64,000 nt of DNA, taken from NCBI GenBank assembly GCA_001798885.1, contig MGQW01000065.1, forward strand, positions 4,660 to 68,659. Reading direction: 5' to 3'. The DNA comes from Deltaproteobacteria bacterium RBG_16_64_85 (lineage in GTDB: Bacteria > Desulfobacterota > Deferrimicrobia > Deferrimicrobiales > Deferrimicrobiaceae). A program made the translations under genes and the position numbers. Below are positions 1-64,000 of the stretch, piece by piece (within the stretch, counting starts at the first letter, position 1; the number at the start of each line of letters is the position of its first letter). Under the pieces are notes generated by a model. The model had not been told where the DNA came from, made no database searches, and saw nothing but the letters and a program-made list of their open reading frames with translations.

Positions 1-63
1 TGCGCCGTTCGGGCAGGGGATCCTGATCGTCGGCTGCCGGTGTTCAATATCCAGGTGCAAGGG

Positions 64-1161
64 TCAGCGGCGGAGGACCCCCATGACGATCTCCAGGGCG
101 ATGAGCAGGATGATGATCACCTCGAGGGTCTCCGCACGCGAGGCCGCGGCCCGGTTGTTCAGGATGGTGTAGATGTCCTCGAGCGCCTTCAGCTGGTCCC
201 GTATCGTCCCCTCCCACTTCTCGGTCCCCGCCTTCCTACGCGCTTCCTCGTAGACCCTTGCGAGGTAAACGTCGCCCACGAGCTTCAGGGCGTTGTTGAT
301 CCTCTCCCGTAGGAGGGAGACGTCCATCTTGATCTCGGAGAGCTTGCGCAGGGGAGTTTCGTAGGGGTCGTGCAGCACGGACAGGAGCCCCCGCTTCTTG
401 CGAAGCTCGTCCGCCATGTCGTCGAGGGCGGCGTGAAGGATGCGGTCGAAGAACCGGAGCTCCAGCATCTGGACGTTCAGGAACTCGAGCACCTCGGCGG
501 TGTCCTGGTACTTCGGGTCGTAAACGAAGGCGGCGTCCCAGTCCGGGATGCAGAAGTCGTTCTCGAAGTAACGGATCGGGTTCCGGAGGATCTCGGCCAG
601 TGCCGACTCGCTGAACGTCCCCCGCTCCAGGGTCAGCAGCCGGGCGATGTCCTGCGGGAACCGGGCGAGCGCCTGGTCCGCGGAGAGTTCGGGTGCGAAG
701 CTTCCCACGTGCCACAGGCTGTACTCCTCGACGAGGTCCGCGAACCCCGGCCGCTTCACCGCGGGCCGGATCTTCTCGTTGAGCCGTGATGCCAGCCCGC
801 GCGCCGCCTCCTCCACACCGCTTGCCCCGGCCAGCAGGAGGGCGGTGGCGGCGTACTCCTCCCACGGCAGGTCCCGGACGGGCAGGCAGAGGGTCACCGA
901 CAGCGCCCCGAAATCGAAGATCTTCACGGCAGCCTCCATGCGGAAGGCCGCGCCTTCGTTCCGGACTTCCACGGTGCCTGAGGGGACCGCCAGCGGCTTG
1001 GGCTGGTATTGGAGATGCGGCGGGCCGGGGCGCAGACCCGCCAGCCCCGGGGACTCCGCCGCTTCGGACAGCCTTCCGGCGTCCGCCAGGGAGATGTCGA
1101 ATCCGATGTCATAGGCGTAGAAGAAGAAAAGGTGGCCCGACGCCACCCGGATGTCGTTCAT
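64..1161 (-). CDS. RMD1/DUF155-family membrane-anchored protein
   Basis: A 365-residue protein. The C-terminal part matches the RMD1/Sif2 (DUF155) pattern: a helical stretch (KMDVSLLRERINNALKLVGD, then a region ending LNNRAAASRAETLEV) followed by one transmembrane helix (IIILLIALEIVMGVL) at the very end. The family is best known from yeast mitochondrial RMD1; its biochemical role in bacteria is not established. The ATG at 1159-1161 was chosen because it overlaps the stop of the upstream CPBP protease gene (ATGA); a longer in-frame reading reaches into that gene and is rejected. It is the last gene of a minus-strand operon gph - CPBP protease - RMD1. The family call is fairly sure, the function unknown. 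Confidence 0.75.
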   Translation of the reverse strand: MNDIRVASGHLFFFYAYDIGFDISLADAGRLSEAAESPGLAGLRPGPPHLQYQPKPLAVPSGTVEVRNEGAAFRMEAAVKIFDFGALSVTLCLPVRDLPWEEYAATALLLAGASGVEEAARGLASRLNEKIRPAVKRPGFADLVEEYSLWHVGSFAPELSADQALARFPQDIARLLTLERGTFSESALAEILRNPIRYFENDFCIPDWDAAFVYDPKYQDTAEVLEFLNVQMLELRFFDRILHAALDDMADELRKKRGLLSVLHDPYETPLRKLSEIKMDVSLLRERINNALKLVGDVYLARVYEEARRKAGTEKWEGTIRDQLKALEDIYTILNNRAAASRAETLEVIIILLIALEIVMGVLRR

Positions 1162-1769
1162 CGCGGACTCCCCGCGAGATAGGGAAACAGGTTGAACAGC
1201 AGGTGGAGCAGGACCGGAACGTAGAGATTCCCCGTGATCTTCCGTCCCCCCCCGAGGAGTAGGCCGGGAAACAGGGTGAGCGCCCGGTACCACGAAGGGT
1301 AAATGAAGAGATGGCCCGCGGCGAACAGCACCGAGGAACAGAGAACCGGCTCCCATCCCTTTTCCTCGAAAGCGTCGTACAGGTACCCCCGGAAGAAGAC
1401 CTCCTCGGGGAGCGCCACCAGGAGTCCCTGCCGGAAGAGCATATCCTCCAGCGGAGGCCTGGGCCCGGAATAGGGCGAAAGAGAATGCGGCAGCGGCAGC
1501 AGTGCATAGAGGGAGTAAGCCAGAGCTCCGCCCGCGGCCAGGGCGAGCGCCGCCAAAGCGCTCCTCCTGACATCTCCGACCCGGAGCCAGGAAGGCGATT
1601 TCCCGCGGCGATAGTAAAGGAAAGGAGCGTAGAGAAACAGGGCGGCGGCCAACAGGTCCGGCTGGAACAGGAAGAAAGATGAGGGATGCATCGATGCCAG
1701 GCGCACGACGAGGACGATCCCGAGAAACAGAAGGACCGCCTGAATGGGAACGGCCCCGGGTTTTTTCAA
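1158..1769 (-). CDS. CPBP-family intramembrane glutamic endopeptidase
   Basis: A 203-residue, mostly hydrophobic protein of the CPBP (CAAX protease/bacteriocin-processing, Abi) family. The three family motifs are present: EEVFFR (E122, E123, R127), H153 in FAAGHLF, and H189/N193 in VLLHLLFN, which together form the membrane active site. Family members cleave prenylated or other membrane substrates; the substrate here cannot be read from sequence. Translation starts at TTG (1767-1769) behind an AAGGAGAG Shine-Dalgarno. It lies 22 bp after gph and overlaps the RMD1-like gene by 4 bp, so the three are probably co-transcribed. Confidence 0.85.
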   Translation of the reverse strand: MKKPGAVPIQAVLLFLGIVLVVRLASMHPSSFFLFQPDLLAAALFLYAPFLYYRRGKSPSWLRVGDVRRSALAALALAAGGALAYSLYALLPLPHSLSPYSGPRPPLEDMLFRQGLLVALPEEVFFRGYLYDAFEEKGWEPVLCSSVLFAAGHLFIYPSWYRALTLFPGLLLGGGRKITGNLYVPVLLHLLFNLFPYLAGSPR

Positions 1770-1791
1770 GGCGACTCTCCTTGTGCGGGTC

Positions 1792-2478
1792 TCAGGTCTT
1801 CGGCCGTATCCGGTCGAAGAGGTCGGGAAACCGTCCGATCGTGAAGTCGGGGGGGAGCGAAGCGAAGCCGTCGATGCCCAGTCCGTAGGTTACTCCGCAG
1901 GTCGCGACGCCGGCTTTCTTCCCGGCGAGAACGTCGTTCCCGGAGTCCCCGACCATGAGGGTTTCACCGGGGGAGGACCCGTGCGTCCTCATGATGTGCA
2001 GAAGCCCGTCGGGATGGGGTTTTTTGCAGTCGAGACTGTCCCCCCCCACAACGTCTACGAAATACCGGTCGAGCGAAAGACCCGACAGGATCGCGCGGGT
2101 CATGTCGAACGGCTTGTTCGTGAGGATCGCCATCCGGTAGGTCCCCTCCCATTCCCGCAGGCTTTCAGCCACGCCGGGGAAGGGGACCGTGGTGTCCAGC
2201 AGGTGCTGCCGGTAGTGCGCGAGGAACGACTCGAGGACGGCGGGCAGGATGCCGTTGTTCTCTTCTCCCACGGCCCTCCGGATGAGCATCGTCGCCCCGT
2301 CCCCCACGTAGGAATAGATCACCGGGTGCGGGAGCGCGGGATGTCCGAACGCCCCCAGCGCGTGGTTGACCGAGTTCGCAAGGTCGACCTTGGAATCGAC
2401 AAGCGTTCCGTCCAGGTCGAACACGATCAGCCGGATCGCTTCCTTCACGATGATCGCCTCCTGGCACTCGCATTTCAT
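1792..2478 (-). CDS. gph: HAD-superfamily phosphatase, phosphoglycolate phosphatase type
   Basis: A 228-residue HAD hydrolase. Motif I is DLDGT at 21-25, motif II is the LTNKP segment, the motif III lysine lies in KKPHPDG, and motif IV is GDSGND. Cap size and overall similarity fit Gph/PpaX enzymes, which dephosphorylate 2-phosphoglycolate or pyrophosphate; the substrate is an inference. The annotated start codon lies inside the left end of a type-A repeat (2476-2585). A GTG at codon 11, closer to the conserved IRLIVFDLDGT, is therefore a realistic alternative start. It is the first gene of the minus-strand operon with the CPBP protease and RMD1-like genes. Confidence 0.8.
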   Translation of the reverse strand: MKCECQEAIIVKEAIRLIVFDLDGTLVDSKVDLANSVNHALGAFGHPALPHPVIYSYVGDGATMLIRRAVGEENNGILPAVLESFLAHYRQHLLDTTVPFPGVAESLREWEGTYRMAILTNKPFDMTRAILSGLSLDRYFVDVVGGDSLDCKKPHPDGLLHIMRTHGSSPGETLMVGDSGNDVLAGKKAGVATCGVTYGLGIDGFASLPPDFTIGRFPDLFDRIRPKT

Positions 2479-2585
2479 TCAGCTTCGCCGCCTCGGAGGG
2501 GGACTCCGTTCGTGGCTCGACGCGCGATGCACCCGCGCGTCTGCGCTTTACCTCACTGCGCCCCCCTCCTGCGGCGGCTCCGCCG
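2476..2585 (+). repeat. Type-A intergenic repeat, short form, copy 1
   Basis: About 110 bp, from a CATTCAGCT start through CCGCCTCGGAGGGGGACTCC to CCCCCCTCCTGCGGCGG. The two ends are imperfect inverted repeats. Related copies lie at 16489-16770, 43482-43763 and, inverted, 47399-47505. This copy sits between the divergent gph and bioB genes, and its left end contains the annotated gph start codon. No coding potential is convincing. Confidence 0.8.
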
Positions 2586-2681
2586 AATCCCCTGCGTCCA
2601 CTCCCCCGCAATCGGCGGAGCTGCGCGTTCCGGTCCCGGTGCTGCCCTTATTTTAAATGAAAACCGGGTTGTCGGGGGCTG

Positions 2682-2721
2682 TTGCTGTAAACCTTCCCGT
2701 AAATGGAGAGGTTGACAGCAA
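2682..2721 (+). promoter_or_regulatory. BirA operator upstream of the biotin operon
   Basis: TTGCTGTAAACC (2682-2693) and GGTTGACAGCAA (2710-2721) form an inverted repeat matching at 11 of 12 positions with a 16-bp spacer. This closely resembles the known bacterial BirA operator (TTGTAAACC, spacer, GGTTTACAA). Bifunctional BirA, the biotin-protein ligase/repressor, would bind here as holorepressor and switch off bioBFAD when biotin is plentiful. The birA gene is not in the window. The site lies 93 bp before the bioB ATG. I could not identify a confident -10/-35 pair around it. Confidence 0.85.
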
Positions 2722-2813
2722 ACGCATGTTCCTGGAGAATGGCTCCTGGTTCCGGTCGGGGGGGGATAAGGTTGGAAACGGAAATTTTCTGGAAAAAAAT
2801 AAGGGAAGATGCC

Positions 2814-3761
2814 ATGTCGGGCAACGGGATCGGTGCTCCCGATGCCCTGTCGGTCCTGCGGCTTCCCCGGGAGGCGCTGTGGCGCCTTCTGGACGTTACG
2901 GAAGCCGTCCGGCGGCGATTCAAGGGGGACGGGATCCGGCTCTGCTCCATCGTCAACGCGAAATCGGGGCTCTGCTCGGAGGACTGCTCCTTCTGCTCCC
3001 AGTCGAGCCGGTCGAAGGCGGAAATCCCGAAATACCCGATGATCGACGAAGGGGAGATCGTCGCGGCCGCACGGAAGGCCAAGGAACGGGGTGCGAGGGA
3101 GTTTTCCATCGTGGCGTCCGGGCTCGCGGTGCGCAGCCTGCGGGAGCTCGTCCGTGTGGGAAACGCCGTGGAGCGGATCCGGAACGAGGTGGGGCTCGAG
3201 ACGTGCGTGAGCCTCGGCACGCTGCCCGCCGACAGTATCGTCTATCTCCTCTCGCGGGGCCTGCGGTCGGTCCACCACAACCTGGAGACCTCCCGGCGGT
3301 TCTTCCCGTCGGTGTGTACGACGCACGACTACGAGGAGGACATCCGCGCCGTCCGCGATGCGAAGGCCGCCGGGGCGTGGGTGTGCTGCGGGGGGATCTT
3401 CGGCCTCGGGGAGACCGACGAGGACCGCGTGGAGCTGTCGATGACGCTCCGGGAGCTCGACGTGGACTCGATCCCGGTGAATTTCCTGAACCCGGTCCCC
3501 GGCACTCCGCTCGAGGGGAAACGGGACCTGACCCCGTTCGCCTGCCTCAAGATCATCGCGATGATGCGCCTTTGCCATCCCGCGCGGGAGATCATCGTGT
3601 GCGGCGGCAGGGAAGTGAACCTGCGCGACCTTCAGTCGCTCATGTTCGCCGCGGGGGCGACGGGTACGATGGCGGGGAACTACCTCACCACCAGCGGGCG
3701 GCCCGCGGAAGAGGACGTTCGGATGATCCGGGACCTGGGTCTCTCCTTACGGGGGCCGTAG
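2814..3761 (+). CDS. bioB: Biotin synthase
   Basis: Radical-SAM enzyme of 315 residues that inserts sulfur into dethiobiotin to make biotin. The C-x3-C-x2-C cluster motif for the [4Fe-4S]/SAM site is at C54, C58 and C61. Typical BioB segments follow: NAKSGLCSEDC, the NLETS region, NFLNPVPGTPLE and the C-terminal TTSGR. The ATG at 2814 was preferred over an upstream ATG at 2703 because that one lies inside the BirA operator. It has an AAGGGAAG Shine-Dalgarno and gives a normal length. First gene of the bioB-F-A-D operon, 3 bp before bioF. Confidence 0.95.
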   Translation: MSGNGIGAPDALSVLRLPREALWRLLDVTEAVRRRFKGDGIRLCSIVNAKSGLCSEDCSFCSQSSRSKAEIPKYPMIDEGEIVAAARKAKERGAREFSIVASGLAVRSLRELVRVGNAVERIRNEVGLETCVSLGTLPADSIVYLLSRGLRSVHHNLETSRRFFPSVCTTHDYEEDIRAVRDAKAAGAWVCCGGIFGLGETDEDRVELSMTLRELDVDSIPVNFLNPVPGTPLEGKRDLTPFACLKIIAMMRLCHPAREIIVCGGREVNLRDLQSLMFAAGATGTMAGNYLTTSGRPAEEDVRMIRDLGLSLRGP

Positions 3762-3764
3762 AGG

Positions 3765-4923
<1,159 letters not shown>

Positions 4924-4952
<29 letters not shown>

Positions 4953-6276
4953 GGATAAAGCCGTGATCTGGCACCCGTTCACCCAGATGGCGGACTGGGA
5001 GAAGGACGATCCCATCGTCATCGAGCGCGGCGAGGGGAACTACCTTTTCGACACCGACGGGAACCGGTATTTCGACGGGGTCTCCTCCCTCTGGGTGAAC
5101 CTGTTCGGCCACCGTCGGAAGGAAATCGACGACGCCGTCCGCGCCCAGCTGGATCTCCTGGCCCACTCCACGTTCCTCGGGCTGTCCCACCCCCCGGCGA
5201 TCGAGCTGGCGGAAAAGCTCCTCGCCTTGGCGCCCCCCGGGCTGTCTCGGGTCTTCTACTCGGACAACGGTTCGACGGCCATGGAGATCGCCATCAAGAT
5301 GGCCTTCCAATACTGGCGGCAGAAGGGAAACGGGGAGAAGAAGAAAACGTTCCTCACGCTCTCCGAGGCGTACCACGGCGACACGATCGGCTCCATCTCC
5401 GCCGGCGGGATCGACCTGTTCCACAAGATCTTCCGGCCGCTGTTGTTTTCCACCCGCCGGATACCGACCCCCCACTGCTACCGGTGCCCGTTCGGCCTCT
5501 CCCGGCCGTCCTGCGGCCTCCACTGTGCCGACCGGATGGAGGAAGAGATTCACACGGCGGCGGATTCCCTTGCGGCTGCCATCGTAGAGCCCCTCGTGCA
5601 GGGGGCGGCGGGAATGCTGATGATGCCCGAGGGGTACCTGGGGAGGCTGCGCGCCGTGACGCGGCAGTGCGGCGTACTCCTGGTGTGCGACGAGGTGGCG
5701 ACCGGCTTTTGCCGCACGGGCACGATGTTCGCCTGCGAGCAGGAAGGGGTTTCCCCGGACATCCTGGCATTGGCCAAGGGGCTGACCGGCGGCTACCTTC
5801 CGCTGGCGGCGACCCTCACGACGGAGGAAATCTACCGGATGTTCCTGGGGCGGTACGAGGAATACAAGACCTTCTTCCACGGCCATTCCTACACCGCAAA
5901 CCCGCTCGGGTGCGCGGCGGCGCTGGGGACTCTTTCCATTTTCGAGGGGGAGGACATACCGGCACGCGTGTCCGCTCTTTCCGCGATCATGGCGATGTCC
6001 CTTTCGCGCCTCGCAGGGCAACCCAACGTCGGCGACATCCGGCAAAAAGGGCTGATGGCCGGGATCGAGATCGTGGCCGACCGGAAGACGAAGGAGCGGT
6101 TCCCGCCGGAGCTTCGGCTCGGCCAGAAGATGGTCCGGAAAGCGAGGGAGAAGGGGATCCTTCTCCGGCCCCTCGGCGACGTGATCGTCCTGATGCCTCC
6201 TCTATCCTCGACGGAGAGCGAGGTCGAGGGGCTGGTCGACGTCACGGCGTGGGCGATCGGCGAAGTGTTGGGGTGA
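4924..6276 (+). CDS. bioA: Adenosylmethionine-8-amino-7-oxononanoate aminotransferase
   Basis: Class III PLP aminotransferase of 450 residues converting 8-amino-7-oxononanoate to 7,8-diaminopelargonate with SAM as amino donor. WHPFTQM near the N-terminus is diagnostic for BioA. D256 in DEVATGF and the PLP lysine K285 in LAKGLTGG are present. A cysteine-rich insert (CYRCPFGLSRPSCGLHC, 185-201) occurs, as in other non-enteric BioA proteins. Translation starts at TTG, 29 bp inside the end of bioF, which suggests translational coupling. The stop overlaps the bioD start (GTGA). Confidence 0.93.
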
Positions 6277-6956
6277 AAGCGTTTCTCATAACTGGGACGG
6301 ACACGGGGGTGGGGAAGACCCACGTCGCATGCCTGCTCGGAAGACGGCTGGTCGCGGAGGGGATCGACGTTTTTCCGTTGAAACCGGTCGAATCGGGATG
6401 TCTTCCCGGCCCCGACGGGAAACCCTTTCCCGCCGACGCGGTTGCGCTCCAGGAAGCCATCGCCCCGCGCCTGCCCCTCTCCGCCGTCTGCCTCTATCCT
6501 CTCTCGGCACCTCTGTCCCCCCACCTTGCGGCCCGCCTGGAGGGAGTGTCGATCGACCCGGAGCGTATCCGGAAGACGGTTCTCGATGCCGCAATGATTT
6601 CGGAGATCCTTCTCGTCGAGGGGGCCGGCGGGATCGCCGTGGAGATTCGCGAGGGGTACGCCTTCGCCGACCTCGCGCGCGACCTTTCCTTTCCCGTCCT
6701 GGTCGTGGCGGAGAACCGCCTCGGGGTGCAAAACCATCTTCGGCTCACCGTCCGGTATCTCCGCTCGGAGGGGTTGACCCTTGCCGGGGTCGTCCTCAAT
6801 GACCGGACGGGCGATCCCTTCCCCGCCCGGGAGACCAACGAGGCAGAGGTCCGGCGAATCGCCGGAGACCGCTACCTGGGCCGCGTTCCCTTCGGGGCGA
6901 CTTCCCTGCCGGAAGAGACGTTCCTGCGGTTCCGAGATATTTATCTCACGGCGTAA
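6273..6956 (+). CDS. bioD: Dethiobiotin synthetase
   Basis: ATP-dependent enzyme of 227 residues that closes the ureido ring of 7,8-diaminopelargonate with CO2 to give dethiobiotin. The P-loop GTDTGVGKT is at 8-16, the catalytic lysine lies in KPVESG, and VEGAGGIAVEI is the conserved second nucleotide segment. The GTG start overlaps the bioA stop. It is the last gene of the biotin operon; no bioC/bioH or other pimelate-making gene is in the window, so the source of pimeloyl thioester is not encoded locally. Confidence 0.94.
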   Translation: MKAFLITGTDTGVGKTHVACLLGRRLVAEGIDVFPLKPVESGCLPGPDGKPFPADAVALQEAIAPRLPLSAVCLYPLSAPLSPHLAARLEGVSIDPERIRKTVLDAAMISEILLVEGAGGIAVEIREGYAFADLARDLSFPVLVVAENRLGVQNHLRLTVRYLRSEGLTLAGVVLNDRTGDPFPARETNEAEVRRIAGDRYLGRVPFGATSLPEETFLRFRDIYLTA

Positions 6957-6983
6957 TCGTCATTTTCATATAATAAGGCTCCC

Positions 6984-7694
6984 ATGCAGCCCCCGGAGAA
7001 GAACCGCATCTGGCTCAAGCCGCTGATCTTTGTCACCGCCCTCGCTCTCCTCACGTTTCTCTTATACAAAACGGGGCTTTTCCGCTTCTTCATGGACAAG
7101 GAAAGACTGCGCGGGTTCATCGATTCCCTCGGGATGTGGGGGTTTGCGGGGTTCATCTTCCTGCAGGTGGTCCAGGTCGTGGCCGCCCCCATCCCCGGGG
7201 AGGCGTCGGGGCTGCTCGGCGGTTACCTGTACGGGCCGTTCATCGGCGTCCTGCTGTCGACGGTCGGTCTTACGATCGGCTCCTACGTCGCCTTCGCGCT
7301 GTCCCGGTACTTCGGCCGGCCGTTGACGGACAGGTTCGTGGACAAGGCGACCATGGACCGGTTCGATTACCTCCTCCACCACAAGGGCGCCTTCCTCGTG
7401 TTCCTTCTCTTCCTCCTCCCGGGATTTCCGAAGGACCTCCTCTGCTATATCCTGGGGCTGGGGCACCTGACGACGTTGGAGTTCCTTTCGATCGCGTCCT
7501 CGGGAAGGCTATTGGGGACGGTGCTTCTCACGCTGGGCGGCACGTACTTGAGGAAACAACAGTATTTCCGGTTCTTCTCCCTCTGCGGCGTCGCGGTGAT
7601 GGCCGTCTTTTTCGCCATCGCCTACAAGGACAAGCTGGAGCTCCTGTTCCGGAAGTGGCACGAGAAGCACAAGGAGAAGCATCACAAGAAGTAA
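6984..7694 (+). CDS. TVP38/TMEM64 (VTT-domain) inner-membrane protein
   Basis: A 236-residue membrane protein with an N-terminal transmembrane helix (about 12-32) and a VTT/DedA-like core: GxxxGxLYGPFIGVLLSTVGLTIGS is followed by a re-entrant region with FLVFLLFLLPGFPKDLLCYILG, the usual TVP38 signature. The tail is very basic and histidine-rich (KWHEKHKEKHHKK). Homologues are implicated in membrane lipid transport or scrambling and proton-coupled processes; no exact role can be assigned. A perfect TATAAT lies at 6969-6974, only 9 bp before the ATG, without a convincing -35. Convergent with tatC. Confidence 0.85.
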   Translation: MQPPEKNRIWLKPLIFVTALALLTFLLYKTGLFRFFMDKERLRGFIDSLGMWGFAGFIFLQVVQVVAAPIPGEASGLLGGYLYGPFIGVLLSTVGLTIGSYVAFALSRYFGRPLTDRFVDKATMDRFDYLLHHKGAFLVFLLFLLPGFPKDLLCYILGLGHLTTLEFLSIASSGRLLGTVLLTLGGTYLRKQQYFRFFSLCGVAVMAVFFAIAYKDKLELLFRKWHEKHKEKHHKK

Positions 7695-7703
7695 CGCGGA
7701 AAT

Positions 7704-8429
7704 TCACCGGACGTCCGGTGCGGCCTTTCTCGTTTTATCGACCATGTACACAATCCCGAAGCTGATGAAATAGAGGCCCAGGAGCGGCATGGCCATCAGC
7801 GTTAGGTTATAGACGTCCGGCGTCGGGGTGAGGACGGCGGCGAGGATGACGCAGATCAGGAGGGCGTGCCTCCACCGCTTCCGGAAAAACTCCGGGGTGA
7901 GCCATCCCGCCCGTGCAAGGAAATAGGAAACGAGGGGAGTCTCGAAGGAGAGGCCGAGGGCGAGGAGCATCGTCCCGCAGAAGGAGATGAACTTCCGGGC
8001 GGAGATGAGGGCCGACACTTTCTCCGTTTCAAAGCTCACGAGGAACCCGATCCCGGCAGGGAGCAGGACGTAATAGCCGAGGAGCGCCCCCGCAAGGAAC
8101 AGGACCGTCGCCGCGAGGATGACGACGCCCCCCCACCCCCGCCAGCCGGGCACCCAGCGCACCACCGCCCCCCGCCAGAGCAGCCACGCGCCCACCGGGA
8201 GCGAGAGCGTGATCCCGCAGTACAGGGAGAGGTTGATCAGCGCAAGGAAGCCTTCGGCCGGCGAGTAGGCGACGAGCTTCCGGCCCAGAAGGCGGACGAC
8301 GAAGCGCAGGATCGGCTCGGCGTAGAAGAAGCAGGCGACGGTGAGGAAGAGCACGAGGACCGCGTACGCGGCCAGCCCCTTGCGGGACTTTTCCAATTCG
8401 TCGAGGATGGTGGCAACCTGGATTTGCAC
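7704..8429 (-). CDS. tatC: Twin-arginine translocase subunit TatC
   Basis: Polytopic membrane protein of 241 residues, the receptor core of the Tat pathway for folded proteins. The third-helix segment FLAGALLGYYVLLPAGIGFL, the glutamate of LGLSFETP (E. coli E170 equivalent) and the aspartate of LTPTPDVYN (D211 equivalent) identify it. The end of the last segment (LMAMPLLGLYFISF) lacks the usual LYE glutamate, so it is somewhat divergent. No tatA/B gene is adjacent. The dedA-like gene lies just upstream on the same strand with a 27-bp gap. Confidence 0.85.
   Translation of the reverse strand: MQIQVATILDELEKSRKGLAAYAVLVLFLTVACFFYAEPILRFVVRLLGRKLVAYSPAEGFLALINLSLYCGITLSLPVGAWLLWRGAVVRWVPGWRGWGGVVILAATVLFLAGALLGYYVLLPAGIGFLVSFETEKVSALISARKFISFCGTMLLALGLSFETPLVSYFLARAGWLTPEFFRKRWRHALLICVILAAVLTPTPDVYNLTLMAMPLLGLYFISFGIVYMVDKTRKAAPDVR
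7705..7720. terminator. Perfect 16-bp palindrome at the convergent gene ends (weak terminator candidate)
   Basis: CACCGGAC/GTCCGGTG is a perfect palindrome that covers the last codons of tatC and lies 11 bp after the stop of the VTT gene. On the plus strand it is followed by CGGCCTTTCTCGTTTT, a poor T-tract. It could act as a bidirectional terminator, but the evidence is only positional. Confidence 0.3.
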
Positions 8430-8456
8430 GGAACCCTGCGCGAGAGATTTGATCCC

Positions 8457-9068
8457 TTATCTTACAGTGAAATGCCGCCGGACGTACCAGACGATCCCGG
8501 CGATCAGGACCGCGCCGATCAGCAGGTCGAACTTGTGGAAGTACTCCCGCAGCGTGGGCCACTTTTCCCCCATGACCATCCCGACGTAGGCAAGCCCGAG
8601 GCACCACGGCAAGGACCCCGCGAACGTGTAGGCGATGAACCGCTTCATCTCCATCCGTGCCACGCCGGCGGGGAAGGCGATAAAGGTCCGGATGACGGGC
8701 AGAAGCCTCGCGAAAAAGACGGTCGCCTGCCCGTGCCGCGCGAACCAGCGGTCCGCCACGTCCAGGTCGTGGTGGGACATGAGGATGAACTTCCCGTATT
8801 TCTCGATGAGCGGCCGCCCTCCGTACATCCCGAGGTAATAGGCCGGGACCGATCCGACCACGCACCCGATCGCCCCCGCAAGCCCCACGGACCAGAGCGA
8901 GTATTTCCCCAGGAAGACGAGATACCCCGAGAACGGCATGATGACCTCGGAGGGAAGCGGGATGCAGGCGGACTCGATCGCCATGAGGAGGACGATGCCG
9001 GGCAGCCCCATGCGGGAGATCACGTAGATGATCAGCGAGGCCAGCGCTTCCAGGATCCGGGTGACCAT
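8457..9068 (-). CDS. DedA-family inner-membrane protein
   Basis: A 203-residue DedA-family membrane protein. Family features are ESACIPLPSEVIMPFSGYL near the N-terminus, the GSVPAYYLGMYGGRP segment and FFARLLPVIRTFIAFPAGVARM, which contains the conserved arginine. DedA proteins are needed for envelope homeostasis and have been linked to undecaprenyl-phosphate or phospholipid recycling. The ATG at 9066-9068 was chosen over one 36 codons upstream because it has an AAAGGAGTC Shine-Dalgarno and places the family motif normally. It follows tldD by 16 bp and precedes tatC. Confidence 0.88.
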   Translation of the reverse strand: MVTRILEALASLIIYVISRMGLPGIVLLMAIESACIPLPSEVIMPFSGYLVFLGKYSLWSVGLAGAIGCVVGSVPAYYLGMYGGRPLIEKYGKFILMSHHDLDVADRWFARHGQATVFFARLLPVIRTFIAFPAGVARMEMKRFIAYTFAGSLPWCLGLAYVGMVMGEKWPTLREYFHKFDLLIGAVLIAGIVWYVRRHFTVR

Positions 9069-9084
9069 CGGACAGACTCCTTTC

Positions 9085-10464
9085 CTATCCCACGGTGATG
9101 TAGGGTGGGCCGATGCGGAGGGTGGGCTGGGCATCGCCCACGGGGACTCCTTGTCCCTCCTTGCCGCAGGTTCCAAGGCCGAAGCCCAGGTCGCTTCCGA
9201 CCCGGTCGATCATCCGGAGCACTTCGGGGCCGTTCCCTGTGATGGTGGCTCCGCGGACCGGCTCCCCCCGCGTGCCATTCTCGATCCGGTACCCCTCGGC
9301 GACCTCGAACATGAAGTCGCCGGTGACGGTGTTGACCTGCCCGCCCCCCATCTTGAGGACGAGGAGCCCTCGTTCCACGCTCTTGAGGATCTCGCCGGGG
9401 GGAGTGGAACCCGGCAGGATGATGGTATTGCTCATGCGGGGGACCGGCTTGTGCCGGTAGGACTCGCGACGCCCGTTCCCCGTGGAGCGGGCGCCGTCCT
9501 TCATGGCGGAGAGCCGGTCGTGCAGGAACCCCTTCAGGATGCCGTGGTCCACCAGGACGGTCCGCTCCCCCGGTGTCCCCTCGTCGTCGATGCCGAAGGA
9601 TCCCCGCTTTCCGGGAGCCGTCGCGTCGTCGACGATCGAAACAAGGGGGCTTGCCACTTCCTTCCCGGGCGCATCCTTGTAGACGGACATCCCCTGGCGA
9701 GCAAGGTCCGCCTCCAGGCCATGCCCGATGGCTTCGTGGACCATCGTGCCGCCCGCTTCCGCCGAGATGACGACCGGCATCCTCCCCCCCTCGATCTTCC
9801 GGGCCGAGAGCGTCCGTACGGCCCGCGAAGCCGCCTTGCGAGCGAGGGCTTCGGGGACGAATTCCTCGAGGAACTCCCAGCCGACCGTCCCACCGCCGGA
9901 TTCGTATCCCATCGCGAGCCCGCTCTCGTTGCCGGCGACGCACTGGGCGGTCAACAGCGTAAACGTCTGCGCTTCGGAGACGAACACTCCCGGATGCGCC
10001 GCCACCTCGATCCTGCGCTCCGCCTCCCCGTAGGTCGCACGGACCTGCCGGATCTCCGGCGACTCCCCCCTCGCGACGCGGTCCACGAGGGAAACGAGCG
10101 CCGCCTTTTCCCGGACGCCGCGCGTCGACGGCGGCACGCGGACGGCGGAAGGCCCACGGACGGCGATGGGAGAGGCGGGGAGGACGGCGGGAAGGCCGCC
10201 TCCTTCCGCGTACCGTGAGAGATCGCTCGCGAGGGAGAGAAGGACGCGCTCGCTCACTTCGTTCGTGTAGGCGTAGAACGTCTTTTCCCGGTGGATCAGG
10301 CGGACCCCGACGCCGATGTCGGTCCCGGAGAGCACCCGCTCGATCCTGCCGTCCTCCAGCAGGACCAGGAGCGAACGCACCTCCTCGTAGAAAAGCTCCC
10401 CGTATTCTCCGCCCCGGGACAGCAGGGCGGAAAGGACCGGCGTGATGCGCAACTCCGAGAGCAT
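9085..10464 (-). CDS. tldD: Metalloprotease TldD
   Basis: Peptidase family U62 protein of 459 residues. The zinc-binding HExxxH motif is H243, E244 and H248 (HEAIGHGLEAD); the C-terminal VTGDFMFEVAEGYRIENGT segment is typical of TldD. TldD normally pairs with TldE/PmbA to degrade unfolded or modified peptides; no pmbA gene is in this window. The ATG at 10462-10464 begins MLSELRITP; a much longer reading from 11211 would run through the divergent TPR gene and is rejected. Divergent from the TPR gene across a 78-bp gap. Confidence 0.92.
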   Translation of the reverse strand: MLSELRITPVLSALLSRGGEYGELFYEEVRSLLVLLEDGRIERVLSGTDIGVGVRLIHREKTFYAYTNEVSERVLLSLASDLSRYAEGGGLPAVLPASPIAVRGPSAVRVPPSTRGVREKAALVSLVDRVARGESPEIRQVRATYGEAERRIEVAAHPGVFVSEAQTFTLLTAQCVAGNESGLAMGYESGGGTVGWEFLEEFVPEALARKAASRAVRTLSARKIEGGRMPVVISAEAGGTMVHEAIGHGLEADLARQGMSVYKDAPGKEVASPLVSIVDDATAPGKRGSFGIDDEGTPGERTVLVDHGILKGFLHDRLSAMKDGARSTGNGRRESYRHKPVPRMSNTIILPGSTPPGEILKSVERGLLVLKMGGGQVNTVTGDFMFEVAEGYRIENGTRGEPVRGATITGNGPEVLRMIDRVGSDLGFGLGTCGKEGQGVPVGDAQPTLRIGPPYITVG

Positions 10465-10504
10465 GGCGGACTCCCGCGACCCAGTGGGTTCCTGCGGTTT
10501 TGTG

Positions 10505-10517
10505 TATAATACACGGT
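10505..10517 (+). promoter_or_regulatory. Candidate promoter (-10) and overlapping palindrome before the TPR gene
   Basis: A perfect TATAAT (10505-10510) lies 32 bp before the TPR-protein ATG in the tldD/TPR divergent gap. The 17-bp-upstream hexamer (CAGTGG, 10482-10487) is a poor -35, so an activator may be needed. GTGTATAATACAC (10502-10514) is almost perfectly palindromic over the -10 box, which could be an operator. Sequence evidence only. Confidence 0.45.
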
Positions 10518-10542
10518 ACGTGAAATTTCGCCGAGGGTACGG

Positions 10543-12243
10543 ATGAAAACAAAATTCGTTCTGGGGGCACTGGCCCTTTTTCTTTTGTCCGGAGAGGCGT
10601 TTGCCTTCCACGGAAACAACGCGTCGATCAACGCGCGCATTCAGGGAAGAGCCTACTCCCTGTTCCTCTCCGGTTACCTCGCGTACCGGGAAGGGAATCT
10701 CGACGCCGCCCTCGAGGCGTATCGCAAGGCGCTGAAGTACTCCGAAAACGAGCCGGAAATCCTGTACGAAATCGGGAACGTCCTCGTCAAGAAAGGGAAC
10801 CTTGGCGGTGCGAAGGAGGTGCTGGAAAAGGCGCTTTCGCTCGACGACGGCCATTTGCGGGCCCGGTACCTGCTTGCCGGCACCCTGGCTGCCATGGGGG
10901 ACAAGGAGAAGGCCATCACGTTCTACGAGCGGGTCATCGCCGACGATCCGGAGACCGAGGAAGCCTACGTCCACCTGGCGACGCTGTTCCTCGAGAAGGG
11001 GGATTTCGGGAAGGCGGAGGAATACCTTTCCTCCCTCATCGCCAGGAACCCCGATTCGTTTCTTGCCTACTACTACCGGGGACGGCTCCTCGCCGCGCAA
11101 AAGAAGTTCGAGGGCGCCGTCGAGGATTTCGACAAGGTTCTCTCCCTGCAGCCTTCGTTCGACAGCGCCCTGATCGATTCGGGCGGCGTCCTGGAGATCC
11201 TGGGGAAGCACGCGGAGGCCGAGGAGCGGTACCGGCGGGCGTTGGAGCTGTCACCGAATAACCCGTTCATCCGGGAGCGGCTGGGCCGGGTCCTGATCCT
11301 GGAGAACAAGATCGACCAGGCCGTCGGCCAGTACGAGGAGCTCAAGAAGTTCTCCGGCGACAACCTGGATTTCCGGGTGAGGCTGGGCCTGCTCTATCTG
11401 GAGCGGGACCGGTACGACGACGCGATCAACGAGTTCCGCTTCGTCCTTTCGGCACAGCCGCAGAATTCCCAGGTCCGCTTCTTCCTGGGCACCACGTACG
11501 AAGAGAAGGGACTGCTGGCGGAGGCGCAGGAGCAGTTCCGCGCGATCCCGGAATCTTCCCCGGTCTACCGCGACGCGATGCTCCACCTGGCGATGGCGCT
11601 CGGGCGCCAGAAGAAAAACGACGAGTCGATCGGGGTGACCCGGAAGCTTCGGGTGAAGTTCCCCGACGACGTCGACCTGATGGTGTTCCTGGGAGGTCAG
11701 CTCGAGGACGCGAAAAAGTACGAGGAGGCGGTCGGCGTTCTCACGGAGGCGGCCGCGAAGGATCCGAAGAACGCCTCGGCGCAGTTCTCCCTGGGCGTCG
11801 TCTACGACAAGATGGGAAATTTCGACAAGATGGTCGCGTCGATGGAGAAGGCGATCGAGATCGACCCGAAGAACGCCGTGGCGCTCAATTACCTGGGCTA
11901 CACGTACGCCGACCGGAACATGAAGCTCAAGGAGGCCGAATCGCTGATCCTCCGCGCGGTGGAGATCCGGCCCAACGACGGCTACTTTCTCGACAGCCTG
12001 GCCTGGGTGCACTACCGGCAGGGCGATTTCAAGCGCGCCGAGTCGGAGCTGCGGCAGGCGCTGACGCTCGTCCCCGACGACCCCGTTGTGCTCGAGCACC
12101 TGGGGGACGTTCTCGTGAGCGAGGGGAAGGCGGGCGAAGCCGCTTCCTACTTCGAGAAGTCGATCGCGAAGGGGCACGAAAAGCCCGAGGAGATCCGGAA
12201 CAAGCTCAGCCGGGCCAGGAGTGAGGGCCCACCCTCGAAATGA
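10543..12243 (+). CDS. Secreted tetratricopeptide-repeat protein
   Basis: A 566-residue protein with a clear signal peptide (MKTKFVLGALALFLLSGEAFA, cut before FHGNN) and about fifteen tandem TPR units over the rest; successive repeats carry the A/G, Y and P positions (for example ALNYLGYTYADRN and LDSLAWVHYRQGDFKRAE). It is predicted to be periplasmic or outer-membrane-associated and to act as a protein-interaction scaffold. The end overlaps the start of the following lipoprotein gene by 23 bp, so the two are probably made together. The particular partner is unknown. A GAGGG Shine-Dalgarno precedes the ATG. Confidence 0.85.
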   Translation: MKTKFVLGALALFLLSGEAFAFHGNNASINARIQGRAYSLFLSGYLAYREGNLDAALEAYRKALKYSENEPEILYEIGNVLVKKGNLGGAKEVLEKALSLDDGHLRARYLLAGTLAAMGDKEKAITFYERVIADDPETEEAYVHLATLFLEKGDFGKAEEYLSSLIARNPDSFLAYYYRGRLLAAQKKFEGAVEDFDKVLSLQPSFDSALIDSGGVLEILGKHAEAEERYRRALELSPNNPFIRERLGRVLILENKIDQAVGQYEELKKFSGDNLDFRVRLGLLYLERDRYDDAINEFRFVLSAQPQNSQVRFFLGTTYEEKGLLAEAQEQFRAIPESSPVYRDAMLHLAMALGRQKKNDESIGVTRKLRVKFPDDVDLMVFLGGQLEDAKKYEEAVGVLTEAAAKDPKNASAQFSLGVVYDKMGNFDKMVASMEKAIEIDPKNAVALNYLGYTYADRNMKLKEAESLILRAVEIRPNDGYFLDSLAWVHYRQGDFKRAESELRQALTLVPDDPVVLEHLGDVLVSEGKAGEAASYFEKSIAKGHEKPEEIRNKLSRARSEGPPSK

Positions 12244-12901
12244 GGAGAAGACCGGACTGGCTCGCGGTGTAGCAACGGCTTGCTGGCTCGCGTCGGCGCT
12301 TCTCCTTGCGTCCGGGTGCGCTCCCGCCCGCTATCGACTTGCGGGGGACGAGGCCGGGGGAGCGCGGGAACTTTTCGTCTCCGCCGCCGCGCTTTCCTTC
12401 CCCATCGAAGCTTCCTTCTCCGGAGTTGCCGAGATTTCCGGTCGTGCACTGCCGTTCGTCGCGGGGGTGAATTCGCGCGCCCCCGCCGAGGAAACCGTCG
12501 GCGTCTATGACCCGCTGGGGCGGCCTGCCCTGTTCCTCGAGAATGACGGAACCAGGATCCGGTTTTCCAGGGGCCCGGCCGCGGGCGACTTCCCGCCGCC
12601 GAATCTCCAACCGGTTCCCACGGGCCCGGTTTCTCTCGGGCGGATCCTCTCCGGAGCGCCCGGCTACCCTGTGGATGAGGGGGATCTCGGCAGGACGGCG
12701 GAGGGCGAATGGGTTCTCGAAGACGGGCGGCAGAGGCTCTTTTCCGACCCGTCGCGGCGGCTTCTCTCGCGCGCGGAATACGATTTCTCGGGTAAGCGCG
12801 TCACGGTTACGTACCCTGGACGGGAAACGTCGGGGCCGCCCCCCCTGGTGAAGATCGAGGTTTCCGGGGCAAAGATCGTGCTGCGGAGGGACACGGAATG
12901 A
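12221..12901 (+). CDS. Predicted outer-membrane lipoprotein, LolB/DUF4292-like
   Basis: A 226-residue protein with a lipoprotein-type N-terminus: a hydrophobic stretch ending LLLASGC, with the lipid-modified cysteine at C33. After the cysteine, beta-rich segments (LSFPIEASFSGVAEISG, YDFSGKRVTVTYPGRE, PPLVKIEVSGAKIVL) look like the LolB/LppX-type half-barrel of DUF4292 proteins, which are often found after a TPR gene in deltaproteobacteria; this family call is moderate. The start is uncertain: the GTG at 12221 overlaps the TPR gene, and no better in-frame start was seen before the lipobox. The stop overlaps the next ATG (ATGA). Confidence 0.65.
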   Translation: MRAHPRNEEKTGLARGVATACWLASALLLASGCAPARYRLAGDEAGGARELFVSAAALSFPIEASFSGVAEISGRALPFVAGVNSRAPAEETVGVYDPLGRPALFLENDGTRIRFSRGPAAGDFPPPNLQPVPTGPVSLGRILSGAPGYPVDEGDLGRTAEGEWVLEDGRQRLFSDPSRRLLSRAEYDFSGKRVTVTYPGRETSGPPPLVKIEVSGAKIVLRRDTE

Positions 12902-14556
12902 GACGCCTGCTGACTGCCGTATTCGTTGCGAACCTGGCCGTCGGAACCATCGGCCTGCTGGCCGGGTGCGCCGGGGAAAAAAAGGAGAGCGCCGGGAAAG
13001 AAGCCGCCGGGAAGCAGGAGGCGCCTGCCCACGGGGACGCCATCGTCTTCGGGAGCAACGGGGACGTAAGCGGCTTCCTTACCGCGGTGACCTCCGACTC
13101 CGCTTCCCACGACGCCGCCGGCTACGTCTTCAACGGCTTGGTGCGGTACGACAAGAACGTCAAGCTCGAAGGAGAGCTGGCCGAGTCCTGGGAGGTGGCC
13201 CCCGACGGGAAGAAGATCACCTTCCGCCTTCGAAAAGGGGTCCAGTGGCACGACAACGTCGCGTTCACCTCCGAGGACGTGATGTTCACCTATCGGAAGA
13301 TGATCGACCCGAAGACCCCGACCGCCTACGCGGAGGACTTCCGGCAGGTGCGCCGGGCGAGCAACCCCGACCCTTACACGTTCGTCGTGGAGTACGACAA
13401 GCCCTTCGCGCCGGCGCTGGCCTCCTGGGGGATGTCGATCCTCCCGAAGCATCTCCTGGAGAAGTACGAGGACATCTCGAAAAGCCCGCTGAACAAGTCC
13501 CACCCGATCGGCACGGGTCCCTACAAGTTCGTGGAGTGGAAGCCCGGGGAGCGGGTGGTCTTCGAGGCGAACCCGGATTATTTCGAGGGGAAGCCGTACC
13601 TCCAGCGGGTCATCACCCGCGTGATCCCGGACCAGGCGACGATGTTTCTGGAGCTCAAGTCCGGCGGCATCGATTCCATGAACCTCACGCCGCTGCAGTA
13701 CACCCGACAGACCGAGACCGGGGAGTTCCGGAAATCGTACAAAAAGTACCGATATACGGCCTTCAACTACACCTACTTGGGGTTCCGCCTCTCTCACCCC
13801 TTCTTCGCGGACAGGAAGGTCCGCCAGGCCATCGCCCACGCGGTCAACAAGAAGGAGTTGGTGGAAGGCGTCCTCTTCGGGCTGGGGCAGGAGGCGATCG
13901 GTCCGTACAAACCGGGCACCTGGGTGTACAACCCCGACGTCCCGAAGTTCCCCTACGACCCGGCGAAGGCAAAAGGACTGCTCGCGGAGGCGGGATGGAG
14001 GCCGGGTGGGGACGGGACGCTGGAAAAGGGCGGGAAAAAGTTCCTGTTCACCGTCCTGACCAACGCCGGCAACGAGAGCCGCGCCAAGGCGGCGGCCATT
14101 CTCCAGCAGAACCTGGCCGCCGTGGGGATCCAAATGGAGATCCGCACGGTGGAATGGGCCGCCTTCATCAACGAGTTCGTCGACAAGCGGAAATTCGACG
14201 CGGTGATCCTCGGGTGGAGCGTCACGCCGGACCCCGACCAGTACGACATCTGGAGTTCGAAAAAGACGGGTCCCAAGGAGCTGAACTTCGTGGGCTTCTC
14301 GAATCCCGAGGTCGATCGGCTGCTGGAGGATGGGCGCCGCACCTTCGACATCGAGAAGCGGAGGATGGCGTACTTCCGGATCCAGGAGATCCTCGCGGAG
14401 GAGCTGCCGTACGTCTTCCTGTACGTTCCCGATTCGCTGCCGACGGTCCACGGGCGGTTCCACGGCATCGAGCCCGCCCCCATCGGGATCTCGTACAACT
14501 TCATCAAGTGGTTCGTGCCGAAGGAGCAGCAGAAGTACACCTCCTTCCGGAAATAG
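12898..14556 (+). CDS. Oligopeptide ABC transporter, substrate-binding lipoprotein (family 5)
   Basis: A 552-residue solute-binding protein. Lipobox LLAGC with cysteine 24, then a charged linker ([16 protein letters not shown]) and the family-5 extracellular domain. Diagnostic segments are [44 protein letters not shown] and [14 protein letters not shown]. It would capture peptides, or another family-5 ligand, in the periplasm and pass them to the two permeases immediately downstream. It overlaps the preceding lipoprotein gene by 4 bp and is followed by the dppB-type gene 7 bp on. The specific ligand cannot be told. Confidence 0.92.
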
Positions 14557-14563
14557 GAGTGCG

Positions 14564-15538
14564 ATGCTCCGGTACGTCGTCCGAAGGCTCCTGCTGACGA
14601 TCCCGCTCCTGGTCGGGATCAGCCTGATCTCCTTCCTGGTGATGCACATGGCCCCCGGGGGGCCGATCGGCGTCGCCACGGACATGAACCCGAGGGCCAC
14701 GGCGGAAGTCCGGGAACGGCTCAAGGCCTATTACGGACTGGACCAGCCGCTCCCCGTGCAGTACGGACGATGGCTCGGCCGGATGGCGACGCTCGACTTC
14801 GGTCAGAGCTTCTCCCCCGACGGGCGACAGGTCTCCGACAAGATCCGGGAGCGGATCCCGGTGACGCTCGCCATCAACGTGCTGTCCATGGGGATCATCT
14901 TCCTCGTCGCGATCCCGATCGGGATCTACTCCGCGGTGCGGAAGGACTCCTGGTTCGACCGGATCTCCACCGTGACCGTCTTTACAGGGTTCGCCGTTCC
15001 CACCTTCTGGCTGGCTCTCCTCCTCATGATCCTGTTCGGAGTGAAGCTCGGCTGGCTTCCGATTTCGGGACTGGTCTCGCTGGAGCACGACTCGTTCCCC
15101 CTCGCGGGGAGGATCTGGGATCGCGCGAGGCACCTGGTCCTGCCGGTCCTGCTGGCCGGGTTCGGCGGGCTGGCAGGGTTCTCGCGGTACATGCGATCCA
15201 ACATGCTGGAGGTGATCCGGCAGGACTACATCGCCACCGCGAAGGCCAAGGGGCTTCCCGAACGGCAGGTCGTGTTCCGGCACGCGGTGCGGAACGCCCT
15301 CCTGCCGGTCATCACGATCCTCGGGCTTTCCGTGCCGGACCTGCTCGGCGGATCGGTCATTTTCGAGACGATCTTCGCCATCCCCGGGATGGGCCAGCTC
15401 TTCTACCAGAGCGTCATGTCGCGGGACTACCCGCTGATCATGGGGATTCTCGTGATCGGGTCGTTTCTGACGCTGATCGGAAACCTGCTGGCGGACGTCG
15501 GCTACGCGCTGGCCGACCCCCGCATCCGGGCCGGGTGA
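14564..15538 (+). CDS. Oligopeptide ABC transporter permease, DppB/OppB type
   Basis: Membrane permease of 324 residues. It begins [18 protein letters not shown], the standard DppB/OppB N-terminus, then has the LDFGQSF segment. The EAA-type cytoplasmic loop ([29 protein letters not shown]) couples to the ATPases, and the C-terminal [22 protein letters not shown] segment is characteristic. ATG at 14564 has a TAGGAGTG Shine-Dalgarno. Partner of the DppC-type permease 4 bp downstream. Confidence 0.93.
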
Positions 15539-15542
15539 CGCG

Positions 15543-16400
15543 ATGGCTTCGGTCGCGCGATCGATGTTCGGCGATTTTCTGCGGAGGCTGGCGCGGAACC
15601 GGCTGGCGGTCGCCGGGGGAACGGCGGTCCTCTTCTTCTTCATCGTCTCGGCCTTCCCCCATGCGTTCTCCTCCCATGACCCGAACCGCATCGACGTCTT
15701 CAAGGTTCTCCGGCCGCCCTCCGCGGAACATCCCCTCGGGACCGACGAGCTGGGACGCGACGTCCTCGCCCGGATGGTGTATGGCGCCCGGATCTCGCTC
15801 AAGGTGGGATTCGTGGCGGTGGGGATCGCTACGTCCATCGGCCTGCTGGTGGGGCTCTTCGCGGGATTTTACGGAGGCCTGACCGATGCCGTACTCATGC
15901 GCTTCGTCGACATCATGCTCTGTTTCCCCACGTTCTTCCTCATCCTGTCGGTGATCGCGTTCCTGGAGCCCTCCATCTACAACATCATGCTGGTCATCGG
16001 GGTCACCGGATGGATGGGCGTGTCGCGGCTGGTCCGGGCGGAGACCCTGTCCGTCAAGGAGCGCGACTTCGTGGCAGCGGCCCGTGCGCAGGGGGCGGGG
16101 GATGCGCGGATCATCTTCCGGCACATCCTGCCCAACACGCTGGCGCCGGTCCTCGTCGCGGCCACACTCGGGGTGGCGGGCGCGATTCTCACGGAGTCGG
16201 CGCTCTCCTTCCTGGGCATCGGAGTGCAACCCCCAACGCCGTCCTGGGGGAACATCCTGACCGCCGGCAAGGACAACATCGAGTTCGCCTGGTGGCTCTC
16301 CGTCTACCCGGGGCTCGCGATCCTGTTCACGGTCCTCGGGTACAACCTGCTGGGCGAGGGGATCCGCGACGCCGTGGATCCCCGGCTGCGGGGGAGGTAA
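15543..16400 (+). CDS. Oligopeptide ABC transporter permease, DppC/OppC type
   Basis: Second permease, 285 residues, with the DppC-type HPLGTDELGRDVLARMVYGARISLKVG segment, an EAA loop (KERDFVAAARAQGAGDARIIFRHILPN) and the C-terminal GIGVQPPTPSWGNIL and GEGIRDAVDPRLRGR segments. About six transmembrane helices. It pairs with the preceding DppB-type protein. The two ATPase genes follow after a 454-bp gap almost filled by a long type-A repeat, so the transport operon is interrupted here by an element. Confidence 0.93.
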   Translation: MASVARSMFGDFLRRLARNRLAVAGGTAVLFFFIVSAFPHAFSSHDPNRIDVFKVLRPPSAEHPLGTDELGRDVLARMVYGARISLKVGFVAVGIATSIGLLVGLFAGFYGGLTDAVLMRFVDIMLCFPTFFLILSVIAFLEPSIYNIMLVIGVTGWMGVSRLVRAETLSVKERDFVAAARAQGAGDARIIFRHILPNTLAPVLVAATLGVAGAILTESALSFLGIGVQPPTPSWGNILTAGKDNIEFAWWLSVYPGLAILFTVLGYNLLGEGIRDAVDPRLRGR

Positions 16401-16488
16401 CGGATGAGTTGCGAAGCAAACAAGATGACGCGACCTGCAGCCACACTCATCGGCTCCGTTCCCACGTGCAATGTGCGCGTGGTACCGG

Positions 16489-16770
16489 CTGCGCCGCCTC
16501 GGAGGGGGACTCCGTTCGTGGCTCGCCGTGCGGTGCACCCGCACGGCTGCGCTCCGGCCTCCAGGGGGCCATTCCCTCAGATCCCGGCATTCGAGGGCCG
16601 CTGCATCCACTCCGGCTTCGTCGCCCTCTCTCGCCTACCGCAGCGGGTACGCCTCGGTCGGGCGCCTCGCCGGAAGCGGCGCATCGACCCTCTCGGTGCG
16701 CGGGCTCTTCGGCAACGGCCCCCTGGAGACCGGCTCACTGCGCCCCCCTCCTGCGGCGGCTCCGCCGGCC
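16489..16770 (+). repeat. Type-A repeat, long form, copy 1 (A with B-like insertion)
   Basis: About 282 bp, almost identical to 43482-43763 (about seven differences by eye). The outer parts equal the short A form (2476-2585). The centre (16559-16728) is an extra module with inverted ends (CTCCAGGGGGCC and its near complement GGCCCCCTGGAG), flanked by CCGG on both sides. Its interior resembles the B elements at 31545 and 54427 (CATTCGAGGGCCGCTGC, GGGTACGCCTC, CTCTCGGTGCG). It fills most of the gap between the permease and ATPase genes. 16401-16488 and 16771-16854 show nothing I recognise except a GAGGG Shine-Dalgarno before the next gene. Confidence 0.85.
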
Positions 16771-16854
16771 CCCCCTGCTGCGGGAACGAAGCCGCGGACG
16801 GTTCCATTCTGTTTTTGACACTCCATTTCTTTCACGCACCGCGAGGGTTTCCCC

Positions 16855-17894
<1,040 letters not shown>

Positions 17895-17898
<4 letters not shown>

Positions 17899-18866
17899 AC
17901 GGCGGAGACGGGATGCTCCTCTCCCTGGAGAACCTCTACAAGCTCTTCCCGGTGAGGCGTTCGTTTTTCTCCCGTGAGATGCTCAGCGTGCATGCGATCG
18001 ACGGGGTGTCGCTCGATGTCCCGCAGGGGAAGACCGTCGGGCTGGTAGGAGAGTCGGGTTGCGGAAAGACGACCCTGGGGCGCGTGGTCTTACGGCTGAT
18101 TCCCCCCGACGCGGGGAGAATCCGGTTCGAGGGCAGGGACATCACCCACCTGTCCGGCGAAGAGCTGCGACGCGTCCGAAGAAGGATGCAGATCATCTTC
18201 CAGGACCCGTACTCATCGCTCAACCCGCGGATGCGGGTGAGCGACATCGTGGGGGAGGGGTGGATTGTCCACGGGATGGGGAACCGGGGGGAAATCCGGG
18301 AAAAGGCGGCGCAGCTGCTCTTGCGCGTCGGGCTTTCGGCGGACGCGGCCGGCAAGTACCCCCACGAGTTCTCCGGCGGCCAGCGGCAGCGCATCGGGAT
18401 CGCGCGGGCGATCGCCCTTTCGCCGAGGCTCGTCGTGGCGGACGAGCCGGTGTCCGCGCTCGACGTCTCCGTCCAGGCGCAGATATTGAACCTGCTGAAG
18501 GACATCCAGGAAGAGTACGGGATGGCCTACCTGTTCGTCTCCCACGACCTTCGGGTGATCCGCCACATGAGCGACACCGTGGCCGTGATGTACCTGGGGA
18601 AGCTGATGGAAGTCTCCCCGGCGGAGGAGCTTTTCCTCAAGCCGCTCCACCCCTACACGCGCAGCCTCCTGGCGGCCGTCCCTATGCTCGGCGGGGCGCC
18701 GCAGGAGAAGATCGTGCTGCGCGGGGAGATCCCGAGTCCGCTTGCCCCTCCCTCCGGCTGCCGGTTCCACACCCGATGCTTCATGGCGCAGAAGGTCTGC
18801 GAGGAGGTCTGCCCCCTCCTCATCGAATCCGCCCCCGGCCGCTTCACCGCCTGCCACTTCGTCTAA
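17895..18866 (+). CDS. Oligopeptide ABC transporter ATPase, DppF/OppF type
   Basis: Second ATPase, 323 residues. Walker A GESGCGKT at 52-59, Q-loop [13 protein letters not shown], signature [14 protein letters not shown], Walker [12 protein letters not shown] and H-loop FVSHDL. The C-terminal [13 protein letters not shown] and cysteine-bearing [17 protein letters not shown] segments are typical. ATG at 17895 was preferred over the upstream in-frame reading because of the ATGA overlap with the DppD-type gene. Last gene of the importer operon. Confidence 0.94.
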
Positions 18867-18939
18867 GCCGCCTCCCACCCGGTGACTTGCCCGACTCACG
18901 CATTCCCCGTGCGATGAACCTCAAAGGACCGGCCATTCC

Positions 18940-18964
18940 ACCGCGATTGAAATCGCGGTAAAAT
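18940..18964 (+). promoter_or_regulatory. Perfect 20-bp palindrome and overlapping -10 before the YtxH-like gene
   Basis: ACCGCGATT-GA-AATCGCGGT (18940-18959) is a perfect inverted repeat with 9-bp arms. It runs directly into TAAAAT (18959-18964), a good -10 box, 31 bp before the start of the YtxH-like gene. TTCCAC (18936-18941) is at the right distance for a weak -35. An operator for a repressor, or a hairpin ending the upstream operon, are both possible; the lack of a T-tract favours an operator. Confidence 0.45.
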
Positions 18965-18995
18965 GGATAGGAATCAAATCATCGGGAGGTGCTTT

Positions 18996-19343
18996 ATGGA
19001 ATCGAGGGAAAACAGCGTGATCGCGGGCACTCTCCTGTTGGCGGCGGGGGCGCTTCTCGGGGCCGGCGTCGCGCTCCTGCTGGCGCCGCAGTCCGGAATG
19101 GATACGCGTAAAGCCATCGTTCGTTATGCGAAAAAAGCGGGGCGCAAGGCGGAAGGGGTCGTCGAGGAATTCGCCGATGCCGTTTCCAAGATGGTCGATG
19201 CCGTGGGAGACAAGGCCGAGGACATCCTCGGCATGGGGAAGGACCTTGCCCACGACGCGAAGAAGGAACTGATCGCAGCCATCGAGGAAGGGCAGAAGAG
19301 GCTCGAAATGCAGAAGGCGAGGCTGGAAAAGCTGATCGTTTAG
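18996..19343 (+). CDS. YtxH-domain small membrane protein
   Basis: A 115-residue protein starting MESRENSVIAGTLLLAAGALLGAGVALLLAPQSG: one N-terminal transmembrane helix with the glycine-rich turn into LLAPQSG typical of YtxH/gas-vesicle-GvpP-like stress proteins. A long charged amphipathic helix follows (KKAGRKAEGVVEEFADAVSK to the end). The ATG at 18996 has a GGGAGGTG Shine-Dalgarno; an ATG 11 codons earlier does not. The function is unknown; homologues are usually general-stress genes. Convergent with the PilB-like gene, 4 bp apart. Confidence 0.7.
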   Translation: MESRENSVIAGTLLLAAGALLGAGVALLLAPQSGMDTRKAIVRYAKKAGRKAEGVVEEFADAVSKMVDAVGDKAEDILGMGKDLAHDAKKELIAAIEEGQKRLEMQKARLEKLIV

Positions 19344-19347
19344 TGCC

Positions 19348-21255
19348 TCAGGCGAACGAGCGCCCGGAGACCGACTTCGATTTCAGGAAGTCGTGCCGGC
19401 AGTACGGGCAGAACTTCCACTCCGGGGAGACCATCCTCTGGCAGGCGGGACAGGTGGCTTGCAGGGAGTGGCCGCACCCGGGACACATGAGGAACCCCGC
19501 ACCCAGTGCATGGTTGCACGAGGGGCAGGTCGTACCGATATCCTCTTCGGTTTCCACCACCCGGTACATTTCCTCTAGCGTGGTGATCCCCGCCTTCACC
19601 TTCTCCAGTGCGGCGCGCGCCAGGGTGATCATCCCCGATGCGATGGCCTGCTGCCGGATGTCCGTTTCGGAGGCGTTGGTGACCACGAGGTCCCGGATCT
19701 GCTGGGTGAACGGGAGGATCTCGAAGACGCCGGTCCGCCCGCGGTATCCCGTCCCGCCGCATGCGGTGCACCCCTCCCCGCGATAGAAGGCGACCTCCCT
19801 CTTTTTCCGCTTGAATCCGATCCGGTCCAGTTCGTGCTCCGGCGGGTCGTACCGGACGCGGCACTTCGTGCAGATGACCCGCACCAGCCGTTGGGCCAGG
19901 ATGCAATTGATCGTCGAGGCGACGAGGAAGGAGGGGGACCCCAGGTTCCGCAGCCGCGTGATCGTGGCCACGGCGCTGTTGGTGTGGATCGTCGATAAGA
20001 CCAGGTGGCCTGTCAGGGCGGCCTGCATCGCGATCGTGACGGTTTCCAGGTCGCGCATCTCGCCGAGCATGATGACGTCCGGGTCCTGCCGGAGCATCGC
20101 CCGCAGGGTCGATGCGAAGGTCATCCCGATCTTGTCCTGGATCGCCACCTGGTTGATCCCCCCGATCTCGTACTCGATCGGGTCCTCGATCGTCGTGATG
20201 TTCCGATCCACGCTCTTGATCCGGTTGAGGACGCTGTAGAGGGTGGTCGTCTTTCCCGAGCCGGTTGGCCCGGTGACGAGCAGGATCCCCTGCGGCCGGC
20301 GGATCAGCACATCCATCTGGGCCAGTTCTTGGAGAGCCATCCCCATCCCCTCCAGGGGGATCTGGGAGTTGGCGGAGTCGAGGATCCGGACGACCACCTT
20401 CTCCCCGAAAGCGGCCGGCATCGTCGATACCCTGAGGTCAAGGTTCTTCAACCCCACGCGGACACTGATCCGCCCATCCTGCGGGAGACGCTTTTCCGCG
20501 ATGTCCATCTTTGCCATGATCTTGATCCGCGAGATGACCGCGCCCTGCACCCATTTCGGAAGCTCCAGCGATTTCCGAAGGAGCCCGTCGATGCGGTTCC
20601 GGATCTGGAGGTTGTTCTTGGTCGGCTCGACGTGGATGTCGGAGGCGCCCTTCTCGACCGCCTCGGCGACGATCAGGTTCACCATCCGGATGATGGGAGC
20701 CGCCTCGCTCTTCTTCCGGAGGTCCTCGGCGTCCCCCCCCTCGCCCTCCTTCCTCTCCTGTACGACCTCGACGGAGCACTCCTCCGCAATGTCCTTAATA
20801 TCCTTTGCGATGGTGTTCAGCGACGAGCCGAGGTGATAGTGCTGGTCGATCCCCCAGAGGAGATCGCTGCGGGTCGCGATGGCGGGCTGGATGGTGTACC
20901 CCGAGGCGAACCGGACGTCCTCGAACGCCTCGAAGCTCAGGGGGTCCGACATGGCGAGGTGGAGGTCCTTCTGCTCGATCGAGATCGGGAGGATCAGATG
21001 CTTCCGGGCCACCTTCTCGCCGATCAAATCGATGGCCTGGGGCTCCACGGGGGTCTGCTTCAGCTCGACGTAGGGAATCCCGAGCTGGATCGAGAGGGCC
21101 TGGGCGATCTCCTCCTCGGTGGCCATCCCCAGGTTGACGATCACCTCCCCAAGCTTGCCCCGCTTGGACCGCTGCTCGATGAGGGCCCGCGTCAGGCTCC
21201 CCTCCGACAGAAGGCCCGTTTCCACGAGCAGTTCCCCCAGCCTTTTTTTCCCCAT
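19348..21255 (-). CDS. GspE/PilB-family ATPase with C-terminal double zinc ribbon
   Basis: Secretion-type ATPase of 635 residues. An MshEN/GspE N-terminal domain (about 1-160) is followed by the motor domain: Walker A GPTGSGKTT at 329-337, Walker B region around RQDPDVIMLGEMRD, HTNSA, and the usual tetracysteine zinc site (CTKC and CTACGGTG). After the normal end come about 60 more residues with four CxxC knuckles (CPSC, CPGC, CPAC, CPYC), a double zinc ribbon not found in standard PilB/GspE. No other type II secretion or type IV pilus gene is nearby, so which machine it powers is unknown. Divergent from the small zinc-ribbon gene. Confidence 0.88.
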   Translation of the reverse strand: MGKKRLGELLVETGLLSEGSLTRALIEQRSKRGKLGEVIVNLGMATEEEIAQALSIQLGIPYVELKQTPVEPQAIDLIGEKVARKHLILPISIEQKDLHLAMSDPLSFEAFEDVRFASGYTIQPAIATRSDLLWGIDQHYHLGSSLNTIAKDIKDIAEECSVEVVQERKEGEGGDAEDLRKKSEAAPIIRMVNLIVAEAVEKGASDIHVEPTKNNLQIRNRIDGLLRKSLELPKWVQGAVISRIKIMAKMDIAEKRLPQDGRISVRVGLKNLDLRVSTMPAAFGEKVVVRILDSANSQIPLEGMGMALQELAQMDVLIRRPQGILLVTGPTGSGKTTTLYSVLNRIKSVDRNITTIEDPIEYEIGGINQVAIQDKIGMTFASTLRAMLRQDPDVIMLGEMRDLETVTIAMQAALTGHLVLSTIHTNSAVATITRLRNLGSPSFLVASTINCILAQRLVRVICTKCRVRYDPPEHELDRIGFKRKKREVAFYRGEGCTACGGTGYRGRTGVFEILPFTQQIRDLVVTNASETDIRQQAIASGMITLARAALEKVKAGITTLEEMYRVVETEEDIGTTCPSCNHALGAGFLMCPGCGHSLQATCPACQRMVSPEWKFCPYCRHDFLKSKSVSGRSFA

Positions 21256-21376
21256 TCAGGAACCCCTTCTCCTCCGACCATGGCATTTTAACAGATAAAG
21301 ATCGATTCCGGCCGATAATTTGGGGCGAAACCCCTCTTCCCGTCAAGCATCGTAAAAACGAAAGGAGGGGGAAAGA

Positions 21377-21562
21377 ATGCCCAGAGCGAGCCGGCCGGTG
21401 AGGTGCCCCAGGTGCAACGGAGTGATGGTGTACGAACGGTTCCAGGACTTGCTGGACCTCTTCTACGCCTGGAGGTGCCTGAATTGCGGCGAGATCGTGG
21501 ATCCCGTGGTGGCCAGGAACCGGGGGATGGACAAGAAGACCAAGAAGAGGGCGGCGGGCTGA
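21377..21562 (+). CDS. Small zinc-ribbon protein, conserved hypothetical
   Basis: A 61-residue protein with two CxxC knuckles: CPRC near residue 10 and CLNC near residue 34, separated by an aromatic-rich stretch (VYERFQDLLDLFYAWR). A basic tail follows (RNRGMDKKTKKRAAG). The ATG has an AAGGAGGGGG Shine-Dalgarno. I recognise only the general zinc-ribbon fold. It is divergent from the zinc-ribbon-tailed ATPase and upstream of the LytM peptidase. The 121-bp gap on its left holds only weak promoter-like sequence. Confidence 0.7.
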   Translation: MPRASRPVRCPRCNGVMVYERFQDLLDLFYAWRCLNCGEIVDPVVARNRGMDKKTKKRAAG

Positions 21563-21602
21563 AATGCCAGCAACTATCTGATTTTGATACATTTTCCGCA
21601 CG

Positions 21603-21632
21603 TTGACACCATCCGGTTTTTCGTGCTACGGT
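21603..21632 (+). promoter_or_regulatory. Candidate sigma-70 promoter of the LytM peptidase gene
   Basis: TTGACA (21603-21608), an 18-bp spacer and TACGGT (21627-21632) preceded by TGC, an extended -10. The predicted transcription start near 21639 lies 24 bp before the ATG at 21663, which supports starting the peptidase there rather than at 21603. Confidence 0.5.
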
Positions 21633-21662
21633 AACCCCGTGGTTTTTTCGGCTTGGGAGGCG

Positions 21663-22571
21663 ATGGGGTTGGTGCGCGAACGGCACATGTTCTCGTTGCG
21701 GATCGGGTACGGGGAGCGCGCCCGCGAGTTCCGCGTCGGGCGAACCGGCCTATTGACGGCCGTAGCGACGCTGGCACTCGTGTTTTTCGCCGCCACCCAT
21801 TTTCTCTACGATTACCGGGAAAACCTTTCGAAAATCAGGGATTTGCGGGTCCTCCGCCAGCGCGTCAGCGAGCAGAATCTCACCTTGTACAACCTGCACT
21901 CGAAGTTCGAGAGCCTGGAAACCGAGGTGGAGCGGCTCCGGGCACTTGACGCGCGCGTGAGGTCGCTGGTTCGCATCAACCAGTCGCTGCGTCCCGGCGG
22001 CGCCGGGAAGACGGGCCGGCCGACCGGCATCGGGGGGATGGAGACCCAGGAAACCGCGGCGACGGCCCGACTCGACCGCCTTCTCGACCTGCGGTTCGAA
22101 CAGCTGAGGAAGGACGTCCTGGTGGACGTCAAGGACCTGGAGGCCCTCCGCGAGGAGCTGGACAGCCGGCGGATCGTCCTGGAGAGCATCCCTGCCCTCT
22201 GGCCGGTACGGGGGATCCTGTCCTCGGGCTTCGGGGTCCGGACCTCACCCTTTACGGACACTCCGGTGTTCCATCATGGGCTGGATATCATCGCCCGGCC
22301 AGGCGTTCCGGTGAGGGCGGCGGCTGCGGGAAAAGTGGTGCGGAGCGGATACGAATCGCTTTTCGGCAACGTCGTCGTCGTCGAGCACGGCTACGGTTAC
22401 CGGACGCTCTACGCGCACCTGGGAAAGCAGCTGGCGGCGGCGGGCGACATCGTGCAGAAAGGGGATCCCGTCGGCACGGTGGGAGAGACGGGCCGGACCA
22501 CCGGCGCCCATCTCCATTACGAAGTCCACGTGAACGGCCTCGCGGTGAATCCGTTCCGCTTTCTGAAGTAG
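21663..22571 (+). CDS. M23 (LytM-type) metallopeptidase, membrane-anchored
   Basis: A 302-residue protein: a short cytoplasmic N-terminus, one transmembrane helix (TGLLTAVATLALVFFAATHFLY), a coiled coil (QNLTLYNLHSKFESLETEVERLRAL), then a C-terminal M23 domain. Zinc and catalytic residues are present in HHGLDI (HxxxD) and HLHYEVHVN (HxH). It would cut peptidoglycan cross-bridges or act as an amidase activator. Start alternatives are GTG 21672 and ATG 21687; the ATG at 21663 follows GGGAGGCG closely. It lies upstream of secA but is separated from it by a terminator. Confidence 0.85.
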   Translation: MGLVRERHMFSLRIGYGERAREFRVGRTGLLTAVATLALVFFAATHFLYDYRENLSKIRDLRVLRQRVSEQNLTLYNLHSKFESLETEVERLRALDARVRSLVRINQSLRPGGAGKTGRPTGIGGMETQETAATARLDRLLDLRFEQLRKDVLVDVKDLEALREELDSRRIVLESIPALWPVRGILSSGFGVRTSPFTDTPVFHHGLDIIARPGVPVRAAAAGKVVRSGYESLFGNVVVVEHGYGYRTLYAHLGKQLAAAGDIVQKGDPVGTVGETGRTTGAHLHYEVHVNGLAVNPFRFLK

Positions 22572-22619
22572 AGCGGAACGGGTCCCAGCGGCAAATTCGG
22601 CGTGCCCCCCGGGGGAGTC

Positions 22620-22640
22620 GCCCCGCAGGGGCTTTTTTTT
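22620..22640 (+). terminator. Rho-independent terminator before secA
   Basis: GCCCC-GCA-GGGGC stem-loop followed by eight T residues, 49 bp after the LytM peptidase stop. A further C-rich/G-rich pair lies just upstream. It ends the peptidase transcript, so secA, 34 bp on, must start from a promoter within this short gap or by read-through. Confidence 0.85.
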
Positions 22641-22673
22641 ATCGTAGAATGACGGAAGCGGGATAACTACCTT

Positions 22674-25214
22674 ATGTTCACAAACCTCCTGAAGAAAATG
22701 TTCGGCACGCAGAACGAGCGCGTGCTGGAGCGGATCGGACCCATCGTCGCCAGGGTCAACGCGCTGGAGCCGCAGATCTCGGCCCTGCCTGACGACCGGC
22801 TGGCGGCGCGGACAGCGGAGTTCCGGCAGCGGGTTGGGAACGGGGAGCCCCTCGAGTCGCTCCTTCCCGAGGTGTTCGCCACGGTCCGGGAGGTCTCCCG
22901 GCGCGTCCTGTCGATGCGCCACTTCGACGTTCAGCTGGTGGGAGGTGTCATCCTCCACGAGGGGAAGATCGCCGAGATGCGGACGGGCGAGGGGAAGACG
23001 CTCGTCGCCACCCTCCCCATCGTCCTCAACGCCCTGACCGGCCGCGGGGTTCACCTGGTCACCGTCAACGACTACCTGGCCCGGCGCGACGCCGAGTGGA
23101 TGGGGGCCATCTACAAGTTCCTCGGGCTGTCGGTGGGGGTGATCGTCCACGGGATGGACGACGCGGAGCGGCAGGCCTCCTACCGCCGCGACATCACCTA
23201 CGGGACGAACAACGAGTACGGCTTCGACTACCTCCGGGACAACATGAAGTTCCGCCTGGAGGACATGGTCCAGCGGGAGCTCCACTACGCGATCGTGGAC
23301 GAGGTGGACTCGATCCTCATCGACGAGGCGCGCACGCCGCTCATCATCTCCGGTCCGGCGGAAGAGGCCACCGACAAGTACGTCCGGGTGAACTCGATCA
23401 TCGGGTACATGAAGAAGGACGCGGACTACAAGGTCGACGAGAAGGCGCGGAGCGTCCTGCTTACCGAGGACCTCGGGATTCCCAAGGTCGAGCGCCTGGC
23501 CGGCGTCGACAACCTCTACGATCCCCGCAACATCGAGATCCTCCACCACGTCAACCAGGCGCTCAAGGCCCACGTGCTGTTCAAGCGGGACGTCGACTAC
23601 ATGGTGAAGGACGGCGAGGTCGTCATCGTCGACGAGTTCACCGGGCGGCTGATGCCGGGTCGGCGCTGGTCCGACGGCCTGCACCAGGCCGTGGAAGCAA
23701 AGGAAGGGGTCAAGATCGAGAACGAGAACCAGACGCTGGCGACCATCACCTTCCAGAACTACTTCCGGATGTTCGAGAAGCTGGCGGGGATGACCGGCAC
23801 CGCCGACACGGAGGCCGTGGAGTTCAAGCAGATCTACAATCTCGACGTGGTGGTGATCCCCACCAACCAGCCGATGATCCGGGAGGACTACGGGGACCAG
23901 ATCTACCGGTCCGAGGGGGAAAAGTTCCAGGCCGTGCTGGAGGAGGTCAAGCACCTGTACGAGGAGAAGCGGCCGGTCCTGGTGGGGACCGTCTCCATCG
24001 AGAAGTCCGAGCGTCTCTCCGCGCTCCTTTCGCGGCACGGGATTCCCCAAAACGTTTTGAACGCCAAGCACCACGAGAAGGAGGCCCAGATCATCGCGGA
24101 GGCCGGCCAGCCCGGGAAGGTGACGATCGCCACCAACATGGCGGGGCGCGGCGTCGACATCAAGCTGGGCGAAGGCGTCGTGGGGAAGGGCGGCCTCCAC
24201 ATCATCGGGACCGAGCGGCACGAGTCCCGCCGCGTGGACAACCAGCTGCGCGGCCGCGCGGGGCGCCAGGGCGATCCCGGATCGTCCCGTTTCTACCTCT
24301 CCCTCGAGGACGACCTGCTCCGGATCTTCGGGTCGGACCGGATCGCGCCGATCATGTCGAAGCTGGGGATGGAAGAGGGGGAGCCGATCGAGCACAACCT
24401 CATCAACAAGGCGGTCGAGAACGCCCAGAAGAAGGTGGAGGCCCACAACTTCGACATCCGGAAGCACCTGCTCGAATACGACGACGTGATGAACAAGCAG
24501 CGGACCGTCATCTACGACATGCGCGAGGACGTGCTCTCCGGCGAGGACCTGCGGGACATGGTGATGGAGATGGCCGGGGAGGTCGCGGAGGAGCTGGTAG
24601 GACGGTTTTCCGACGCGAAGGAGTACCCGGAGCAGTGGGAGCTCTCCGCCCTGGGCGACGCGACGTACGCCCAGTTCGGGTACCGGCCCGACATCCCGAA
24701 GGAAGAGGTGCCCGGGCTCCAACAGGAGGGGCTTGCCGGGAGGATCCGGGAGGGAGCGATCTCCGCATACGAGAGGAAGGAAAAGGAATACGGCGCGGAT
24801 GCGATGCGCTACCTCGAGCGGATGTTCCTGCTCTCCACGATCGACGCGCAGTGGAAGGACCACCTGCTGTCGATGGACCACCTCAAGGAGGGGATCGGCC
24901 TGCGGGGGTACGCCCAGAAGGACCCGCTGAAGGAGTACCAGCGGGAGGGATTCGACATGTTCTCCGACCTGGTGTTCCGGATCAAGGAGGAGTCGCTCAA
25001 GAGGCTCTTCCACGTGAAGGTGCAGCGGGAGGAAGAGGGGAAGGCCGCCGCCCTGCCGCCCATCGCTCCCAGGAGAGTCAACCTCTCCCACGGCGACCTC
25101 TCCCGCGCCGGCCAGACGACGCAGCGGCACGCGAAGAAGAAGGTCGGGCGCAACGACCCCTGCCCGTGCGGGTCGGGCAAGAAATACAAGAAATGCTGCG
25201 GCATGGAGGCGTGA
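22674..25214 (+). CDS. secA: Preprotein translocase ATPase SecA
   Basis: Motor of the Sec export pathway, 846 residues. Walker [10 protein letters not shown] is at 102-110, with the [12 protein letters not shown] Walker B block. The second helicase half has [13 protein letters not shown] and [12 protein letters not shown], and the helical scaffold carries [21 protein letters not shown]. The C-terminus keeps the zinc-binding SEC-C motif [15 protein letters not shown], used for SecB/phospholipid contact. Length is normal. argJ follows after 3 bp, so argJ is likely co-transcribed with secA. Confidence 0.98.
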
Positions 25215-25217
25215 CGG

Positions 25218-26411
25218 GTGAGGCCTGCGAGAACGGTCCTGGTTCCGGGATTCCGGGGGGCAGGGACAGCGTGCGGAATCAAGAAGACGGGGAAGACCGA
25301 CCTGGCCCTGGTCGTGAGCGAGCACCCCTGCGTCTCCGACGTCGTTTTCACGCGGAACCGGGTGTTTGCCGCCCCAGTAGCCTGGGGGAAGGGGCTGCGG
25401 AGCCGCTCCGCCCTGCGCGGCGTGATCGTCAACAGCGGGAACGCCAACGCGTGCACGGGGGAGGAAGGGCTCTCCGCGGTGCGGAGGACTTCCGACGCGG
25501 TCTGCGCGGCACTGGGGCTCCCGAGGAATTCCCTGCTGGTCTCCTCCACGGGAGTGATCGGCGTGCCGCTTCCGGCTTCGATGATAGCGGCAGCGCTTCC
25601 CCGGCTATGCGCCTCCCTCTCTGCCCTCGGGATCGCCGGGGCGGGTGACGCGATGCTCACCACGGACGCCTATCCCAAGCGCGGGGTCCGAAGGATCAGC
25701 GTCCGTGGAAGAAGGGTCACCCTCGGGGGGATCGCCAAGGGGGCCGGAATGATCGCTCCGAACATGGGGACGATGCTGGCCTATGTGTTCACGGACGCAT
25801 CCGTGCGGCCGGCCGACCTGCGAAGGGCGTTCCGCGAGGCGGTGGACCGGACGTTCAACCGCATCGTGGTGGACGGCGACACGAGCACCAACGACACCGC
25901 CGCGATCTTCGCCAACGGCGCCTGCGGTCTTCCTCCCCTGGCGGGGAGGGAACTGGCGGCGTTTTCGGAGGCGCTCCAATCCCTGCTGCTCGACCTCGCC
26001 CTCATGATCGTGCGCGACGGCGAGGGAGCCACGCGGGTTGTCCGGGTGGCGGTGACGGGGGCCGCAAGCGATCGCGACGCCCTTCGGGCGGCGCGTGCGG
26101 TGGCCACGTCGCCGCTGGTGAAGACGGCGGTGTTCGGCGCCGACCCCAACTGGGGGCGGGTCATCGCTGCGGTCGGGAGAGCGGGGATCCGCATCGACCC
26201 GGCGAGGATCGAGCTGACGTTCGCGGGGGAGAAGGTCCTCCGGCGGGGGATGGAGATCGACCATGCCGCCGAGCGCCGCGCCGCGCCGAAGATCCGCAAG
26301 GAAGCGTACGGGATCGAGGTGGAACTGGGGCTGGGGAAGGGCAGTTCCCACCTCTACTTTTCGGATCTCAACCACGAGTACATCCGGATCAACGCGGGGT
26401 ACCGCACCTAA
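25218..26411 (+). CDS. argJ: Glutamate N-acetyltransferase / amino-acid acetyltransferase ArgJ
   Basis: ArgJ of 397 residues, which recycles the acetyl group from acetylornithine to glutamate in arginine synthesis. NSGNANACTG and the nucleophile region KGAGMIAPN are normal. The proenzyme is self-cleaved at a conserved Ala-Thr bond; here the dipeptide is G184-T185 (codons GGG ACG at 25767-25772), so the nucleophilic threonine is kept but the alanine is glycine. GADPNWGRV and the C-terminal SSHLYFSDLNHEYIRINAGYRT are typical. The GTG start lies 3 bp after secA. Confidence 0.93.
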   Translation: MRPARTVLVPGFRGAGTACGIKKTGKTDLALVVSEHPCVSDVVFTRNRVFAAPVAWGKGLRSRSALRGVIVNSGNANACTGEEGLSAVRRTSDAVCAALGLPRNSLLVSSTGVIGVPLPASMIAAALPRLCASLSALGIAGAGDAMLTTDAYPKRGVRRISVRGRRVTLGGIAKGAGMIAPNMGTMLAYVFTDASVRPADLRRAFREAVDRTFNRIVVDGDTSTNDTAAIFANGACGLPPLAGRELAAFSEALQSLLLDLALMIVRDGEGATRVVRVAVTGAASDRDALRAARAVATSPLVKTAVFGADPNWGRVIAAVGRAGIRIDPARIELTFAGEKVLRRGMEIDHAAERRAAPKIRKEAYGIEVELGLGKGSSHLYFSDLNHEYIRINAGYRT

Positions 26412-26425
26412 CGCCAGCAGCCAGG

Positions 26426-26494
26426 GGGGACATTCCTGGTTGCCGGCGGGGGACACTCCTTTACCTGGACCTCGATAAAACCAGGAATGTCCCC
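26426..26494 (+). repeat. Type-D inverted repeat between argJ and rpsB
   Basis: GGGGACATTCCTGGTT (26426-26441) and AACCAGGAATGTCCCC (26479-26494) are perfect 16-bp arms. The loop contains another D-type end, GGGGGACACTCCT (about 26448-26460). It would form a strong hairpin in the argJ transcript. Related arms occur at 28431-28479 and 54505-54551. No coding sequence. Confidence 0.8.
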
Positions 26495-26524
26495 ATCTGT
26501 GTGGTCCCCCTCCGCCATTTCTAG

Positions 26525-26689
26525 TTGATGGGGCGTCCCCCCCGTGATATGTATACCCGGTTAGGCAATCATAATCATTCCCCACGGGCGGGACTCTCCC
26601 CGGGGTGCCCCGGCGTCTGACGCCGAGGTGGATGGGGAGGGGCGGAGCGCCCGGAGGACCAACCCCGAACGCAAGGAGGAAGGGAAGGC
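26525..26689 (+). promoter_or_regulatory. Candidate promoter and structured 5' leader of rpsB
   Basis: TTGATG (26525-26530), a 17-bp spacer and TATGTA (26548-26553) make a modest promoter. The following leader of about 120 nt is G+C-rich with two clear hairpins: CGGCGT-CTG-ACGCCG (26611-26625) and GGGCG-GAG-CGCCC (26640-26652), then GCAAGGAGGAAGG before the ATG. Ribosomal protein S2 is autoregulated through its leader in other bacteria, so an S2-binding leader is plausible but not shown by this sequence. Confidence 0.4.
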
Positions 26690-27514
26690 ATGGCAAACGG
26701 ACAAGGTTCGGTCATCACGATGAAACAGCTGCTGGAGGCGGGCGTCCACTTCGGGCACCAGACCAAGCGGTGGAACCCGAAGATGAAGAAGTACATCTTC
26801 ACTGCCCGCAACGGGATCTACATCATCGACCTGCAGCAGACGGTGAAGATGTTCCGCTCGGCGTACGACGTGGTGAGGGACATGGCCGCGGAAGGGCGGA
26901 CGATCCTCTTCGTGGGCACCAAGAAACAGGCGCAAGAGGCCGTCGAGGAGGAGGCCCGGCGCGCCGGCGCTCCCTACGTGAACCAGCGCTGGCTGGGCGG
27001 GATGCTCACCAACTTTCAGACGATCCGAAAGAGCCTCGACCGGCTTCAGCGCCTGAAGGAAATGGGCACCGACGGCACCGCCGAAAAGCTCCCGAAGAAG
27101 GAAGTGCTGAAGCTGGAGAAAGAGCGCGTCAAGATGGAGAGGGTTCTCGGCGGGATCCAGGAGCTCCGGCGCGTGCCGGAGGCCGTCTTCGTCGTCGACC
27201 CGTCCCGCGAGCAGATTGCGGTCCTGGAAGCGCGCCGCCTGGGAATTCCCATCATCGCCATCGTGGACACCAACTGCGACCCCGACCTCATCGATTACGT
27301 GATTCCCGGGAACGACGACGCCATCCGGGCGATCAAGCTCTTCCTCGCGAAGGTGGCCGACGCGATCATCGAGGGAAAGGCGGCATATGCCGAGAAGGCG
27401 GCCTCCGAGGGCGACAAGGGGGCGATGACGCCGGAGGTTACCATGGCGCTGATCTCCACGGAGGACGAGCCGGCAGAGGAGCCCGCCGGAGTCCCCGCCG
27501 CGGCCAAGGAGTAG
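26690..27514 (+). CDS. rpsB: 30S ribosomal protein S2
   Basis: Ribosomal protein of 274 residues, with the N-terminal [22 protein letters not shown] and the later [42 protein letters not shown] and DDAIRAI signatures. The acidic alanine-rich tail ([17 protein letters not shown]) is a common lineage-specific extension. A strong AAGGAGGAAGG Shine-Dalgarno precedes the ATG. First gene of the conserved rpsB-tsf-pyrH-frr cluster; tsf follows after 6 bp. Confidence 0.98.
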
Positions 27515-27520
27515 GCATCG

Positions 27521-28447
27521 ATGCAGATCACCTCGGAGATGGTACGCGAGCTGCGCGAGAAGACCGGCGCGGGGATGATGGACTGCAAAAAGGCGCTCGC
27601 GGAGACGGACGGCAGCATGGAACAGGCGATCGACAACCTCCGGAAGAAAGGGCTTGCCGCGGCGTCGAAGAAGGCCTCCCGCATCGCGTCGGAAGGGGCG
27701 GTGGCCGCGAACGTGGACGGCGGCGCGGGCGCTCTCGTGGAGGTCAACTGCGAGACGGATTTCGTCGCCAGGACCGACGATTTCCAGGCGTTCGTCCGCG
27801 AGGTTGCAGCGCTGGTGCGCGCCCGGGCTCCGCGGGACGTGGAGGCCGCACTGGCCCTGCCCGCGGGAGCCGGAACGCTTGCCGACCAGCAGACCGGGCG
27901 CGTGGCCAAGATCGGGGAGAAGATCTCGTTCCGGCGGTTCGTCCGGTTCGCGCTTCCGGGGGGGACCCGGGGAGTGATCGTCCCCTACATCCATGCCGGC
28001 GGCAAGATCGGCGTGCTCGTCGAGCTGCACGGAGCCGGGGCGGACCATCCGGAGTTCGTCGCGCTCGGGAAGGACCTGGCGATGCAGGTCGCGGCGGCCA
28101 ACCCCTCCTACATTGCACGGGAGAACGTCCCCGCCGACGTGATCGCCCGGGAGAAAGCCATCTACCGCGACCAGGCGCTGGCGGCGGGCAAGCCGGAGAA
28201 GATCCTGAACAAGATCGCGGAGGGGAAACTCGAGAAGTTCTACGGGGATTTCTGCCTGGTCGAGCAGGCGTTCATCAAGGACCCCGACCGGAAGGTGAAG
28301 AGTTTGCTTTCGGCGTTGGCCGCGAAGGCCGGCGTGGAGGTGCGGGTGGCAGGTTTCGCCCGCTTCCAGGTCGGGGAGGGGATGGAAAAGCGCTCCGATG
28401 ATCTTGCCGCCGAGGTGGCCAGGCAGCTCGGGGGAGGACACTCCTGA
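27521..28447 (+). CDS. tsf: Elongation factor Ts
   Basis: Nucleotide-exchange factor for EF-Tu, 308 residues. The N-terminal UBA-like part ([34 protein letters not shown]) and the core [15 protein letters not shown], with the TDFVAR motif contacting EF-Tu, are unmistakable. The two-copy core domain gives a normal full length. The last codons (GGGHS) and the stop codon are made of the left arm of a type-D hairpin, so the C-terminus appears to be shaped by an element. Confidence 0.98.
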
Positions 28448-28479
28448 TTCTGTCGCCGAAAAAAAAAGGAGTGTACCCC
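28431..28479 (+). repeat. Type-D hairpin spanning the tsf stop and pyrH start region
   Basis: GGGGAGGACACTCCT (28431-28445) pairs with AGGAGTGTACCCC (28467-28479): eight perfect pairs, a bulge, then GGGG/CCCC. The tsf stop codon is in the left arm. The right arm contains the AGGAG that serves as the only Shine-Dalgarno for pyrH, and one of its two possible GTG starts. Arms match D-type ends at 26448 and 54505-54551. Confidence 0.75.
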
Positions 28480-28485
28480 GCCACC

Positions 28486-29211
28486 GTGGCGAAACCGGTC
28501 TACCGCAGGATCCTGCTGAAGCTGTCGGGGGAGGCCCTGATGGGGAAGCAGGATTTCGGAATCGACCAGGAGGTCCTGGGCGCACTGTCCGATGAGGTTC
28601 GGCAGGTTACGGAGCTCGGCGTCCAGGTGGCGCTGGTGGTCGGGGGAGGGAACATCTTCCGCGGTATCCGGACCAGTCGGGAGTACGGCATCGACCGCGC
28701 TTCGGCCGACTACATGGGGATGCTGGCGACCGTCATCAACAGCCTCGCCCTCCAGGAGAAGCTCGAGCGCGACGGCGTGGTGACGCGGGTCCTCTCGGCC
28801 ATCGAGATGCGGGCCATCGCCGAGCCGTACATCCGGCGGCGGGCCCTGCGCCACCTCGAGAAGGGGCGGGTGGTGATCTTCGCGGGAGGGACCGGCAACC
28901 CGTACTTCACGACGGACACCGCCGCCGCGCTTCGCGCGATGGAGATCAACGCCGAAGCGATCCTCAAGGCGACGAAGGTCGACGGCGTCTACGACCGGGA
29001 CCCGATGACCGACAAGAAAGCGAAGAAGTTCACGGAACTGACCTACATCGATGTCCTGCAGAAACACCTCAAGGTGATGGATGCAACGGCGATCTCCCTG
29101 TGCATGGACAACGGACTCCCGATCGTCGTTTTCAACCTGACGAGGCGGGGGAACATCGTCCGGGTGGTGCGCGGGGAAAAGATCGGCACCGTCGTCCACG
29201 GAGGCCGCTGA
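28486..29211 (+). CDS. pyrH: Uridylate kinase
   Basis: Bacterial-type UMP kinase of 241 residues, hexameric and of the amino-acid-kinase fold, making UDP from [23 protein letters not shown] at the N-terminus, [42 protein letters not shown] and the MDATAISLC region are typical. The GTG at 28486 gives the normal family start. A GTG at 28471, inside the type-D hairpin, would add five residues; the AGGAG at 28467-28471 is too near that one and somewhat far from 28486. The stop overlaps frr (TGATG). Confidence 0.96.
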
Positions 29212-29765
29212 TGGAGGCCCTGCTGAAAGACGTCACCGGGAAGATGACCCGGAGCATCGAGTCATTCAGGAAGGAACTGGGGAAGGTCCGGACCGGGCGC
29301 GCCTCCTTCTCCCTGCTGGACGGCATCAAGGCGGACTACTACGGGACGCTGACGCCTCTCCAGCAGGTGGGGACGCTCTCGGTGCCCGAGAGCCGCCTGA
29401 TAACCGTTACCCCGTGGGACGCCAAGATGATCGGCCCGATCGAGAAGGCGATCCAGGCCGGAGGGCTGGGCCTGAACCCCACGAACGACGGCAAGGTCGT
29501 CCGGATCCCCATCCCGCCCCTCACCGAGGAGCGGCGAAAGGAGCTGGTGAAGCTGGTGAAGAAAATGGCGGAGGACGCCCGGATCGCGGTCCGCAATATC
29601 CGCCGGGAAGCGATCGAGCGCATCAAGGAGAAGGAGAAGAAGAAGGAGATTTCCGAAGACGGGATGAAGCGCGGCCAGGAGCGGATCCAAAAGGAGACCG
29701 ACGCCTTCATCAAGAAGATCGACGGCATCCTGAAAACCAAGGAACAGGAGATCATGGAAGTATGA
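29211..29765 (+). CDS. frr: Ribosome recycling factor
   Basis: Frees ribosomes from mRNA together with EF-G; 184 residues. Conserved stretches are LGKVRTGRASFSLLDGIKADYYG, TPLQQVGTLSVPESR and ITPWD-type VTPWDAKMIGPIEKAI near the hinge, and the long C-terminal helix KKMAEDARIAVRNIRREAIERIK. The ATG at 29211 overlaps the pyrH stop by one base, which rules out the longer upstream reading. The ferredoxin gene begins 21 bp downstream. Confidence 0.97.
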   Translation: MEALLKDVTGKMTRSIESFRKELGKVRTGRASFSLLDGIKADYYGTLTPLQQVGTLSVPESRLITVTPWDAKMIGPIEKAIQAGGLGLNPTNDGKVVRIPIPPLTEERRKELVKLVKKMAEDARIAVRNIRREAIERIKEKEKKKEISEDGMKRGQERIQKETDAFIKKIDGILKTKEQEIMEV

Positions 29766-29786
29766 AAATGAAAGGAGGAAAGTAAA

Positions 29787-29951
29787 ATGGCCGTACGCAT
29801 CACCGACGAGTGCACCGCCTGCGGGACCTGCCTGGACACCTGTCCCGCCGGGTCCATCGAGGAGGGCGAGAAGTACAAGGTGAACGACACCTGCACGGAC
29901 TGCCTCGCCTGCGTCGATTCCTGCCCGACCGGATCGATCGTCCAGATCTAG
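29787..29951 (+). CDS. Bacterial-type 2[4Fe-4S] ferredoxin, 54 residues
   Basis: A very short electron carrier with two complete cluster motifs: C9-x2-C12-x2-C15-x3-C19-P and C36-x2-C39-x2-C42-x3-C46-P. The two halves are near repeats (TCPAGSI, SCPTGSI), as in clostridial ferredoxins. A strong AAAGGAGGAAAGT Shine-Dalgarno precedes the ATG. It sits between frr and uppS, genes with no obvious redox link. It may serve a downstream Fe-S enzyme elsewhere in the genome, or simply be placed for constant expression; its partner cannot be told. Confidence 0.93.
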   Translation: MAVRITDECTACGTCLDTCPAGSIEEGEKYKVNDTCTDCLACVDSCPTGSIVQI

Positions 29952-29983
29952 GACGCTCCCTGGTACCGAAAGCCTTCGGCCAC

Positions 29984-30739
29984 ATGCAAAGCGGCGGAAC
30001 CAACGCAGCCGCGCTTCCTCGCCACGTCGCCGTCATCATGGACGGGAATGGGCGATGGGCGAAGCTGCGCGAGCTTCCCCGCGTCGAGGGCCACCGGATG
30101 GGGATCCGCTCCGTCCGCGCGGTCGTGGAGTGCGCGCGGGAGCTGGGAATCCCCTACCTGACCCTGTATGCTTTCTCCGTGGAAAACTGGGGAAGGCCCG
30201 AGGGCGAGGTTTCCACCCTCATGATCCTGCTCCGGGAGTTCCTGCTCCAGGAACTTCCGGAGCTTGCGCGCCACCGTATCCGGCTGAACGTCATCGGAGA
30301 GGTTTCCCAGCTGCCGGAGATCGTCCAGGAGGTCCTGGAGCGGGTCCTGTCGGAAACGGCAGCCAACGAGGAAATGACGCTGACCCTTGCGCTGTCGTAC
30401 GCGGGGAGAGACGAGATCGTCCGGGCAGCGCGGAAGCTGGCGGCAGACGCGGCGGCGGGAAACCTCGCGCCGGGGAAGATCTCCGAAAAGGAGTTCGCCC
30501 TGCGCCTGGACACGGCGCAGATGCCCGACCCCGACCTGGTCATCCGCACCAGCGGCGAGCTCCGGATCAGCAACTTCCTGCTCTGGCAGGCTGCCTACGC
30601 CGAGTTCGTGTTCACCGACGTGCTCTGGCCCGATTTCGGGAAGGCGGAATTCCTCCAGGCGCTCGACGAGTTCTCCCGGCGACACCGCAGGTTCGGGCTG
30701 ACGGAGGATCAGGTCGAGCCTCCGTCCGGCGGCGGATAA
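29984..30739 (+). CDS. uppS: Undecaprenyl (isoprenyl) diphosphate synthase
   Basis: cis-Prenyltransferase of 251 residues making the C55 carrier lipid for peptidoglycan and LPS. Conserved segments are RHVAVIMDGNGRWAKLRELPRVEGH, with the catalytic aspartate in MDGNGRW, LYAFSVENWGRP, and the C-terminal DLVIRTSGELRISNFLLWQAAYAEFVF. The ATG at 29984 gives the expected N-terminal extension. A small hairpin (CCGAA-AGCC-TTCGG, 29966-29979) occupies the ribosome-binding region and no clear Shine-Dalgarno is visible, so coupling to the ferredoxin gene is possible. cdsA follows after 3 bp. Confidence 0.96.
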   Translation: MQSGGTNAAALPRHVAVIMDGNGRWAKLRELPRVEGHRMGIRSVRAVVECARELGIPYLTLYAFSVENWGRPEGEVSTLMILLREFLLQELPELARHRIRLNVIGEVSQLPEIVQEVLERVLSETAANEEMTLTLALSYAGRDEIVRAARKLAADAAAGNLAPGKISEKEFALRLDTAQMPDPDLVIRTSGELRISNFLLWQAAYAEFVFTDVLWPDFGKAEFLQALDEFSRRHRRFGLTEDQVEPPSGGG

Positions 30740-30742
30740 ACC

Positions 30743-31549
30743 GTGCTCTGGAAAAGAGTCGCCACCGCGGCCGTCCTCCTGCCGCTCCTCATCGGGACCG
30801 TCCTGTACGGAAGGGGATGGCCCTTCTCCCTGCTGGCCCTCGCCGTTGCCCTGCTGTGCGCGGTGGAATATTTCCGGATGTTTCTCCCTTCTCCCGCGGA
30901 TCGGTGGCCGGGAATCGCCGCGACCGGCCTGGCCTGCGTCTCGGGCGCGCTGCTCCCGTTTCCGGCGGCCGTCTCCGCCATCCTGCTTTGCGTCGCGTTG
31001 GCGGCGTTCCGCTTTCTTTCCGCCGAAGGGACACCGGAGGAACGGGTCCGGTCCGCCGCCCTCTCCGTCCTGGGGGTGGTGTACGTCGGAGGGTTCCTCT
31101 CGACCTGGCCGCGGACCCTTCTTCTGCCCGTCGGCGAGCACTGGGTGCTCCTGGGGATCGTAGCGGTCGCCGCCGGGGACACCTTCGCGTATTTCGTCGG
31201 GCGCGCGATCGGGAAGCGACCGCTGTCGCCCCGGATGTCCCCGAACAAGACGGTGGAAGGAGCCATCGGAGGGCTTATGGCCAGCGTGCTCTGCTCCGCG
31301 GCGTACGCGGCGGTCTTTCTCCCCGGCATCCGGACCTGGTTCATATTGGGGGCTGCCGCAATCCTGGGATCGGCGGGGCAAGCGGGAGACCTGTTCGAAT
31401 CGATGCTCAAACGGGCCGCCGGGGTGAAGGACAGCGGGAATCTCCTGCCCGGCCACGGCGGGCTGCTCGACCGTGCGGACGGCATCATCGCCGCGGGACC
31501 GGTGCTCCACCTGTTGGCGATCCTCTCCCGGCAGGCCGGAGGAACCTAG
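30743..31549 (+). CDS. cdsA: Phosphatidate cytidylyltransferase
   Basis: CDP-diacylglycerol synthase of 268 residues, with about seven transmembrane helices. The family signature is at the C-terminus: ESMLKRAAGVKDSGNLLPGHGGLLDRADG. GDTFAYFVGRAIGKRPLSPRMSPNKTVEGAIGG is also typical. It supplies CDP-diacylglycerol used by pssA (41411), also in this window. The GTG start is 3 bp after uppS. Its stop codon TAG (31547-31549) is the TAG of the CCTAGTG that begins the nested element at 31545-32053. Confidence 0.95.
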   Translation: MLWKRVATAAVLLPLLIGTVLYGRGWPFSLLALAVALLCAVEYFRMFLPSPADRWPGIAATGLACVSGALLPFPAAVSAILLCVALAAFRFLSAEGTPEERVRSAALSVLGVVYVGGFLSTWPRTLLLPVGEHWVLLGIVAVAAGDTFAYFVGRAIGKRPLSPRMSPNKTVEGAIGGLMASVLCSAAYAAVFLPGIRTWFILGAAAILGSAGQAGDLFESMLKRAAGVKDSGNLLPGHGGLLDRADGIIAAGPVLHLLAILSRQAGGT

Positions 31550-32053
31550 TGGCCCGTCTCGCAAATAACCTGGCATTCGAACGCCGCTGCTGGGGGCCTG
31601 TCCCCGGAAGGGTTTCGTCGCGAGACAAGGGAGACCCGAGGCGAGGCGGGCAAGCGCAGAAGCAAGCGCGGAGGCGTACTTTAAGTACGCCGCACAAGCG
31701 CGCGACGAGCACTCCCGACGCAGCCCGGGGATCGCTTGTCGCAGCAGAAAAGGCAGCTTTTTGGGCGACCGGCGCCTGCGGCTCGGTCTGCACCGCCAGC
31801 CCTTTGTCGGACTCCCTGCGCCCAGCTGCGGCGTGCTTCAAGCACGCCTCGCTGTGCTCGGTCGTCCTTCGCGGTCTGACGGCGCATCCGCTTTGCCTCG
31901 GCTGCCGACCCTTCCGGGGACAGGCCCCTCGCGCCGGCTGCGTTGCGCTCCTTGCGCCGTACTGCTACGAGTACGCCTCAGTCGCGCGCCTTGCCGGACG
32001 CTTTGCCTCGGCGTTCTCGGTGCGTCAGCCTATTTACGAGACGGGACACTAGG
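31545..32053 (+). mobile_element. Type-B inverted-repeat element between cdsA and dxr, carrying nested element C
   Basis: A 509-bp element with 23-bp terminal inverted repeats, 21 of 23 positions matching: CCTAGTG...GTCTCGCAAATA at 31545-31567 and its complement at 32031-32053. Removing the nested C element (31593-31928) leaves about 173 bp, the same core as the B copy at 54427-54631 and the insertion in the long A repeats. It has no believable ORF. It begins in the cdsA stop codon and ends at the base immediately before the dxr ATG. It looks like a non-autonomous MITE or REP-like element; no transposase is present in the window. Confidence 0.85.
31593..31928 (+). mobile_element. Type-C element nested inside the B element
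   Basis: A 336-bp segment with perfect 21-bp terminal inverted repeats (31593-31613 and 31908-31928, beginning GGGGCCTGTCCCC). Inside are two smaller hairpins of similar design: GTACTT-T-AAGTAC flanked by GGC/GCC (about 31674-31692), and GTGCTT-C-AAGCAC flanked likewise (about 31832-31850). No coding region is convincing. Its absence from the B copy at 54427 shows it was added to an existing B element. Confidence 0.85.
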
Positions 32054-33229
32054 ATGAGCGCCCGGAAAGGAGTTGCCGTCCTGGGTTCCACCGGATCGGT
32101 GGGCCGCAGCGCACTCGACGTGATCGCCCGGTTTCCGGGAAGGTTCCGGGTGACGGCCCTGTGCGCCGGGAAGAATGCGAGTCGACTCGGGGAGCAGGCG
32201 CGGCGGTTCCGCCCGTCCCTCGTCTGCCTGGCGGAGGAGCGCTCCGCGGCACAGTTGGGACGCCTTCCGCGGGGAACCCGCGTGGTGTTCGGCGAGCAAG
32301 GGATGACCGAAGCGGTCTGCGCGGACGCGGCCGGAATCGTGCTGGCCGCCGCGTCGGGGGTGTCCTCGATCCGGCCCGTGATCGCGGCGGCAACTCTCGG
32401 GAAGCGGATCGCGCTGGCCAACAAGGAGCTGCTCGTGATGGCGGGCAGGTTCCTCGTCAAGGCCGCCAGGGCGGGTGGGGCCGAAATCCTGCCCGTCGAC
32501 AGCGAGCACTCGGCCGTGTTCCAGGCCGCCTCCGGCCACCGGCGGGAAGACATCCTCCGGATCCTCCTCACCGCCTCCGGAGGGCCGTTCCGGAACCACA
32601 CCTTGCGGCGGATGCGGCGGGCGACGGTCTCCGAGGTGCTCGGCCATCCGACCTGGCGGATGGGGACGAAGATCACGGTCGACTCCGCGACGCTGATGAA
32701 CAAGGGGCTGGAGGTGATCGAGGCGACCTGGCTCTTCGGCCTTCCTCCCTCGAAGATCGACGTGCTCATCCATCCCCAGTCGGTGGTCCACTCGATCGTG
32801 GAGTACCGGGACGGGAGCATGATCGCGCAGTTCGGGGTCCCCGACATGAGGATCCCGATCGGATACGCCCTCTCCTACCCCGAGCGCCTTCCCCTGGAAC
32901 TGCCCAGATTCAAACCGCATCGAATGGACGGATGGACGTTCGAGCCGCCGGACCGGAAACGGTTCCCGGCCCTTTCGATGGCCTACGCCGCGGCGGAGGC
33001 GGGGGGCACGGCCCCCGCGGTCCTTTCCGCCGGGAACGAGGTCGCGGTCGACGCGTTTCTTTCGGGAAGGATCCGGTTCACCGAGATCGTGGAAGTGGTG
33101 GGTTCCCTGATGGCCGGATGGCGGCGGGAAGATCGACCCGTGACCCTTGCCGATGTCCTTCGCGCCGACGCACGGGCGAGGGAGATGGCCGACCTGCTGA
33201 TTCCCAGGAAAAGGAGCCCGCGCCGCTGA
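32054..33229 (+). CDS. dxr: 1-deoxy-D-xylulose 5-phosphate reductoisomerase
   Basis: Second enzyme of the MEP isoprenoid pathway, 391 residues. The NADPH-binding GSTGSVGRSALDVI is at the N-terminus; ALANKELLVMAG, LPVDSEHSAVFQ, which holds the metal-binding D-x-E, and LTASGGPFRNHTL follow, with MNKGLEVIEATWLF and HPQSVVHSIVEYRDGSM completing the active site. The ATG at 32054 directly follows the right terminal repeat of a B element; a longer reading from 31943 uses element sequence and is rejected. No proper Shine-Dalgarno remains apart from element sequence. The stop overlaps rseP (TGATG). Confidence 0.97.
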   Translation: MSARKGVAVLGSTGSVGRSALDVIARFPGRFRVTALCAGKNASRLGEQARRFRPSLVCLAEERSAAQLGRLPRGTRVVFGEQGMTEAVCADAAGIVLAAASGVSSIRPVIAAATLGKRIALANKELLVMAGRFLVKAARAGGAEILPVDSEHSAVFQAASGHRREDILRILLTASGGPFRNHTLRRMRRATVSEVLGHPTWRMGTKITVDSATLMNKGLEVIEATWLFGLPPSKIDVLIHPQSVVHSIVEYRDGSMIAQFGVPDMRIPIGYALSYPERLPLELPRFKPHRMDGWTFEPPDRKRFPALSMAYAAAEAGGTAPAVLSAGNEVAVDAFLSGRIRFTEIVEVVGSLMAGWRREDRPVTLADVLRADARAREMADLLIPRKRSPRR

Positions 33230-34323
33230 TGGATTTCCTCTCTTCCGCATCGCATTTCCTGACGACGCCCATTGCCTTTGTCGTGGTGCTGGGCATCCTG
33301 ATCTTCGTCCACGAGTTCGGGCACTTCATCGTCGCCCGCAGGCTCGGGGTGGGAGTCACGAAATTTTCCTTCGGCTTCGGGCCGAAGCTGTTCGGGGTCC
33401 GGCGGGGGGAGACGGAATACCTCGTCTCGGCGATACCGCTCGGCGGGTACGTGAAGCTCGTCGGGGAGAGCGACGGCGACGACGTTCCGGAACCGCTGCG
33501 GAGCCGGTCGTTTTCCCACAAGCCGGTTTGGGTGAAGATGGCGGTCGTGGCGGCGGGGCCGCTGGGGAACCTCCTTTTCGCGGTCCTGGTCTTCTGGATC
33601 GTCTTCCTCGGCGGAGTCCCCGCGTTGACGCCCAGGATCGGGAACGTTCTGCCCGACTCGCCGGCGGCGCGAGCGGGTCTGAAAGCAGGGGACGTCGTCG
33701 TCCGCATCGGGGGGACCACCATCTCGACGTGGGAGGAGCTGGCCGCGCGGATCAGGCAGGAAGGGGCGGGGAGCGAGCTCTCCATGACCGTGCGCCGGGA
33801 CGGGAAGGAATTCACCGTCAAGGTGTCCCCAGAGATCCGGGAGGGGAAAAACATCTTCGGGGAAAAGGTCCAGGAGCCCAAGATCGGCATCGTCGCCGGA
33901 CAGGAGATCGTCCGGCAGAAGCTGGGCCCCGTGTCGGCGCTTCTCCGCGCGGGGAGGGAAACCGGGAAGCTGGTCGAGTTGACCGGGATGACCGTCGTGA
34001 AGCTTCTGACGCGCGTGCTCCCGTCGGATACCCTCGGGGGGCCGATCCTCATCGCCCAGCTGGCGGGCGACCAGGCGCGGCAGGGGGTCTCCCCGTTCGC
34101 CTACTTCCTCGGGCTGCTCAGCGTGAACCTCGGGATCCTGAACCTTCTGCCCATCCCGATCCTGGACGGTGGGCACCTCCTTTTCTTCTCGATCGAGGCG
34201 CTCCGCCGCAAGCCGCTGTCCCCCCAGGCGCGGGCCCTGGCGCAGCAGGTGGGCCTGGCCATCATCCTGATGCTGACCGCGCTGGTCTTCTACAACGACA
34301 TCGCCCGCCTGGTCTCCCGCTAG
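33229..34323 (+). CDS. rseP: Site-2 protease RseP
   Basis: Membrane zinc protease of 364 residues (S2P family) that cleaves anti-sigma factors after the first cut by DegS-type proteases. The HEFGH active site is in the first transmembrane helix, a PDZ domain occupies roughly 125-200 (SPAARAGLKAGDVVVRIGG), and the second metal motif NLLPIPILDGGH is near the C-terminus. It follows dxr with a one-base overlap, the common bacterial order. The TAG stop is the first TAG of the type-E repeat that follows. Confidence 0.95.
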   Translation: MDFLSSASHFLTTPIAFVVVLGILIFVHEFGHFIVARRLGVGVTKFSFGFGPKLFGVRRGETEYLVSAIPLGGYVKLVGESDGDDVPEPLRSRSFSHKPVWVKMAVVAAGPLGNLLFAVLVFWIVFLGGVPALTPRIGNVLPDSPAARAGLKAGDVVVRIGGTTISTWEELAARIRQEGAGSELSMTVRRDGKEFTVKVSPEIREGKNIFGEKVQEPKIGIVAGQEIVRQKLGPVSALLRAGRETGKLVELTGMTVVKLLTRVLPSDTLGGPILIAQLAGDQARQGVSPFAYFLGLLSVNLGILNLLPIPILDGGHLLFFSIEALRRKPLSPQARALAQQVGLAIILMLTALVFYNDIARLVSR

Positions 34324-34562
34324 GGACATTCCTGGAGAGGGACCTGGCAGGAACACGAAGGGAGCGAGACTCCAACCGTATTCGATAGACGAAGGGGGTT
34401 CGAGCTCCGGGGCAGCGCCGACGAGCAGGAGGATGAGCGGTTAGGGACGGCCGCGGAAGCTGCCGAGACGACCCGCGCAGCCCGGACAGGATGTCCGGGC
34501 GAGAGCGGGCGCAGTCACAAAACCGAGGTGGATGGATCGGAAGAGGATGACAGGACCGTCCC
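34322..34562 (+). repeat. Type-E repeat, long form, spanning the rseP stop and tsaB start
   Basis: Begins AGGGACATTCCTGG in the rseP stop codon and ends CAGGACCGTCCC inside the tsaB N-terminus. The right end closely matches that of the copy at 48548-48643 (GGATCG, then ATGxCAGGACCGTCCCGGTT). The interior of about 240 bp is longer than in other E copies and contains its own hairpin (CCCGGACA-GGA-TGTCCGGG, about 34489-34507) and another TTAGGGACGG start at about 34440. It looks like a composite of two elements. No separate gene is seen in it. Confidence 0.7.
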
Positions 34563-35248
34563 GGTTATTCATTCTCGCCATCGAAACGGCGACGCCGCAC
34601 GGCAGCGTTGCATTGGTCTCGGGGGACGTTGTCCTGGCGGAATCCGCGCTGCCCCGCGGGCGACAGGCATCCGAAACGGTTCTTTCCGCCGTCGACCTGC
34701 TCCTGCGAAATACGGGATCGGGACCCGGCAATGTCGGGCACGTGGCCGTGTCGTCGGGGCCGGGCTCCTTCACGGGCCTGCGGGTGGGAATGGCGGTCGC
34801 CAAGGGGTACTGCTTCGGATGGGGGATCCCGATGGTCCCCGTCCCGACGCTCCACGCGCTGGCGTCGAGGTTCCGGCCCGCAGGGATGACGGTGTGCCCC
34901 GTCCTGGACGCGAAGAAAAAGGAGGTGTATGCCGCCCTGTTCCGTTGGGAGGACGGCAGGTGCAGGAGGCTTTCACCCGACCTGGCGATCGCCCCGGCCG
35001 AGCTTCCCGGGAAGCTGCCGGACGGAACGGTGTTTTTCTGCGGCGACGGCGCCGCACCTTTCGCTCCGCTCTTCCGGGAGCGCCTGGGCGACAGGGCCAT
35101 CTTTCCCCCCGCGGGGGGGGGGCTGCCGAGCGCGGGGGCAGTGGGGCTTCTCGCTGCGGGCCTGGTACGGGCGGGGTCCGTCGTCGACGCTCGCCTGGCG
35201 GTCCCGGCTTACGTACGCCCCTCGGAGGCGGAGCTCAAGCGCAGGTAG
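34547..35248 (+). CDS. tsaB: tRNA threonylcarbamoyladenosine biosynthesis protein TsaB
   Basis: TsaB (YeaZ) of 233 residues, partner of TsaD in making the t6A modification at tRNA position 37. The N-terminal LAIETATPHGSVALV and the SSGPGSFTGLRVGMAVAKGYCFG segment are diagnostic. The family usually starts just before LAIDT, so the ATG at 34547 (MTGPSR) is preferred over 34532; both lie in the type-E repeat, so the first five or six codons are element sequence. The Shine-Dalgarno is poorly placed (GGAAGAGG abuts the ATG). Confidence 0.9.
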   Translation: MTGPSRLFILAIETATPHGSVALVSGDVVLAESALPRGRQASETVLSAVDLLLRNTGSGPGNVGHVAVSSGPGSFTGLRVGMAVAKGYCFGWGIPMVPVPTLHALASRFRPAGMTVCPVLDAKKKEVYAALFRWEDGRCRRLSPDLAIAPAELPGKLPDGTVFFCGDGAAPFAPLFRERLGDRAIFPPAGGGLPSAGAVGLLAAGLVRAGSVVDARLAVPAYVRPSEAELKRR

Positions 35249-35277
35249 GGACAACAGGCCGGATCCTCCCCCTTTAA

Positions 35278-35305
35278 TTGACAATTGGCCGTCCTCTGTT
35301 AAACT
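35278..35305 (+). promoter_or_regulatory. Sigma-70-type promoter before the DUF465 gene
   Basis: A consensus TTGACA (35278-35283), 16-bp spacer and TAAACT (35300-35305). It lies 29 bp after the tsaB stop and about 29 bp before the DUF465 start. The surrounding sequence is AT-richer than the rest of the window, as expected for a promoter. Confidence 0.65.
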
Positions 35306-35333
35306 GAAAAACCATCTCAAATTGGAGGCGCCG

Positions 35334-35549
35334 ATGGGACAAACCCAGGAGGCAAAGATGGCGGCTCTCATCGAAAAGAACCCGGACTTCAAGAACCTGG
35401 TCCAGGAGCACCGGAAGCTGGATGATAAGTTGAAGGAGCTAGACCGGAAGGTGTATTTGACGCCCGACGAGGAAATGGAGCGGAAGCGGCTGCAGAAGCT
35501 CAAGCTGGCCAAGAAGGACCAGATCGCCAGGATACTCACCAGCCAATAG
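35334..35549 (+). CDS. DUF465 (YdcH-type) small coiled-coil protein
   Basis: A 71-residue, highly charged protein, almost entirely helical: PDFKNLVQEHRKLDDKLKELDRKVYLTPDEEMERKRLQKLKLAKKDQI. This matches the DUF465/YdcH family (H-x-L-D-x-x-I/L pattern, then L-x-KKxLxxKD). The function of the family is unknown. The ATG at 35334 has a TTGGAGGCG Shine-Dalgarno, its own promoter and a terminator, so it is a single-gene transcript. The longer in-frame reading would start inside tsaB and is rejected. Confidence 0.85.
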   Translation: MGQTQEAKMAALIEKNPDFKNLVQEHRKLDDKLKELDRKVYLTPDEEMERKRLQKLKLAKKDQIARILTSQ

Positions 35550-35590
35550 GCGGCGGCCCACCGGAAGACCGTTCGATCAGGAACCGGACT

Positions 35591-35627
35591 CCCCTTGGGC
35601 GGAAGGCCCGCACGAGGGGTTTTTTTT
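35591..35627 (+). terminator. Rho-independent terminator after the DUF465 gene
   Basis: CCCCT (35591-35595) pairs with AGGGG (35615-35619), with an inner GGGC/GCCC pair, followed by eight T residues. It lies about 40 bp after the DUF465 stop and upstream of ilvD. Confidence 0.85.
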
Positions 35628-35654
35628 ATCTCGGGAGGGAGCAGCGGGAAAAGG

Positions 35655-37307
35655 ATGCGAAGTGACCGGACGAAAAAGGGTTTGGAGCGGATGCCGCACC
35701 GCGCGCTCTATTGCGCCGCGGGGGTGCCGCAGGCCGCCATGGGGAAACCGTTCATCGGGGTTGCGACCTCGTTCACCGACCTTGTGCCCGGACACGTGGG
35801 GATGCGGAGCCTGGAGCGCGTTATCGAAAACGGTGTCCACGCCGCCGGGGGGTACCCGTTCCTGTTCGGGGTCCCGGCCGTGTGCGACGGGATCGCGATG
35901 GGGCACAAGGGGATGCATTATTCCCTGCCGCTGCGCGAGCTGATCGCCGACATGATCGAGTCCGTCGCCGAGGCCCACGCGCTCGACGGGCTGGTGCTGC
36001 TCACCAACTGTGACAAGATCACCCCCGGGATGCTCATGGCCGCCGCCCGGCTGAACATCCCGTGCATCGTGCTGACGGCCGGCCCCATGCTCTCGGGGCG
36101 GATGGGCGATCGCAGGCTTTCGCTGGTCAGCGACACCTTCGAGGCGGTGGGCCGCTACCAGCGGGGGGAGATCGACGCCCCCACCCTGCGGCATCTCGAG
36201 GCCGAGGCCTGTCCCGGCGAGGGCTCCTGCCAGGGACTTTACACGGCCAACACCATGGCGTGCCTGACCGAAACGCTGGGAATGTCACTGCCGGGCTGCG
36301 CGACCGCTCTGGCGGGGCTGTCCAAAAAGCGGCACCTGGGCTACGCGACCGGCCGGCGGATCGTCGAGCTGGTCCGCAAGGGGATCGTACCCCGGCAGAT
36401 CCTGACCCGAGCCGCGTTCGAGAATGCCATCCGCGTGGACATGGCCCTGGGAGGCTCCTCCAACTCCGTCCTGCACCTTCTTGCGATCGCGCACGAGGCG
36501 GGAGTGCCGCTCCCCCTGTCCGAGTTCGACCGGCTCTCCCGGAAGACCCCGCAGCTCACCACGGTGACGCCGGCGGGCCCGCACATGATGGAGGACATAG
36601 AGTTCTCCGGAGGGATCCCGGCCGTGCTCAACCGCTTGCTCCCCATGCTCAGGAAGAGCAGGACGGTGGCGGGCGAGGACATCACCGCGATCGCCCGGAG
36701 AGGGCGGGTCCTGAATGACGGGATCATCCGGCGTCTCGAAGCACCCGTTCGGAACGAAGGAGGAATCGCCATCCTCACCGGCAACCTGGCGCCCGGCGGG
36801 GCGGTCATCAAGCAGTCCGGCGTCGACCCTTCCGTGTTCAGGTTCCGGGGAAAGGCCAAGGTGTTCGATTCGGAGGAAGCCGCCATGGCGGCGATCATGT
36901 CCGGGAGGATCCGGCCCGGCAGGGTCGTGGTCATCCGGTACGAAGGCCCGAAGGGAGGCCCGGGGATGCGCGAGATGCTCTCGCCCACCGCGGCAATCAT
37001 GGGGATGGGGCTGGGCACGAAGGTGGCGCTCATCACCGACGGACGCTTTTCGGGGGGGACGCACGGGCCGTGCATCGGCCACATCTCTCCCGAGGCGATG
37101 GAAGGGGGGCCGATCGCTCTCGTCCGGGACGGGGACGCGATCGTCCTCGACATTCCGAGGCGGAAGCTCACCCTCGACGTCCCGGCGGCGGAGCTCGCCC
37201 GTCGCAGGAAGTCGTGGAGAGCCCCGAGGCCCAAGATCGCAGCCGGGTACCTGGCCCGGTACGCAAGGCTCGTCCGCTCGGCGGGGACGGGCGCGGTGAT
37301 TACCTAG
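35655..37307 (+). CDS. ilvD: Dihydroxyacid dehydratase
   Basis: Fe-S dehydratase of 550 residues giving the 2-oxo acids of valine and isoleucine synthesis. Cluster cysteines lie in [14 protein letters not shown] and [16 protein letters not shown]; the latter wording is the non-enteric subtype (enteric enzymes have GACGGMYTANTM). The C-terminal [19 protein letters not shown] is typical. The ATG at 35655 follows GGGAAAAGG; the upstream reading would start inside the terminator hairpin. Its TAG stop is shared with the following type-E repeat. First gene of the branched-chain cluster. Confidence 0.96.
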
Positions 37308-37402
37308 GGACGGTCCTGGATGAGGGCTTGGCAGGCCCACAAAGGGATCGATGTCACACGACAGAGGTTGATAAAGAACCAGGGGCCGCCAGGACCGTCC
37401 CT
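37306..37402 (+). repeat. Type-E inverted-repeat element between ilvD and ilvB
   Basis: A 97-bp element with perfect 14-bp arms, AGGGACGGTCCTGG (37306-37319) and CCAGGACCGTCCCT (37389-37402). The interior (GGATCGATGTCACACGACAG) is shared with the copy at 48548-48643. It starts in the ilvD TAG stop codon. A degenerate half copy follows at 37412-37450. Confidence 0.85.
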
Positions 37403-37411
37403 GGGTTGTAA

Positions 37412-37450
37412 CGATCCTGGTAAAGGACTTGGCAGGCCACAAGGAGGATG
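37412..37450 (+). repeat. Degenerate half copy of the type-E repeat carrying the ilvB Shine-Dalgarno
   Basis: CGATCCTGG...GGACTTGGCAGGCCACAAGGAGGATG lines up with CGGTCCTGG...GGGCTTGGCAGGCCCACAAAGGGATCG of the full copy 100 bp upstream. The AAGGAGG (37441-37447) used to start ilvB falls in the stretch where the full element reads AAAGGGA. The other inverted arm is missing. Confidence 0.6.
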
Positions 37451-37452
37451 CA

Positions 37453-39147
37453 GTGAAGATGACGGGAGCGGAAATATTCGTCAAGGCGCTGGCGGACCTG
37501 GGCGTGGATGTGGTGTTCGGCTACCCCGGCGGGGCGGTCCTGCACATCTACGACGAGCTGTTCAAGAACACGAAAGTCCGCCACTACCTGACCCGCCACG
37601 AGCAGGGGGCCGTCCACATGGCCGACGGCTACGCACGGGCGTCGGGGAAGACCGGCGTGTGCCTCGTGACCTCCGGCCCCGGGGCGACGAACACGGTGAC
37701 CGGCATCGCCACCGCGTACATGGATTCGATCCCCATCGTCGTGTTCTCCGGCCAAGTGCCGACGCTGATGATCGGGAACGACGCGTTCCAGGAGGCCGAC
37801 ATCGTCGGAATCACCCGGCCGTGCACGAAGCACAACTACCTGGTCAAGGAAGCGAAGGACCTGGCCCGCATCATGAAGGAGGCCTTCTACATCGCCTCCA
37901 CCGGGCGGCCGGGGCCCGTGCTCGTCGACATCCCCAAGGATATCCTTATGGCCTCGTCGGAGTACGCCCTACCGAAGGAGGTCAACGTGCGCGGATACCA
38001 CCCGACCTACGAGGGGCACCCCCGGCAGGTGGAGAGCGCGGTCCGCCTGATCCGGGAGAAGGAGCGCCCCGTCCTCTACGCGGGCGGCGGCGTCATCCTT
38101 TCCGATTCCTCCCGGCAGCTCGTCGAGTTCGCGCACATCCTGGGAATCCCGGTCACGACGACCCTGATGGGGATGGGGGCGTTTCCGGGAACGGACCCCC
38201 TGTACATGGGGATGCTGGGGATGCACGGGACCTATTCGGCCAACATGGCGATCTCCCACAGCGACCTGATCATCGCCGTGGGAGCGCGGTTCGACGACCG
38301 GGTAACGGGGAAAGTGGACGAATTCGCCCCCCACGCCAAGATCATCCACGTCGACATCGACCCGACCTCCATCCAGAAGAACGTCCCCGTCGACATCCCG
38401 ATCGTGGGAGACCTCAAGGACGTGCTGAAGAAGATGATCAAGCTCGTCAAAGGGACGAAGGAGGCCGCGCGGTACCGGGAGAAGATCACCCCGTGGCGGG
38501 AGCAGGTCGGGAAGTGGGCCGCGACCCACCCCCTTTCCTACAAGCCGTCCAAGGGCAAGATCAAGCCGCAGCACGTGGTCGAGCAGATCTACTCGCTCAC
38601 CAAGGGGGAGGCGATCATCACTACGGAGGTCGGGCAGAACCAGATGTGGGCGGCCCAGTTCTACAAGTTCGACCGCCCGCGCACCTTTCTGTCCTCCGGG
38701 GGGCTGGGGACGATGGGGTACGGCTTCCCCGCCGCCATCGGCGCCCAGGTGGCCATGCCGGGCAGGCTCGTCATCGACGTGGCGGGCGACGGCAGCATCC
38801 AGATGAACATCCAGGAGCTGGCGACGGCCGTCCAGTACCGACTTCCCGTGAAAGTGGTCATCCTCAACAACGGGGCGCTGGGGATGGTCCGCCAGTGGCA
38901 GGAGCTCTTTTTCCAGGGGAAGTACTCCCAGACCTGCCTTCCCCAGATCCCGGACTTCGTCAAGCTGGCGGAGGCGTACGGCGCGGCCGGGTTTCGCGCA
39001 ACCCGCCCGGAGGAGGTACGGGAGGTGCTGAAAAGAGGGTTCGCCGTCCAGGGGCCCGTGTTCATCGATGTCCTGACGGACCCGAACGAGATGGTCTACC
39101 CGATGGTGCCCGCCGGGGCGCCCTTGACGAAGATGCTGCTCGTCTGA
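37453..39147 (+). CDS. ilvB: Acetolactate synthase, large subunit
   Basis: Thiamine-diphosphate enzyme of 564 residues, the first common step of branched-chain synthesis. The N-terminal [25 protein letters not shown] and the catalytic glutamate in [14 protein letters not shown] are present. [15 protein letters not shown] plus [16 protein letters not shown] is the thiamine-diphosphate/Mg site. The GTG at 37453, five bases after AAGGAGG, is preferred to the ATG at 37459 and to a TTG at 37429 inside the repeat. The regulatory subunit gene ilvN follows after 32 bp. Confidence 0.96.
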
Positions 39148-39179
39148 CGGGAACGCTGCGCGAGTAAGGAGAGAGGGCG

Positions 39180-39656
39180 ATGCGTCACACCATTTCCATC
39201 CTGGTGGAGAACGAATTCGGGGTGTTAAGCCGCGTCTCCGGCCTTTTTTCCGGCCGGGGGTTCAACATCGAGTCGCTCTCGGTGGCCGAGACGCTGGACC
39301 CGTCCGTCTCCCGGATGACGATCGTGACCAGCGGCAACGACCAGATCATCGAGCAGATCCTGAAGCAATTGAACAAGCTGGTCTCGGTCATCAAGGTCGT
39401 CGATCTTACCGGAGTCGACACCGTGGACCGGGAGCTGGTTCTCGTCAAGATCAATGTGGAGTCCGAGACCAAGGCCGAGGTGCTGCGGCTGGTCGACATC
39501 TTCCGGGCGAAGATCGTGGACGTGGCGCCCCGCTGCTACACGATCGAGATGACCGGCGACGAGGGGAAGGTCAACGCCTTCGTCCAGATGCTCCGGCCGA
39601 TCGGCATCAAGGAGATCGTGCGCACGGGGCGCGTGGCCATTGCCCGGGGGATGTAG
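39180..39656 (+). CDS. ilvN: Acetolactate synthase, small (regulatory) subunit
   Basis: A 158-residue protein with an N-terminal ACT domain ([35 protein letters not shown]), which binds valine for feedback inhibition. A second ACT-like half follows ([34 protein letters not shown]). It works as a complex with IlvB. AAGGAGAGAGGGCG precedes the ATG. Length is standard for the long small-subunit type. Confidence 0.96.
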
Positions 39657-39721
39657 CACGCCGCGGGGCAAGGATCTCCGGAAGAAGAGAGAGTCCAATC
39701 AGGAAGCCAGAGAGGGGAACG

Positions 39722-40741
39722 ATGATGAAGATTTACCGGGAGAAGGACGCGAAGCCGCAGGCGCTCAAGAGGAAGACGATCGCGATCCTGGGCTACGGCA
39801 GCCAGGGACATGCCCACGCGAACAACCTCAAGGAGAGCGGGATGAGCGTGATCGTCGGCGAGCTCCCCGGCGGGCCCGCGGCGAAGAAGGCGCAGGACGC
39901 GGGGTTCGAGGTCCACGACGCGGCGACCGCGGTTTCCAGGGCCGACGTGGTTGCCATGCTCCTGCCGGACGAACTGCAGGGGCGGATCTACCGGGAATCG
40001 GTCGCCCCGAGCCTGAAAAAAAGCGCGTTCCTGATGTTCGCCCACGGCTTCAACATCCACTTCGGCCAGATCGTTCCCAGGGCCGACAGCAACGTTTTCA
40101 TGGTGGCTCCGAAGGGGCCCGGCCACCTGGTGCGAGCGCAGTACCTGAAAGGGGAAGGGGTGCCGGCCCTCATCGCCGTTCACCAGGACCCCTCCCGCAA
40201 GAGCAAGGAGGTTGCTCTTGCCTACGCGGCGGCCATCGGCGCGGCGCGGGCGGGAGTGATCGAGACGACCTTCCGCGAGGAGACCGAGACGGACCTGTTC
40301 GGGGAGCAGGCCGTCCTGTGCGGCGGAGTGACGGCGTTGGTCCTGGCGGGATACGAGACGCTGGTCGAGGCCGGCTACGCCCCGGAGATGGCGTACTTCG
40401 AATGCCTCCACGAACTGAAGCTCATCGTAGACCTCATCTACGAGGGGGGCATCTCCACGATGCGATACTCGATCAGCAACACGGCGCAGTACGGAGACCT
40501 GACTCGCGGCCCGCGGATTATCACGGAGGAAACCAGGAAGGAGATGAAGCGGATGCTCGAGGAGGTCCGGGACGGGTCGTTCGCGCGGGAATGGATCGTC
40601 GAGAACCAGGCCAACCGTCCCGTGTTCAACGCACTTACGAAGCGCGGCGAGGAGCATCCGATCGAGGAGGTGGGACGCAGGCTCCGTGCCATGATGCCGT
40701 GGATCGCAAAAGGGCGGCTGGTTGACAAATCCAGGAACTGA
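39722..40741 (+). CDS. ilvC: Ketol-acid reductoisomerase, class I, probable NADH-preferring variant
   Basis: Short-type (339-residue) reductoisomerase. The Rossmann motif [17 protein letters not shown] (24-40), the [10 protein letters not shown] loop, the metal residues of [10 protein letters not shown] and the C-terminal [12 protein letters not shown] are all normal. The loop after the second strand, usually VGLRxGSxS and binding the NADPH 2'-phosphate, here reads VGELPGGPA (residues 45-53). It has an acidic residue and lacks the arginine and serines, which is expected for NADH use. psd overlaps its end by 20 bp. Confidence 0.95.
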
Positions 40742-41414
40742 GACCGCACCCGGCCCGGACGGGCAGCGGCGGGGACGCCGCAGGATCGCCCTTGAAGGCA
40801 TCCCCTTCGTTCTCGCGACCGCGGCGGCGAGCGTGGCCTTCTATTTCGTCTGGCCGAAGAGCATTCCGCTTGCGGTCCTAGGGCTTCTCCTGACCGCCTT
40901 TGTTGCATGGTTCTTCCGGGACCCAGACCGGGTGACGCCGGACGAGCCCGACGCGGTGATCTCCCCCGCGGACGGAAGGGTGGTTTTTTGCGGCGAATGC
41001 CCGCCGGGGAGATACAACGCGGAGCCCGGGAAGAAGGTGAGCATCTTCATGTCCGTCTTCGACGTCCACGTCAACCGGGCGCCGGTTTCGGGAAAGGTGG
41101 TCGCTGTGCGCTATAACCCGGGGACGTTTTTCGCGGCGGACGCGGACAAGGCGTCGCTGCTGAACGAGCAGAACGGTGTTTCCCTTGAAACCTCAGGGGG
41201 GCATACGGTTTCTTATGTCCAGGTCGCAGGACTGATCGCTCGCAGGATCGTGTGCTATCTTTCCGAAGAGGACAATGTGCGGCAGGGGCAACGGGTAGGA
41301 ATGATCCGGTTCGGCTCCCGGGTGGACGTCATCCTGCCGGCGTCCGCCGTCCTTCGAGTGCGGATGGGAGACCGGGTCCGGTCCGGAGAGAGCGTCTTGG
41401 GGGTGCTCCAATGA
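40722..41414 (+). CDS. psd: Phosphatidylserine decarboxylase, short (archaeal-type) proenzyme
   Basis: A 230-residue proenzyme converting phosphatidylserine to phosphatidylethanolamine. An N-terminal transmembrane region (about 24-65) precedes [16 protein letters not shown] and [16 protein letters not shown]. The processing site that yields the pyruvoyl group is G198-S199 in RFGSRVD. The TTG start lies 20 bp inside ilvC, so translation is probably coupled; the exact start is uncertain. The end overlaps pssA (ATGA), placing both phosphatidylethanolamine-synthesis steps together. Confidence 0.92.
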
Positions 41415-42208
41415 AGAAAAGGGAACGAAGGAAAGACGGGATCAGCCGGGGGATCTACGTGCTCCCCAACCTGATCACCTCGGGCTCCCTATTCGCCGGG
41501 TTCTACTCGATCGCGGCCACCTACAACGGCAAGTTCGAGAAGGCGGCGATAGCGATCATCGTGGGGGCAGTGCTCGACGCGCTGGACGGCCGGGTGGCGC
41601 GAATGACGAAGACCACCACCCAGTTCGGGGTGGAGTACGATTCGCTGGCCGATCTCGTCTCGTTCGGCGTCGCGCCGGCCTTCCTGGTCTACGGCTGGGC
41701 GCTCTCGCAGTTCGGCCGATGGGGCTGGCTGGCGGCCTTCCTGTACCTGATCTGCGGGGCGCTGCGTCTCGCCCGTTTCAACGTGCAGGTGAACACCGTC
41801 GAGAAGGGGAAGTTCAACGGACTTCCGATTCCTGCCGCCGCGATATTCGTCGCGTCGATCCTCCTGCTTTTTTACTACCTCGGAGGCTCGGGGAGCTTCA
41901 GGCACCTGACGTTGCTCCTGACCATATACGTCCTGGCCTTCCTGATGGTGAGCACGGTGCGGTACAACAGCTTCAAGGACCTGGAGGCGTTCCGGCGGCG
42001 GCCGTTCAACACGCTGGTCGTCTTCATCTTCCTTGCGCTCCTGCTGGCGGCGGAGCCCCAGATCATCATCTTCCTGTTCTCCTTGACGTACGTCGTGTCG
42101 GGGCCGATCGGGGAGCTGGTGAGCGTGATCCGGCATCGGCGGGGGAAACTGACGGAAGGCGAGAAACGCGCGGACGGGCATGACGCTTACAGAGAAAATC
42201 CTCGCTAG
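41411..42208 (+). CDS. pssA: CDP-diacylglycerol-serine O-phosphatidyltransferase
   Basis: Integral membrane phosphatidylserine synthase of 265 residues. The CDP-alcohol phosphotransferase motif is complete: [20 protein letters not shown] followed by SLAD, with the spaced aspartates that bind metal. The N-terminus is basic ([10 protein letters not shown]) before [18 protein letters not shown]. It supplies the phosphatidylserine used by Psd, whose gene is directly upstream, and uses CDP-diacylglycerol from CdsA. The end overlaps leuC by 29 bp. Confidence 0.95.
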
Positions 42209-43436
42209 GCATGCGGGGAAGGACCGGGTCGAACCCGGGGAACTGATCCTCGCCCGGGTGGACCTTGCCCTGGGCAACGACGTGACGGCCCCGATCGCCA
42301 TCGATGCGTTCCGGCGGCTGGGGGCCAAGGAGGTGTTCGACCGGGAGAAGATCGCCCTGGTCCCGGACCACTTCGCGCCCAACAAGGACATCCAGTCCGC
42401 CGAGCAGATGAAGAGGATGCGGGAGTTCGCTCGCGAGTACGGGATCGTGAACTACTTCGAGGTCGGCCGGATGGGGATCGAGCACGTCCTCCTGCCGGAT
42501 GAGGGATTGGTCGTCCCGGGGGACCTCGTGATCGGCGCCGACAGCCACACCTGCACCTACGGGGCGCTGTGCGCCTTCTCGACCGGCGTGGGAAGCACCG
42601 ACCTGGCCGCTGCGATGATCTCCGGGGAAGTCTGGCTCAAAGTCCCCACCTCCCTGCGCATCGTGCTTTCCGGCAGGCCGGGGAAGTGGGTAGAGGGGAA
42701 GGACGTCATCCTCTCCATCATCGGGAAGATCGGCGTGGACGGTGCGCTTTACCAGGCGATGGAGTACGCGGGCGAGGGGCTTTCCTCCTTGCCCATGGCG
42801 TGGCGCTTCACGATGTCCAACATGGCGATCGAGGCGGGGGCCAAGAACGGCATCTTCCCGTTCGACGGGGTGACCCGCGCTTACGCGGACGGGCGGGCGA
42901 AACGAAAATACGAAGTGGTCACCGTCGACAAGGACGCACGGTATGCCGCGGAGCTGCACGCAGACCTCTCCGCTCTCGAGCCTCAGGTGGCGTTCCCGCA
43001 CCTTCCGGAGAACGCGAAGCCCCTGTCGCAAGTGGGCAATGTCCCCATCGACCAGGTGGTCGTCGGATCCTGCACGAACGGGCGGATCGAGGACCTGCGC
43101 AGCGCGGCGACCGTGCTCCGGGAGCGGAAGGTCCACGACGGCGTGCGGATGCTGGTGTTCCCGGCGACCCAGGAGATCTACCTGCAGGCGATGCGAGAAG
43201 GGCTGATGGAGGTGTTCGTGACGGCGGGGGCGGCCTTCTCCACACCGACATGCGGGCCCTGCCTGGGAGGTCACATGGGGGTTCTCGCCAAGGGGGAACG
43301 GGCGATCGCCACCACCAACCGGAACTTCGTGGGCCGGATGGGGCACCCCGAGAGCGAGGTGTACCTCGCCAACCCCGCCATCGCCGCGGCGTCCGCGGTG
43401 CTGGGCCGGATCGGCGGCCCCGACGAGCTCCCGTGA
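42180..43436 (+). CDS. leuC: 3-isopropylmalate dehydratase, large subunit
   Basis: Aconitase-family Fe-S protein of 418 residues, the shorter (archaeal/deltaproteobacterial) LeuC type. [37 protein letters not shown] and [13 protein letters not shown] carry the cluster cysteines. It works with LeuD, whose gene follows after a 504-bp gap holding a long type-A repeat. Unlike the usual Geobacter-type order, no leuA lies between pssA and leuC. Homoaconitase is a related possibility, but leuB alongside favours leucine. Confidence 0.93.
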
Positions 43437-43481
43437 TGCTGCGCGCAGATGCCGGAAGGCGCCACGCTAGACCCCATTCAG

Positions 43482-43763
43482 CTGCACCGCCTCGGAGGGG
43501 GACTCCGTTCGTGGCTCGCCGTGCGATGGACCCGCACGGCTGCGCTCCGGCCTCCAGGGGGCCATTCCCTCAGATCCCGGCATTCGAGGGCCGCTGCATC
43601 CACTCCGGCTTCGTCGCCCTCTCTCGCCGTACCGCAGCGGGTACGCCTCGGTCGGGCGCCTCGCCGGACGCGGCGCATCGACCCTCTCGGTGCGCGGGCT
43701 CTTCGGCAACGGCACCCTGGAGACCGGCTCACTGCGCCCCCCTCCTGCGGCGGCTCCGCCGGA
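43482..43763 (+). repeat. Type-A repeat, long form, copy 2 (A with B-like insertion)
   Basis: Nearly identical to 16489-16770 in the same orientation. The insertion occupies about 43552-43722, flanked by CCGG (43547-43550 and 43724-43727), with inverted ends CTCCAGGGGGCC and GGCACCCTGGAG. It lies between leuC and leuD. The remaining gap, 43764-43940, contains no feature I can support; it leads into the leuD start region. Confidence 0.85.
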
Positions 43764-43940
43764 CCCTCCTGCTTCGTGCGCTTTCCATTGATGGCGCATA
43801 CCGCCGCGGCTGCAAGTTCCCTTTCCTCGCGGGATGACGCAGCGGAGAGGAAGCCCCCCCGAGGAATCAAGCGGAACCAGGAATCGGACCCGATCGCGGC
43901 GATGGCTGCGGCGAGGAAACCACTGAACGGAGCGGAGCGC

Positions 43941-44438
43941 ATGGAGTTCAAGGGCAAGGCCTGGAAGTACGGGGACGACGTCGACACCGACGTGATCATC
44001 CCGGCGCGGTACCTCAACACGAGCGACCCGGCGGAGCTCGCCAGGCATTGCATGGAAGACATCGACAGGGAATACGCGTCGAAGGTGTCTCCGGGCGACT
44101 TCATCGTGGCCGGGAAGAACTTCGGCTGCGGCTCGTCGCGGGAGCATGCCCCCATCGCCATCAAGGCCTCCGGGGCGCGGGCGGTGATCGCCCGGTCGTT
44201 CGCCCGGATCTTCTACCGCAATTCCTTCAACATGGGGCTGCCCATCTTCGAGGCGCCACAGGCGGTCGACGAGATCGAGAAAGGCGACCTCCTGGCCCTC
44301 GACATGGAGCGCGGAACCCTGCGCAACGAAACGAAGAAGAGAGAATACCGGATCGCCCCCGTCCCGCCGTTCATGCGGGAGCTGGTCGCCGCGGGGGGGC
44401 TGATGAACTACATGGCCGCCCGCCGGAAAGGAAAGTAG
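43941..44438 (+). CDS. leuD: 3-isopropylmalate dehydratase, small subunit
   Basis: Small subunit of 165 residues, the swivelling domain of isopropylmalate isomerase. [51 protein letters not shown] and [17 protein letters not shown] are family-typical. The ATG at 43941 matches the family start; much longer in-frame readings begin inside the type-A repeat and are rejected. The Shine-Dalgarno is weak (CGGAGCGGAGCGC). leuB follows after 5 bp. Confidence 0.95.
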
Positions 44439-44443
44439 CGCCG

Positions 44444-45532
44444 ATGCCGAAGATCTGCGTCTTTCCCGGAGACGGAATCGGCCCCGAGGTGGTGCGGGAA
44501 GCCCTCTCCGTCCTGGCGACGATCGAGGAGGTCTCTGGCCGGCGGCGATTCGAGACGGAGGAAGAGCTGCTCGGGGGCGCATCCTACGACGCCCACCGGG
44601 TCCCGATGACGGAACGGGCGCTGGCGCTCGCCAAGGCGGCGGACGCCGTGCTCCTGGGCGCGGTCGGGGGGCCCAGGTGGGACCCGCTGCCGTTCGAGGT
44701 GCGGCCGGAGCGGGCGCTCCTGGGGCTGCGGAAGAATCTGGGCCTCTTCGCGAACCTGCGCCCCGCGAAAGTCCACGCGCCCCTTCTGGATGCCTCGCCG
44801 CTCCGCAGGGAGCTCGTGGAGGGGATCGACCTCCTCGTCGTGCGGGAGCTGACCGGCGGGATCTATTTCGGGGAGCCCCGGGGGATCCGGGTGGAAAACG
44901 GCGTCGAGGTGGGGATCAATACCGAGGTCTACACCCGCCCGGAGATCGAGCGGGTCGCCCGGGTGGCTTTCGACCTGGCCCGGAAGCGGAGCCGGAAGGT
45001 GACCTCCGTGGACAAGTCCAATGTACTGGAGTCCAGCGAGCTGTGGCGCAGGATCGTGACCGAGGTGAACGACCGCGAGTATCGGGACGTGGAGCTGTCC
45101 CATATGCTGGTGGATAATTGTGCGATGCAGCTGATCCGGTACCCGAAGCAGTTCGACGTCATCGTCACGACGAATCTCTTCGGGGACATCCTCACGGACG
45201 AGGCGTCGATGATCACCGGGTCGATCGGGATGCTGCCGTCGGCCTCCATCGGCGGGAAAGTGGGGCTCTATGAACCGATCCACGGCAGCGCCCCGGACAT
45301 TGCCGGGAAAGGGGTGGCAAACCCCCTGGCGATGATACTTTCGATCGCGATGATGTTAAAATATGCATTTGATCTGACCGCGGAAGCCGACCGGATCGAT
45401 GAGGCGGTGGAGCAGGTGCTTGCCGGCGGATACCGTACGGGGGATATCTTCCGGGAGGGTCCGGGCGTGCGGCTCGTGGGAACGAAGGAGATGGGCGAGA
45501 AGGTCCGCGAAGCGATCCGAAAGCGCACATGA
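44444..45532 (+). CDS. leuB: 3-isopropylmalate dehydrogenase
   Basis: NAD-dependent oxidative decarboxylase of 362 residues in leucine synthesis. [38 protein letters not shown] and [14 protein letters not shown], together with the metal-binding [23 protein letters not shown] block, are characteristic, as is the C-terminal [18 protein letters not shown]. The ATG at 44444 gives the normal N-terminus [11 protein letters not shown]. It overlaps an upstream ATG of the asd reading frame only; the real asd start is 47 bp downstream. Confidence 0.96.
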
Positions 45533-45579
45533 GCGCGACGAAACGCATTCCGGAAAAACACAATAGGAGAGGTGAAGCG

Positions 45580-46611
<1,032 letters not shown>

Positions 46612-46625
46612 GCCTGACCCCGAGG

Positions 46626-47369
46626 ATGCGGCGCGTCAAGCTGACACTGACCTATGACGGGACCGCGTACCGGGGGTTCCAGCTCCAGCCGAACGGGCCC
46701 ACGGTCCAGGCATTGGCGGAGGAGGCGTTGGGCCGGATCCTCCAGGAGGCGGTCAAACTGCGGGCGGCGGGGCGCACCGACTCCGGGGTCCACGCGCGGG
46801 AGCAGGTGGTCGATTTCGCCGACTCGGGCAACCGGCCGCTGGAAACGATCCTGCGAGGGGGGAACGCGCTGCTTCCCCCCGATATCCGCATCGTCTCCGC
46901 CGAAGAGGTTCCCCTGTCGTTCGACGCCCGACGCCACTCGAAGGAGAAGGAGTACCGGTACTTTCTCCATCTGCATCCCGTGGCCTCCCCTTTTTTCTCC
47001 CGCTATGCCTGGCACATCGAGAAGCACCTCGACCTCGGCGCGATGTGGGAAGGGCTGGCCCACGTGGTGGGGGAGCACGATTTCGCCTCCTTCCGGGGGC
47101 AGGGGTGCACGGCGGTGACGACAATCCGTACAATCTTCCGGGCGGAATTGAGCGAGCTGTATCCCGGTCTCCATTTTATCGGCATTTCCGGCGGCGGCTT
47201 CCTGCGGCACATGGTCCGCAACATCGTCGGGACGGTGGTGGACGTCGGGAAGGGGGATAATCCGCCGGAACGGGTGAGGGATTTGCTTTCCCTTCGAGAT
47301 CGTTCGGAGGCGGGTCCCACCGCCCCCGCGCACGGGTTGTTTCTGTGGAGCGTCACGTACTCCGACTGA
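46626..47369 (+). CDS. truA: tRNA pseudouridine(38-40) synthase
   Basis: A 247-residue pseudouridine synthase acting on the anticodon stem-loop. The YDGTAYRGFQLQPNGPTVQ start and the catalytic aspartate in AAGRTDSGVHAREQV are diagnostic; the C-terminal FLRHMVRNIVGTVVDVGKG is the RNA-binding segment. The ATG at 46626 lies after CGAGG, 14 bp past asd. A short type-A repeat in inverted orientation begins 29 bp after its stop. Confidence 0.95.
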   Translation: MRRVKLTLTYDGTAYRGFQLQPNGPTVQALAEEALGRILQEAVKLRAAGRTDSGVHAREQVVDFADSGNRPLETILRGGNALLPPDIRIVSAEEVPLSFDARRHSKEKEYRYFLHLHPVASPFFSRYAWHIEKHLDLGAMWEGLAHVVGEHDFASFRGQGCTAVTTIRTIFRAELSELYPGLHFIGISGGGFLRHMVRNIVGTVVDVGKGDNPPERVRDLLSLRDRSEAGPTAPAHGLFLWSVTYSD

Positions 47370-47398
47370 GCGCCGCGATCGGCTGCGTTCCCTGGTTA

Positions 47399-47505
47399 CG
47401 GCGGAGCCGCCGCAGGAGGGGGGCGAAGTGAGGTAAAGCCCAGACGTGCGGGTCCACCGCACGTCGAGCCACGAGCGGAGTCCCCCTCCGGGGCGGCACA
47501 GCCGG
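47399..47505 (-). repeat. Type-A intergenic repeat, short form, copy 2 (inverted)
   Basis: About 107 bp. Read on the minus strand it starts CCGGCTGTGCCGCCCCGG, runs through AGGGGGACTCCGCTCGTGGC and ends CCTGCGGCGGCTCCGCCG, closely matching the short copy at 2476-2585. It lacks the B-like insertion. It lies between truA and the rplM promoter. Confidence 0.8.
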
Positions 47506-47557
47506 TATGGCATGCACGTGAACAGCAGACGGGGTGAGGCGGACGGGCAAATTCTCC

Positions 47558-47586
47558 TTGACGGTGAGCGCCCGCTGGGATCTAAT
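47558..47586 (+). promoter_or_regulatory. Sigma-70-type promoter of rplM-rpsI
   Basis: TTGACG (47558-47563), a 17-bp spacer and TCTAAT (47581-47586): five of six consensus bases in each box. Predicted transcription start near 47593, about 30 bp before the rplM ATG. One of the best promoter matches in the window. Confidence 0.7.
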
Positions 47587-47621
47587 ATACCCTTTGATTT
47601 CCAGGGAGATGGTTTGCGCCG

Positions 47622-48059
47622 ATGAAGAAGACCGAATATTTCACGAGAGAGGATGCCGACCAGGCCTGGTACGTGGTGGACGCCAGGGACAAGGTCCTGG
47701 GACGCGTCGCCACGAAGGTGGCCGAAGTCCTGCGCGGGAAGCACAAACCGATGTTCACTCCCAACGCCGACATCGGCGATTTCGTCATCGTGGTCAATGC
47801 CGAAAAGGTGAAGCTGACCGGGAAGAAGATGACGGAGAAGACCTACTACCGCCACACGGGGTACATGGGGGGATTGAAGTCCACCACGCCGGAGAAGATT
47901 CTGCAGAAGCACCCGGAACGTCTCGTCGAATGGGCGGTCCGGGGGATGCTGCCCAAGTCGCGGCTGGGCGACCGGCTCTTCACCAAGCTCAAGGTCTACG
48001 CAGGCCCCGACCATCCCCACAAGGCCCAGCAGCCCAAGGCGCTGGCGGTCAACGAATAG
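47622..48059 (+). CDS. rplM: 50S ribosomal protein L13
   Basis: Ribosomal protein of 145 residues. It has the [25 protein letters not shown] start, then [38 protein letters not shown] and the C-terminal [51 protein letters not shown] precedes the ATG. It is followed by rpsI, the universal L13-S9 pair, which here has its own promoter and terminator. Confidence 0.98.
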
Positions 48060-48076
48060 GAGAGGATTCCGGCAAA

Positions 48077-48472
48077 ATGGCACAAGCAGCGAAGGTCTAC
48101 GCGACGGGGAAACGGAAGACAGCCATCGCCCGCGTCTACATGAAGTCGGGCAGCGGGAGAATCAGCGTCAACGGGCGGGAGTTCGAGAACTACTTCCCGG
48201 TCCTCGCGCTGCGGGCGGTCGCCGTACAGCCGCTGGTGCTCGCCGGCAAGCGGCAGTCGGTGGACGTGGAGGTGAACGTCAACGGCGGCGGGCCGTCGGC
48301 CCAGGCGGAGTCCATGAAATACGGCCTGGCCAAGGCGCTGCAGGCGGAGAACCCCGAGCTCCGTCCCGTACTGAAGCGGGCGGGGTTCCTGACCCGCGAC
48401 GCCCGGATCAAGGAACGCAAGAAATACGGTCGTCCGGGGGCGAGGAAACGGTTCCAGTTCTCCAAGCGGTAA
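48077..48472 (+). CDS. rpsI: 30S ribosomal protein S9
   Basis: Ribosomal protein of 131 residues. YATGKRKTAIARVYMKSGSGRISVNGRE at the N-terminus and the basic C-terminal tail ERKKYGRPGARKRFQFSKR, which reaches the ribosomal P site, are standard. ATG 48077 follows AGGAGAGG by about 12 bases; a longer in-frame reading covers rplM in another frame and is a shadow. The terminator at 48508 closes the transcript. Confidence 0.98.
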   Translation: MAQAAKVYATGKRKTAIARVYMKSGSGRISVNGREFENYFPVLALRAVAVQPLVLAGKRQSVDVEVNVNGGGPSAQAESMKYGLAKALQAENPELRPVLKRAGFLTRDARIKERKKYGRPGARKRFQFSKR

Positions 48473-48507
48473 GCATCGAGGGCGAGATGCCCCGTCGAAC
48501 GATTCCC

Positions 48508-48547
48508 GAAGGGGAAGGCCGCTACCGCCGCCTTCCCCTTCTTTTTT
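48508..48547 (+). terminator. Rho-independent terminator after rpsI
   Basis: A perfect 12-bp stem, GAAGGGGAAGGC (48508-48519) and GCCTTCCCCTTC (48530-48541), a 10-base loop and six T residues. The following type-E element begins directly after the T-tract. Confidence 0.95.
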
Positions 48548-48643
48548 AGGGACGGTCCTGCCTGAGGGCATGGCGGAACAACAAATGGATCGAGGTCACA
48601 CGACAGGGGATGATGGATCGACAGGCGATGTCAGGACCGTCCC
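48548..48643 (+). repeat. Type-E inverted-repeat element between rpsI and argC
   Basis: A 96-bp element with arms AGGGACGGTCCTG (48548-48560) and CAGGACCGTCCC (48632-48643). The interior shares GGATCGAGGTCACACGACAG with the copy at 37306-37402. It sits immediately after the rpsI terminator and 28 bp before argC. Confidence 0.85.
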
Positions 48644-48670
48644 GGTTCTTATGACTCCAAGGAGAGAAAC

Positions 48671-49711
48671 ATGAAGCGGGTCGCTATATTCGGCGCGACG
48701 GGATACACCGGGTTCGAACTCATCCGGCTCCTGCTGTCCCATCCTCGCGCGAAGATCTCGGCGCTGACCTCCGAGCAATACTCCGAACAGCCGGTCGAAC
48801 AGGCGTTTTCCCCCTTCCGCGGGAAGCTCGCCGGCGTCGCCTTCGGGAAGACGGAGAAGATGCTTTCCGCCGGCTTCGACGCCGCCTTCCTGGCATTGCC
48901 CCACACGGTCTCGGCGCCCGTGGCCGAGGCGCTTTTCGGGAGGGGGATCCCGGTCGTCGACCTCTCGGCGGATTTCCGCTTCCGGAGCATCCCGCTGTAC
49001 GAATCGGTCTACGGCGTTACGCACAAGAGCCCCGGCGTGAGCGGCAAGGCGGTCTACGGACTGCCCGAGGTGTACCGGGAGGCCCTGCGGAATACGCGGC
49101 TGGCGGCGGTCCCAGGCTGCTTCCCCACGGCGGTCATCCTCGCTCTCTACCCGCTGCTCAAGGAGGGCCTGATCGAGCGGAAGGGGATCGTGGCCGATTG
49201 CAAGACCGGCGTCTCCGGCGGCGGGAGAAGCCCCTCGCTCGGGTTCCACTACCCTGAAGTCGAAGGGGGAGTAAGGCCCTACGGGCTGCCGAAGCACCGC
49301 CATAACCCCGAGATGGACCAGGAGCTCACCCTCGCCGGCGGGGAAAAGGTCTCGATCACCTTCGTCCCCCACCTGATCCCGATGGTCCGGGGGATCCTGG
49401 CGACCTGCTACGCCACGCTCCGGCCGAAGATCTCCCACGAGGCGGTGGAGAAGGCGTATCGCAAGCATTACGGTAAGGAGCCCTTCGTGCGGCTGTGCCC
49501 GCCGGGCGTTCTTCCCTCCACCAAAGACGTGGCCGGGAGCAACGATTGCGACATCGCCTTCCGAACCGATGCGAAGACGCGGCGGGTGGTGGTCGTCTCC
49601 GTCATCGACAATCTCGTGAAGGGGGCCTCGGGGGCAGCCGTCCAGTGCTTCAACCTGATGATGGGATTCCCGGAGGAGGACGGACTCCGGGCGGCCCCCC
49701 TCTTCCCGTGA
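48671..49711 (+). CDS. argC: N-acetyl-gamma-glutamyl-phosphate reductase
   Basis: NADPH-dependent third step of arginine synthesis, 346 residues. GATGYTGFELIRLLLSHP is the cofactor loop, the catalytic cysteine lies in VPGCFPTAVILAL, and HRHNPEMDQEL and TFVPHLIPMVRGI are family segments. CAAGGAGAGAAAC precedes the ATG. With argJ at 25218 this gives two arginine genes in the window, but not adjacent. The end overlaps kdsB (GTGA). Confidence 0.96.
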   Translation: MKRVAIFGATGYTGFELIRLLLSHPRAKISALTSEQYSEQPVEQAFSPFRGKLAGVAFGKTEKMLSAGFDAAFLALPHTVSAPVAEALFGRGIPVVDLSADFRFRSIPLYESVYGVTHKSPGVSGKAVYGLPEVYREALRNTRLAAVPGCFPTAVILALYPLLKEGLIERKGIVADCKTGVSGGGRSPSLGFHYPEVEGGVRPYGLPKHRHNPEMDQELTLAGGEKVSITFVPHLIPMVRGILATCYATLRPKISHEAVEKAYRKHYGKEPFVRLCPPGVLPSTKDVAGSNDCDIAFRTDAKTRRVVVVSVIDNLVKGASGAAVQCFNLMMGFPEEDGLRAAPLFP

Positions 49712-50457
49712 GCCCTTCCCCGAAAGGCGTGGCGGTGGTGATCCCCGCCCGGTACGCGTCGACGCGGCTGCCGGGGAAGCCCCTGGCCCAAATAGACGGT
49801 CGTCCGATGATATGGTATGTTTGGGAAAAGGCAAGGAAATCCCGGTTTGCCTCACGGATTGTCGTGGCCACCGACGACGAGCGCATCGCAGCGGCGGTCC
49901 GCGGATTCGGGGGCGAGGCGAGGATGACCTCGCCTGACTGCGCCTCGGGGACGGACCGGGTGGCCGAGACGGCGCGGGGCCTTGCCGAGGAGATCATCGT
50001 CAACCTGCAGGGCGACGAGCCGATGATGCACCCCTCCGTTATAGACGCGGTGGTTGCCCCCCTGCTCGACGACCCGGCGGTTTCGATGACGACGGCAGCC
50101 CTCCCCCGGGAGGATCCGGAGGAGTTCCTCCTCCCTTCCGTGGTGAAGGTGGTCGTTGACGACCGCGGGGATGCGCTCTACTTTTCCCGTTCCTCCATCC
50201 CCCATTACCGGGACACCGGGTTCGGAAGGTACCGCAAGCACCTGGGGATCTACGGATACAGGAAAGATTTCCTGTTCACCGTCGCCGCCCTCCCCCCGGC
50301 TTCCCTGGAATCGGCGGAACGGCTGGAGCAGCTGCGGGTGCTGCAGAGCGGTCACAAGATCCGCGTCGTCGACGTGGAGTTCGACTCGGTGGGGGTCGAC
50401 ACCCCCGAGGATCTGTACGCCGTCAAGGAGAGGCTATGCGGGCGGAACGAACGGTAA
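49708..50457 (+). CDS. kdsB: 3-deoxy-manno-octulosonate cytidylyltransferase
   Basis: Activates Kdo as CMP-Kdo for lipid A core assembly; 249 residues. [17 protein letters not shown] is the nucleotide-binding start, and [21 protein letters not shown] and [12 protein letters not shown] are typical. The C-terminal [14 protein letters not shown] plus GVDTPEDL completes the family pattern. The GTG at 49708 overlaps the argC stop. pyrG starts 22 bp inside its end. First of four Kdo genes grouped around pyrG. Confidence 0.96.
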
Positions 50458-52067
50458 AGCCGAAGTTCATCTTCGTGACCGGGGGCGTCGTGTCCTCCCT
50501 TGGGAAGGGGCTTGCGGCCGCCTCGATCGGAGCGCTCCTCGAAGCCCGGGGCCTGAAGATCACGATGCTCAAGCTCGACCCCTACATCAACGTCGACCCC
50601 GGAACGATGAACCCGTTCCAGCACGGCGAGGTGTTCGTGACCGACGACGGCGCCGAAACCGACCTCGACCTGGGGCACTACGAACGGTACGTCTCCTCGC
50701 GGATGGGGAAGAAGAACAACTGCACCACGGGCAAGATCTACCACTCGGTGATCACGAAGGAGCGGCGCGGCGACTACCTGGGCGGCACGGTCCAGGTCAT
50801 CCCCCACATCACGGACGAGATCAAGCGGGTCATCAGCGCGGCGGCCCAGGGCTACGACCTCGCGATCGTCGAGGTCGGCGGCACCGTGGGCGACATCGAG
50901 AGCCTTCCGTTCCTGGAAGCGATCCGGCAGGTCCGGACGGACCGCGGGAAGGAGAACGTCCTTTACGTCCACGTCACGCTCGTCCCCTACATCGGCACGG
51001 CGGGGGAGCTGAAGACGAAACCCACCCAGCACAGCGTGAAGGAGCTGCGCTCCATCGGCATCCAGCCCGACGTCCTGTTGTGCCGATGCGAACGGCCGCT
51101 GCCCAAGGACATCAAGGCGAAGATCGCGTTATTCTGCAACGTGACCGAGGACGCGGTCATCACCGCTCGGGACGTGGAGCAGATCTACGAGCTGCCCCTG
51201 GTCTTCCACCAGGAAGGACTGGACGACAAGATCATGGAGTCCCTGAACATCTGGGCGGGCGAGCCAAGGCTCGACGCATGGTCGAAGATCATGGAGAAGT
51301 GGAAGAATCCGGTGGGCGAAGTCACGATCGCCATCGTCGGGAAGTACGTGAACCTGCGCGAGTCGTACAAGAGCCTGAACGAGGCTCTGACGCACGGCGG
51401 GATTGCCCACTCGGTCCGGGTCCTGCACCGGTACGTGGACTCCGAGGAGGTCGAGCGGCAGGGGGCCGAGGCGCTTCTGAAGGGGGCCGACGGGATCCTG
51501 GTCCCCGGAGGGTTCGGGTCGCGCGGAGTGGAAGGGAAGATCGCCTCCGTGCGGTACGCCCGGGAAAACCGCATCCCCTTCTTCGGCATCTGCCTCGGGA
51601 TGCAAGTGGCCGTGGTGGAATTTGCCCGGAACGTGTGCGGCCTCCCGGCGGCCACCAGCCGGGAACTCGACGCGGAGAGCGAGTGCGCGGTCATCGACCT
51701 CATGCCGGACCAGCGCGGGGTGGTGGAGAAGGGAGCGACGATGCGGCTCGGGGCGTACCCCTGCTCCCTCGCCGAGAAATCGCTCGCCCGCAAGGCGTAC
51801 GCCGCCGCGGAGGTCTCGGAGCGGCACCGGCACCGCTACGAATTCAACAACGAGTTCCGGGAGGCCCTTTCCGCCAGGGGGCTGCGGATCACCGGCCTGT
51901 CGCCGGACGGGCGCCTCGTGGAGATCGTGGAGATCCAGGACCATCCCTGGTTCCTGGGCTGCCAGTTCCACCCCGAGTTCCAGTCGCGGCCGATGGCGCC
52001 CCACCCCCTCTTCCGCGATTTCATCGGCGCCGCCTACACCGTTTCCCGGAGACAGGGGGTATCGTGA
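50436..52067 (+). CDS. pyrG: CTP synthase
   Basis: Makes CTP from UTP with glutamine; 543 residues, a full-length two-domain enzyme. The N-terminal synthase domain carries [27 protein letters not shown] and [39 protein letters not shown]-type residues. The C-terminal class I amidotransferase has the cysteine in [16 protein letters not shown] and the histidine/glutamate pair in [10 protein letters not shown]. Its position between kdsB and kdsA is common and links CTP supply to CMP-Kdo formation. Confidence 0.98.
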
Positions 52068-52915
52068 TCCGTCAAGTCGAGATCGCGGGGCGGTTCCGGA
52101 TCGGGGCGGGGAACCCGCCGGCCTTCATCGCCGGACCGTGCGTCCTGGAGTCGGAGAGCCTCGCGATGGCCGTGGCGGAGTTTCTTTCGGGGCTGGCCAC
52201 CCGCCTGTGCGTTCCCCTCATCTTCAAGGGTTCCTTCGACAAGGCGAACCGCTCCTCGGGCCGGTCTTCCCGCGGGCCCGGGCAGGAGGAGGGACTGCGC
52301 ATCCTGGGGGAGGTGAAGCGGAAGTTCCGCGTTCCGGTGACCACAGACGTGCACGAGCCGAAACAGGTTGCCGCGGTGGCAGCGGTGGTCGACCTTCTCC
52401 AGATCCCGGCCCTCCTGTGCCGCCAGACCGATCTGCTGGTGGCGGCGGGCGAGACGGGCCTGCCGGTCAACATCAAGAAGGGGCAGTTCATGGCGCCATG
52501 GGACATGGAAAACGCCGTGGAGAAGGTGACGTCGACCGGGAATTCCGCCGTCCTGGTCACGGAGCGGGGAACCACGTTCGGCTACAACAACCTGGTCGTC
52601 GATTACCGCGGGCTGCCCGCCATCCGGGAGGGGATCTGCCCGGTGATCTTCGACGCAACGCACAGCGTCCAGCTCCCGGGCGGAGCGGGAAAGGTTTCCT
52701 CCGGCGATCGCCGGTTCGTCGCACCCCTCGCCCGCGCAGCCGTGGCGGCGGGGGTGGACGGCGTGTTCCTCGAGGTCCATCCGGACCCGAGCCGGGCCCT
52801 TTCCGACGGTCCCAACAGCCTGCCGCTTGACGACGTGGAGCCGCTCCTGCGGACCCTCCTCGCGATCCGCGAGGCGGCGGAGTCCGGGGCGGCCGGGAAA
52901 GGAGAAGGGACATGA
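52064..52915 (+). CDS. kdsA: 2-dehydro-3-deoxyphosphooctonate aldolase (KDO 8-P synthase)
   Basis: Condenses arabinose 5-phosphate and phosphoenolpyruvate; 283 residues. The start contains [14 protein letters not shown], with cysteine where the E. coli (metal-independent) enzyme has asparagine, pointing to the metal-dependent class. [44 protein letters not shown] and [11 protein letters not shown] are standard. The GTG start overlaps the pyrG stop, and the end overlaps kdsD. Confidence 0.96.
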
Positions 52916-53883
52916 CCCGCAACCTGACCGGGCGCGCCGCACGGGTGCTCTCCATCGAGGCGGAAGGGCTTCTCGCGCTGCGGGAGAAGCTCGACCATCA
53001 TTTCACCCGGGCCGTCGAGATGCTGCTGCGCGCACCCGGCAAGGTGATCGTTACCGGAATGGGGAAGTCCGGGCTCATCGGCCGAAAGGTCGCAGCGACC
53101 CTGGCGTCCACCGGAACGCCGGCCTTCTTTCTCCACCCGGCGGAAGGGCTCCACGGCGACATCGGGATGGTCCTCAAAGGGGACGTCGTCATCGCGCTCT
53201 CGAACTCGGGCGAGACCCAGGAAGTCGTGCGGCTCCTCCCCGTCTTCAAGCGGTTGGGGCTCGAGCTCATCGCCCTGACGGGAAACCCGCAGTCCACCCT
53301 CGCCCGTCACGCCGACGCCGTGATCGACGTCGGGGTCCACGAGGAGGCGTGCCCGATGGGCCTGGCCCCGACGGCCTCCACCACGGCGGCACTGGCGATG
53401 GGGGACGCGCTCGCGGTCGTGCTGTTCGAGGAGAAAGGGTTTTCCGAGCAGGACTTCGCGATGCTTCACCCTGGCGGCATCTTGGGCCGAAAGCTCCTCA
53501 TGGTGGAGGAGCTGATGCACACCGGCGAGGAGATCCCCCTGGTCTCCTGCGAAACGCCGCTCAAGGATGCACTGTTCACGATCAGCTCCAAGCGGCTGGG
53601 TGTCACGGGGGTCCTCAACGGATCCGGTACCCTGGTCGGGGTGATCACGGACGGGGATGTCCGCCGGGCCATGGAGAAGGGGGTCGATCTCTTCGGCGCG
53701 CGCGCGGAAGAGGTGATGTCGATCCGCCCCAAGCGCATCTCCTCCTCGGATCTCGCCGCTTCCGCACTGCGGAAAATGGAGGAACATTCGATCACGAGCC
53801 TCTTCGTCTTCGACGCGGTGGAGGCGGAACTGTTGGTGGGCATCGTCCACGTCCACGATCTTCTGAAGGCAGGGGTCGGATGA
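52912..53883 (+). CDS. kdsD: D-arabinose 5-phosphate isomerase
   Basis: A 323-residue protein with an N-terminal SIS sugar-isomerase domain (GKVIVTGMGKSGLIGRKVAATLASTGTPAFFLHPAEGLHGDIG, ALSNSGET) and two CBS domains at the C-terminus (from about residue 205). It turns ribulose 5-phosphate into arabinose 5-phosphate, the substrate of KdsA encoded just upstream. Overlaps kdsA and kdsC by 4 bp each. KpsF paralogues have the same fold, but the LPS context favours KdsD. Confidence 0.94.
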   Translation: MTRNLTGRAARVLSIEAEGLLALREKLDHHFTRAVEMLLRAPGKVIVTGMGKSGLIGRKVAATLASTGTPAFFLHPAEGLHGDIGMVLKGDVVIALSNSGETQEVVRLLPVFKRLGLELIALTGNPQSTLARHADAVIDVGVHEEACPMGLAPTASTTAALAMGDALAVVLFEEKGFSEQDFAMLHPGGILGRKLLMVEELMHTGEEIPLVSCETPLKDALFTISSKRLGVTGVLNGSGTLVGVITDGDVRRAMEKGVDLFGARAEEVMSIRPKRISSSDLAASALRKMEEHSITSLFVFDAVEAELLVGIVHVHDLLKAGVG

Positions 53884-54431
53884 GCGTCCCCCTGCTTCGG
53901 CCCGATGCCGCGGAGAAGGCGGCCAGGGTACGTCTCTTCCTGGTCGACGTGGACGGAGTCCTTACCGATGGGGGGATCGTCTACGACGGCGGCGGGCGGG
54001 AGATCAAGCGCTTCCACGTCCGGGACGGGCACGGCATCAAGATGCTCCAGCGTGCCGGCATCGAAGTGGGCATCATCACCGGGCGGACGTCGGAGGTGGT
54101 CGCGGTCCGGGCGAAGGAGCTGGACATTTCCCTTGTCCGCCAGGGGGTGAGGGACAAGGTGGCCGCCTGGCGGGAGATCCTCGCGGGAAAAGGCGTCTCC
54201 CCCGGGGAGACCGCCTATGTGGGCGACGACATCGTGGACGTGCCCCTGATGCGGAGGGTGGGGTTCGCCGCGTCAGTGGCGGATGCGGAAAGCTACGTGC
54301 GGGAAGCGGCCGATTACGTTTCCACGCGGGCCGGAGGCCAGGGCGCCGTCCGTGAGATTATCGAGTTTGTCCTGCGGTCCAGCGGGGCGTGGGAGAAGGT
54401 CGCCTCCAAGTACTTCGCGGCCGGGCCCTAG
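53880..54431 (+). CDS. kdsC: 3-deoxy-D-manno-octulosonate 8-phosphate phosphatase
   Basis: HAD-type C0 phosphatase of 183 residues, without a cap domain and acting as a tetramer. DVDGVLTDGGIVYDGGGREIKRFHVRDGHGIKML is diagnostic, with nucleophile and acid aspartates in DVDG; IITGR and YVGDDIVDVPLMRRVG are motifs II and IV. It removes phosphate from Kdo 8-phosphate before KdsB acts. The TAG stop (54429-54431) lies inside the left terminal repeat of a B element. Confidence 0.95.
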   Translation: MSVPLLRPDAAEKAARVRLFLVDVDGVLTDGGIVYDGGGREIKRFHVRDGHGIKMLQRAGIEVGIITGRTSEVVAVRAKELDISLVRQGVRDKVAAWREILAGKGVSPGETAYVGDDIVDVPLMRRVGFAASVADAESYVREAADYVSTRAGGQGAVREIIEFVLRSSGAWEKVASKYFAAGP

Positions 54432-54631
54432 TGCACCGTCTCGCAAATATCTTGGCATTCGAGCGCCGCTGCAGCAGCGAAGGCTTCGTTGCGCTCCTTC
54501 ACTCGGGGGACACTCTTGGTTTTCTCGTCGAGTGAACAAAGAGTGTCCCCCGCCACCTCAGTCGCGCGCCTTGCCGGCGCTTTGCCTCGACGCTCTCGGT
54601 GCGTCAAGCTATTTACGAGACGGTACACCAG
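54427..54631 (+). mobile_element. Type-B inverted-repeat element between kdsC and lptC, carrying a D hairpin
   Basis: A 205-bp element. The ends CCTAGTG...GTCTCGCAAATA (54427-54449) and TATTTACGAGACGG...CAG (54610-54631) are inverted repeats like those of 31545-32053. The flanking core (CATTCGAGCGCCGCTGC, GTCGCGCGCCTTGCCGG, CTCTCGGTGCGTCA) is shared. In the middle, a D-type hairpin with perfect 13-bp arms (GGGGGACACTCTT, 54505-54517; AAGAGTGTCCCCC, 54539-54551) replaces the central GTACT/AGTAC hairpin of the other copy. It starts at the kdsC stop and ends one base before the lptC ATG. Confidence 0.85.
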
Positions 54632-55210
54632 ATGACGCGCCGCTGGATGATCTCCTTCGGGGCGCTGTTCGCGGTTCTGGGAGGAATCGGGCTTCTGGCC
54701 GCGATTTCCTCGAAGGGCCCCGGTCCGCAGGGGCCCTGGGAACCGTCCGACGCCGGAGCGCCGTCCGAGCCGGAAGTCATCCTCCGGAACGTGGAAATGC
54801 GGGAGATCCGGAACGAGGGAGCACCGTACCGGCTTTTCTCGGACCAGGCCACCTACCTGCTCCTGGCGGGCAGGTTTTCCGCCACCGGCGTGATCCTCGT
54901 GCTGCCGGGCGGTGTCGGGGAGGTCGTCGTTCGCGCCCCGAAGGCCTCCTGGGACATGCAGAATGGGCAGATCTTCCTTCCCGAAGGAGGTTCCGCCGAA
55001 AACGACACCGGGTGGTCCGCCGCGATCTCCACCGCAAACCTTTCCCTCCCTGAGCGGATTCTGACCGCGACAGGGAAAGCCAGTCTTTCAGGCCCGGGGC
55101 TCTCGGTGGTGGGAGACAACCTGGTCTGGCACTGGAGGGAGGGGAAGGTGTCGCTCGAGATGCCGAAGACCCGGCTAGAGCCTTCCCTGGCATTTCGAAG
55201 GAGGGGGTGA
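54632..55210 (+). CDS. lptC: LPS export protein LptC
   Basis: A 192-residue bitopic protein: an N-terminal transmembrane anchor (MISFGALFAVLGGIGLLAAIS) and a periplasmic beta-jellyroll (LRNVEMREIRNEGAPYRLFSDQATYLL and on). It links the LptBFG extractor to the LptA bridge. Sequence conservation in LptC is low; order and shape make the call. The ATG at 54632 directly abuts the right end of a B element; a GTG at 54599 would translate element sequence. No good Shine-Dalgarno is visible. Confidence 0.85.
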   Translation: MTRRWMISFGALFAVLGGIGLLAAISSKGPGPQGPWEPSDAGAPSEPEVILRNVEMREIRNEGAPYRLFSDQATYLLLAGRFSATGVILVLPGGVGEVVVRAPKASWDMQNGQIFLPEGGSAENDTGWSAAISTANLSLPERILTATGKASLSGPGLSVVGDNLVWHWREGKVSLEMPKTRLEPSLAFRRRG

Positions 55211-55214
55211 GCCG

Positions 55215-55739
55215 ATGCGGAAGCGGGCAGCAATTTTCGTGCTCCTGTTCCTTGCGGCCGCTGTCACCACCGTCCTGGCGGAGGAGCGCAAGGTTCCCAA
55301 GGACGAGGGATTCGGGGATCGCCCCATCGAAATCACCGCCGACCGGCTGTCCGCCGACAGCGTGAAAAATTCGGTGACCTTTGAAGGGAATGTGATCGCG
55401 AAGCAGGGGGACGTGACCCTGTCCTCCGAACACCTGTTCGCGGAATACGCTCGCGGTACGGGGATCATCGAGAAGATCATCGCGGAAGGGAGTGTCCGTG
55501 TGAACCAGGAAGATAAGGAAGCCCGCGCGGCGCGTGCCGTGTTCTATAACCTCGAGCAGCGGATCGTCCTCTCGGGCGGCGCCTACCTCATCCAGGAGGG
55601 GAACACCGTGAAGGGGGAGGCGATGACCATCTACCTTCGGGAGAACCGTTCCGTGGTCACGGGAGGGGAGGGGGGCCGCGTCAAGGCGGTCATCCAGCCG
55701 AAAGGTCGCACGGGAAGGAAGGAGAGGTCGGGTCAGTGA
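55215..55739 (+). CDS. lptA: LPS transport periplasmic protein LptA
   Basis: A 174-residue protein with a signal peptide ([22 protein letters not shown]) and an OstA-like beta-jellyroll: [31 protein letters not shown], then [35 protein letters not shown]. It forms the periplasmic bridge carrying LPS from LptC to the outer membrane. It starts 4 bp after lptC and overlaps lptB (GTGA), the standard lptC-A-B order. Confidence 0.94.
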
Positions 55740-56458
55740 AGTCGCTTGTCGCCCGGAACCTGTCCAAGGGATACCGCCACCGGGAGGTGGTGAAAGGGGT
55801 CTCGCTCGACATCGGGCCGGGAGAGGTCGTGGGACTCCTGGGGCCCAACGGGGCTGGGAAGACCACCATTTTTTACATGATGGTCGGCCTTGTCGCTCCG
55901 GACGGGGGCGAGGTCACGCTCAACGGGCAGGAAATCACCCGGTTTCCGATGCACCGGCGGGCCCGGATGGGGCTCGGATACCTCCCCCAGGAGCCGTCGG
56001 TATTCCGGAAGCTGACCGTCCGTGAGAACATCCTCGCGTTCCTCGAGGAGACGCCGTTGTCCGCGGGGGAGCGGGAAGAGCGGCTGACCCAGTTGTTGCG
56101 GGAAATGCGCATTTCCCACGTTGCGGAGACGGCGGGTCTCTCGCTTTCCGGGGGGGAGCGCCGGCGCGTGGAAATCGCAAGGGCGCTGGTGATATCGCCC
56201 TCCTTCCTGCTCCTGGACGAGCCCTTCGCCGGCATCGATCCGATCTCGGTCTCCGACCTGCAGCAGATTATCCTTGGCTTAAAAGAGAAGGGGATCGGGG
56301 TTATAATAACGGATCATAACGTACGCGACACGCTCAAGGTGTGCAACCGTGCGTACATCATCTCGGAAGGGGAGATCCTTTTAGCGGGGAACCCGGAGGA
56401 GATCGCAGCGTCCGCGCGCGTTCGGGAAATCTATTTGGGAGACGGGTTTACGCTTTAA
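55736..56458 (+). CDS. lptB: LPS export ABC transporter ATPase LptB
   Basis: ATPase of 240 residues powering LPS extraction with LptF/G, whose genes are not in the window. Walker [10 protein letters not shown], the Q-loop region [20 protein letters not shown] typical of LptB, signature [15 protein letters not shown], Walker [17 protein letters not shown] and switch histidine ITDHNV. The GTG start overlaps lptA. rpoN follows after 15 bp, as in many proteobacteria. Confidence 0.97.
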
Positions 56459-56473
56459 CCGTCCGAGGGCGGA

Positions 56474-57955
56474 ATGGCGCTGGAGTTACGGCAGTCCCTG
56501 AAATTGAGCCAGCAGCTGGTGATGACGCCCCAGCTGCAACAGGCGATCAAACTCCTGCAACTTTCGCGCCTGGAACTCCAGCAGGCGATCCGCGAGGAGC
56601 TCGAAACCAACCCCGTCCTGGAAGAGGCCCAGGAAAGTGCGGCGGAAGGGGAGGAGGCCCCGGAGGAGCAGGCCGGGTCCGGGTCCGAGGAGGCCGCCAC
56701 CACCTCGGAAAACACCGCCCCTGCGGGGGAGGAACCCCGCCTGCGGAGCGAAACCGGACTGATCGACCGGGTCGACTGGAACTACTACTTCGAGGACGGT
56801 GCGCCGTCGGAAGGGCGCGGGGAGCGCGAGCGGGACGAGGACGACGGACGCCCGTACTACGAGAACCTGCTCACACGGAAACCCACACTCGCCGAACACC
56901 TCGAGTGGCAGATCCATCTTTCCGACGCCGATGAGGACCTCCGGCACATCGCTTCCTACCTGATCGGAAACATCGACGAGAACGGGTATCTCAAGGTTTC
57001 CGCCGAGGAGGCCGCTGGGACCCTTTCCGAGCCCGTAGCGGCGGTGGAGAACGCGATCGCCAGGATCCAGGCGCTCGATCCGACGGGCGTGGGCGCCCGC
57101 GACCTGCGGGAGTGCCTGATGATCCAGGCCCGGGAAAAGGGGGAAGAGTTCTCCCTCCCCCTGAAGATCCTCACCGACCTCTTCGACCTCTTCTCCCGAG
57201 GCGACCTCTCGGGGATCGCAAAGCGCCTGCGGATCTCGAAGGAGGCGGTCCGGGAAGCTTACCAGAAGCTGGTTTCCCTTTCCCCCAAGCCGGGAAGGGA
57301 GTTTTCGGGGGACGATGTTCACTACATCACCCCCGACGTCTACGTCATCAAGTTCGAAAACCAGTGGATGATCACCCTCAACGAAGATGGACAGCCGCGG
57401 CTGCGACTGAGCTCCTATTACCGGCGCCTCCTCTCCGACGGGGAGTCGCTTCCGAAGGAAGATCGCGAGTTCCTCAAGCAGAAGGTCAACTCCGCGTTGT
57501 GGTTCATCAAAAGCATCCAGCAACGGCAGCGGACCATCTATAAGGTCGTGGAGAGCATCATGAAGCTCCAGCACGATTTCCTGGACCGCGGGCCGAAGTA
57601 CCTGAAGCCGCTGACCCTGCGGGACGTCGCCGAGGAAATCTCGATGCACGAGTCCACCGTCTCCAGGGTGACCAGCGGGAAATACGTCTACACGCCGCAC
57701 GGCATTTTCGAACTGAAGTACTTCTTCAACTCGGGGCTGAACCGCGAGGGGGGGGAGGAGGACATTGCCTCCAAGTCGGTGAAGGAGAAGATCCGGGAGA
57801 TCATCTCCTCTGAAGGAGGGGAAAAACCGCTTTCCGACCAGGAACTGATGCGCCTGCTCCGGAACCAGGGGATCCGGATCGCCCGGCGGACGGTGACGAA
57901 GTACCGGGCCCAGCTGGGAGTCCTTCCCTCGTCGAAGCGAAAGAAGCTCTATTAG
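56474..57955 (+). CDS. rpoN: RNA polymerase sigma-54 factor
   Basis: Sigma factor of 493 residues. Region I is glutamine/leucine-rich (LRQSLKLSQQLVMTPQLQQAIKLLQLSRLELQQ), binding activators; an acidic linker (about 45-100) is followed by the core-binding domain. The DNA-binding part includes the helix-turn-helix LTLRDVAEEISMHESTVSRVTSGKYV and the RpoN box ARRTVTKYR near the C-terminus. It directs RNA polymerase to -24/-12 promoters. The lptB-rpoN-hpf-ptsN order is conserved. Confidence 0.97.
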   Translation: MALELRQSLKLSQQLVMTPQLQQAIKLLQLSRLELQQAIREELETNPVLEEAQESAAEGEEAPEEQAGSGSEEAATTSENTAPAGEEPRLRSETGLIDRVDWNYYFEDGAPSEGRGERERDEDDGRPYYENLLTRKPTLAEHLEWQIHLSDADEDLRHIASYLIGNIDENGYLKVSAEEAAGTLSEPVAAVENAIARIQALDPTGVGARDLRECLMIQAREKGEEFSLPLKILTDLFDLFSRGDLSGIAKRLRISKEAVREAYQKLVSLSPKPGREFSGDDVHYITPDVYVIKFENQWMITLNEDGQPRLRLSSYYRRLLSDGESLPKEDREFLKQKVNSALWFIKSIQQRQRTIYKVVESIMKLQHDFLDRGPKYLKPLTLRDVAEEISMHESTVSRVTSGKYVYTPHGIFELKYFFNSGLNREGGEEDIASKSVKEKIREIISSEGGEKPLSDQELMRLLRNQGIRIARRTVTKYRAQLGVLPSSKRKKLY

Positions 57956-57991
57956 CCGCACGAGACCGTTTCCGCCAAGGAGGGCGAAGGA

Positions 57992-58528
57992 GTGAGCAAC
58001 CTCAACGTCACTTTCCGCCATGTCGATTCGAGCAAGCCGCTGAAGGATTATGTGATCGAGAAGCTGGGGAAGGTTCAGAAGGTAGTGGACAAGCCGTTCG
58101 ACGCGCACGTCACCCTTTCGGTGGAGAAGTACCGGCACATCGCCGAGGTGTTCGTCACCGGCAAGGGGATCACGATCAAGGCATTCGAGTCCACCGACGA
58201 TCTGTATTCCGCCATCGACCTTGTGTGCGACAAGGTCGAGCGACAGCTCAAGAAGTACCGGGAGAAGCGGAAAGAGAAGGGACAGGGGACCTTCCCGGCG
58301 CCGGTCGTCTCGGGATCCTCCCTCACGATCCAGGAGAGCGAGGGGGCCCGGATCGTCCGTTCCGACAACTTCCTCCCCAAGCCGATGAGCGTGGAGGAGG
58401 CTGTCCATCACCTCGATCTTCTCCAGGTGGATGTGGTGATGTTCGTCAATCAGGAGACCAACCAGCCCAGCGTCGTCTTCCGGCAGCAGGACGGGAACAT
58501 CGGGTTCACGGAGCCTTCCGCCCGATGA
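57992..58528 (+). CDS. hpf: Ribosome hibernation promoting factor, long form
   Basis: A 178-residue long-form HPF. The N-terminal domain (LNVTFRHVDSSKPLKDYVIEKLGKVQKVVDKP through KAFESTDDLYSAIDLVCDKVERQLKKYREK) binds the 30S decoding region. The C-terminal domain (IVRSDNFLPKPMSVEEAVHHLDLLQVDVVMFVNQETNQPSVVFRQQDGNIGFTEP) makes 100S ribosome dimers by itself. GTG start behind AAGGAGGGCGAAGGA. It overlaps ptsN by 4 bp. Confidence 0.96.
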   Translation: MSNLNVTFRHVDSSKPLKDYVIEKLGKVQKVVDKPFDAHVTLSVEKYRHIAEVFVTGKGITIKAFESTDDLYSAIDLVCDKVERQLKKYREKRKEKGQGTFPAPVVSGSSLTIQESEGARIVRSDNFLPKPMSVEEAVHHLDLLQVDVVMFVNQETNQPSVVFRQQDGNIGFTEPSAR

Positions 58529-58986
58529 AGCTGCTGGACATCGTCTCGCCCGGAGGCGTGGTCGACAACCTCCGGGCGGAGACGAAAGAGGGGGTCCTGC
58601 GCGAGATGTCCGAAGTGGTGGCGGCAAGCATCCCGTCGTTGTCCGCGCAGGGTCTGACGTCGATTCTCATGGACCGCGAGAGCCTCGGCAGCACGGGGAT
58701 CGGGGACGGCGTCGCGATTCCGCACGGGAAGGTCCCGGGGCTTACCCGCCTGGCGGCCGTCATCGGCCGCAGCCGCGGGGGGGTGCAGTTCCATTCCCTC
58801 GACGGCAAGCCGGCCTACCTGTTCTTCCTGGTCGTGGCTCCCGAGCAGTCGGCGGGGATGCATCTCAAGGCGCTGGCCCGCATTTCCCGCCTGCTCAAGG
58901 ACACGCGGTTCCGCCGGTCGCTCCTTGACGCCCGGGATGCGGACGACCTCCGGAAGATCCTCAAGGAGGAAGACGACCGGTCGTAA
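58525..58986 (+). CDS. ptsN: PTS fructose-type EIIA domain protein, EIIA(Ntr)
   Basis: A 153-residue regulatory EIIA. The phosphorylated histidine is H67 in GIGDGVAIPHGKV; LDGKPAYLFFLVVAPEQSAGMHLKALARISRLLKD is typical of the fold. It takes phosphate from HPr/EI-type proteins and regulates, rather than transports. It sits between hpf and hprK in the conserved rpoN cluster. Overlap with hpf (ATGA) supports the start. Confidence 0.94.
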   Translation: MKLLDIVSPGGVVDNLRAETKEGVLREMSEVVAASIPSLSAQGLTSILMDRESLGSTGIGDGVAIPHGKVPGLTRLAAVIGRSRGGVQFHSLDGKPAYLFFLVVAPEQSAGMHLKALARISRLLKDTRFRRSLLDARDADDLRKILKEEDDRS

Positions 58987-59012
58987 GGTTTTTCCGAGGG
59001 AGGCGAAGGAAC

Positions 59013-59951
59013 GTGCCCATTACGATCGACCGTTTCCTCCAGGCGTGCGCCGTCCCTCTCGAGATGCGGCTCCAGGCGGGCGCCGCCGGCCTGACCCGCG
59101 AGATCACGGACCAGCGGATCCAGAAGACCGGGCTGGCGATGACCGGGGAGGTGAGGTCGATCCACGAGGGACGCATCCAGGTCCTCGGCGACACGGAGCT
59201 CACCTACTTCGAAAGCCAGCCGGGGGTGCGGCAGGCCGGGATCGTCGACGTGTTCTTCTCCGGCCCGATGGCGTGCGCCGTGATCGGCGGTTCGCTGCCG
59301 GTGCCCCCCGCCTTCCTGGAGGCCGCCGATCGCCACGCGGTACCGCTCCTGTCTTCGCCTCTTCCCACCACGGAGCTGATCGAGGAGACCCTCCGGCACC
59401 TCGGACGGCTGTTCGCCGAGACCACCACGGTTCACGGAGTTCTGATGGACGTGCTCGGGACCGGCGTCATCCTCCTCGGCCGGAGCGGGATCGGGAAAAG
59501 CGAGTGCGCGCTCGACCTCATCCTCCGCGGGCACCGGATCGTCGCCGACGACATCATCCACCTCGAGAAGCGGGGGCCGAGCACCGTCCTCGGCAGCGGC
59601 AGCGATCTCACCCGTCACCACATGGAGATCCGCGGCCTGGGGATCATCAGCATCCGGGACCTGTTCGGGCTCTATGCGATCACCGACTTGAAGAAAGTGG
59701 AGGTCGTCATCCAGATCGAGGAGTGGGATCCGGTAAAGGAATACGACCGGCTCGGCCTGGAGGACCGCTGGACCGTATACCTTGGCGTGTCCATCCCGAC
59801 GCTTCTCATACCGGTCTCCCCGGGGCGCAACCTGGCGACGATCGTGGAGGTGGCGATCCGGAACCACATTCTGAAGACGCAGGGGGTCCACTCCGCGCGC
59901 GATCTCGTCGATCAGCACAGTCGCCGGACGGGGGGGACCCCTCCCCGATGA
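59013..59951 (+). CDS. hprK: HPr kinase/phosphorylase
   Basis: Bifunctional 312-residue enzyme adding and removing phosphate on a serine of HPr. H141 in HGVLMDVLGTG, Walker A GRSGIGKS (156-163), the acidic pair in RIVADDII and the K/P signature MEIRGLGIISIRDLFG are all present. GTG start with GAGGGAGGCGAAGG upstream. The target HPr, encoded at 63250, keeps the matching serine, so the regulatory loop looks complete. The stop overlaps rapZ. Confidence 0.96.
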   Translation: MPITIDRFLQACAVPLEMRLQAGAAGLTREITDQRIQKTGLAMTGEVRSIHEGRIQVLGDTELTYFESQPGVRQAGIVDVFFSGPMACAVIGGSLPVPPAFLEAADRHAVPLLSSPLPTTELIEETLRHLGRLFAETTTVHGVLMDVLGTGVILLGRSGIGKSECALDLILRGHRIVADDIIHLEKRGPSTVLGSGSDLTRHHMEIRGLGIISIRDLFGLYAITDLKKVEVVIQIEEWDPVKEYDRLGLEDRWTVYLGVSIPTLLIPVSPGRNLATIVEVAIRNHILKTQGVHSARDLVDQHSRRTGGTPPR

Positions 59952-60853
59952 CCCCCTCGAGGAAAGCCCGCCGGCGCTCCCGCGTCGTCATCTTGACGGG
60001 CCTCTCCGGTTCGGGGAAGAGCACGACGGCGAAGGTCTTCGAGGACATCGGCTACTTCTGCGTGGACAATCTCCCCGTGGTCCTTTTGCCCAAGATCATC
60101 GACATCGTGTCCGAGGCGCGGGGCGAGTCCGCCCATATCGCCCTCGTGGCCGACGTGCGGGGACGCGAGTTTCTGCCCGACTTTGCGCGGGTGATCGAGG
60201 ACCTGCGCCGCCAGGGGCACGACGTCCATGTCCTGTTCCTCGACGCCGAGGACGACGTTCTCCTGCGACGGTTCAGTGAGACCCGGCGGAAGCACCCCCT
60301 GGCCGGGCCCGGGGGAGCCAAGGAGGCGATCCGGAGGGAACGGAAGGTGCTCTCCCCGCTGCGCGAAATGGCCGACACGGTGCTCAGCACGTCGGAGTTC
60401 ACGGTCCACCATCTGCGCGAAGCGCTCCTGCGCCGTTTCCGGAAATCGGATGGAGGGGGGCTGCGCGTCAGCATCGTCTCCTTCGGCTACCGCTACGGGC
60501 TCCCACTGGAGGCGGATATGGTCATCGACGTCCGGTTCCTTCCCAACCCCAACTTCGTCCCCGCGTTAAAGCTACAAACCGGACTGGACCGGAGGGTCCG
60601 CAAGTATGTGCTTTCGGCGCAGACGACCCGCCGGTTCCTCCGCCTTCTGACCTCTATCTTGCATTTCCTCCTTCCCCTCTATACAAAGGAAGGGAAAGCG
60701 TATTTCACACTGGGGATCGGGTGCACGGGCGGGAGACACCGTTCGGTTGCCGTCGCCGAGGCACTGTCCGCGGCCCTCGCCCGGGAGGCGGTGCCCGTGG
60801 TGATTCACCGCGACCTCCACCGCTCCTCCCTCCCCGGCAGGAGCTCGCCATGA
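59948..60853 (+). CDS. rapZ: RNase adapter protein RapZ (YvcJ-type nucleotide-binding protein)
   Basis: A 301-residue protein. The P-loop GLSGSGKS is at 18-25, with the DNLPVVLLPKI segment following. The C-terminal part SFGYRYGLPLEADMVIDVRFLPNPNFVP and TLGIGCTGGRHRSVAVAEAL is diagnostic. In E. coli it guides RNase E to the sRNA GlmZ and so controls amino-sugar synthesis; in other groups the RNA target is unknown. It overlaps hprK and the following EIIA gene by 4 bp. Confidence 0.95.
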   Translation: MTPSRKARRRSRVVILTGLSGSGKSTTAKVFEDIGYFCVDNLPVVLLPKIIDIVSEARGESAHIALVADVRGREFLPDFARVIEDLRRQGHDVHVLFLDAEDDVLLRRFSETRRKHPLAGPGGAKEAIRRERKVLSPLREMADTVLSTSEFTVHHLREALLRRFRKSDGGGLRVSIVSFGYRYGLPLEADMVIDVRFLPNPNFVPALKLQTGLDRRVRKYVLSAQTTRRFLRLLTSILHFLLPLYTKEGKAYFTLGIGCTGGRHRSVAVAEALSAALAREAVPVVIHRDLHRSSLPGRSSP

Positions 60854-61263
60854 TCGGAGTCGTCGTGATCTCGCACGGCCGCCTGGCCACGGAACTCCTG
60901 CGGGCTGCCGAGATCATTGTGGGGAAGGTGGAAAATGCGGTCTCCGTAGACATCGACCCGAAAATGGGGATGGATGAGATCCGGAAGGGGATCGAGGGGG
61001 CCATCCGGGCGGTCGACCGGGGGAAGGGGGCCCTCCTTTTGACCGATATGTTCGGTGGCACTCCCTCCAACATCGGCCTGTCGTTCCTTGGGACGCACCA
61101 GGTCGAGGTGGTAACGGGGGTCAACCTCCCGATGATGATCAAACTGACGATGGCCCGGGCGACGATGTCCCTGCCGGACCTGGCGCGGCACCTGCAGGAA
61201 TACGGCCAGCGCAACATCACCATCCCCGGCGATATGCTGAAGAAAAAGGTGGAGAAGAAGTAG
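60850..61263 (+). CDS. PTS mannose-family EIIA component
   Basis: A 137-residue EIIA of the mannose family. The phospho-histidine is H9 in VVVISHGRLATELLRAAE; LLLTDMFGGTPSNIG and VVTGVNLPMMIKL complete the family signature. It accepts phosphate from HPr and passes it to the EIIB encoded 2 bp downstream. It is a free-standing domain, not fused to EIIB. Substrate unknown. Confidence 0.93.
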   Translation: MIGVVVISHGRLATELLRAAEIIVGKVENAVSVDIDPKMGMDEIRKGIEGAIRAVDRGKGALLLTDMFGGTPSNIGLSFLGTHQVEVVTGVNLPMMIKLTMARATMSLPDLARHLQEYGQRNITIPGDMLKKKVEKK

Positions 61264-61265
61264 CC

Positions 61266-61742
61266 ATGTCGCTGGTGCTGGTGCGGGTGGACTGCCGGTT
61301 GATCCACGGGCAGGTCGTGGAAACGTGGTTGCCGCACACCGGCGCCAATTGTCTGCTGGTGGCCAACGACGACCTCGCCTCCAACGCGTTCCTCCGGTCG
61401 GTCATGGAGCTGGCGGTGCCGCCTTCGATTCACGTCGTTTTTTGCGCACTGGACGAAGTCGCAAAGAAACTCGCCGAAATCGATCGCTTTGGGGAGAAGA
61501 CGATCCTCCTCTGTTCGACCTTCCCGGATGCTCTCCGGATCTACCACTCCGGCGTCCGGTTCCCCTCCCTCAACATCGGCAACCTGCACTACGCGACCGG
61601 CAAGGTGGAAATCTCCCCGTCGGTCTTCTTCTCCCCGGAGGACTTCGACACGGTCCACTGCTTCTGCCACAACGGGGTTGTCGTCAACGTCCGCGCCACC
61701 CCGTTCGAGGCAGGGACGTCCTATGAGCCCGAGCGGAAATAG
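61266..61742 (+). CDS. PTS mannose/sorbose-family EIIB component
   Basis: A 158-residue EIIB. The active-site histidine is H14 in RVDCRLIHGQVVETW, a classic man-family motif. LNIGNLHYATGKVEISPSVFFSPED is the usual later segment. It would pass phosphate from EIIA to the sugar as it enters through EIIC/EIID. It follows EIIA after 2 bp and precedes EIIC by 2 bp. Confidence 0.93.
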   Translation: MSLVLVRVDCRLIHGQVVETWLPHTGANCLLVANDDLASNAFLRSVMELAVPPSIHVVFCALDEVAKKLAEIDRFGEKTILLCSTFPDALRIYHSGVRFPSLNIGNLHYATGKVEISPSVFFSPEDFDTVHCFCHNGVVVNVRATPFEAGTSYEPERK

Positions 61743-61744
61743 CG

Positions 61745-62443
61745 ATGGCCTGGCGGTTCCTCCTCGCGGCGGTCCTCGGGGCGATCGCCTACCTTGACCG
61801 GACGGCGGCCTTCCAGCTGATGCTCCACCGCCCCCTCGTGGTTGCCACCGCGATGGGGGCCGTGTTCGGGAACGTCTCCGCCGGCGCGCAGGTCGGCGCG
61901 GTGCTGGAGCTCCTTTATCTGGTCCGGTTGCCGGTGGGAGCGTCGATCCCGCCGGACGACACGGGTGCCGCCCTGTTCGCCGGGGCCGCCGGCGCGGTTG
62001 CTTCCTCTTCCGTGGGTCTTGACGCGGGGAGCTTCACCGCCTTGTTGCTCCTCTCGGTTCCTTGCGCGGAGCTGGGCAAGGTCGTCGACCGCCTCGTCCG
62101 CCGCGTCAACGGGAGAATCGCCAACCTGACCGTCGAGTCGGTGGAGCGGGGGGACTCCCGGACCGTGGAGCAGGGCCTCCTGGCCGGCGTGACGCTCTTT
62201 GCGCTGGCAGGCGCGGTGCTGACGCTTGCCTTCACCGGCGCCGGGGTGGCCGTCGGAACGTTTCTTCTGCCCCGCTTCGGACCGGAGAGCAGGCTCGATT
62301 TCGCCGCTCTCCTGCCCATCCTTCCCCTCGTCGGGGCGGCGTCGATCTTCTCCTGCAGCCGCACCGAACGGACGGCGCCCGCATTTTACCTGACGATGAT
62401 GACGGTGTTCGCGGCGACCCTCTTTTTCCGGTGGGTGGGCTGA
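61745..62443 (+). CDS. PTS mannose/sorbose-family EIIC component
   Basis: A 232-residue membrane protein with six or seven predicted helices. TAAFQLMLHRPLVVATAMGAVFGNVSAGAQVGAVLELLYLVRLPVGASIPPDDTGAALFAGA is the conserved substrate-channel part, including the LEL and PPDD motifs. With EIID it forms the transport core. Length is a little below typical EIIC (about 260). No sugar specificity can be read. Confidence 0.9.
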   Translation: MAWRFLLAAVLGAIAYLDRTAAFQLMLHRPLVVATAMGAVFGNVSAGAQVGAVLELLYLVRLPVGASIPPDDTGAALFAGAAGAVASSSVGLDAGSFTALLLLSVPCAELGKVVDRLVRRVNGRIANLTVESVERGDSRTVEQGLLAGVTLFALAGAVLTLAFTGAGVAVGTFLLPRFGPESRLDFAALLPILPLVGAASIFSCSRTERTAPAFYLTMMTVFAATLFFRWVG

Positions 62444-62445
62444 CG

Positions 62446-63207
62446 ATGGGCGAAGGCATCTCCAGCGAGGTGCGGCGAAGCGTCTGGAGGCGCCAGTTCC
62501 TCCTCCAGGGATGCTGGAACTACGAGGGGATGCAGAACGTCGGATTCGCCTACAGCATCCTGCCGGTGCTCCGGCATCTTTACAGCGGACAGCCGGAAGA
62601 GCTGACGAAGGCCCTCAAGCGCCACCTGGAGTACTTCAATACGCAGCCGTCCATGGCGGGAGTGATCCTGGGAGCCTCGATGCGGATCGAGGAGCGGATC
62701 GCGGCGGGGGAGACGGATCCCCGGGCAATCGGGACGTTCAAGGTCGGGCTCATGGGATCGCTGGGGGCGATCGGCGACTCGTACTTCTGGGGGGCCCTGA
62801 GGCCGATGGCCTCCGTGGCGGGGGCGATCCTCTCCCTCGTCCATCCCCTCCTTGGGATCGGAGCACTGCTGCTCCTTTACAACTGGTCGCACCTCTCGAT
62901 CCGCCGTCAGGGGTTCACCGTCGGCATGACGGGAGAAGAGAACGCCGCACTGTACCTGAAGGGCGCGGGATTCGCCTCCCGGACCGAGGACCGCAAGATC
63001 ATCGCGGCGGTCCTGGGAGGGGCCTGGGCGGGGGCGGTGGGAAGCAGGACCGCCTTCCTGTTCGGGGGGGGCGCGGCATCGGTGGGGTTTTTCCTGATCG
63101 CGGCCCTGACGGTTCACCTCCTGACGGTGTTGTTCCGGAAGGCGGTGTCGCCGTCGGAAGTCCTGCTGCTGCTGCTGATCATCGGGACGCTGATTCTCTG
63201 GCAATGA
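62446..63207 (+). CDS. PTS mannose-family EIID component
   Basis: A 253-residue EIID. RRQFLLQGCWNYEGMQNVGFAYSILPVL matches the family start (FxRSxxxQxSxNYERMQxxGF); GLMGSLGAIGDSYFWGALRPM and GFTVGMTGEENAALY follow, with membrane helices at the C-terminus. EIID is unique to mannose-family PTS, so its presence shows a complete permease rather than only regulatory parts. ptsH follows after 42 bp. Confidence 0.92.
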   Translation: MGEGISSEVRRSVWRRQFLLQGCWNYEGMQNVGFAYSILPVLRHLYSGQPEELTKALKRHLEYFNTQPSMAGVILGASMRIEERIAAGETDPRAIGTFKVGLMGSLGAIGDSYFWGALRPMASVAGAILSLVHPLLGIGALLLLYNWSHLSIRRQGFTVGMTGEENAALYLKGAGFASRTEDRKIIAAVLGGAWAGAVGSRTAFLFGGGAASVGFFLIAALTVHLLTVLFRKAVSPSEVLLLLLIIGTLILWQ

Positions 63208-63249
63208 ACGTTTAAGGAACGTTTCGGGAAAACAAGGTCGGAAGGGAAC

Positions 63250-63531
63250 ATGGAAACAGGGCCTCTGCTGGAGCGGGAGTTCGAAATCCTGAACCGTCTG
63301 GGGCTGCACGCGCGCGCCGCGGCGCAGTTCGTCCACCTCGCCAACCGGTTTGCCTCGGAGATCCGCATCTGCAAGGACGGCATGGAGGTCAACGGCAAGA
63401 GCATCATGGGGGTGCTCATGCTGGCGGCTCCCAAGGATTCCCGCATCGTGGTACGGGCGATCGGGCCCGACGCGGAGGCGGCGCTGGACGCCATCGGCGA
63501 TCTGGTCGGCCGGAAATTCGGAGAGGAGTAG
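63250..63531 (+). CDS. ptsH: Phosphocarrier protein HPr
   Basis: A 93-residue HPr. The phosphate-carrying histidine is H20 in NRLGLHARAAAQFV; the regulatory serine is S51 in NGKSIMGVLMLAA, the site used by HPr kinase encoded in the same cluster. The N-terminal extension of about five residues is slightly longer than usual. GGAAGGGAAC precedes the ATG. ptsI follows after 6 bp. Confidence 0.95.
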   Translation: METGPLLEREFEILNRLGLHARAAAQFVHLANRFASEIRICKDGMEVNGKSIMGVLMLAAPKDSRIVVRAIGPDAEAALDAIGDLVGRKFGEE

Positions 63532-63537
63532 GCACTT

Positions 63538-64000
63538 GTGACGGACGGCGGACGCACGAAGATGAGGCTGCTGCGCGGGATTCCCGCTTCCGGCGGCATC
63601 GCCATCGGCCGGGGGTATTTCCTTTCCCGGGCGCTGCCTTCCTCCGTACAGTCGACGGTCACCCGCGATAAGGTCGAGGAAGAGGCCGCCGCGTTTTTGC
63701 GGGCGGTGGGGAGGTCCAAGGACCAGATCCGCGCCATCCGCGACGGCGTGAAGGACCACGCTTCCGAGCATTACCAGATCCTCTCCGTGCACCTGGCGCT
63801 CCTGGAAGATTCGATGCTGGTCGACCAGACGGTCCGTCTCGTCCGGGAGAATCAGTACAAGGCCGACTGGGCGTTCAACAAGGTCCTCCAGAATCTCCTC
63901 GAAACGTTCCATCGCATCGAGGACCAGTATCTTCGGGAGCGCGGGCACGACCTGCGCCAGATCGGCCACCGGGTGCTCGAGAACCTCGCCGGCCGCCCCG
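63538..64000 (+). CDS. ptsI: PTS enzyme I (phosphoenolpyruvate-protein phosphotransferase), truncated by window end
   Basis: The first about 154 residues of EI are in the window. GIPASGGIAIGRGYFLSR is the standard N-terminus, and SEHYQILSVHLALLEDSMLVD matches the HPr-binding helical region. The reading frame stays open to base 64000; the phospho-histidine and PEP-binding domain lie beyond. GTG at 63538 has GAGGAG ten bases upstream; an ATG at 63562 is an alternative. It would take phosphate from PEP to HPr. Confidence 0.93.
   Translation, partial: MTDGGRTKMRLLRGIPASGGIAIGRGYFLSRALPSSVQSTVTRDKVEEEAAAFLRAVGRSKDQIRAIRDGVKDHASEHYQILSVHLALLEDSMLVDQTVRLVRENQYKADWAFNKVLQNLLETFHRIEDQYLRERGHDLRQIGHRVLENLAGRP

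What the first reader, a model, noticed from the sequence alone, without database searches (positions are those of the whole stretch)
31545..54634. Elements fit exactly into stop-start junctions
Four elements begin in a TAG stop codon (cdsA 31547, rseP 34321, ilvD 37305, kdsC 54429); the TAG belongs to the element end (CCTAGTG or TAGGGAC). Two B elements end on the very base before the next ATG (dxr 32054, lptC 54632). Operons elsewhere in the window have 1-30-bp overlaps, so these elements fill what was probably a tight junction without harming either protein. This could be target choice (a CTAG-like site at stop codons) or strong selection on random insertion.
Basis: partly seen in the sequence, partly recalled or inferred. 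Interest (0 to 1): 0.75.

Follow-up and report, generated by a model that had tools for sequence, protein, structure and literature searches.

The report
Mobile palindromes inserted at CTAG stop codons
Small palindromic mobile elements sit exactly at gene stop codons because one family jumps into the very rare sequence CTAG, which here survives outside genes largely as a TAG stop codon, and its first base (G) rebuilds the stop; the in-operon insertions are therefore mostly explained by target choice plus loss of insertions inside genes.

Summary
The "B" elements (cdsA/dxr, kdsC/lptC) are IS630/Tc1-mariner-like MITEs: ends TA|GTGCACCGTCTCGYAAATA…TATTTRCGAGACGGTRCAC|TA with a 2-bp TA duplication, preferentially in CTAG. 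Relatives without the element keep a stop codon at the same position, so the TA of each "TAG" is host target and only the G is element. CTAG is very rare here (24 in 400 kb against about 186 expected), and about half of non-coding CTAGs are stop codons (17/35). B copies match that (31 of 60 non-coding sites; p=0.83) but far exceed a TA-only null (p=7e-10). So target choice, plus loss of insertions inside genes, accounts for the exact fit; no stop-codon sensing is needed. The tight junction existed first: relatives have TAG-G-ATG (cdsA) and TAG-ATG or TAA-ATG (kdsC).

The "A" elements (rseP, ilvD) are a different family: 102 bp, no visible duplication, inserted right after the TA of TAA/TAG stops or at terminator T-tracts, always in one orientation. 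Their target rule and enzyme remain unknown. "Without harming either protein" is not fully right: tsaB now starts inside an A element.

The parts
31547..31548 (+). TA target (left copy of TA duplication) = first two bases of the cdsA stop codon; empty in G011 as CACTAGGATGG
31549..32049 (+). B element, long form (501 bp) between cdsA and dxr; terminal repeats GTGGCCCGTCTCGCAAATA / TATTTACGAGACGGGACAC
   Evidence: same 497-502 bp form in G020 and G001
31592..31929 (.). Inner palindrome (GGGGGCCTGTCCCC..GGGGACAGGCCCC) carried in the long B form
   Evidence: sequence; folding
32050..32051 (+). Right copy of TA duplication; host GG follows, dxr ATG at 32054
34321..34322 (+). TA of the rseP stop codon, left flank of A element; TAG or TAA at the same place in four relatives without it
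34323..34569 (+). Degenerate double A element between rseP and tsaB; supplies the tsaB start codon (ATG 34532 or 34547)
37305..37306 (+). TA of the ilvD stop codon, left flank of A element
37307..37408 (+). A element (GGGACGGTCCTG..CAGGACCGTCCC + TGGGTTG) between ilvD and ilvB; a partial second copy follows (about 37409-37450)
48549..48650 (+). A element after the rpsI terminator T-tract, not at a stop codon
54429..54430 (+). TA target in the kdsC stop codon
54431..54628 (+). B element (198 bp) between kdsC and lptC with nested GGGGGACACTC palindrome at 54505-54551
54629..54631 (+). Right target remnant (TA changed to CA) and host G; lptC ATG at 54632

Best explanation
B elements are non-autonomous DNA transposons (MITEs) of the IS630/Tc1-mariner type. 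They insert at TA, preferentially within CTAG, duplicating the TA. In these 65% GC genomes CTAG is strongly avoided, and outside coding sequence about half of all CTAGs are a TAG stop codon preceded by C. Because the terminal repeat starts with G, the target TA plus this G always re-forms TAG (turning TAA into TAG when the target was TAA), so the upstream protein ends unchanged; the second TA lies on the far side, immediately before the old downstream sequence. Where the old junction was tight, the element ends a few bases before the next start codon. Insertions inside genes are under-represented, consistent with purifying selection. Shown: TA duplication, CTAG preference, empty sites, matching background. 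Inferred: that an IS630-type transposase moved them. A elements share the 'TA + first base G remakes TAG' outcome, but through a different and unidentified insertion mechanism without target duplication.
For: 74 non-redundant B copies from one bacterial family: flanks CTA|TAG in 34, CTA|CAG in 6, both TAs intact in 43. Empty sites: L156 site in G013 GCCGCTA|GCGG; L113 site in G011 AGAACTA|GGACG; L135 site in G007 TGTTA|CAGC (TTAC, which shows a 2-bp and not a 4-bp duplication); emrA, where nine relatives carry TAA or TAG at the same codon while G000 has GTA|G..C|TAA. The cdsA and kdsC junctions are empty with TAG in G011 and in G001/G010. Of 14 B sites at stops with relatives spanning the junction, 13 have at least one relative with a stop codon at the same position (exception L129). 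CTAG: 24 observed against 186 by a Markov estimate in 400 kb of G013; non-coding CTAGs at stops 6/14 (G013) and 11/21 (G000). B non-coding sites at stops 31/60: p=0.83 against CTAG, 7e-10 against all non-coding TA. IS630 transposases (NF033545; DDE_3 and HTH domains) occur in the family; one in G014 has ends TA|GTGTAGTCCGTCACAAATAATGG, 12/19 identical to B in fixed register (P about 5e-4) with the same CAAATA at positions 14-19. G013 and G023 have no IS630 hit and no B match. IS630 preference for TA in CTAG: Tenzen and Ohtsubo 1991, cited in PMC6811581; TA duplication by IS630-family ISY100: PMC2170065.
Against: No transposase gene flanked by the exact B terminal repeats was found, and G000's own IS630 copy (C57, split reading frame) has different ends. 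G007 has many B copies but no IS630 hit. A B2 subfamily shows 3-bp TTA/TAA repeats instead of TA. cdsA C-termini are divergent: only 2 of 11 relatives have a stop at the aligned place. The gene caller is home-made, and some 'inside' calls are probably errors at gene ends. B copies were found by similarity to one query, so the sample is not complete. The background CTAG sample is small (62 sites).
Confidence: 0.86

Rival explanations
1. Random insertion at TA or anywhere, followed by strong selection that keeps only insertions leaving both proteins intact.
For: Coding insertions are under-represented (14/74 against 27/62 for CTAG, p=0.0025).
Against: Selection on random intergenic TA predicts about 16% at stops, not 52% (p=7e-10), and does not predict CTAG flanks (34-40 of 74) or CTAG in empty relatives. 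Tight junctions are not avoided: B-hit stops have nearer downstream starts than TAG stops in general (median 22.5 against 44 bp, p=0.02).
Confidence: 0.06
2. The element's terminal TAG supplies the stop: elements inserted at or before the 3' end, truncated the gene, and their own TAG took over.
For: Two A copies (acnA on C28, and C19) end 2 or more codons before their relatives' stops.
Against: At nearly all B stop sites and most A stop sites, relatives without the element stop at the same codon; TA lies outside the element (43 of 74 keep TA on both sides).
Confidence: 0.04
3. B belongs to an IS5-type group with a 4-bp YTAR (CTAG) target duplication rather than IS630 with TA.
For: Most B sites read CTAG on both sides; a 4-bp CTAG/YTAA duplication is reported for MITEPsy1, whose repeats resemble ISPsy2 of the IS5 family (PMC3189936).
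Against: L135 (empty TTAC in G007, filled TTA..TAC) and emrA (relatives TAA, filled GTA..TAA) fit only a 2-bp TA duplication; IS630 ends in the same family resemble the B ends.
Confidence: 0.04

Closest known systems
IS630 / Tc1-mariner family insertion sequences (IS630 of Shigella sonnei, ISY100)
   Same: TA duplication; preference for TA within CTAG (Tenzen and Ohtsubo 1991); terminal inverted repeats of about 20-25 bp; IS630 copies with similar ends live in the same bacterial family
   Different: B carries no transposase; the exact cognate transposase was not found; long GC-rich palindromic interior; B2 subfamily shows 3-bp repeats
IS630-derived bacterial MITEs (RUP of pneumococcus, Correia elements; from memory)
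   Same: short, non-autonomous, TA-flanked, multi-copy, mostly intergenic
   Different: as far as I know not described as concentrated at stop codons; B was found only in this one family (no match in 16 genomes of other families)
Chunjie MITE of Geobacter uraniireducens
   Same: a 235-bp MITE inserted in an operon (paper title: 'without disturbing the operon structure'; cited in review PMC10969869)
   Different: original paper not held, so target and stop-codon relation could not be compared; no sequence comparison made
REP elements with RAYT (Y1_Tnp) transposases, as a model for A
   Same: A is a short hairpin with a GGGAC-type stem, no target duplication, one orientation
   Different: the resident Y1_Tnp gene is flanked by another repeat (GGGACGTTCTTAAACTTTT), not by A

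Membership tests
IS630-type MITE (for B) | 2-bp TA target duplication | tested here: met
   43/74 intact TA..TA; empty sites with a single TA, including non-palindromic TTAC and GTAA
IS630-type MITE (for B) | terminal inverted repeats matching an IS630 element in the same genomes | tested here: inconclusive
   G014 IS630 ends 12/19 identical, same register and CAAATA; no exact match
IS630-type MITE (for B) | no transposase gene of its own, short internal part | tested here: met
   about 160-505 bp, palindromic, no transposase
IS630-type MITE (for B) | mobilised by an IS630 transposase in trans | not testable with these tools
   needs an experiment; transposases present in some genomes, absent from B-bearing G007
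IS630-type MITE (for B) | TA within CTAG preferred (IS630 proper) | tested here: met
   CTA|TAG 34, CTA|CAG 6 of 74 although CTAG occurs only about 0.05-0.1 per kb
IS5-type (YTAR) MITE (for B) | 4-bp YTAR duplication | tested here: not met
   TTA..TAC with empty TTAC; GTA..TAA
REP/RAYT element (for A) | RAYT gene flanked by the same repeats | tested here: not met
   Y1_Tnp loci carry a different repeat
IS200/IS605-like (for A) | insertion 3' of a fixed short target without duplication, strand-specific | tested here: inconclusive
   A nearly always follows TA (few CA/AA), no duplication seen at the L065 and L077 empty sites, one orientation; cognate enzyme unknown

The most novel reading that the evidence does not exclude
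The A family (102 bp, GGGACGGTCC..GGACCGTCCCTGTTTTT) is moved by an unidentified strand-specific mechanism that lands at gene 3' ends: right after the TA of TAA/TAG stops or at terminator T-tracts, always in the gene's direction, beyond what TA or CTAG availability explains, perhaps because translation or transcription termination exposes single-stranded DNA there.
Probability: 0.25. Interest if true: 0.65.

Novelty: new member of a known kind. Interest (0 to 1): 0.5.

Why it matters
It shows how a mobile element can enter the middle of essential operons without changing the upstream protein: the avoided tetranucleotide CTAG survives outside genes largely as stop codons, and an element that targets CTAG and starts with G rebuilds the stop wherever it lands. 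This makes a testable link between CTAG avoidance, stop-codon usage and transposon safety, and warns against reading exact junction fits as evidence of function.

Tried and rejected
A simple codon-score gene caller called antisense shadows and was replaced by a frame-aware one. Search for an IS630 transposase with exact B ends in 24 genomes: not found. TAGTGCACTA scars (a collapsed B element) were counted family-wide: 10 sites, of which three (G002, G009, G018) share one conserved flank that looks like ribosomal RNA; the reversed control pattern is as frequent, so the count proves nothing, though two sites (G007 at the stop where G017 has an element; G011 at the ilvD stop) are convincing by position. 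A scar of GTG+CAC is better explained by deletion between the palindromic GTGCAC ends than by IS630 excision, which cuts 2 nt inside the 5' ends. RAYT as mover of A: its flanks carry another repeat. Rfam: nothing. Papers on stop-codon insertion of CTAG-targeting elements: none found in the held library.

Full report
What is there. The window contains two unrelated palindromic families at operon junctions. Family B (cdsA/dxr 31549-32049, kdsC/lptC 54431-54628) has inverted ends GTGCACCGTCTCGYAAATA. Family A (rseP/tsaB 34323-34569, ilvD/ilvB 37307-37408, and 48549-48650) is GGGACGGTCCTG..CAGGACCGTCCC followed by a T-rich tail. The gene names are right: cdsA, dxr and TsaB by Pfam/NCBIfam, rseP, ilvD, ilvB and kdsC by NCBIfam; lptC has no family hit and rests on position.

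Observation. All four in-frame TAGs are at the stated coordinates. Searching the window's genome (G000) and its family gave 74 non-redundant B copies. In 31 the flanking TA is the TA of a called gene's stop codon, 17 on one strand and 14 on the other. Of 19 intact A copies, 10 are the same, all in one orientation.

Target. B flanks read CTA|TAG in 34 copies and CTA|CAG in 6. Sites not in CTAG fix the duplication at two bases: L135 reads TTA..TAC and the empty relative reads TTAC; G000 emrA reads GTA..TAA where relatives have a TAA (or TAG) stop. Empty sites with an intact CTAG are seen for L156 (G013), L113 (G011), cdsA (G011: CACTA|GGATG) and kdsC (G001: GCCTA|GGGG). So the TA belongs to the host, the G to the element. 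Of 14 B stop sites that could be compared, 13 have at least one relative with a stop codon at the same position; L129 is the exception, and cdsA is divergent (2 of 11 relatives).

Why stop codons. In 400 kb of G013, a relative without B elements, CTAG occurs 24 times against about 186 expected from CTA and TAG counts. Of the CTAGs classified there, 6 of 20 are stops, 8 intergenic, 6 coding; in 400 kb of G000, 11 of 42 are stops. Leaving coding sites aside, 17 of 35 CTAGs are stops, against 31 of 60 B sites: p=0.83. Against all non-coding TAs (138 of 880 at stops in G013) the B excess is p=7e-10. B copies are rarer inside genes than CTAGs are (p=0.0025), consistent with purifying selection. Background TAG stops followed by a co-directional gene lie a median of 44 bp from it; B-hit stops 22.5 bp (p=0.02), so tight junctions are not avoided.

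What B is. TA duplication, CTAG preference and end structure point to IS630/Tc1-mariner. IS630 transposases occur in several genomes of the family; the G014 copy L319 (DDE_3, HTH) ends in TA|GTGTAGTCCGTCACAAATAATGG, 12 of 19 identical to B in the same register. IS630's CTAG preference is published (Tenzen and Ohtsubo 1991, via PMC6811581), and ISY100 shows the TA duplication in vitro (PMC2170065). The mover itself is inferred.

A elements. Empty sites for L065 (TAG in G001, G020, G013), L077 (TAG in G000) and L059 (TAA in G013, G020) show that A enters right after the TA of a stop. Comparison at L065 puts the right border after TGTTTTT, with no duplication. At acnA and C19 the A-supplied TAG ends the gene earlier than in relatives. 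Other A copies follow terminator T-tracts. The one-sided orientation may be selection: without a duplication, an insertion on the other strand would push the stop codon to the far side. TA alone does not explain the A stop excess (10/19 against 138/880, p=3e-4), so the A target rule is open.

Consequences for the downstream genes. TsaB: relatives start with TTG or GTG where G000 has TTC; the G000 frame now opens at ATG 34532 or 34547 inside the A element, adding 8-13 residues before the family profile begins at residue 14. dxr: the GGAGG at the cdsA end, 8 nt before ATG in the reconstructed empty site, is now about 500 nt away; in the folded transcript the element closes as a hairpin at CCUAGUG/CACUAGG, which could bring both sides together again (function not tested).

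Limits. The gene caller is home-made, the CTAG background is small, copies come from similarity searches, and no insertion was observed in action.

Noticed in passing
window 34532-34570: tsaB has lost its native TTG/GTG start (now TTC) and appears to start inside the A element, giving an 8-13 residue N-terminal extension encoded by the element.
   Followed up: partly
window 37409-37460: The ilvB Shine-Dalgarno (CACAAGGAGG) appears to derive from a partial second A copy; A elements also sit at the ilvD/ilvB junction in G004, G019 and G022.
   Followed up: partly
window 16488-16782, 43481-43776, 47394-47507, 2482-2629: Another repeat family (C) shares B's inner core (CATTCGA..GCCGCTGC, CTCTCGGTGC) but has different outer stems (CTCCAGGGGGCCATTCCCTCAGATCCC).
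   Followed up: no
L213 (G007), L286/L314 (G011): CTAGTGCACTAG scars at a 2-oxoacid dehydrogenase E2-like gene's stop and at the ilvD stop look like B elements collapsed between their palindromic GTGCAC ends.
   Followed up: partly
L097, L136, L170, L120, L036: A B2 subfamily (ends GTGCTTCATTTCATAAATACGG) has 3-bp TTA or TAA repeats instead of the 2-bp TA of B1.
   Followed up: no
L416-L420: A Y1_Tnp (RAYT-like, about 350 aa) gene in several genomes is flanked by repeats GGGACGTTCTTAAACTTTTTA, a further palindromic family.
   Followed up: no
window 31592-31929; 54505-54551: Both window B elements contain further nested palindromes (GGGGCCTGTCCCC type, GGGGGACACTC type); the long form recurs as a unit in G020 and G001.
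   Followed up: partly
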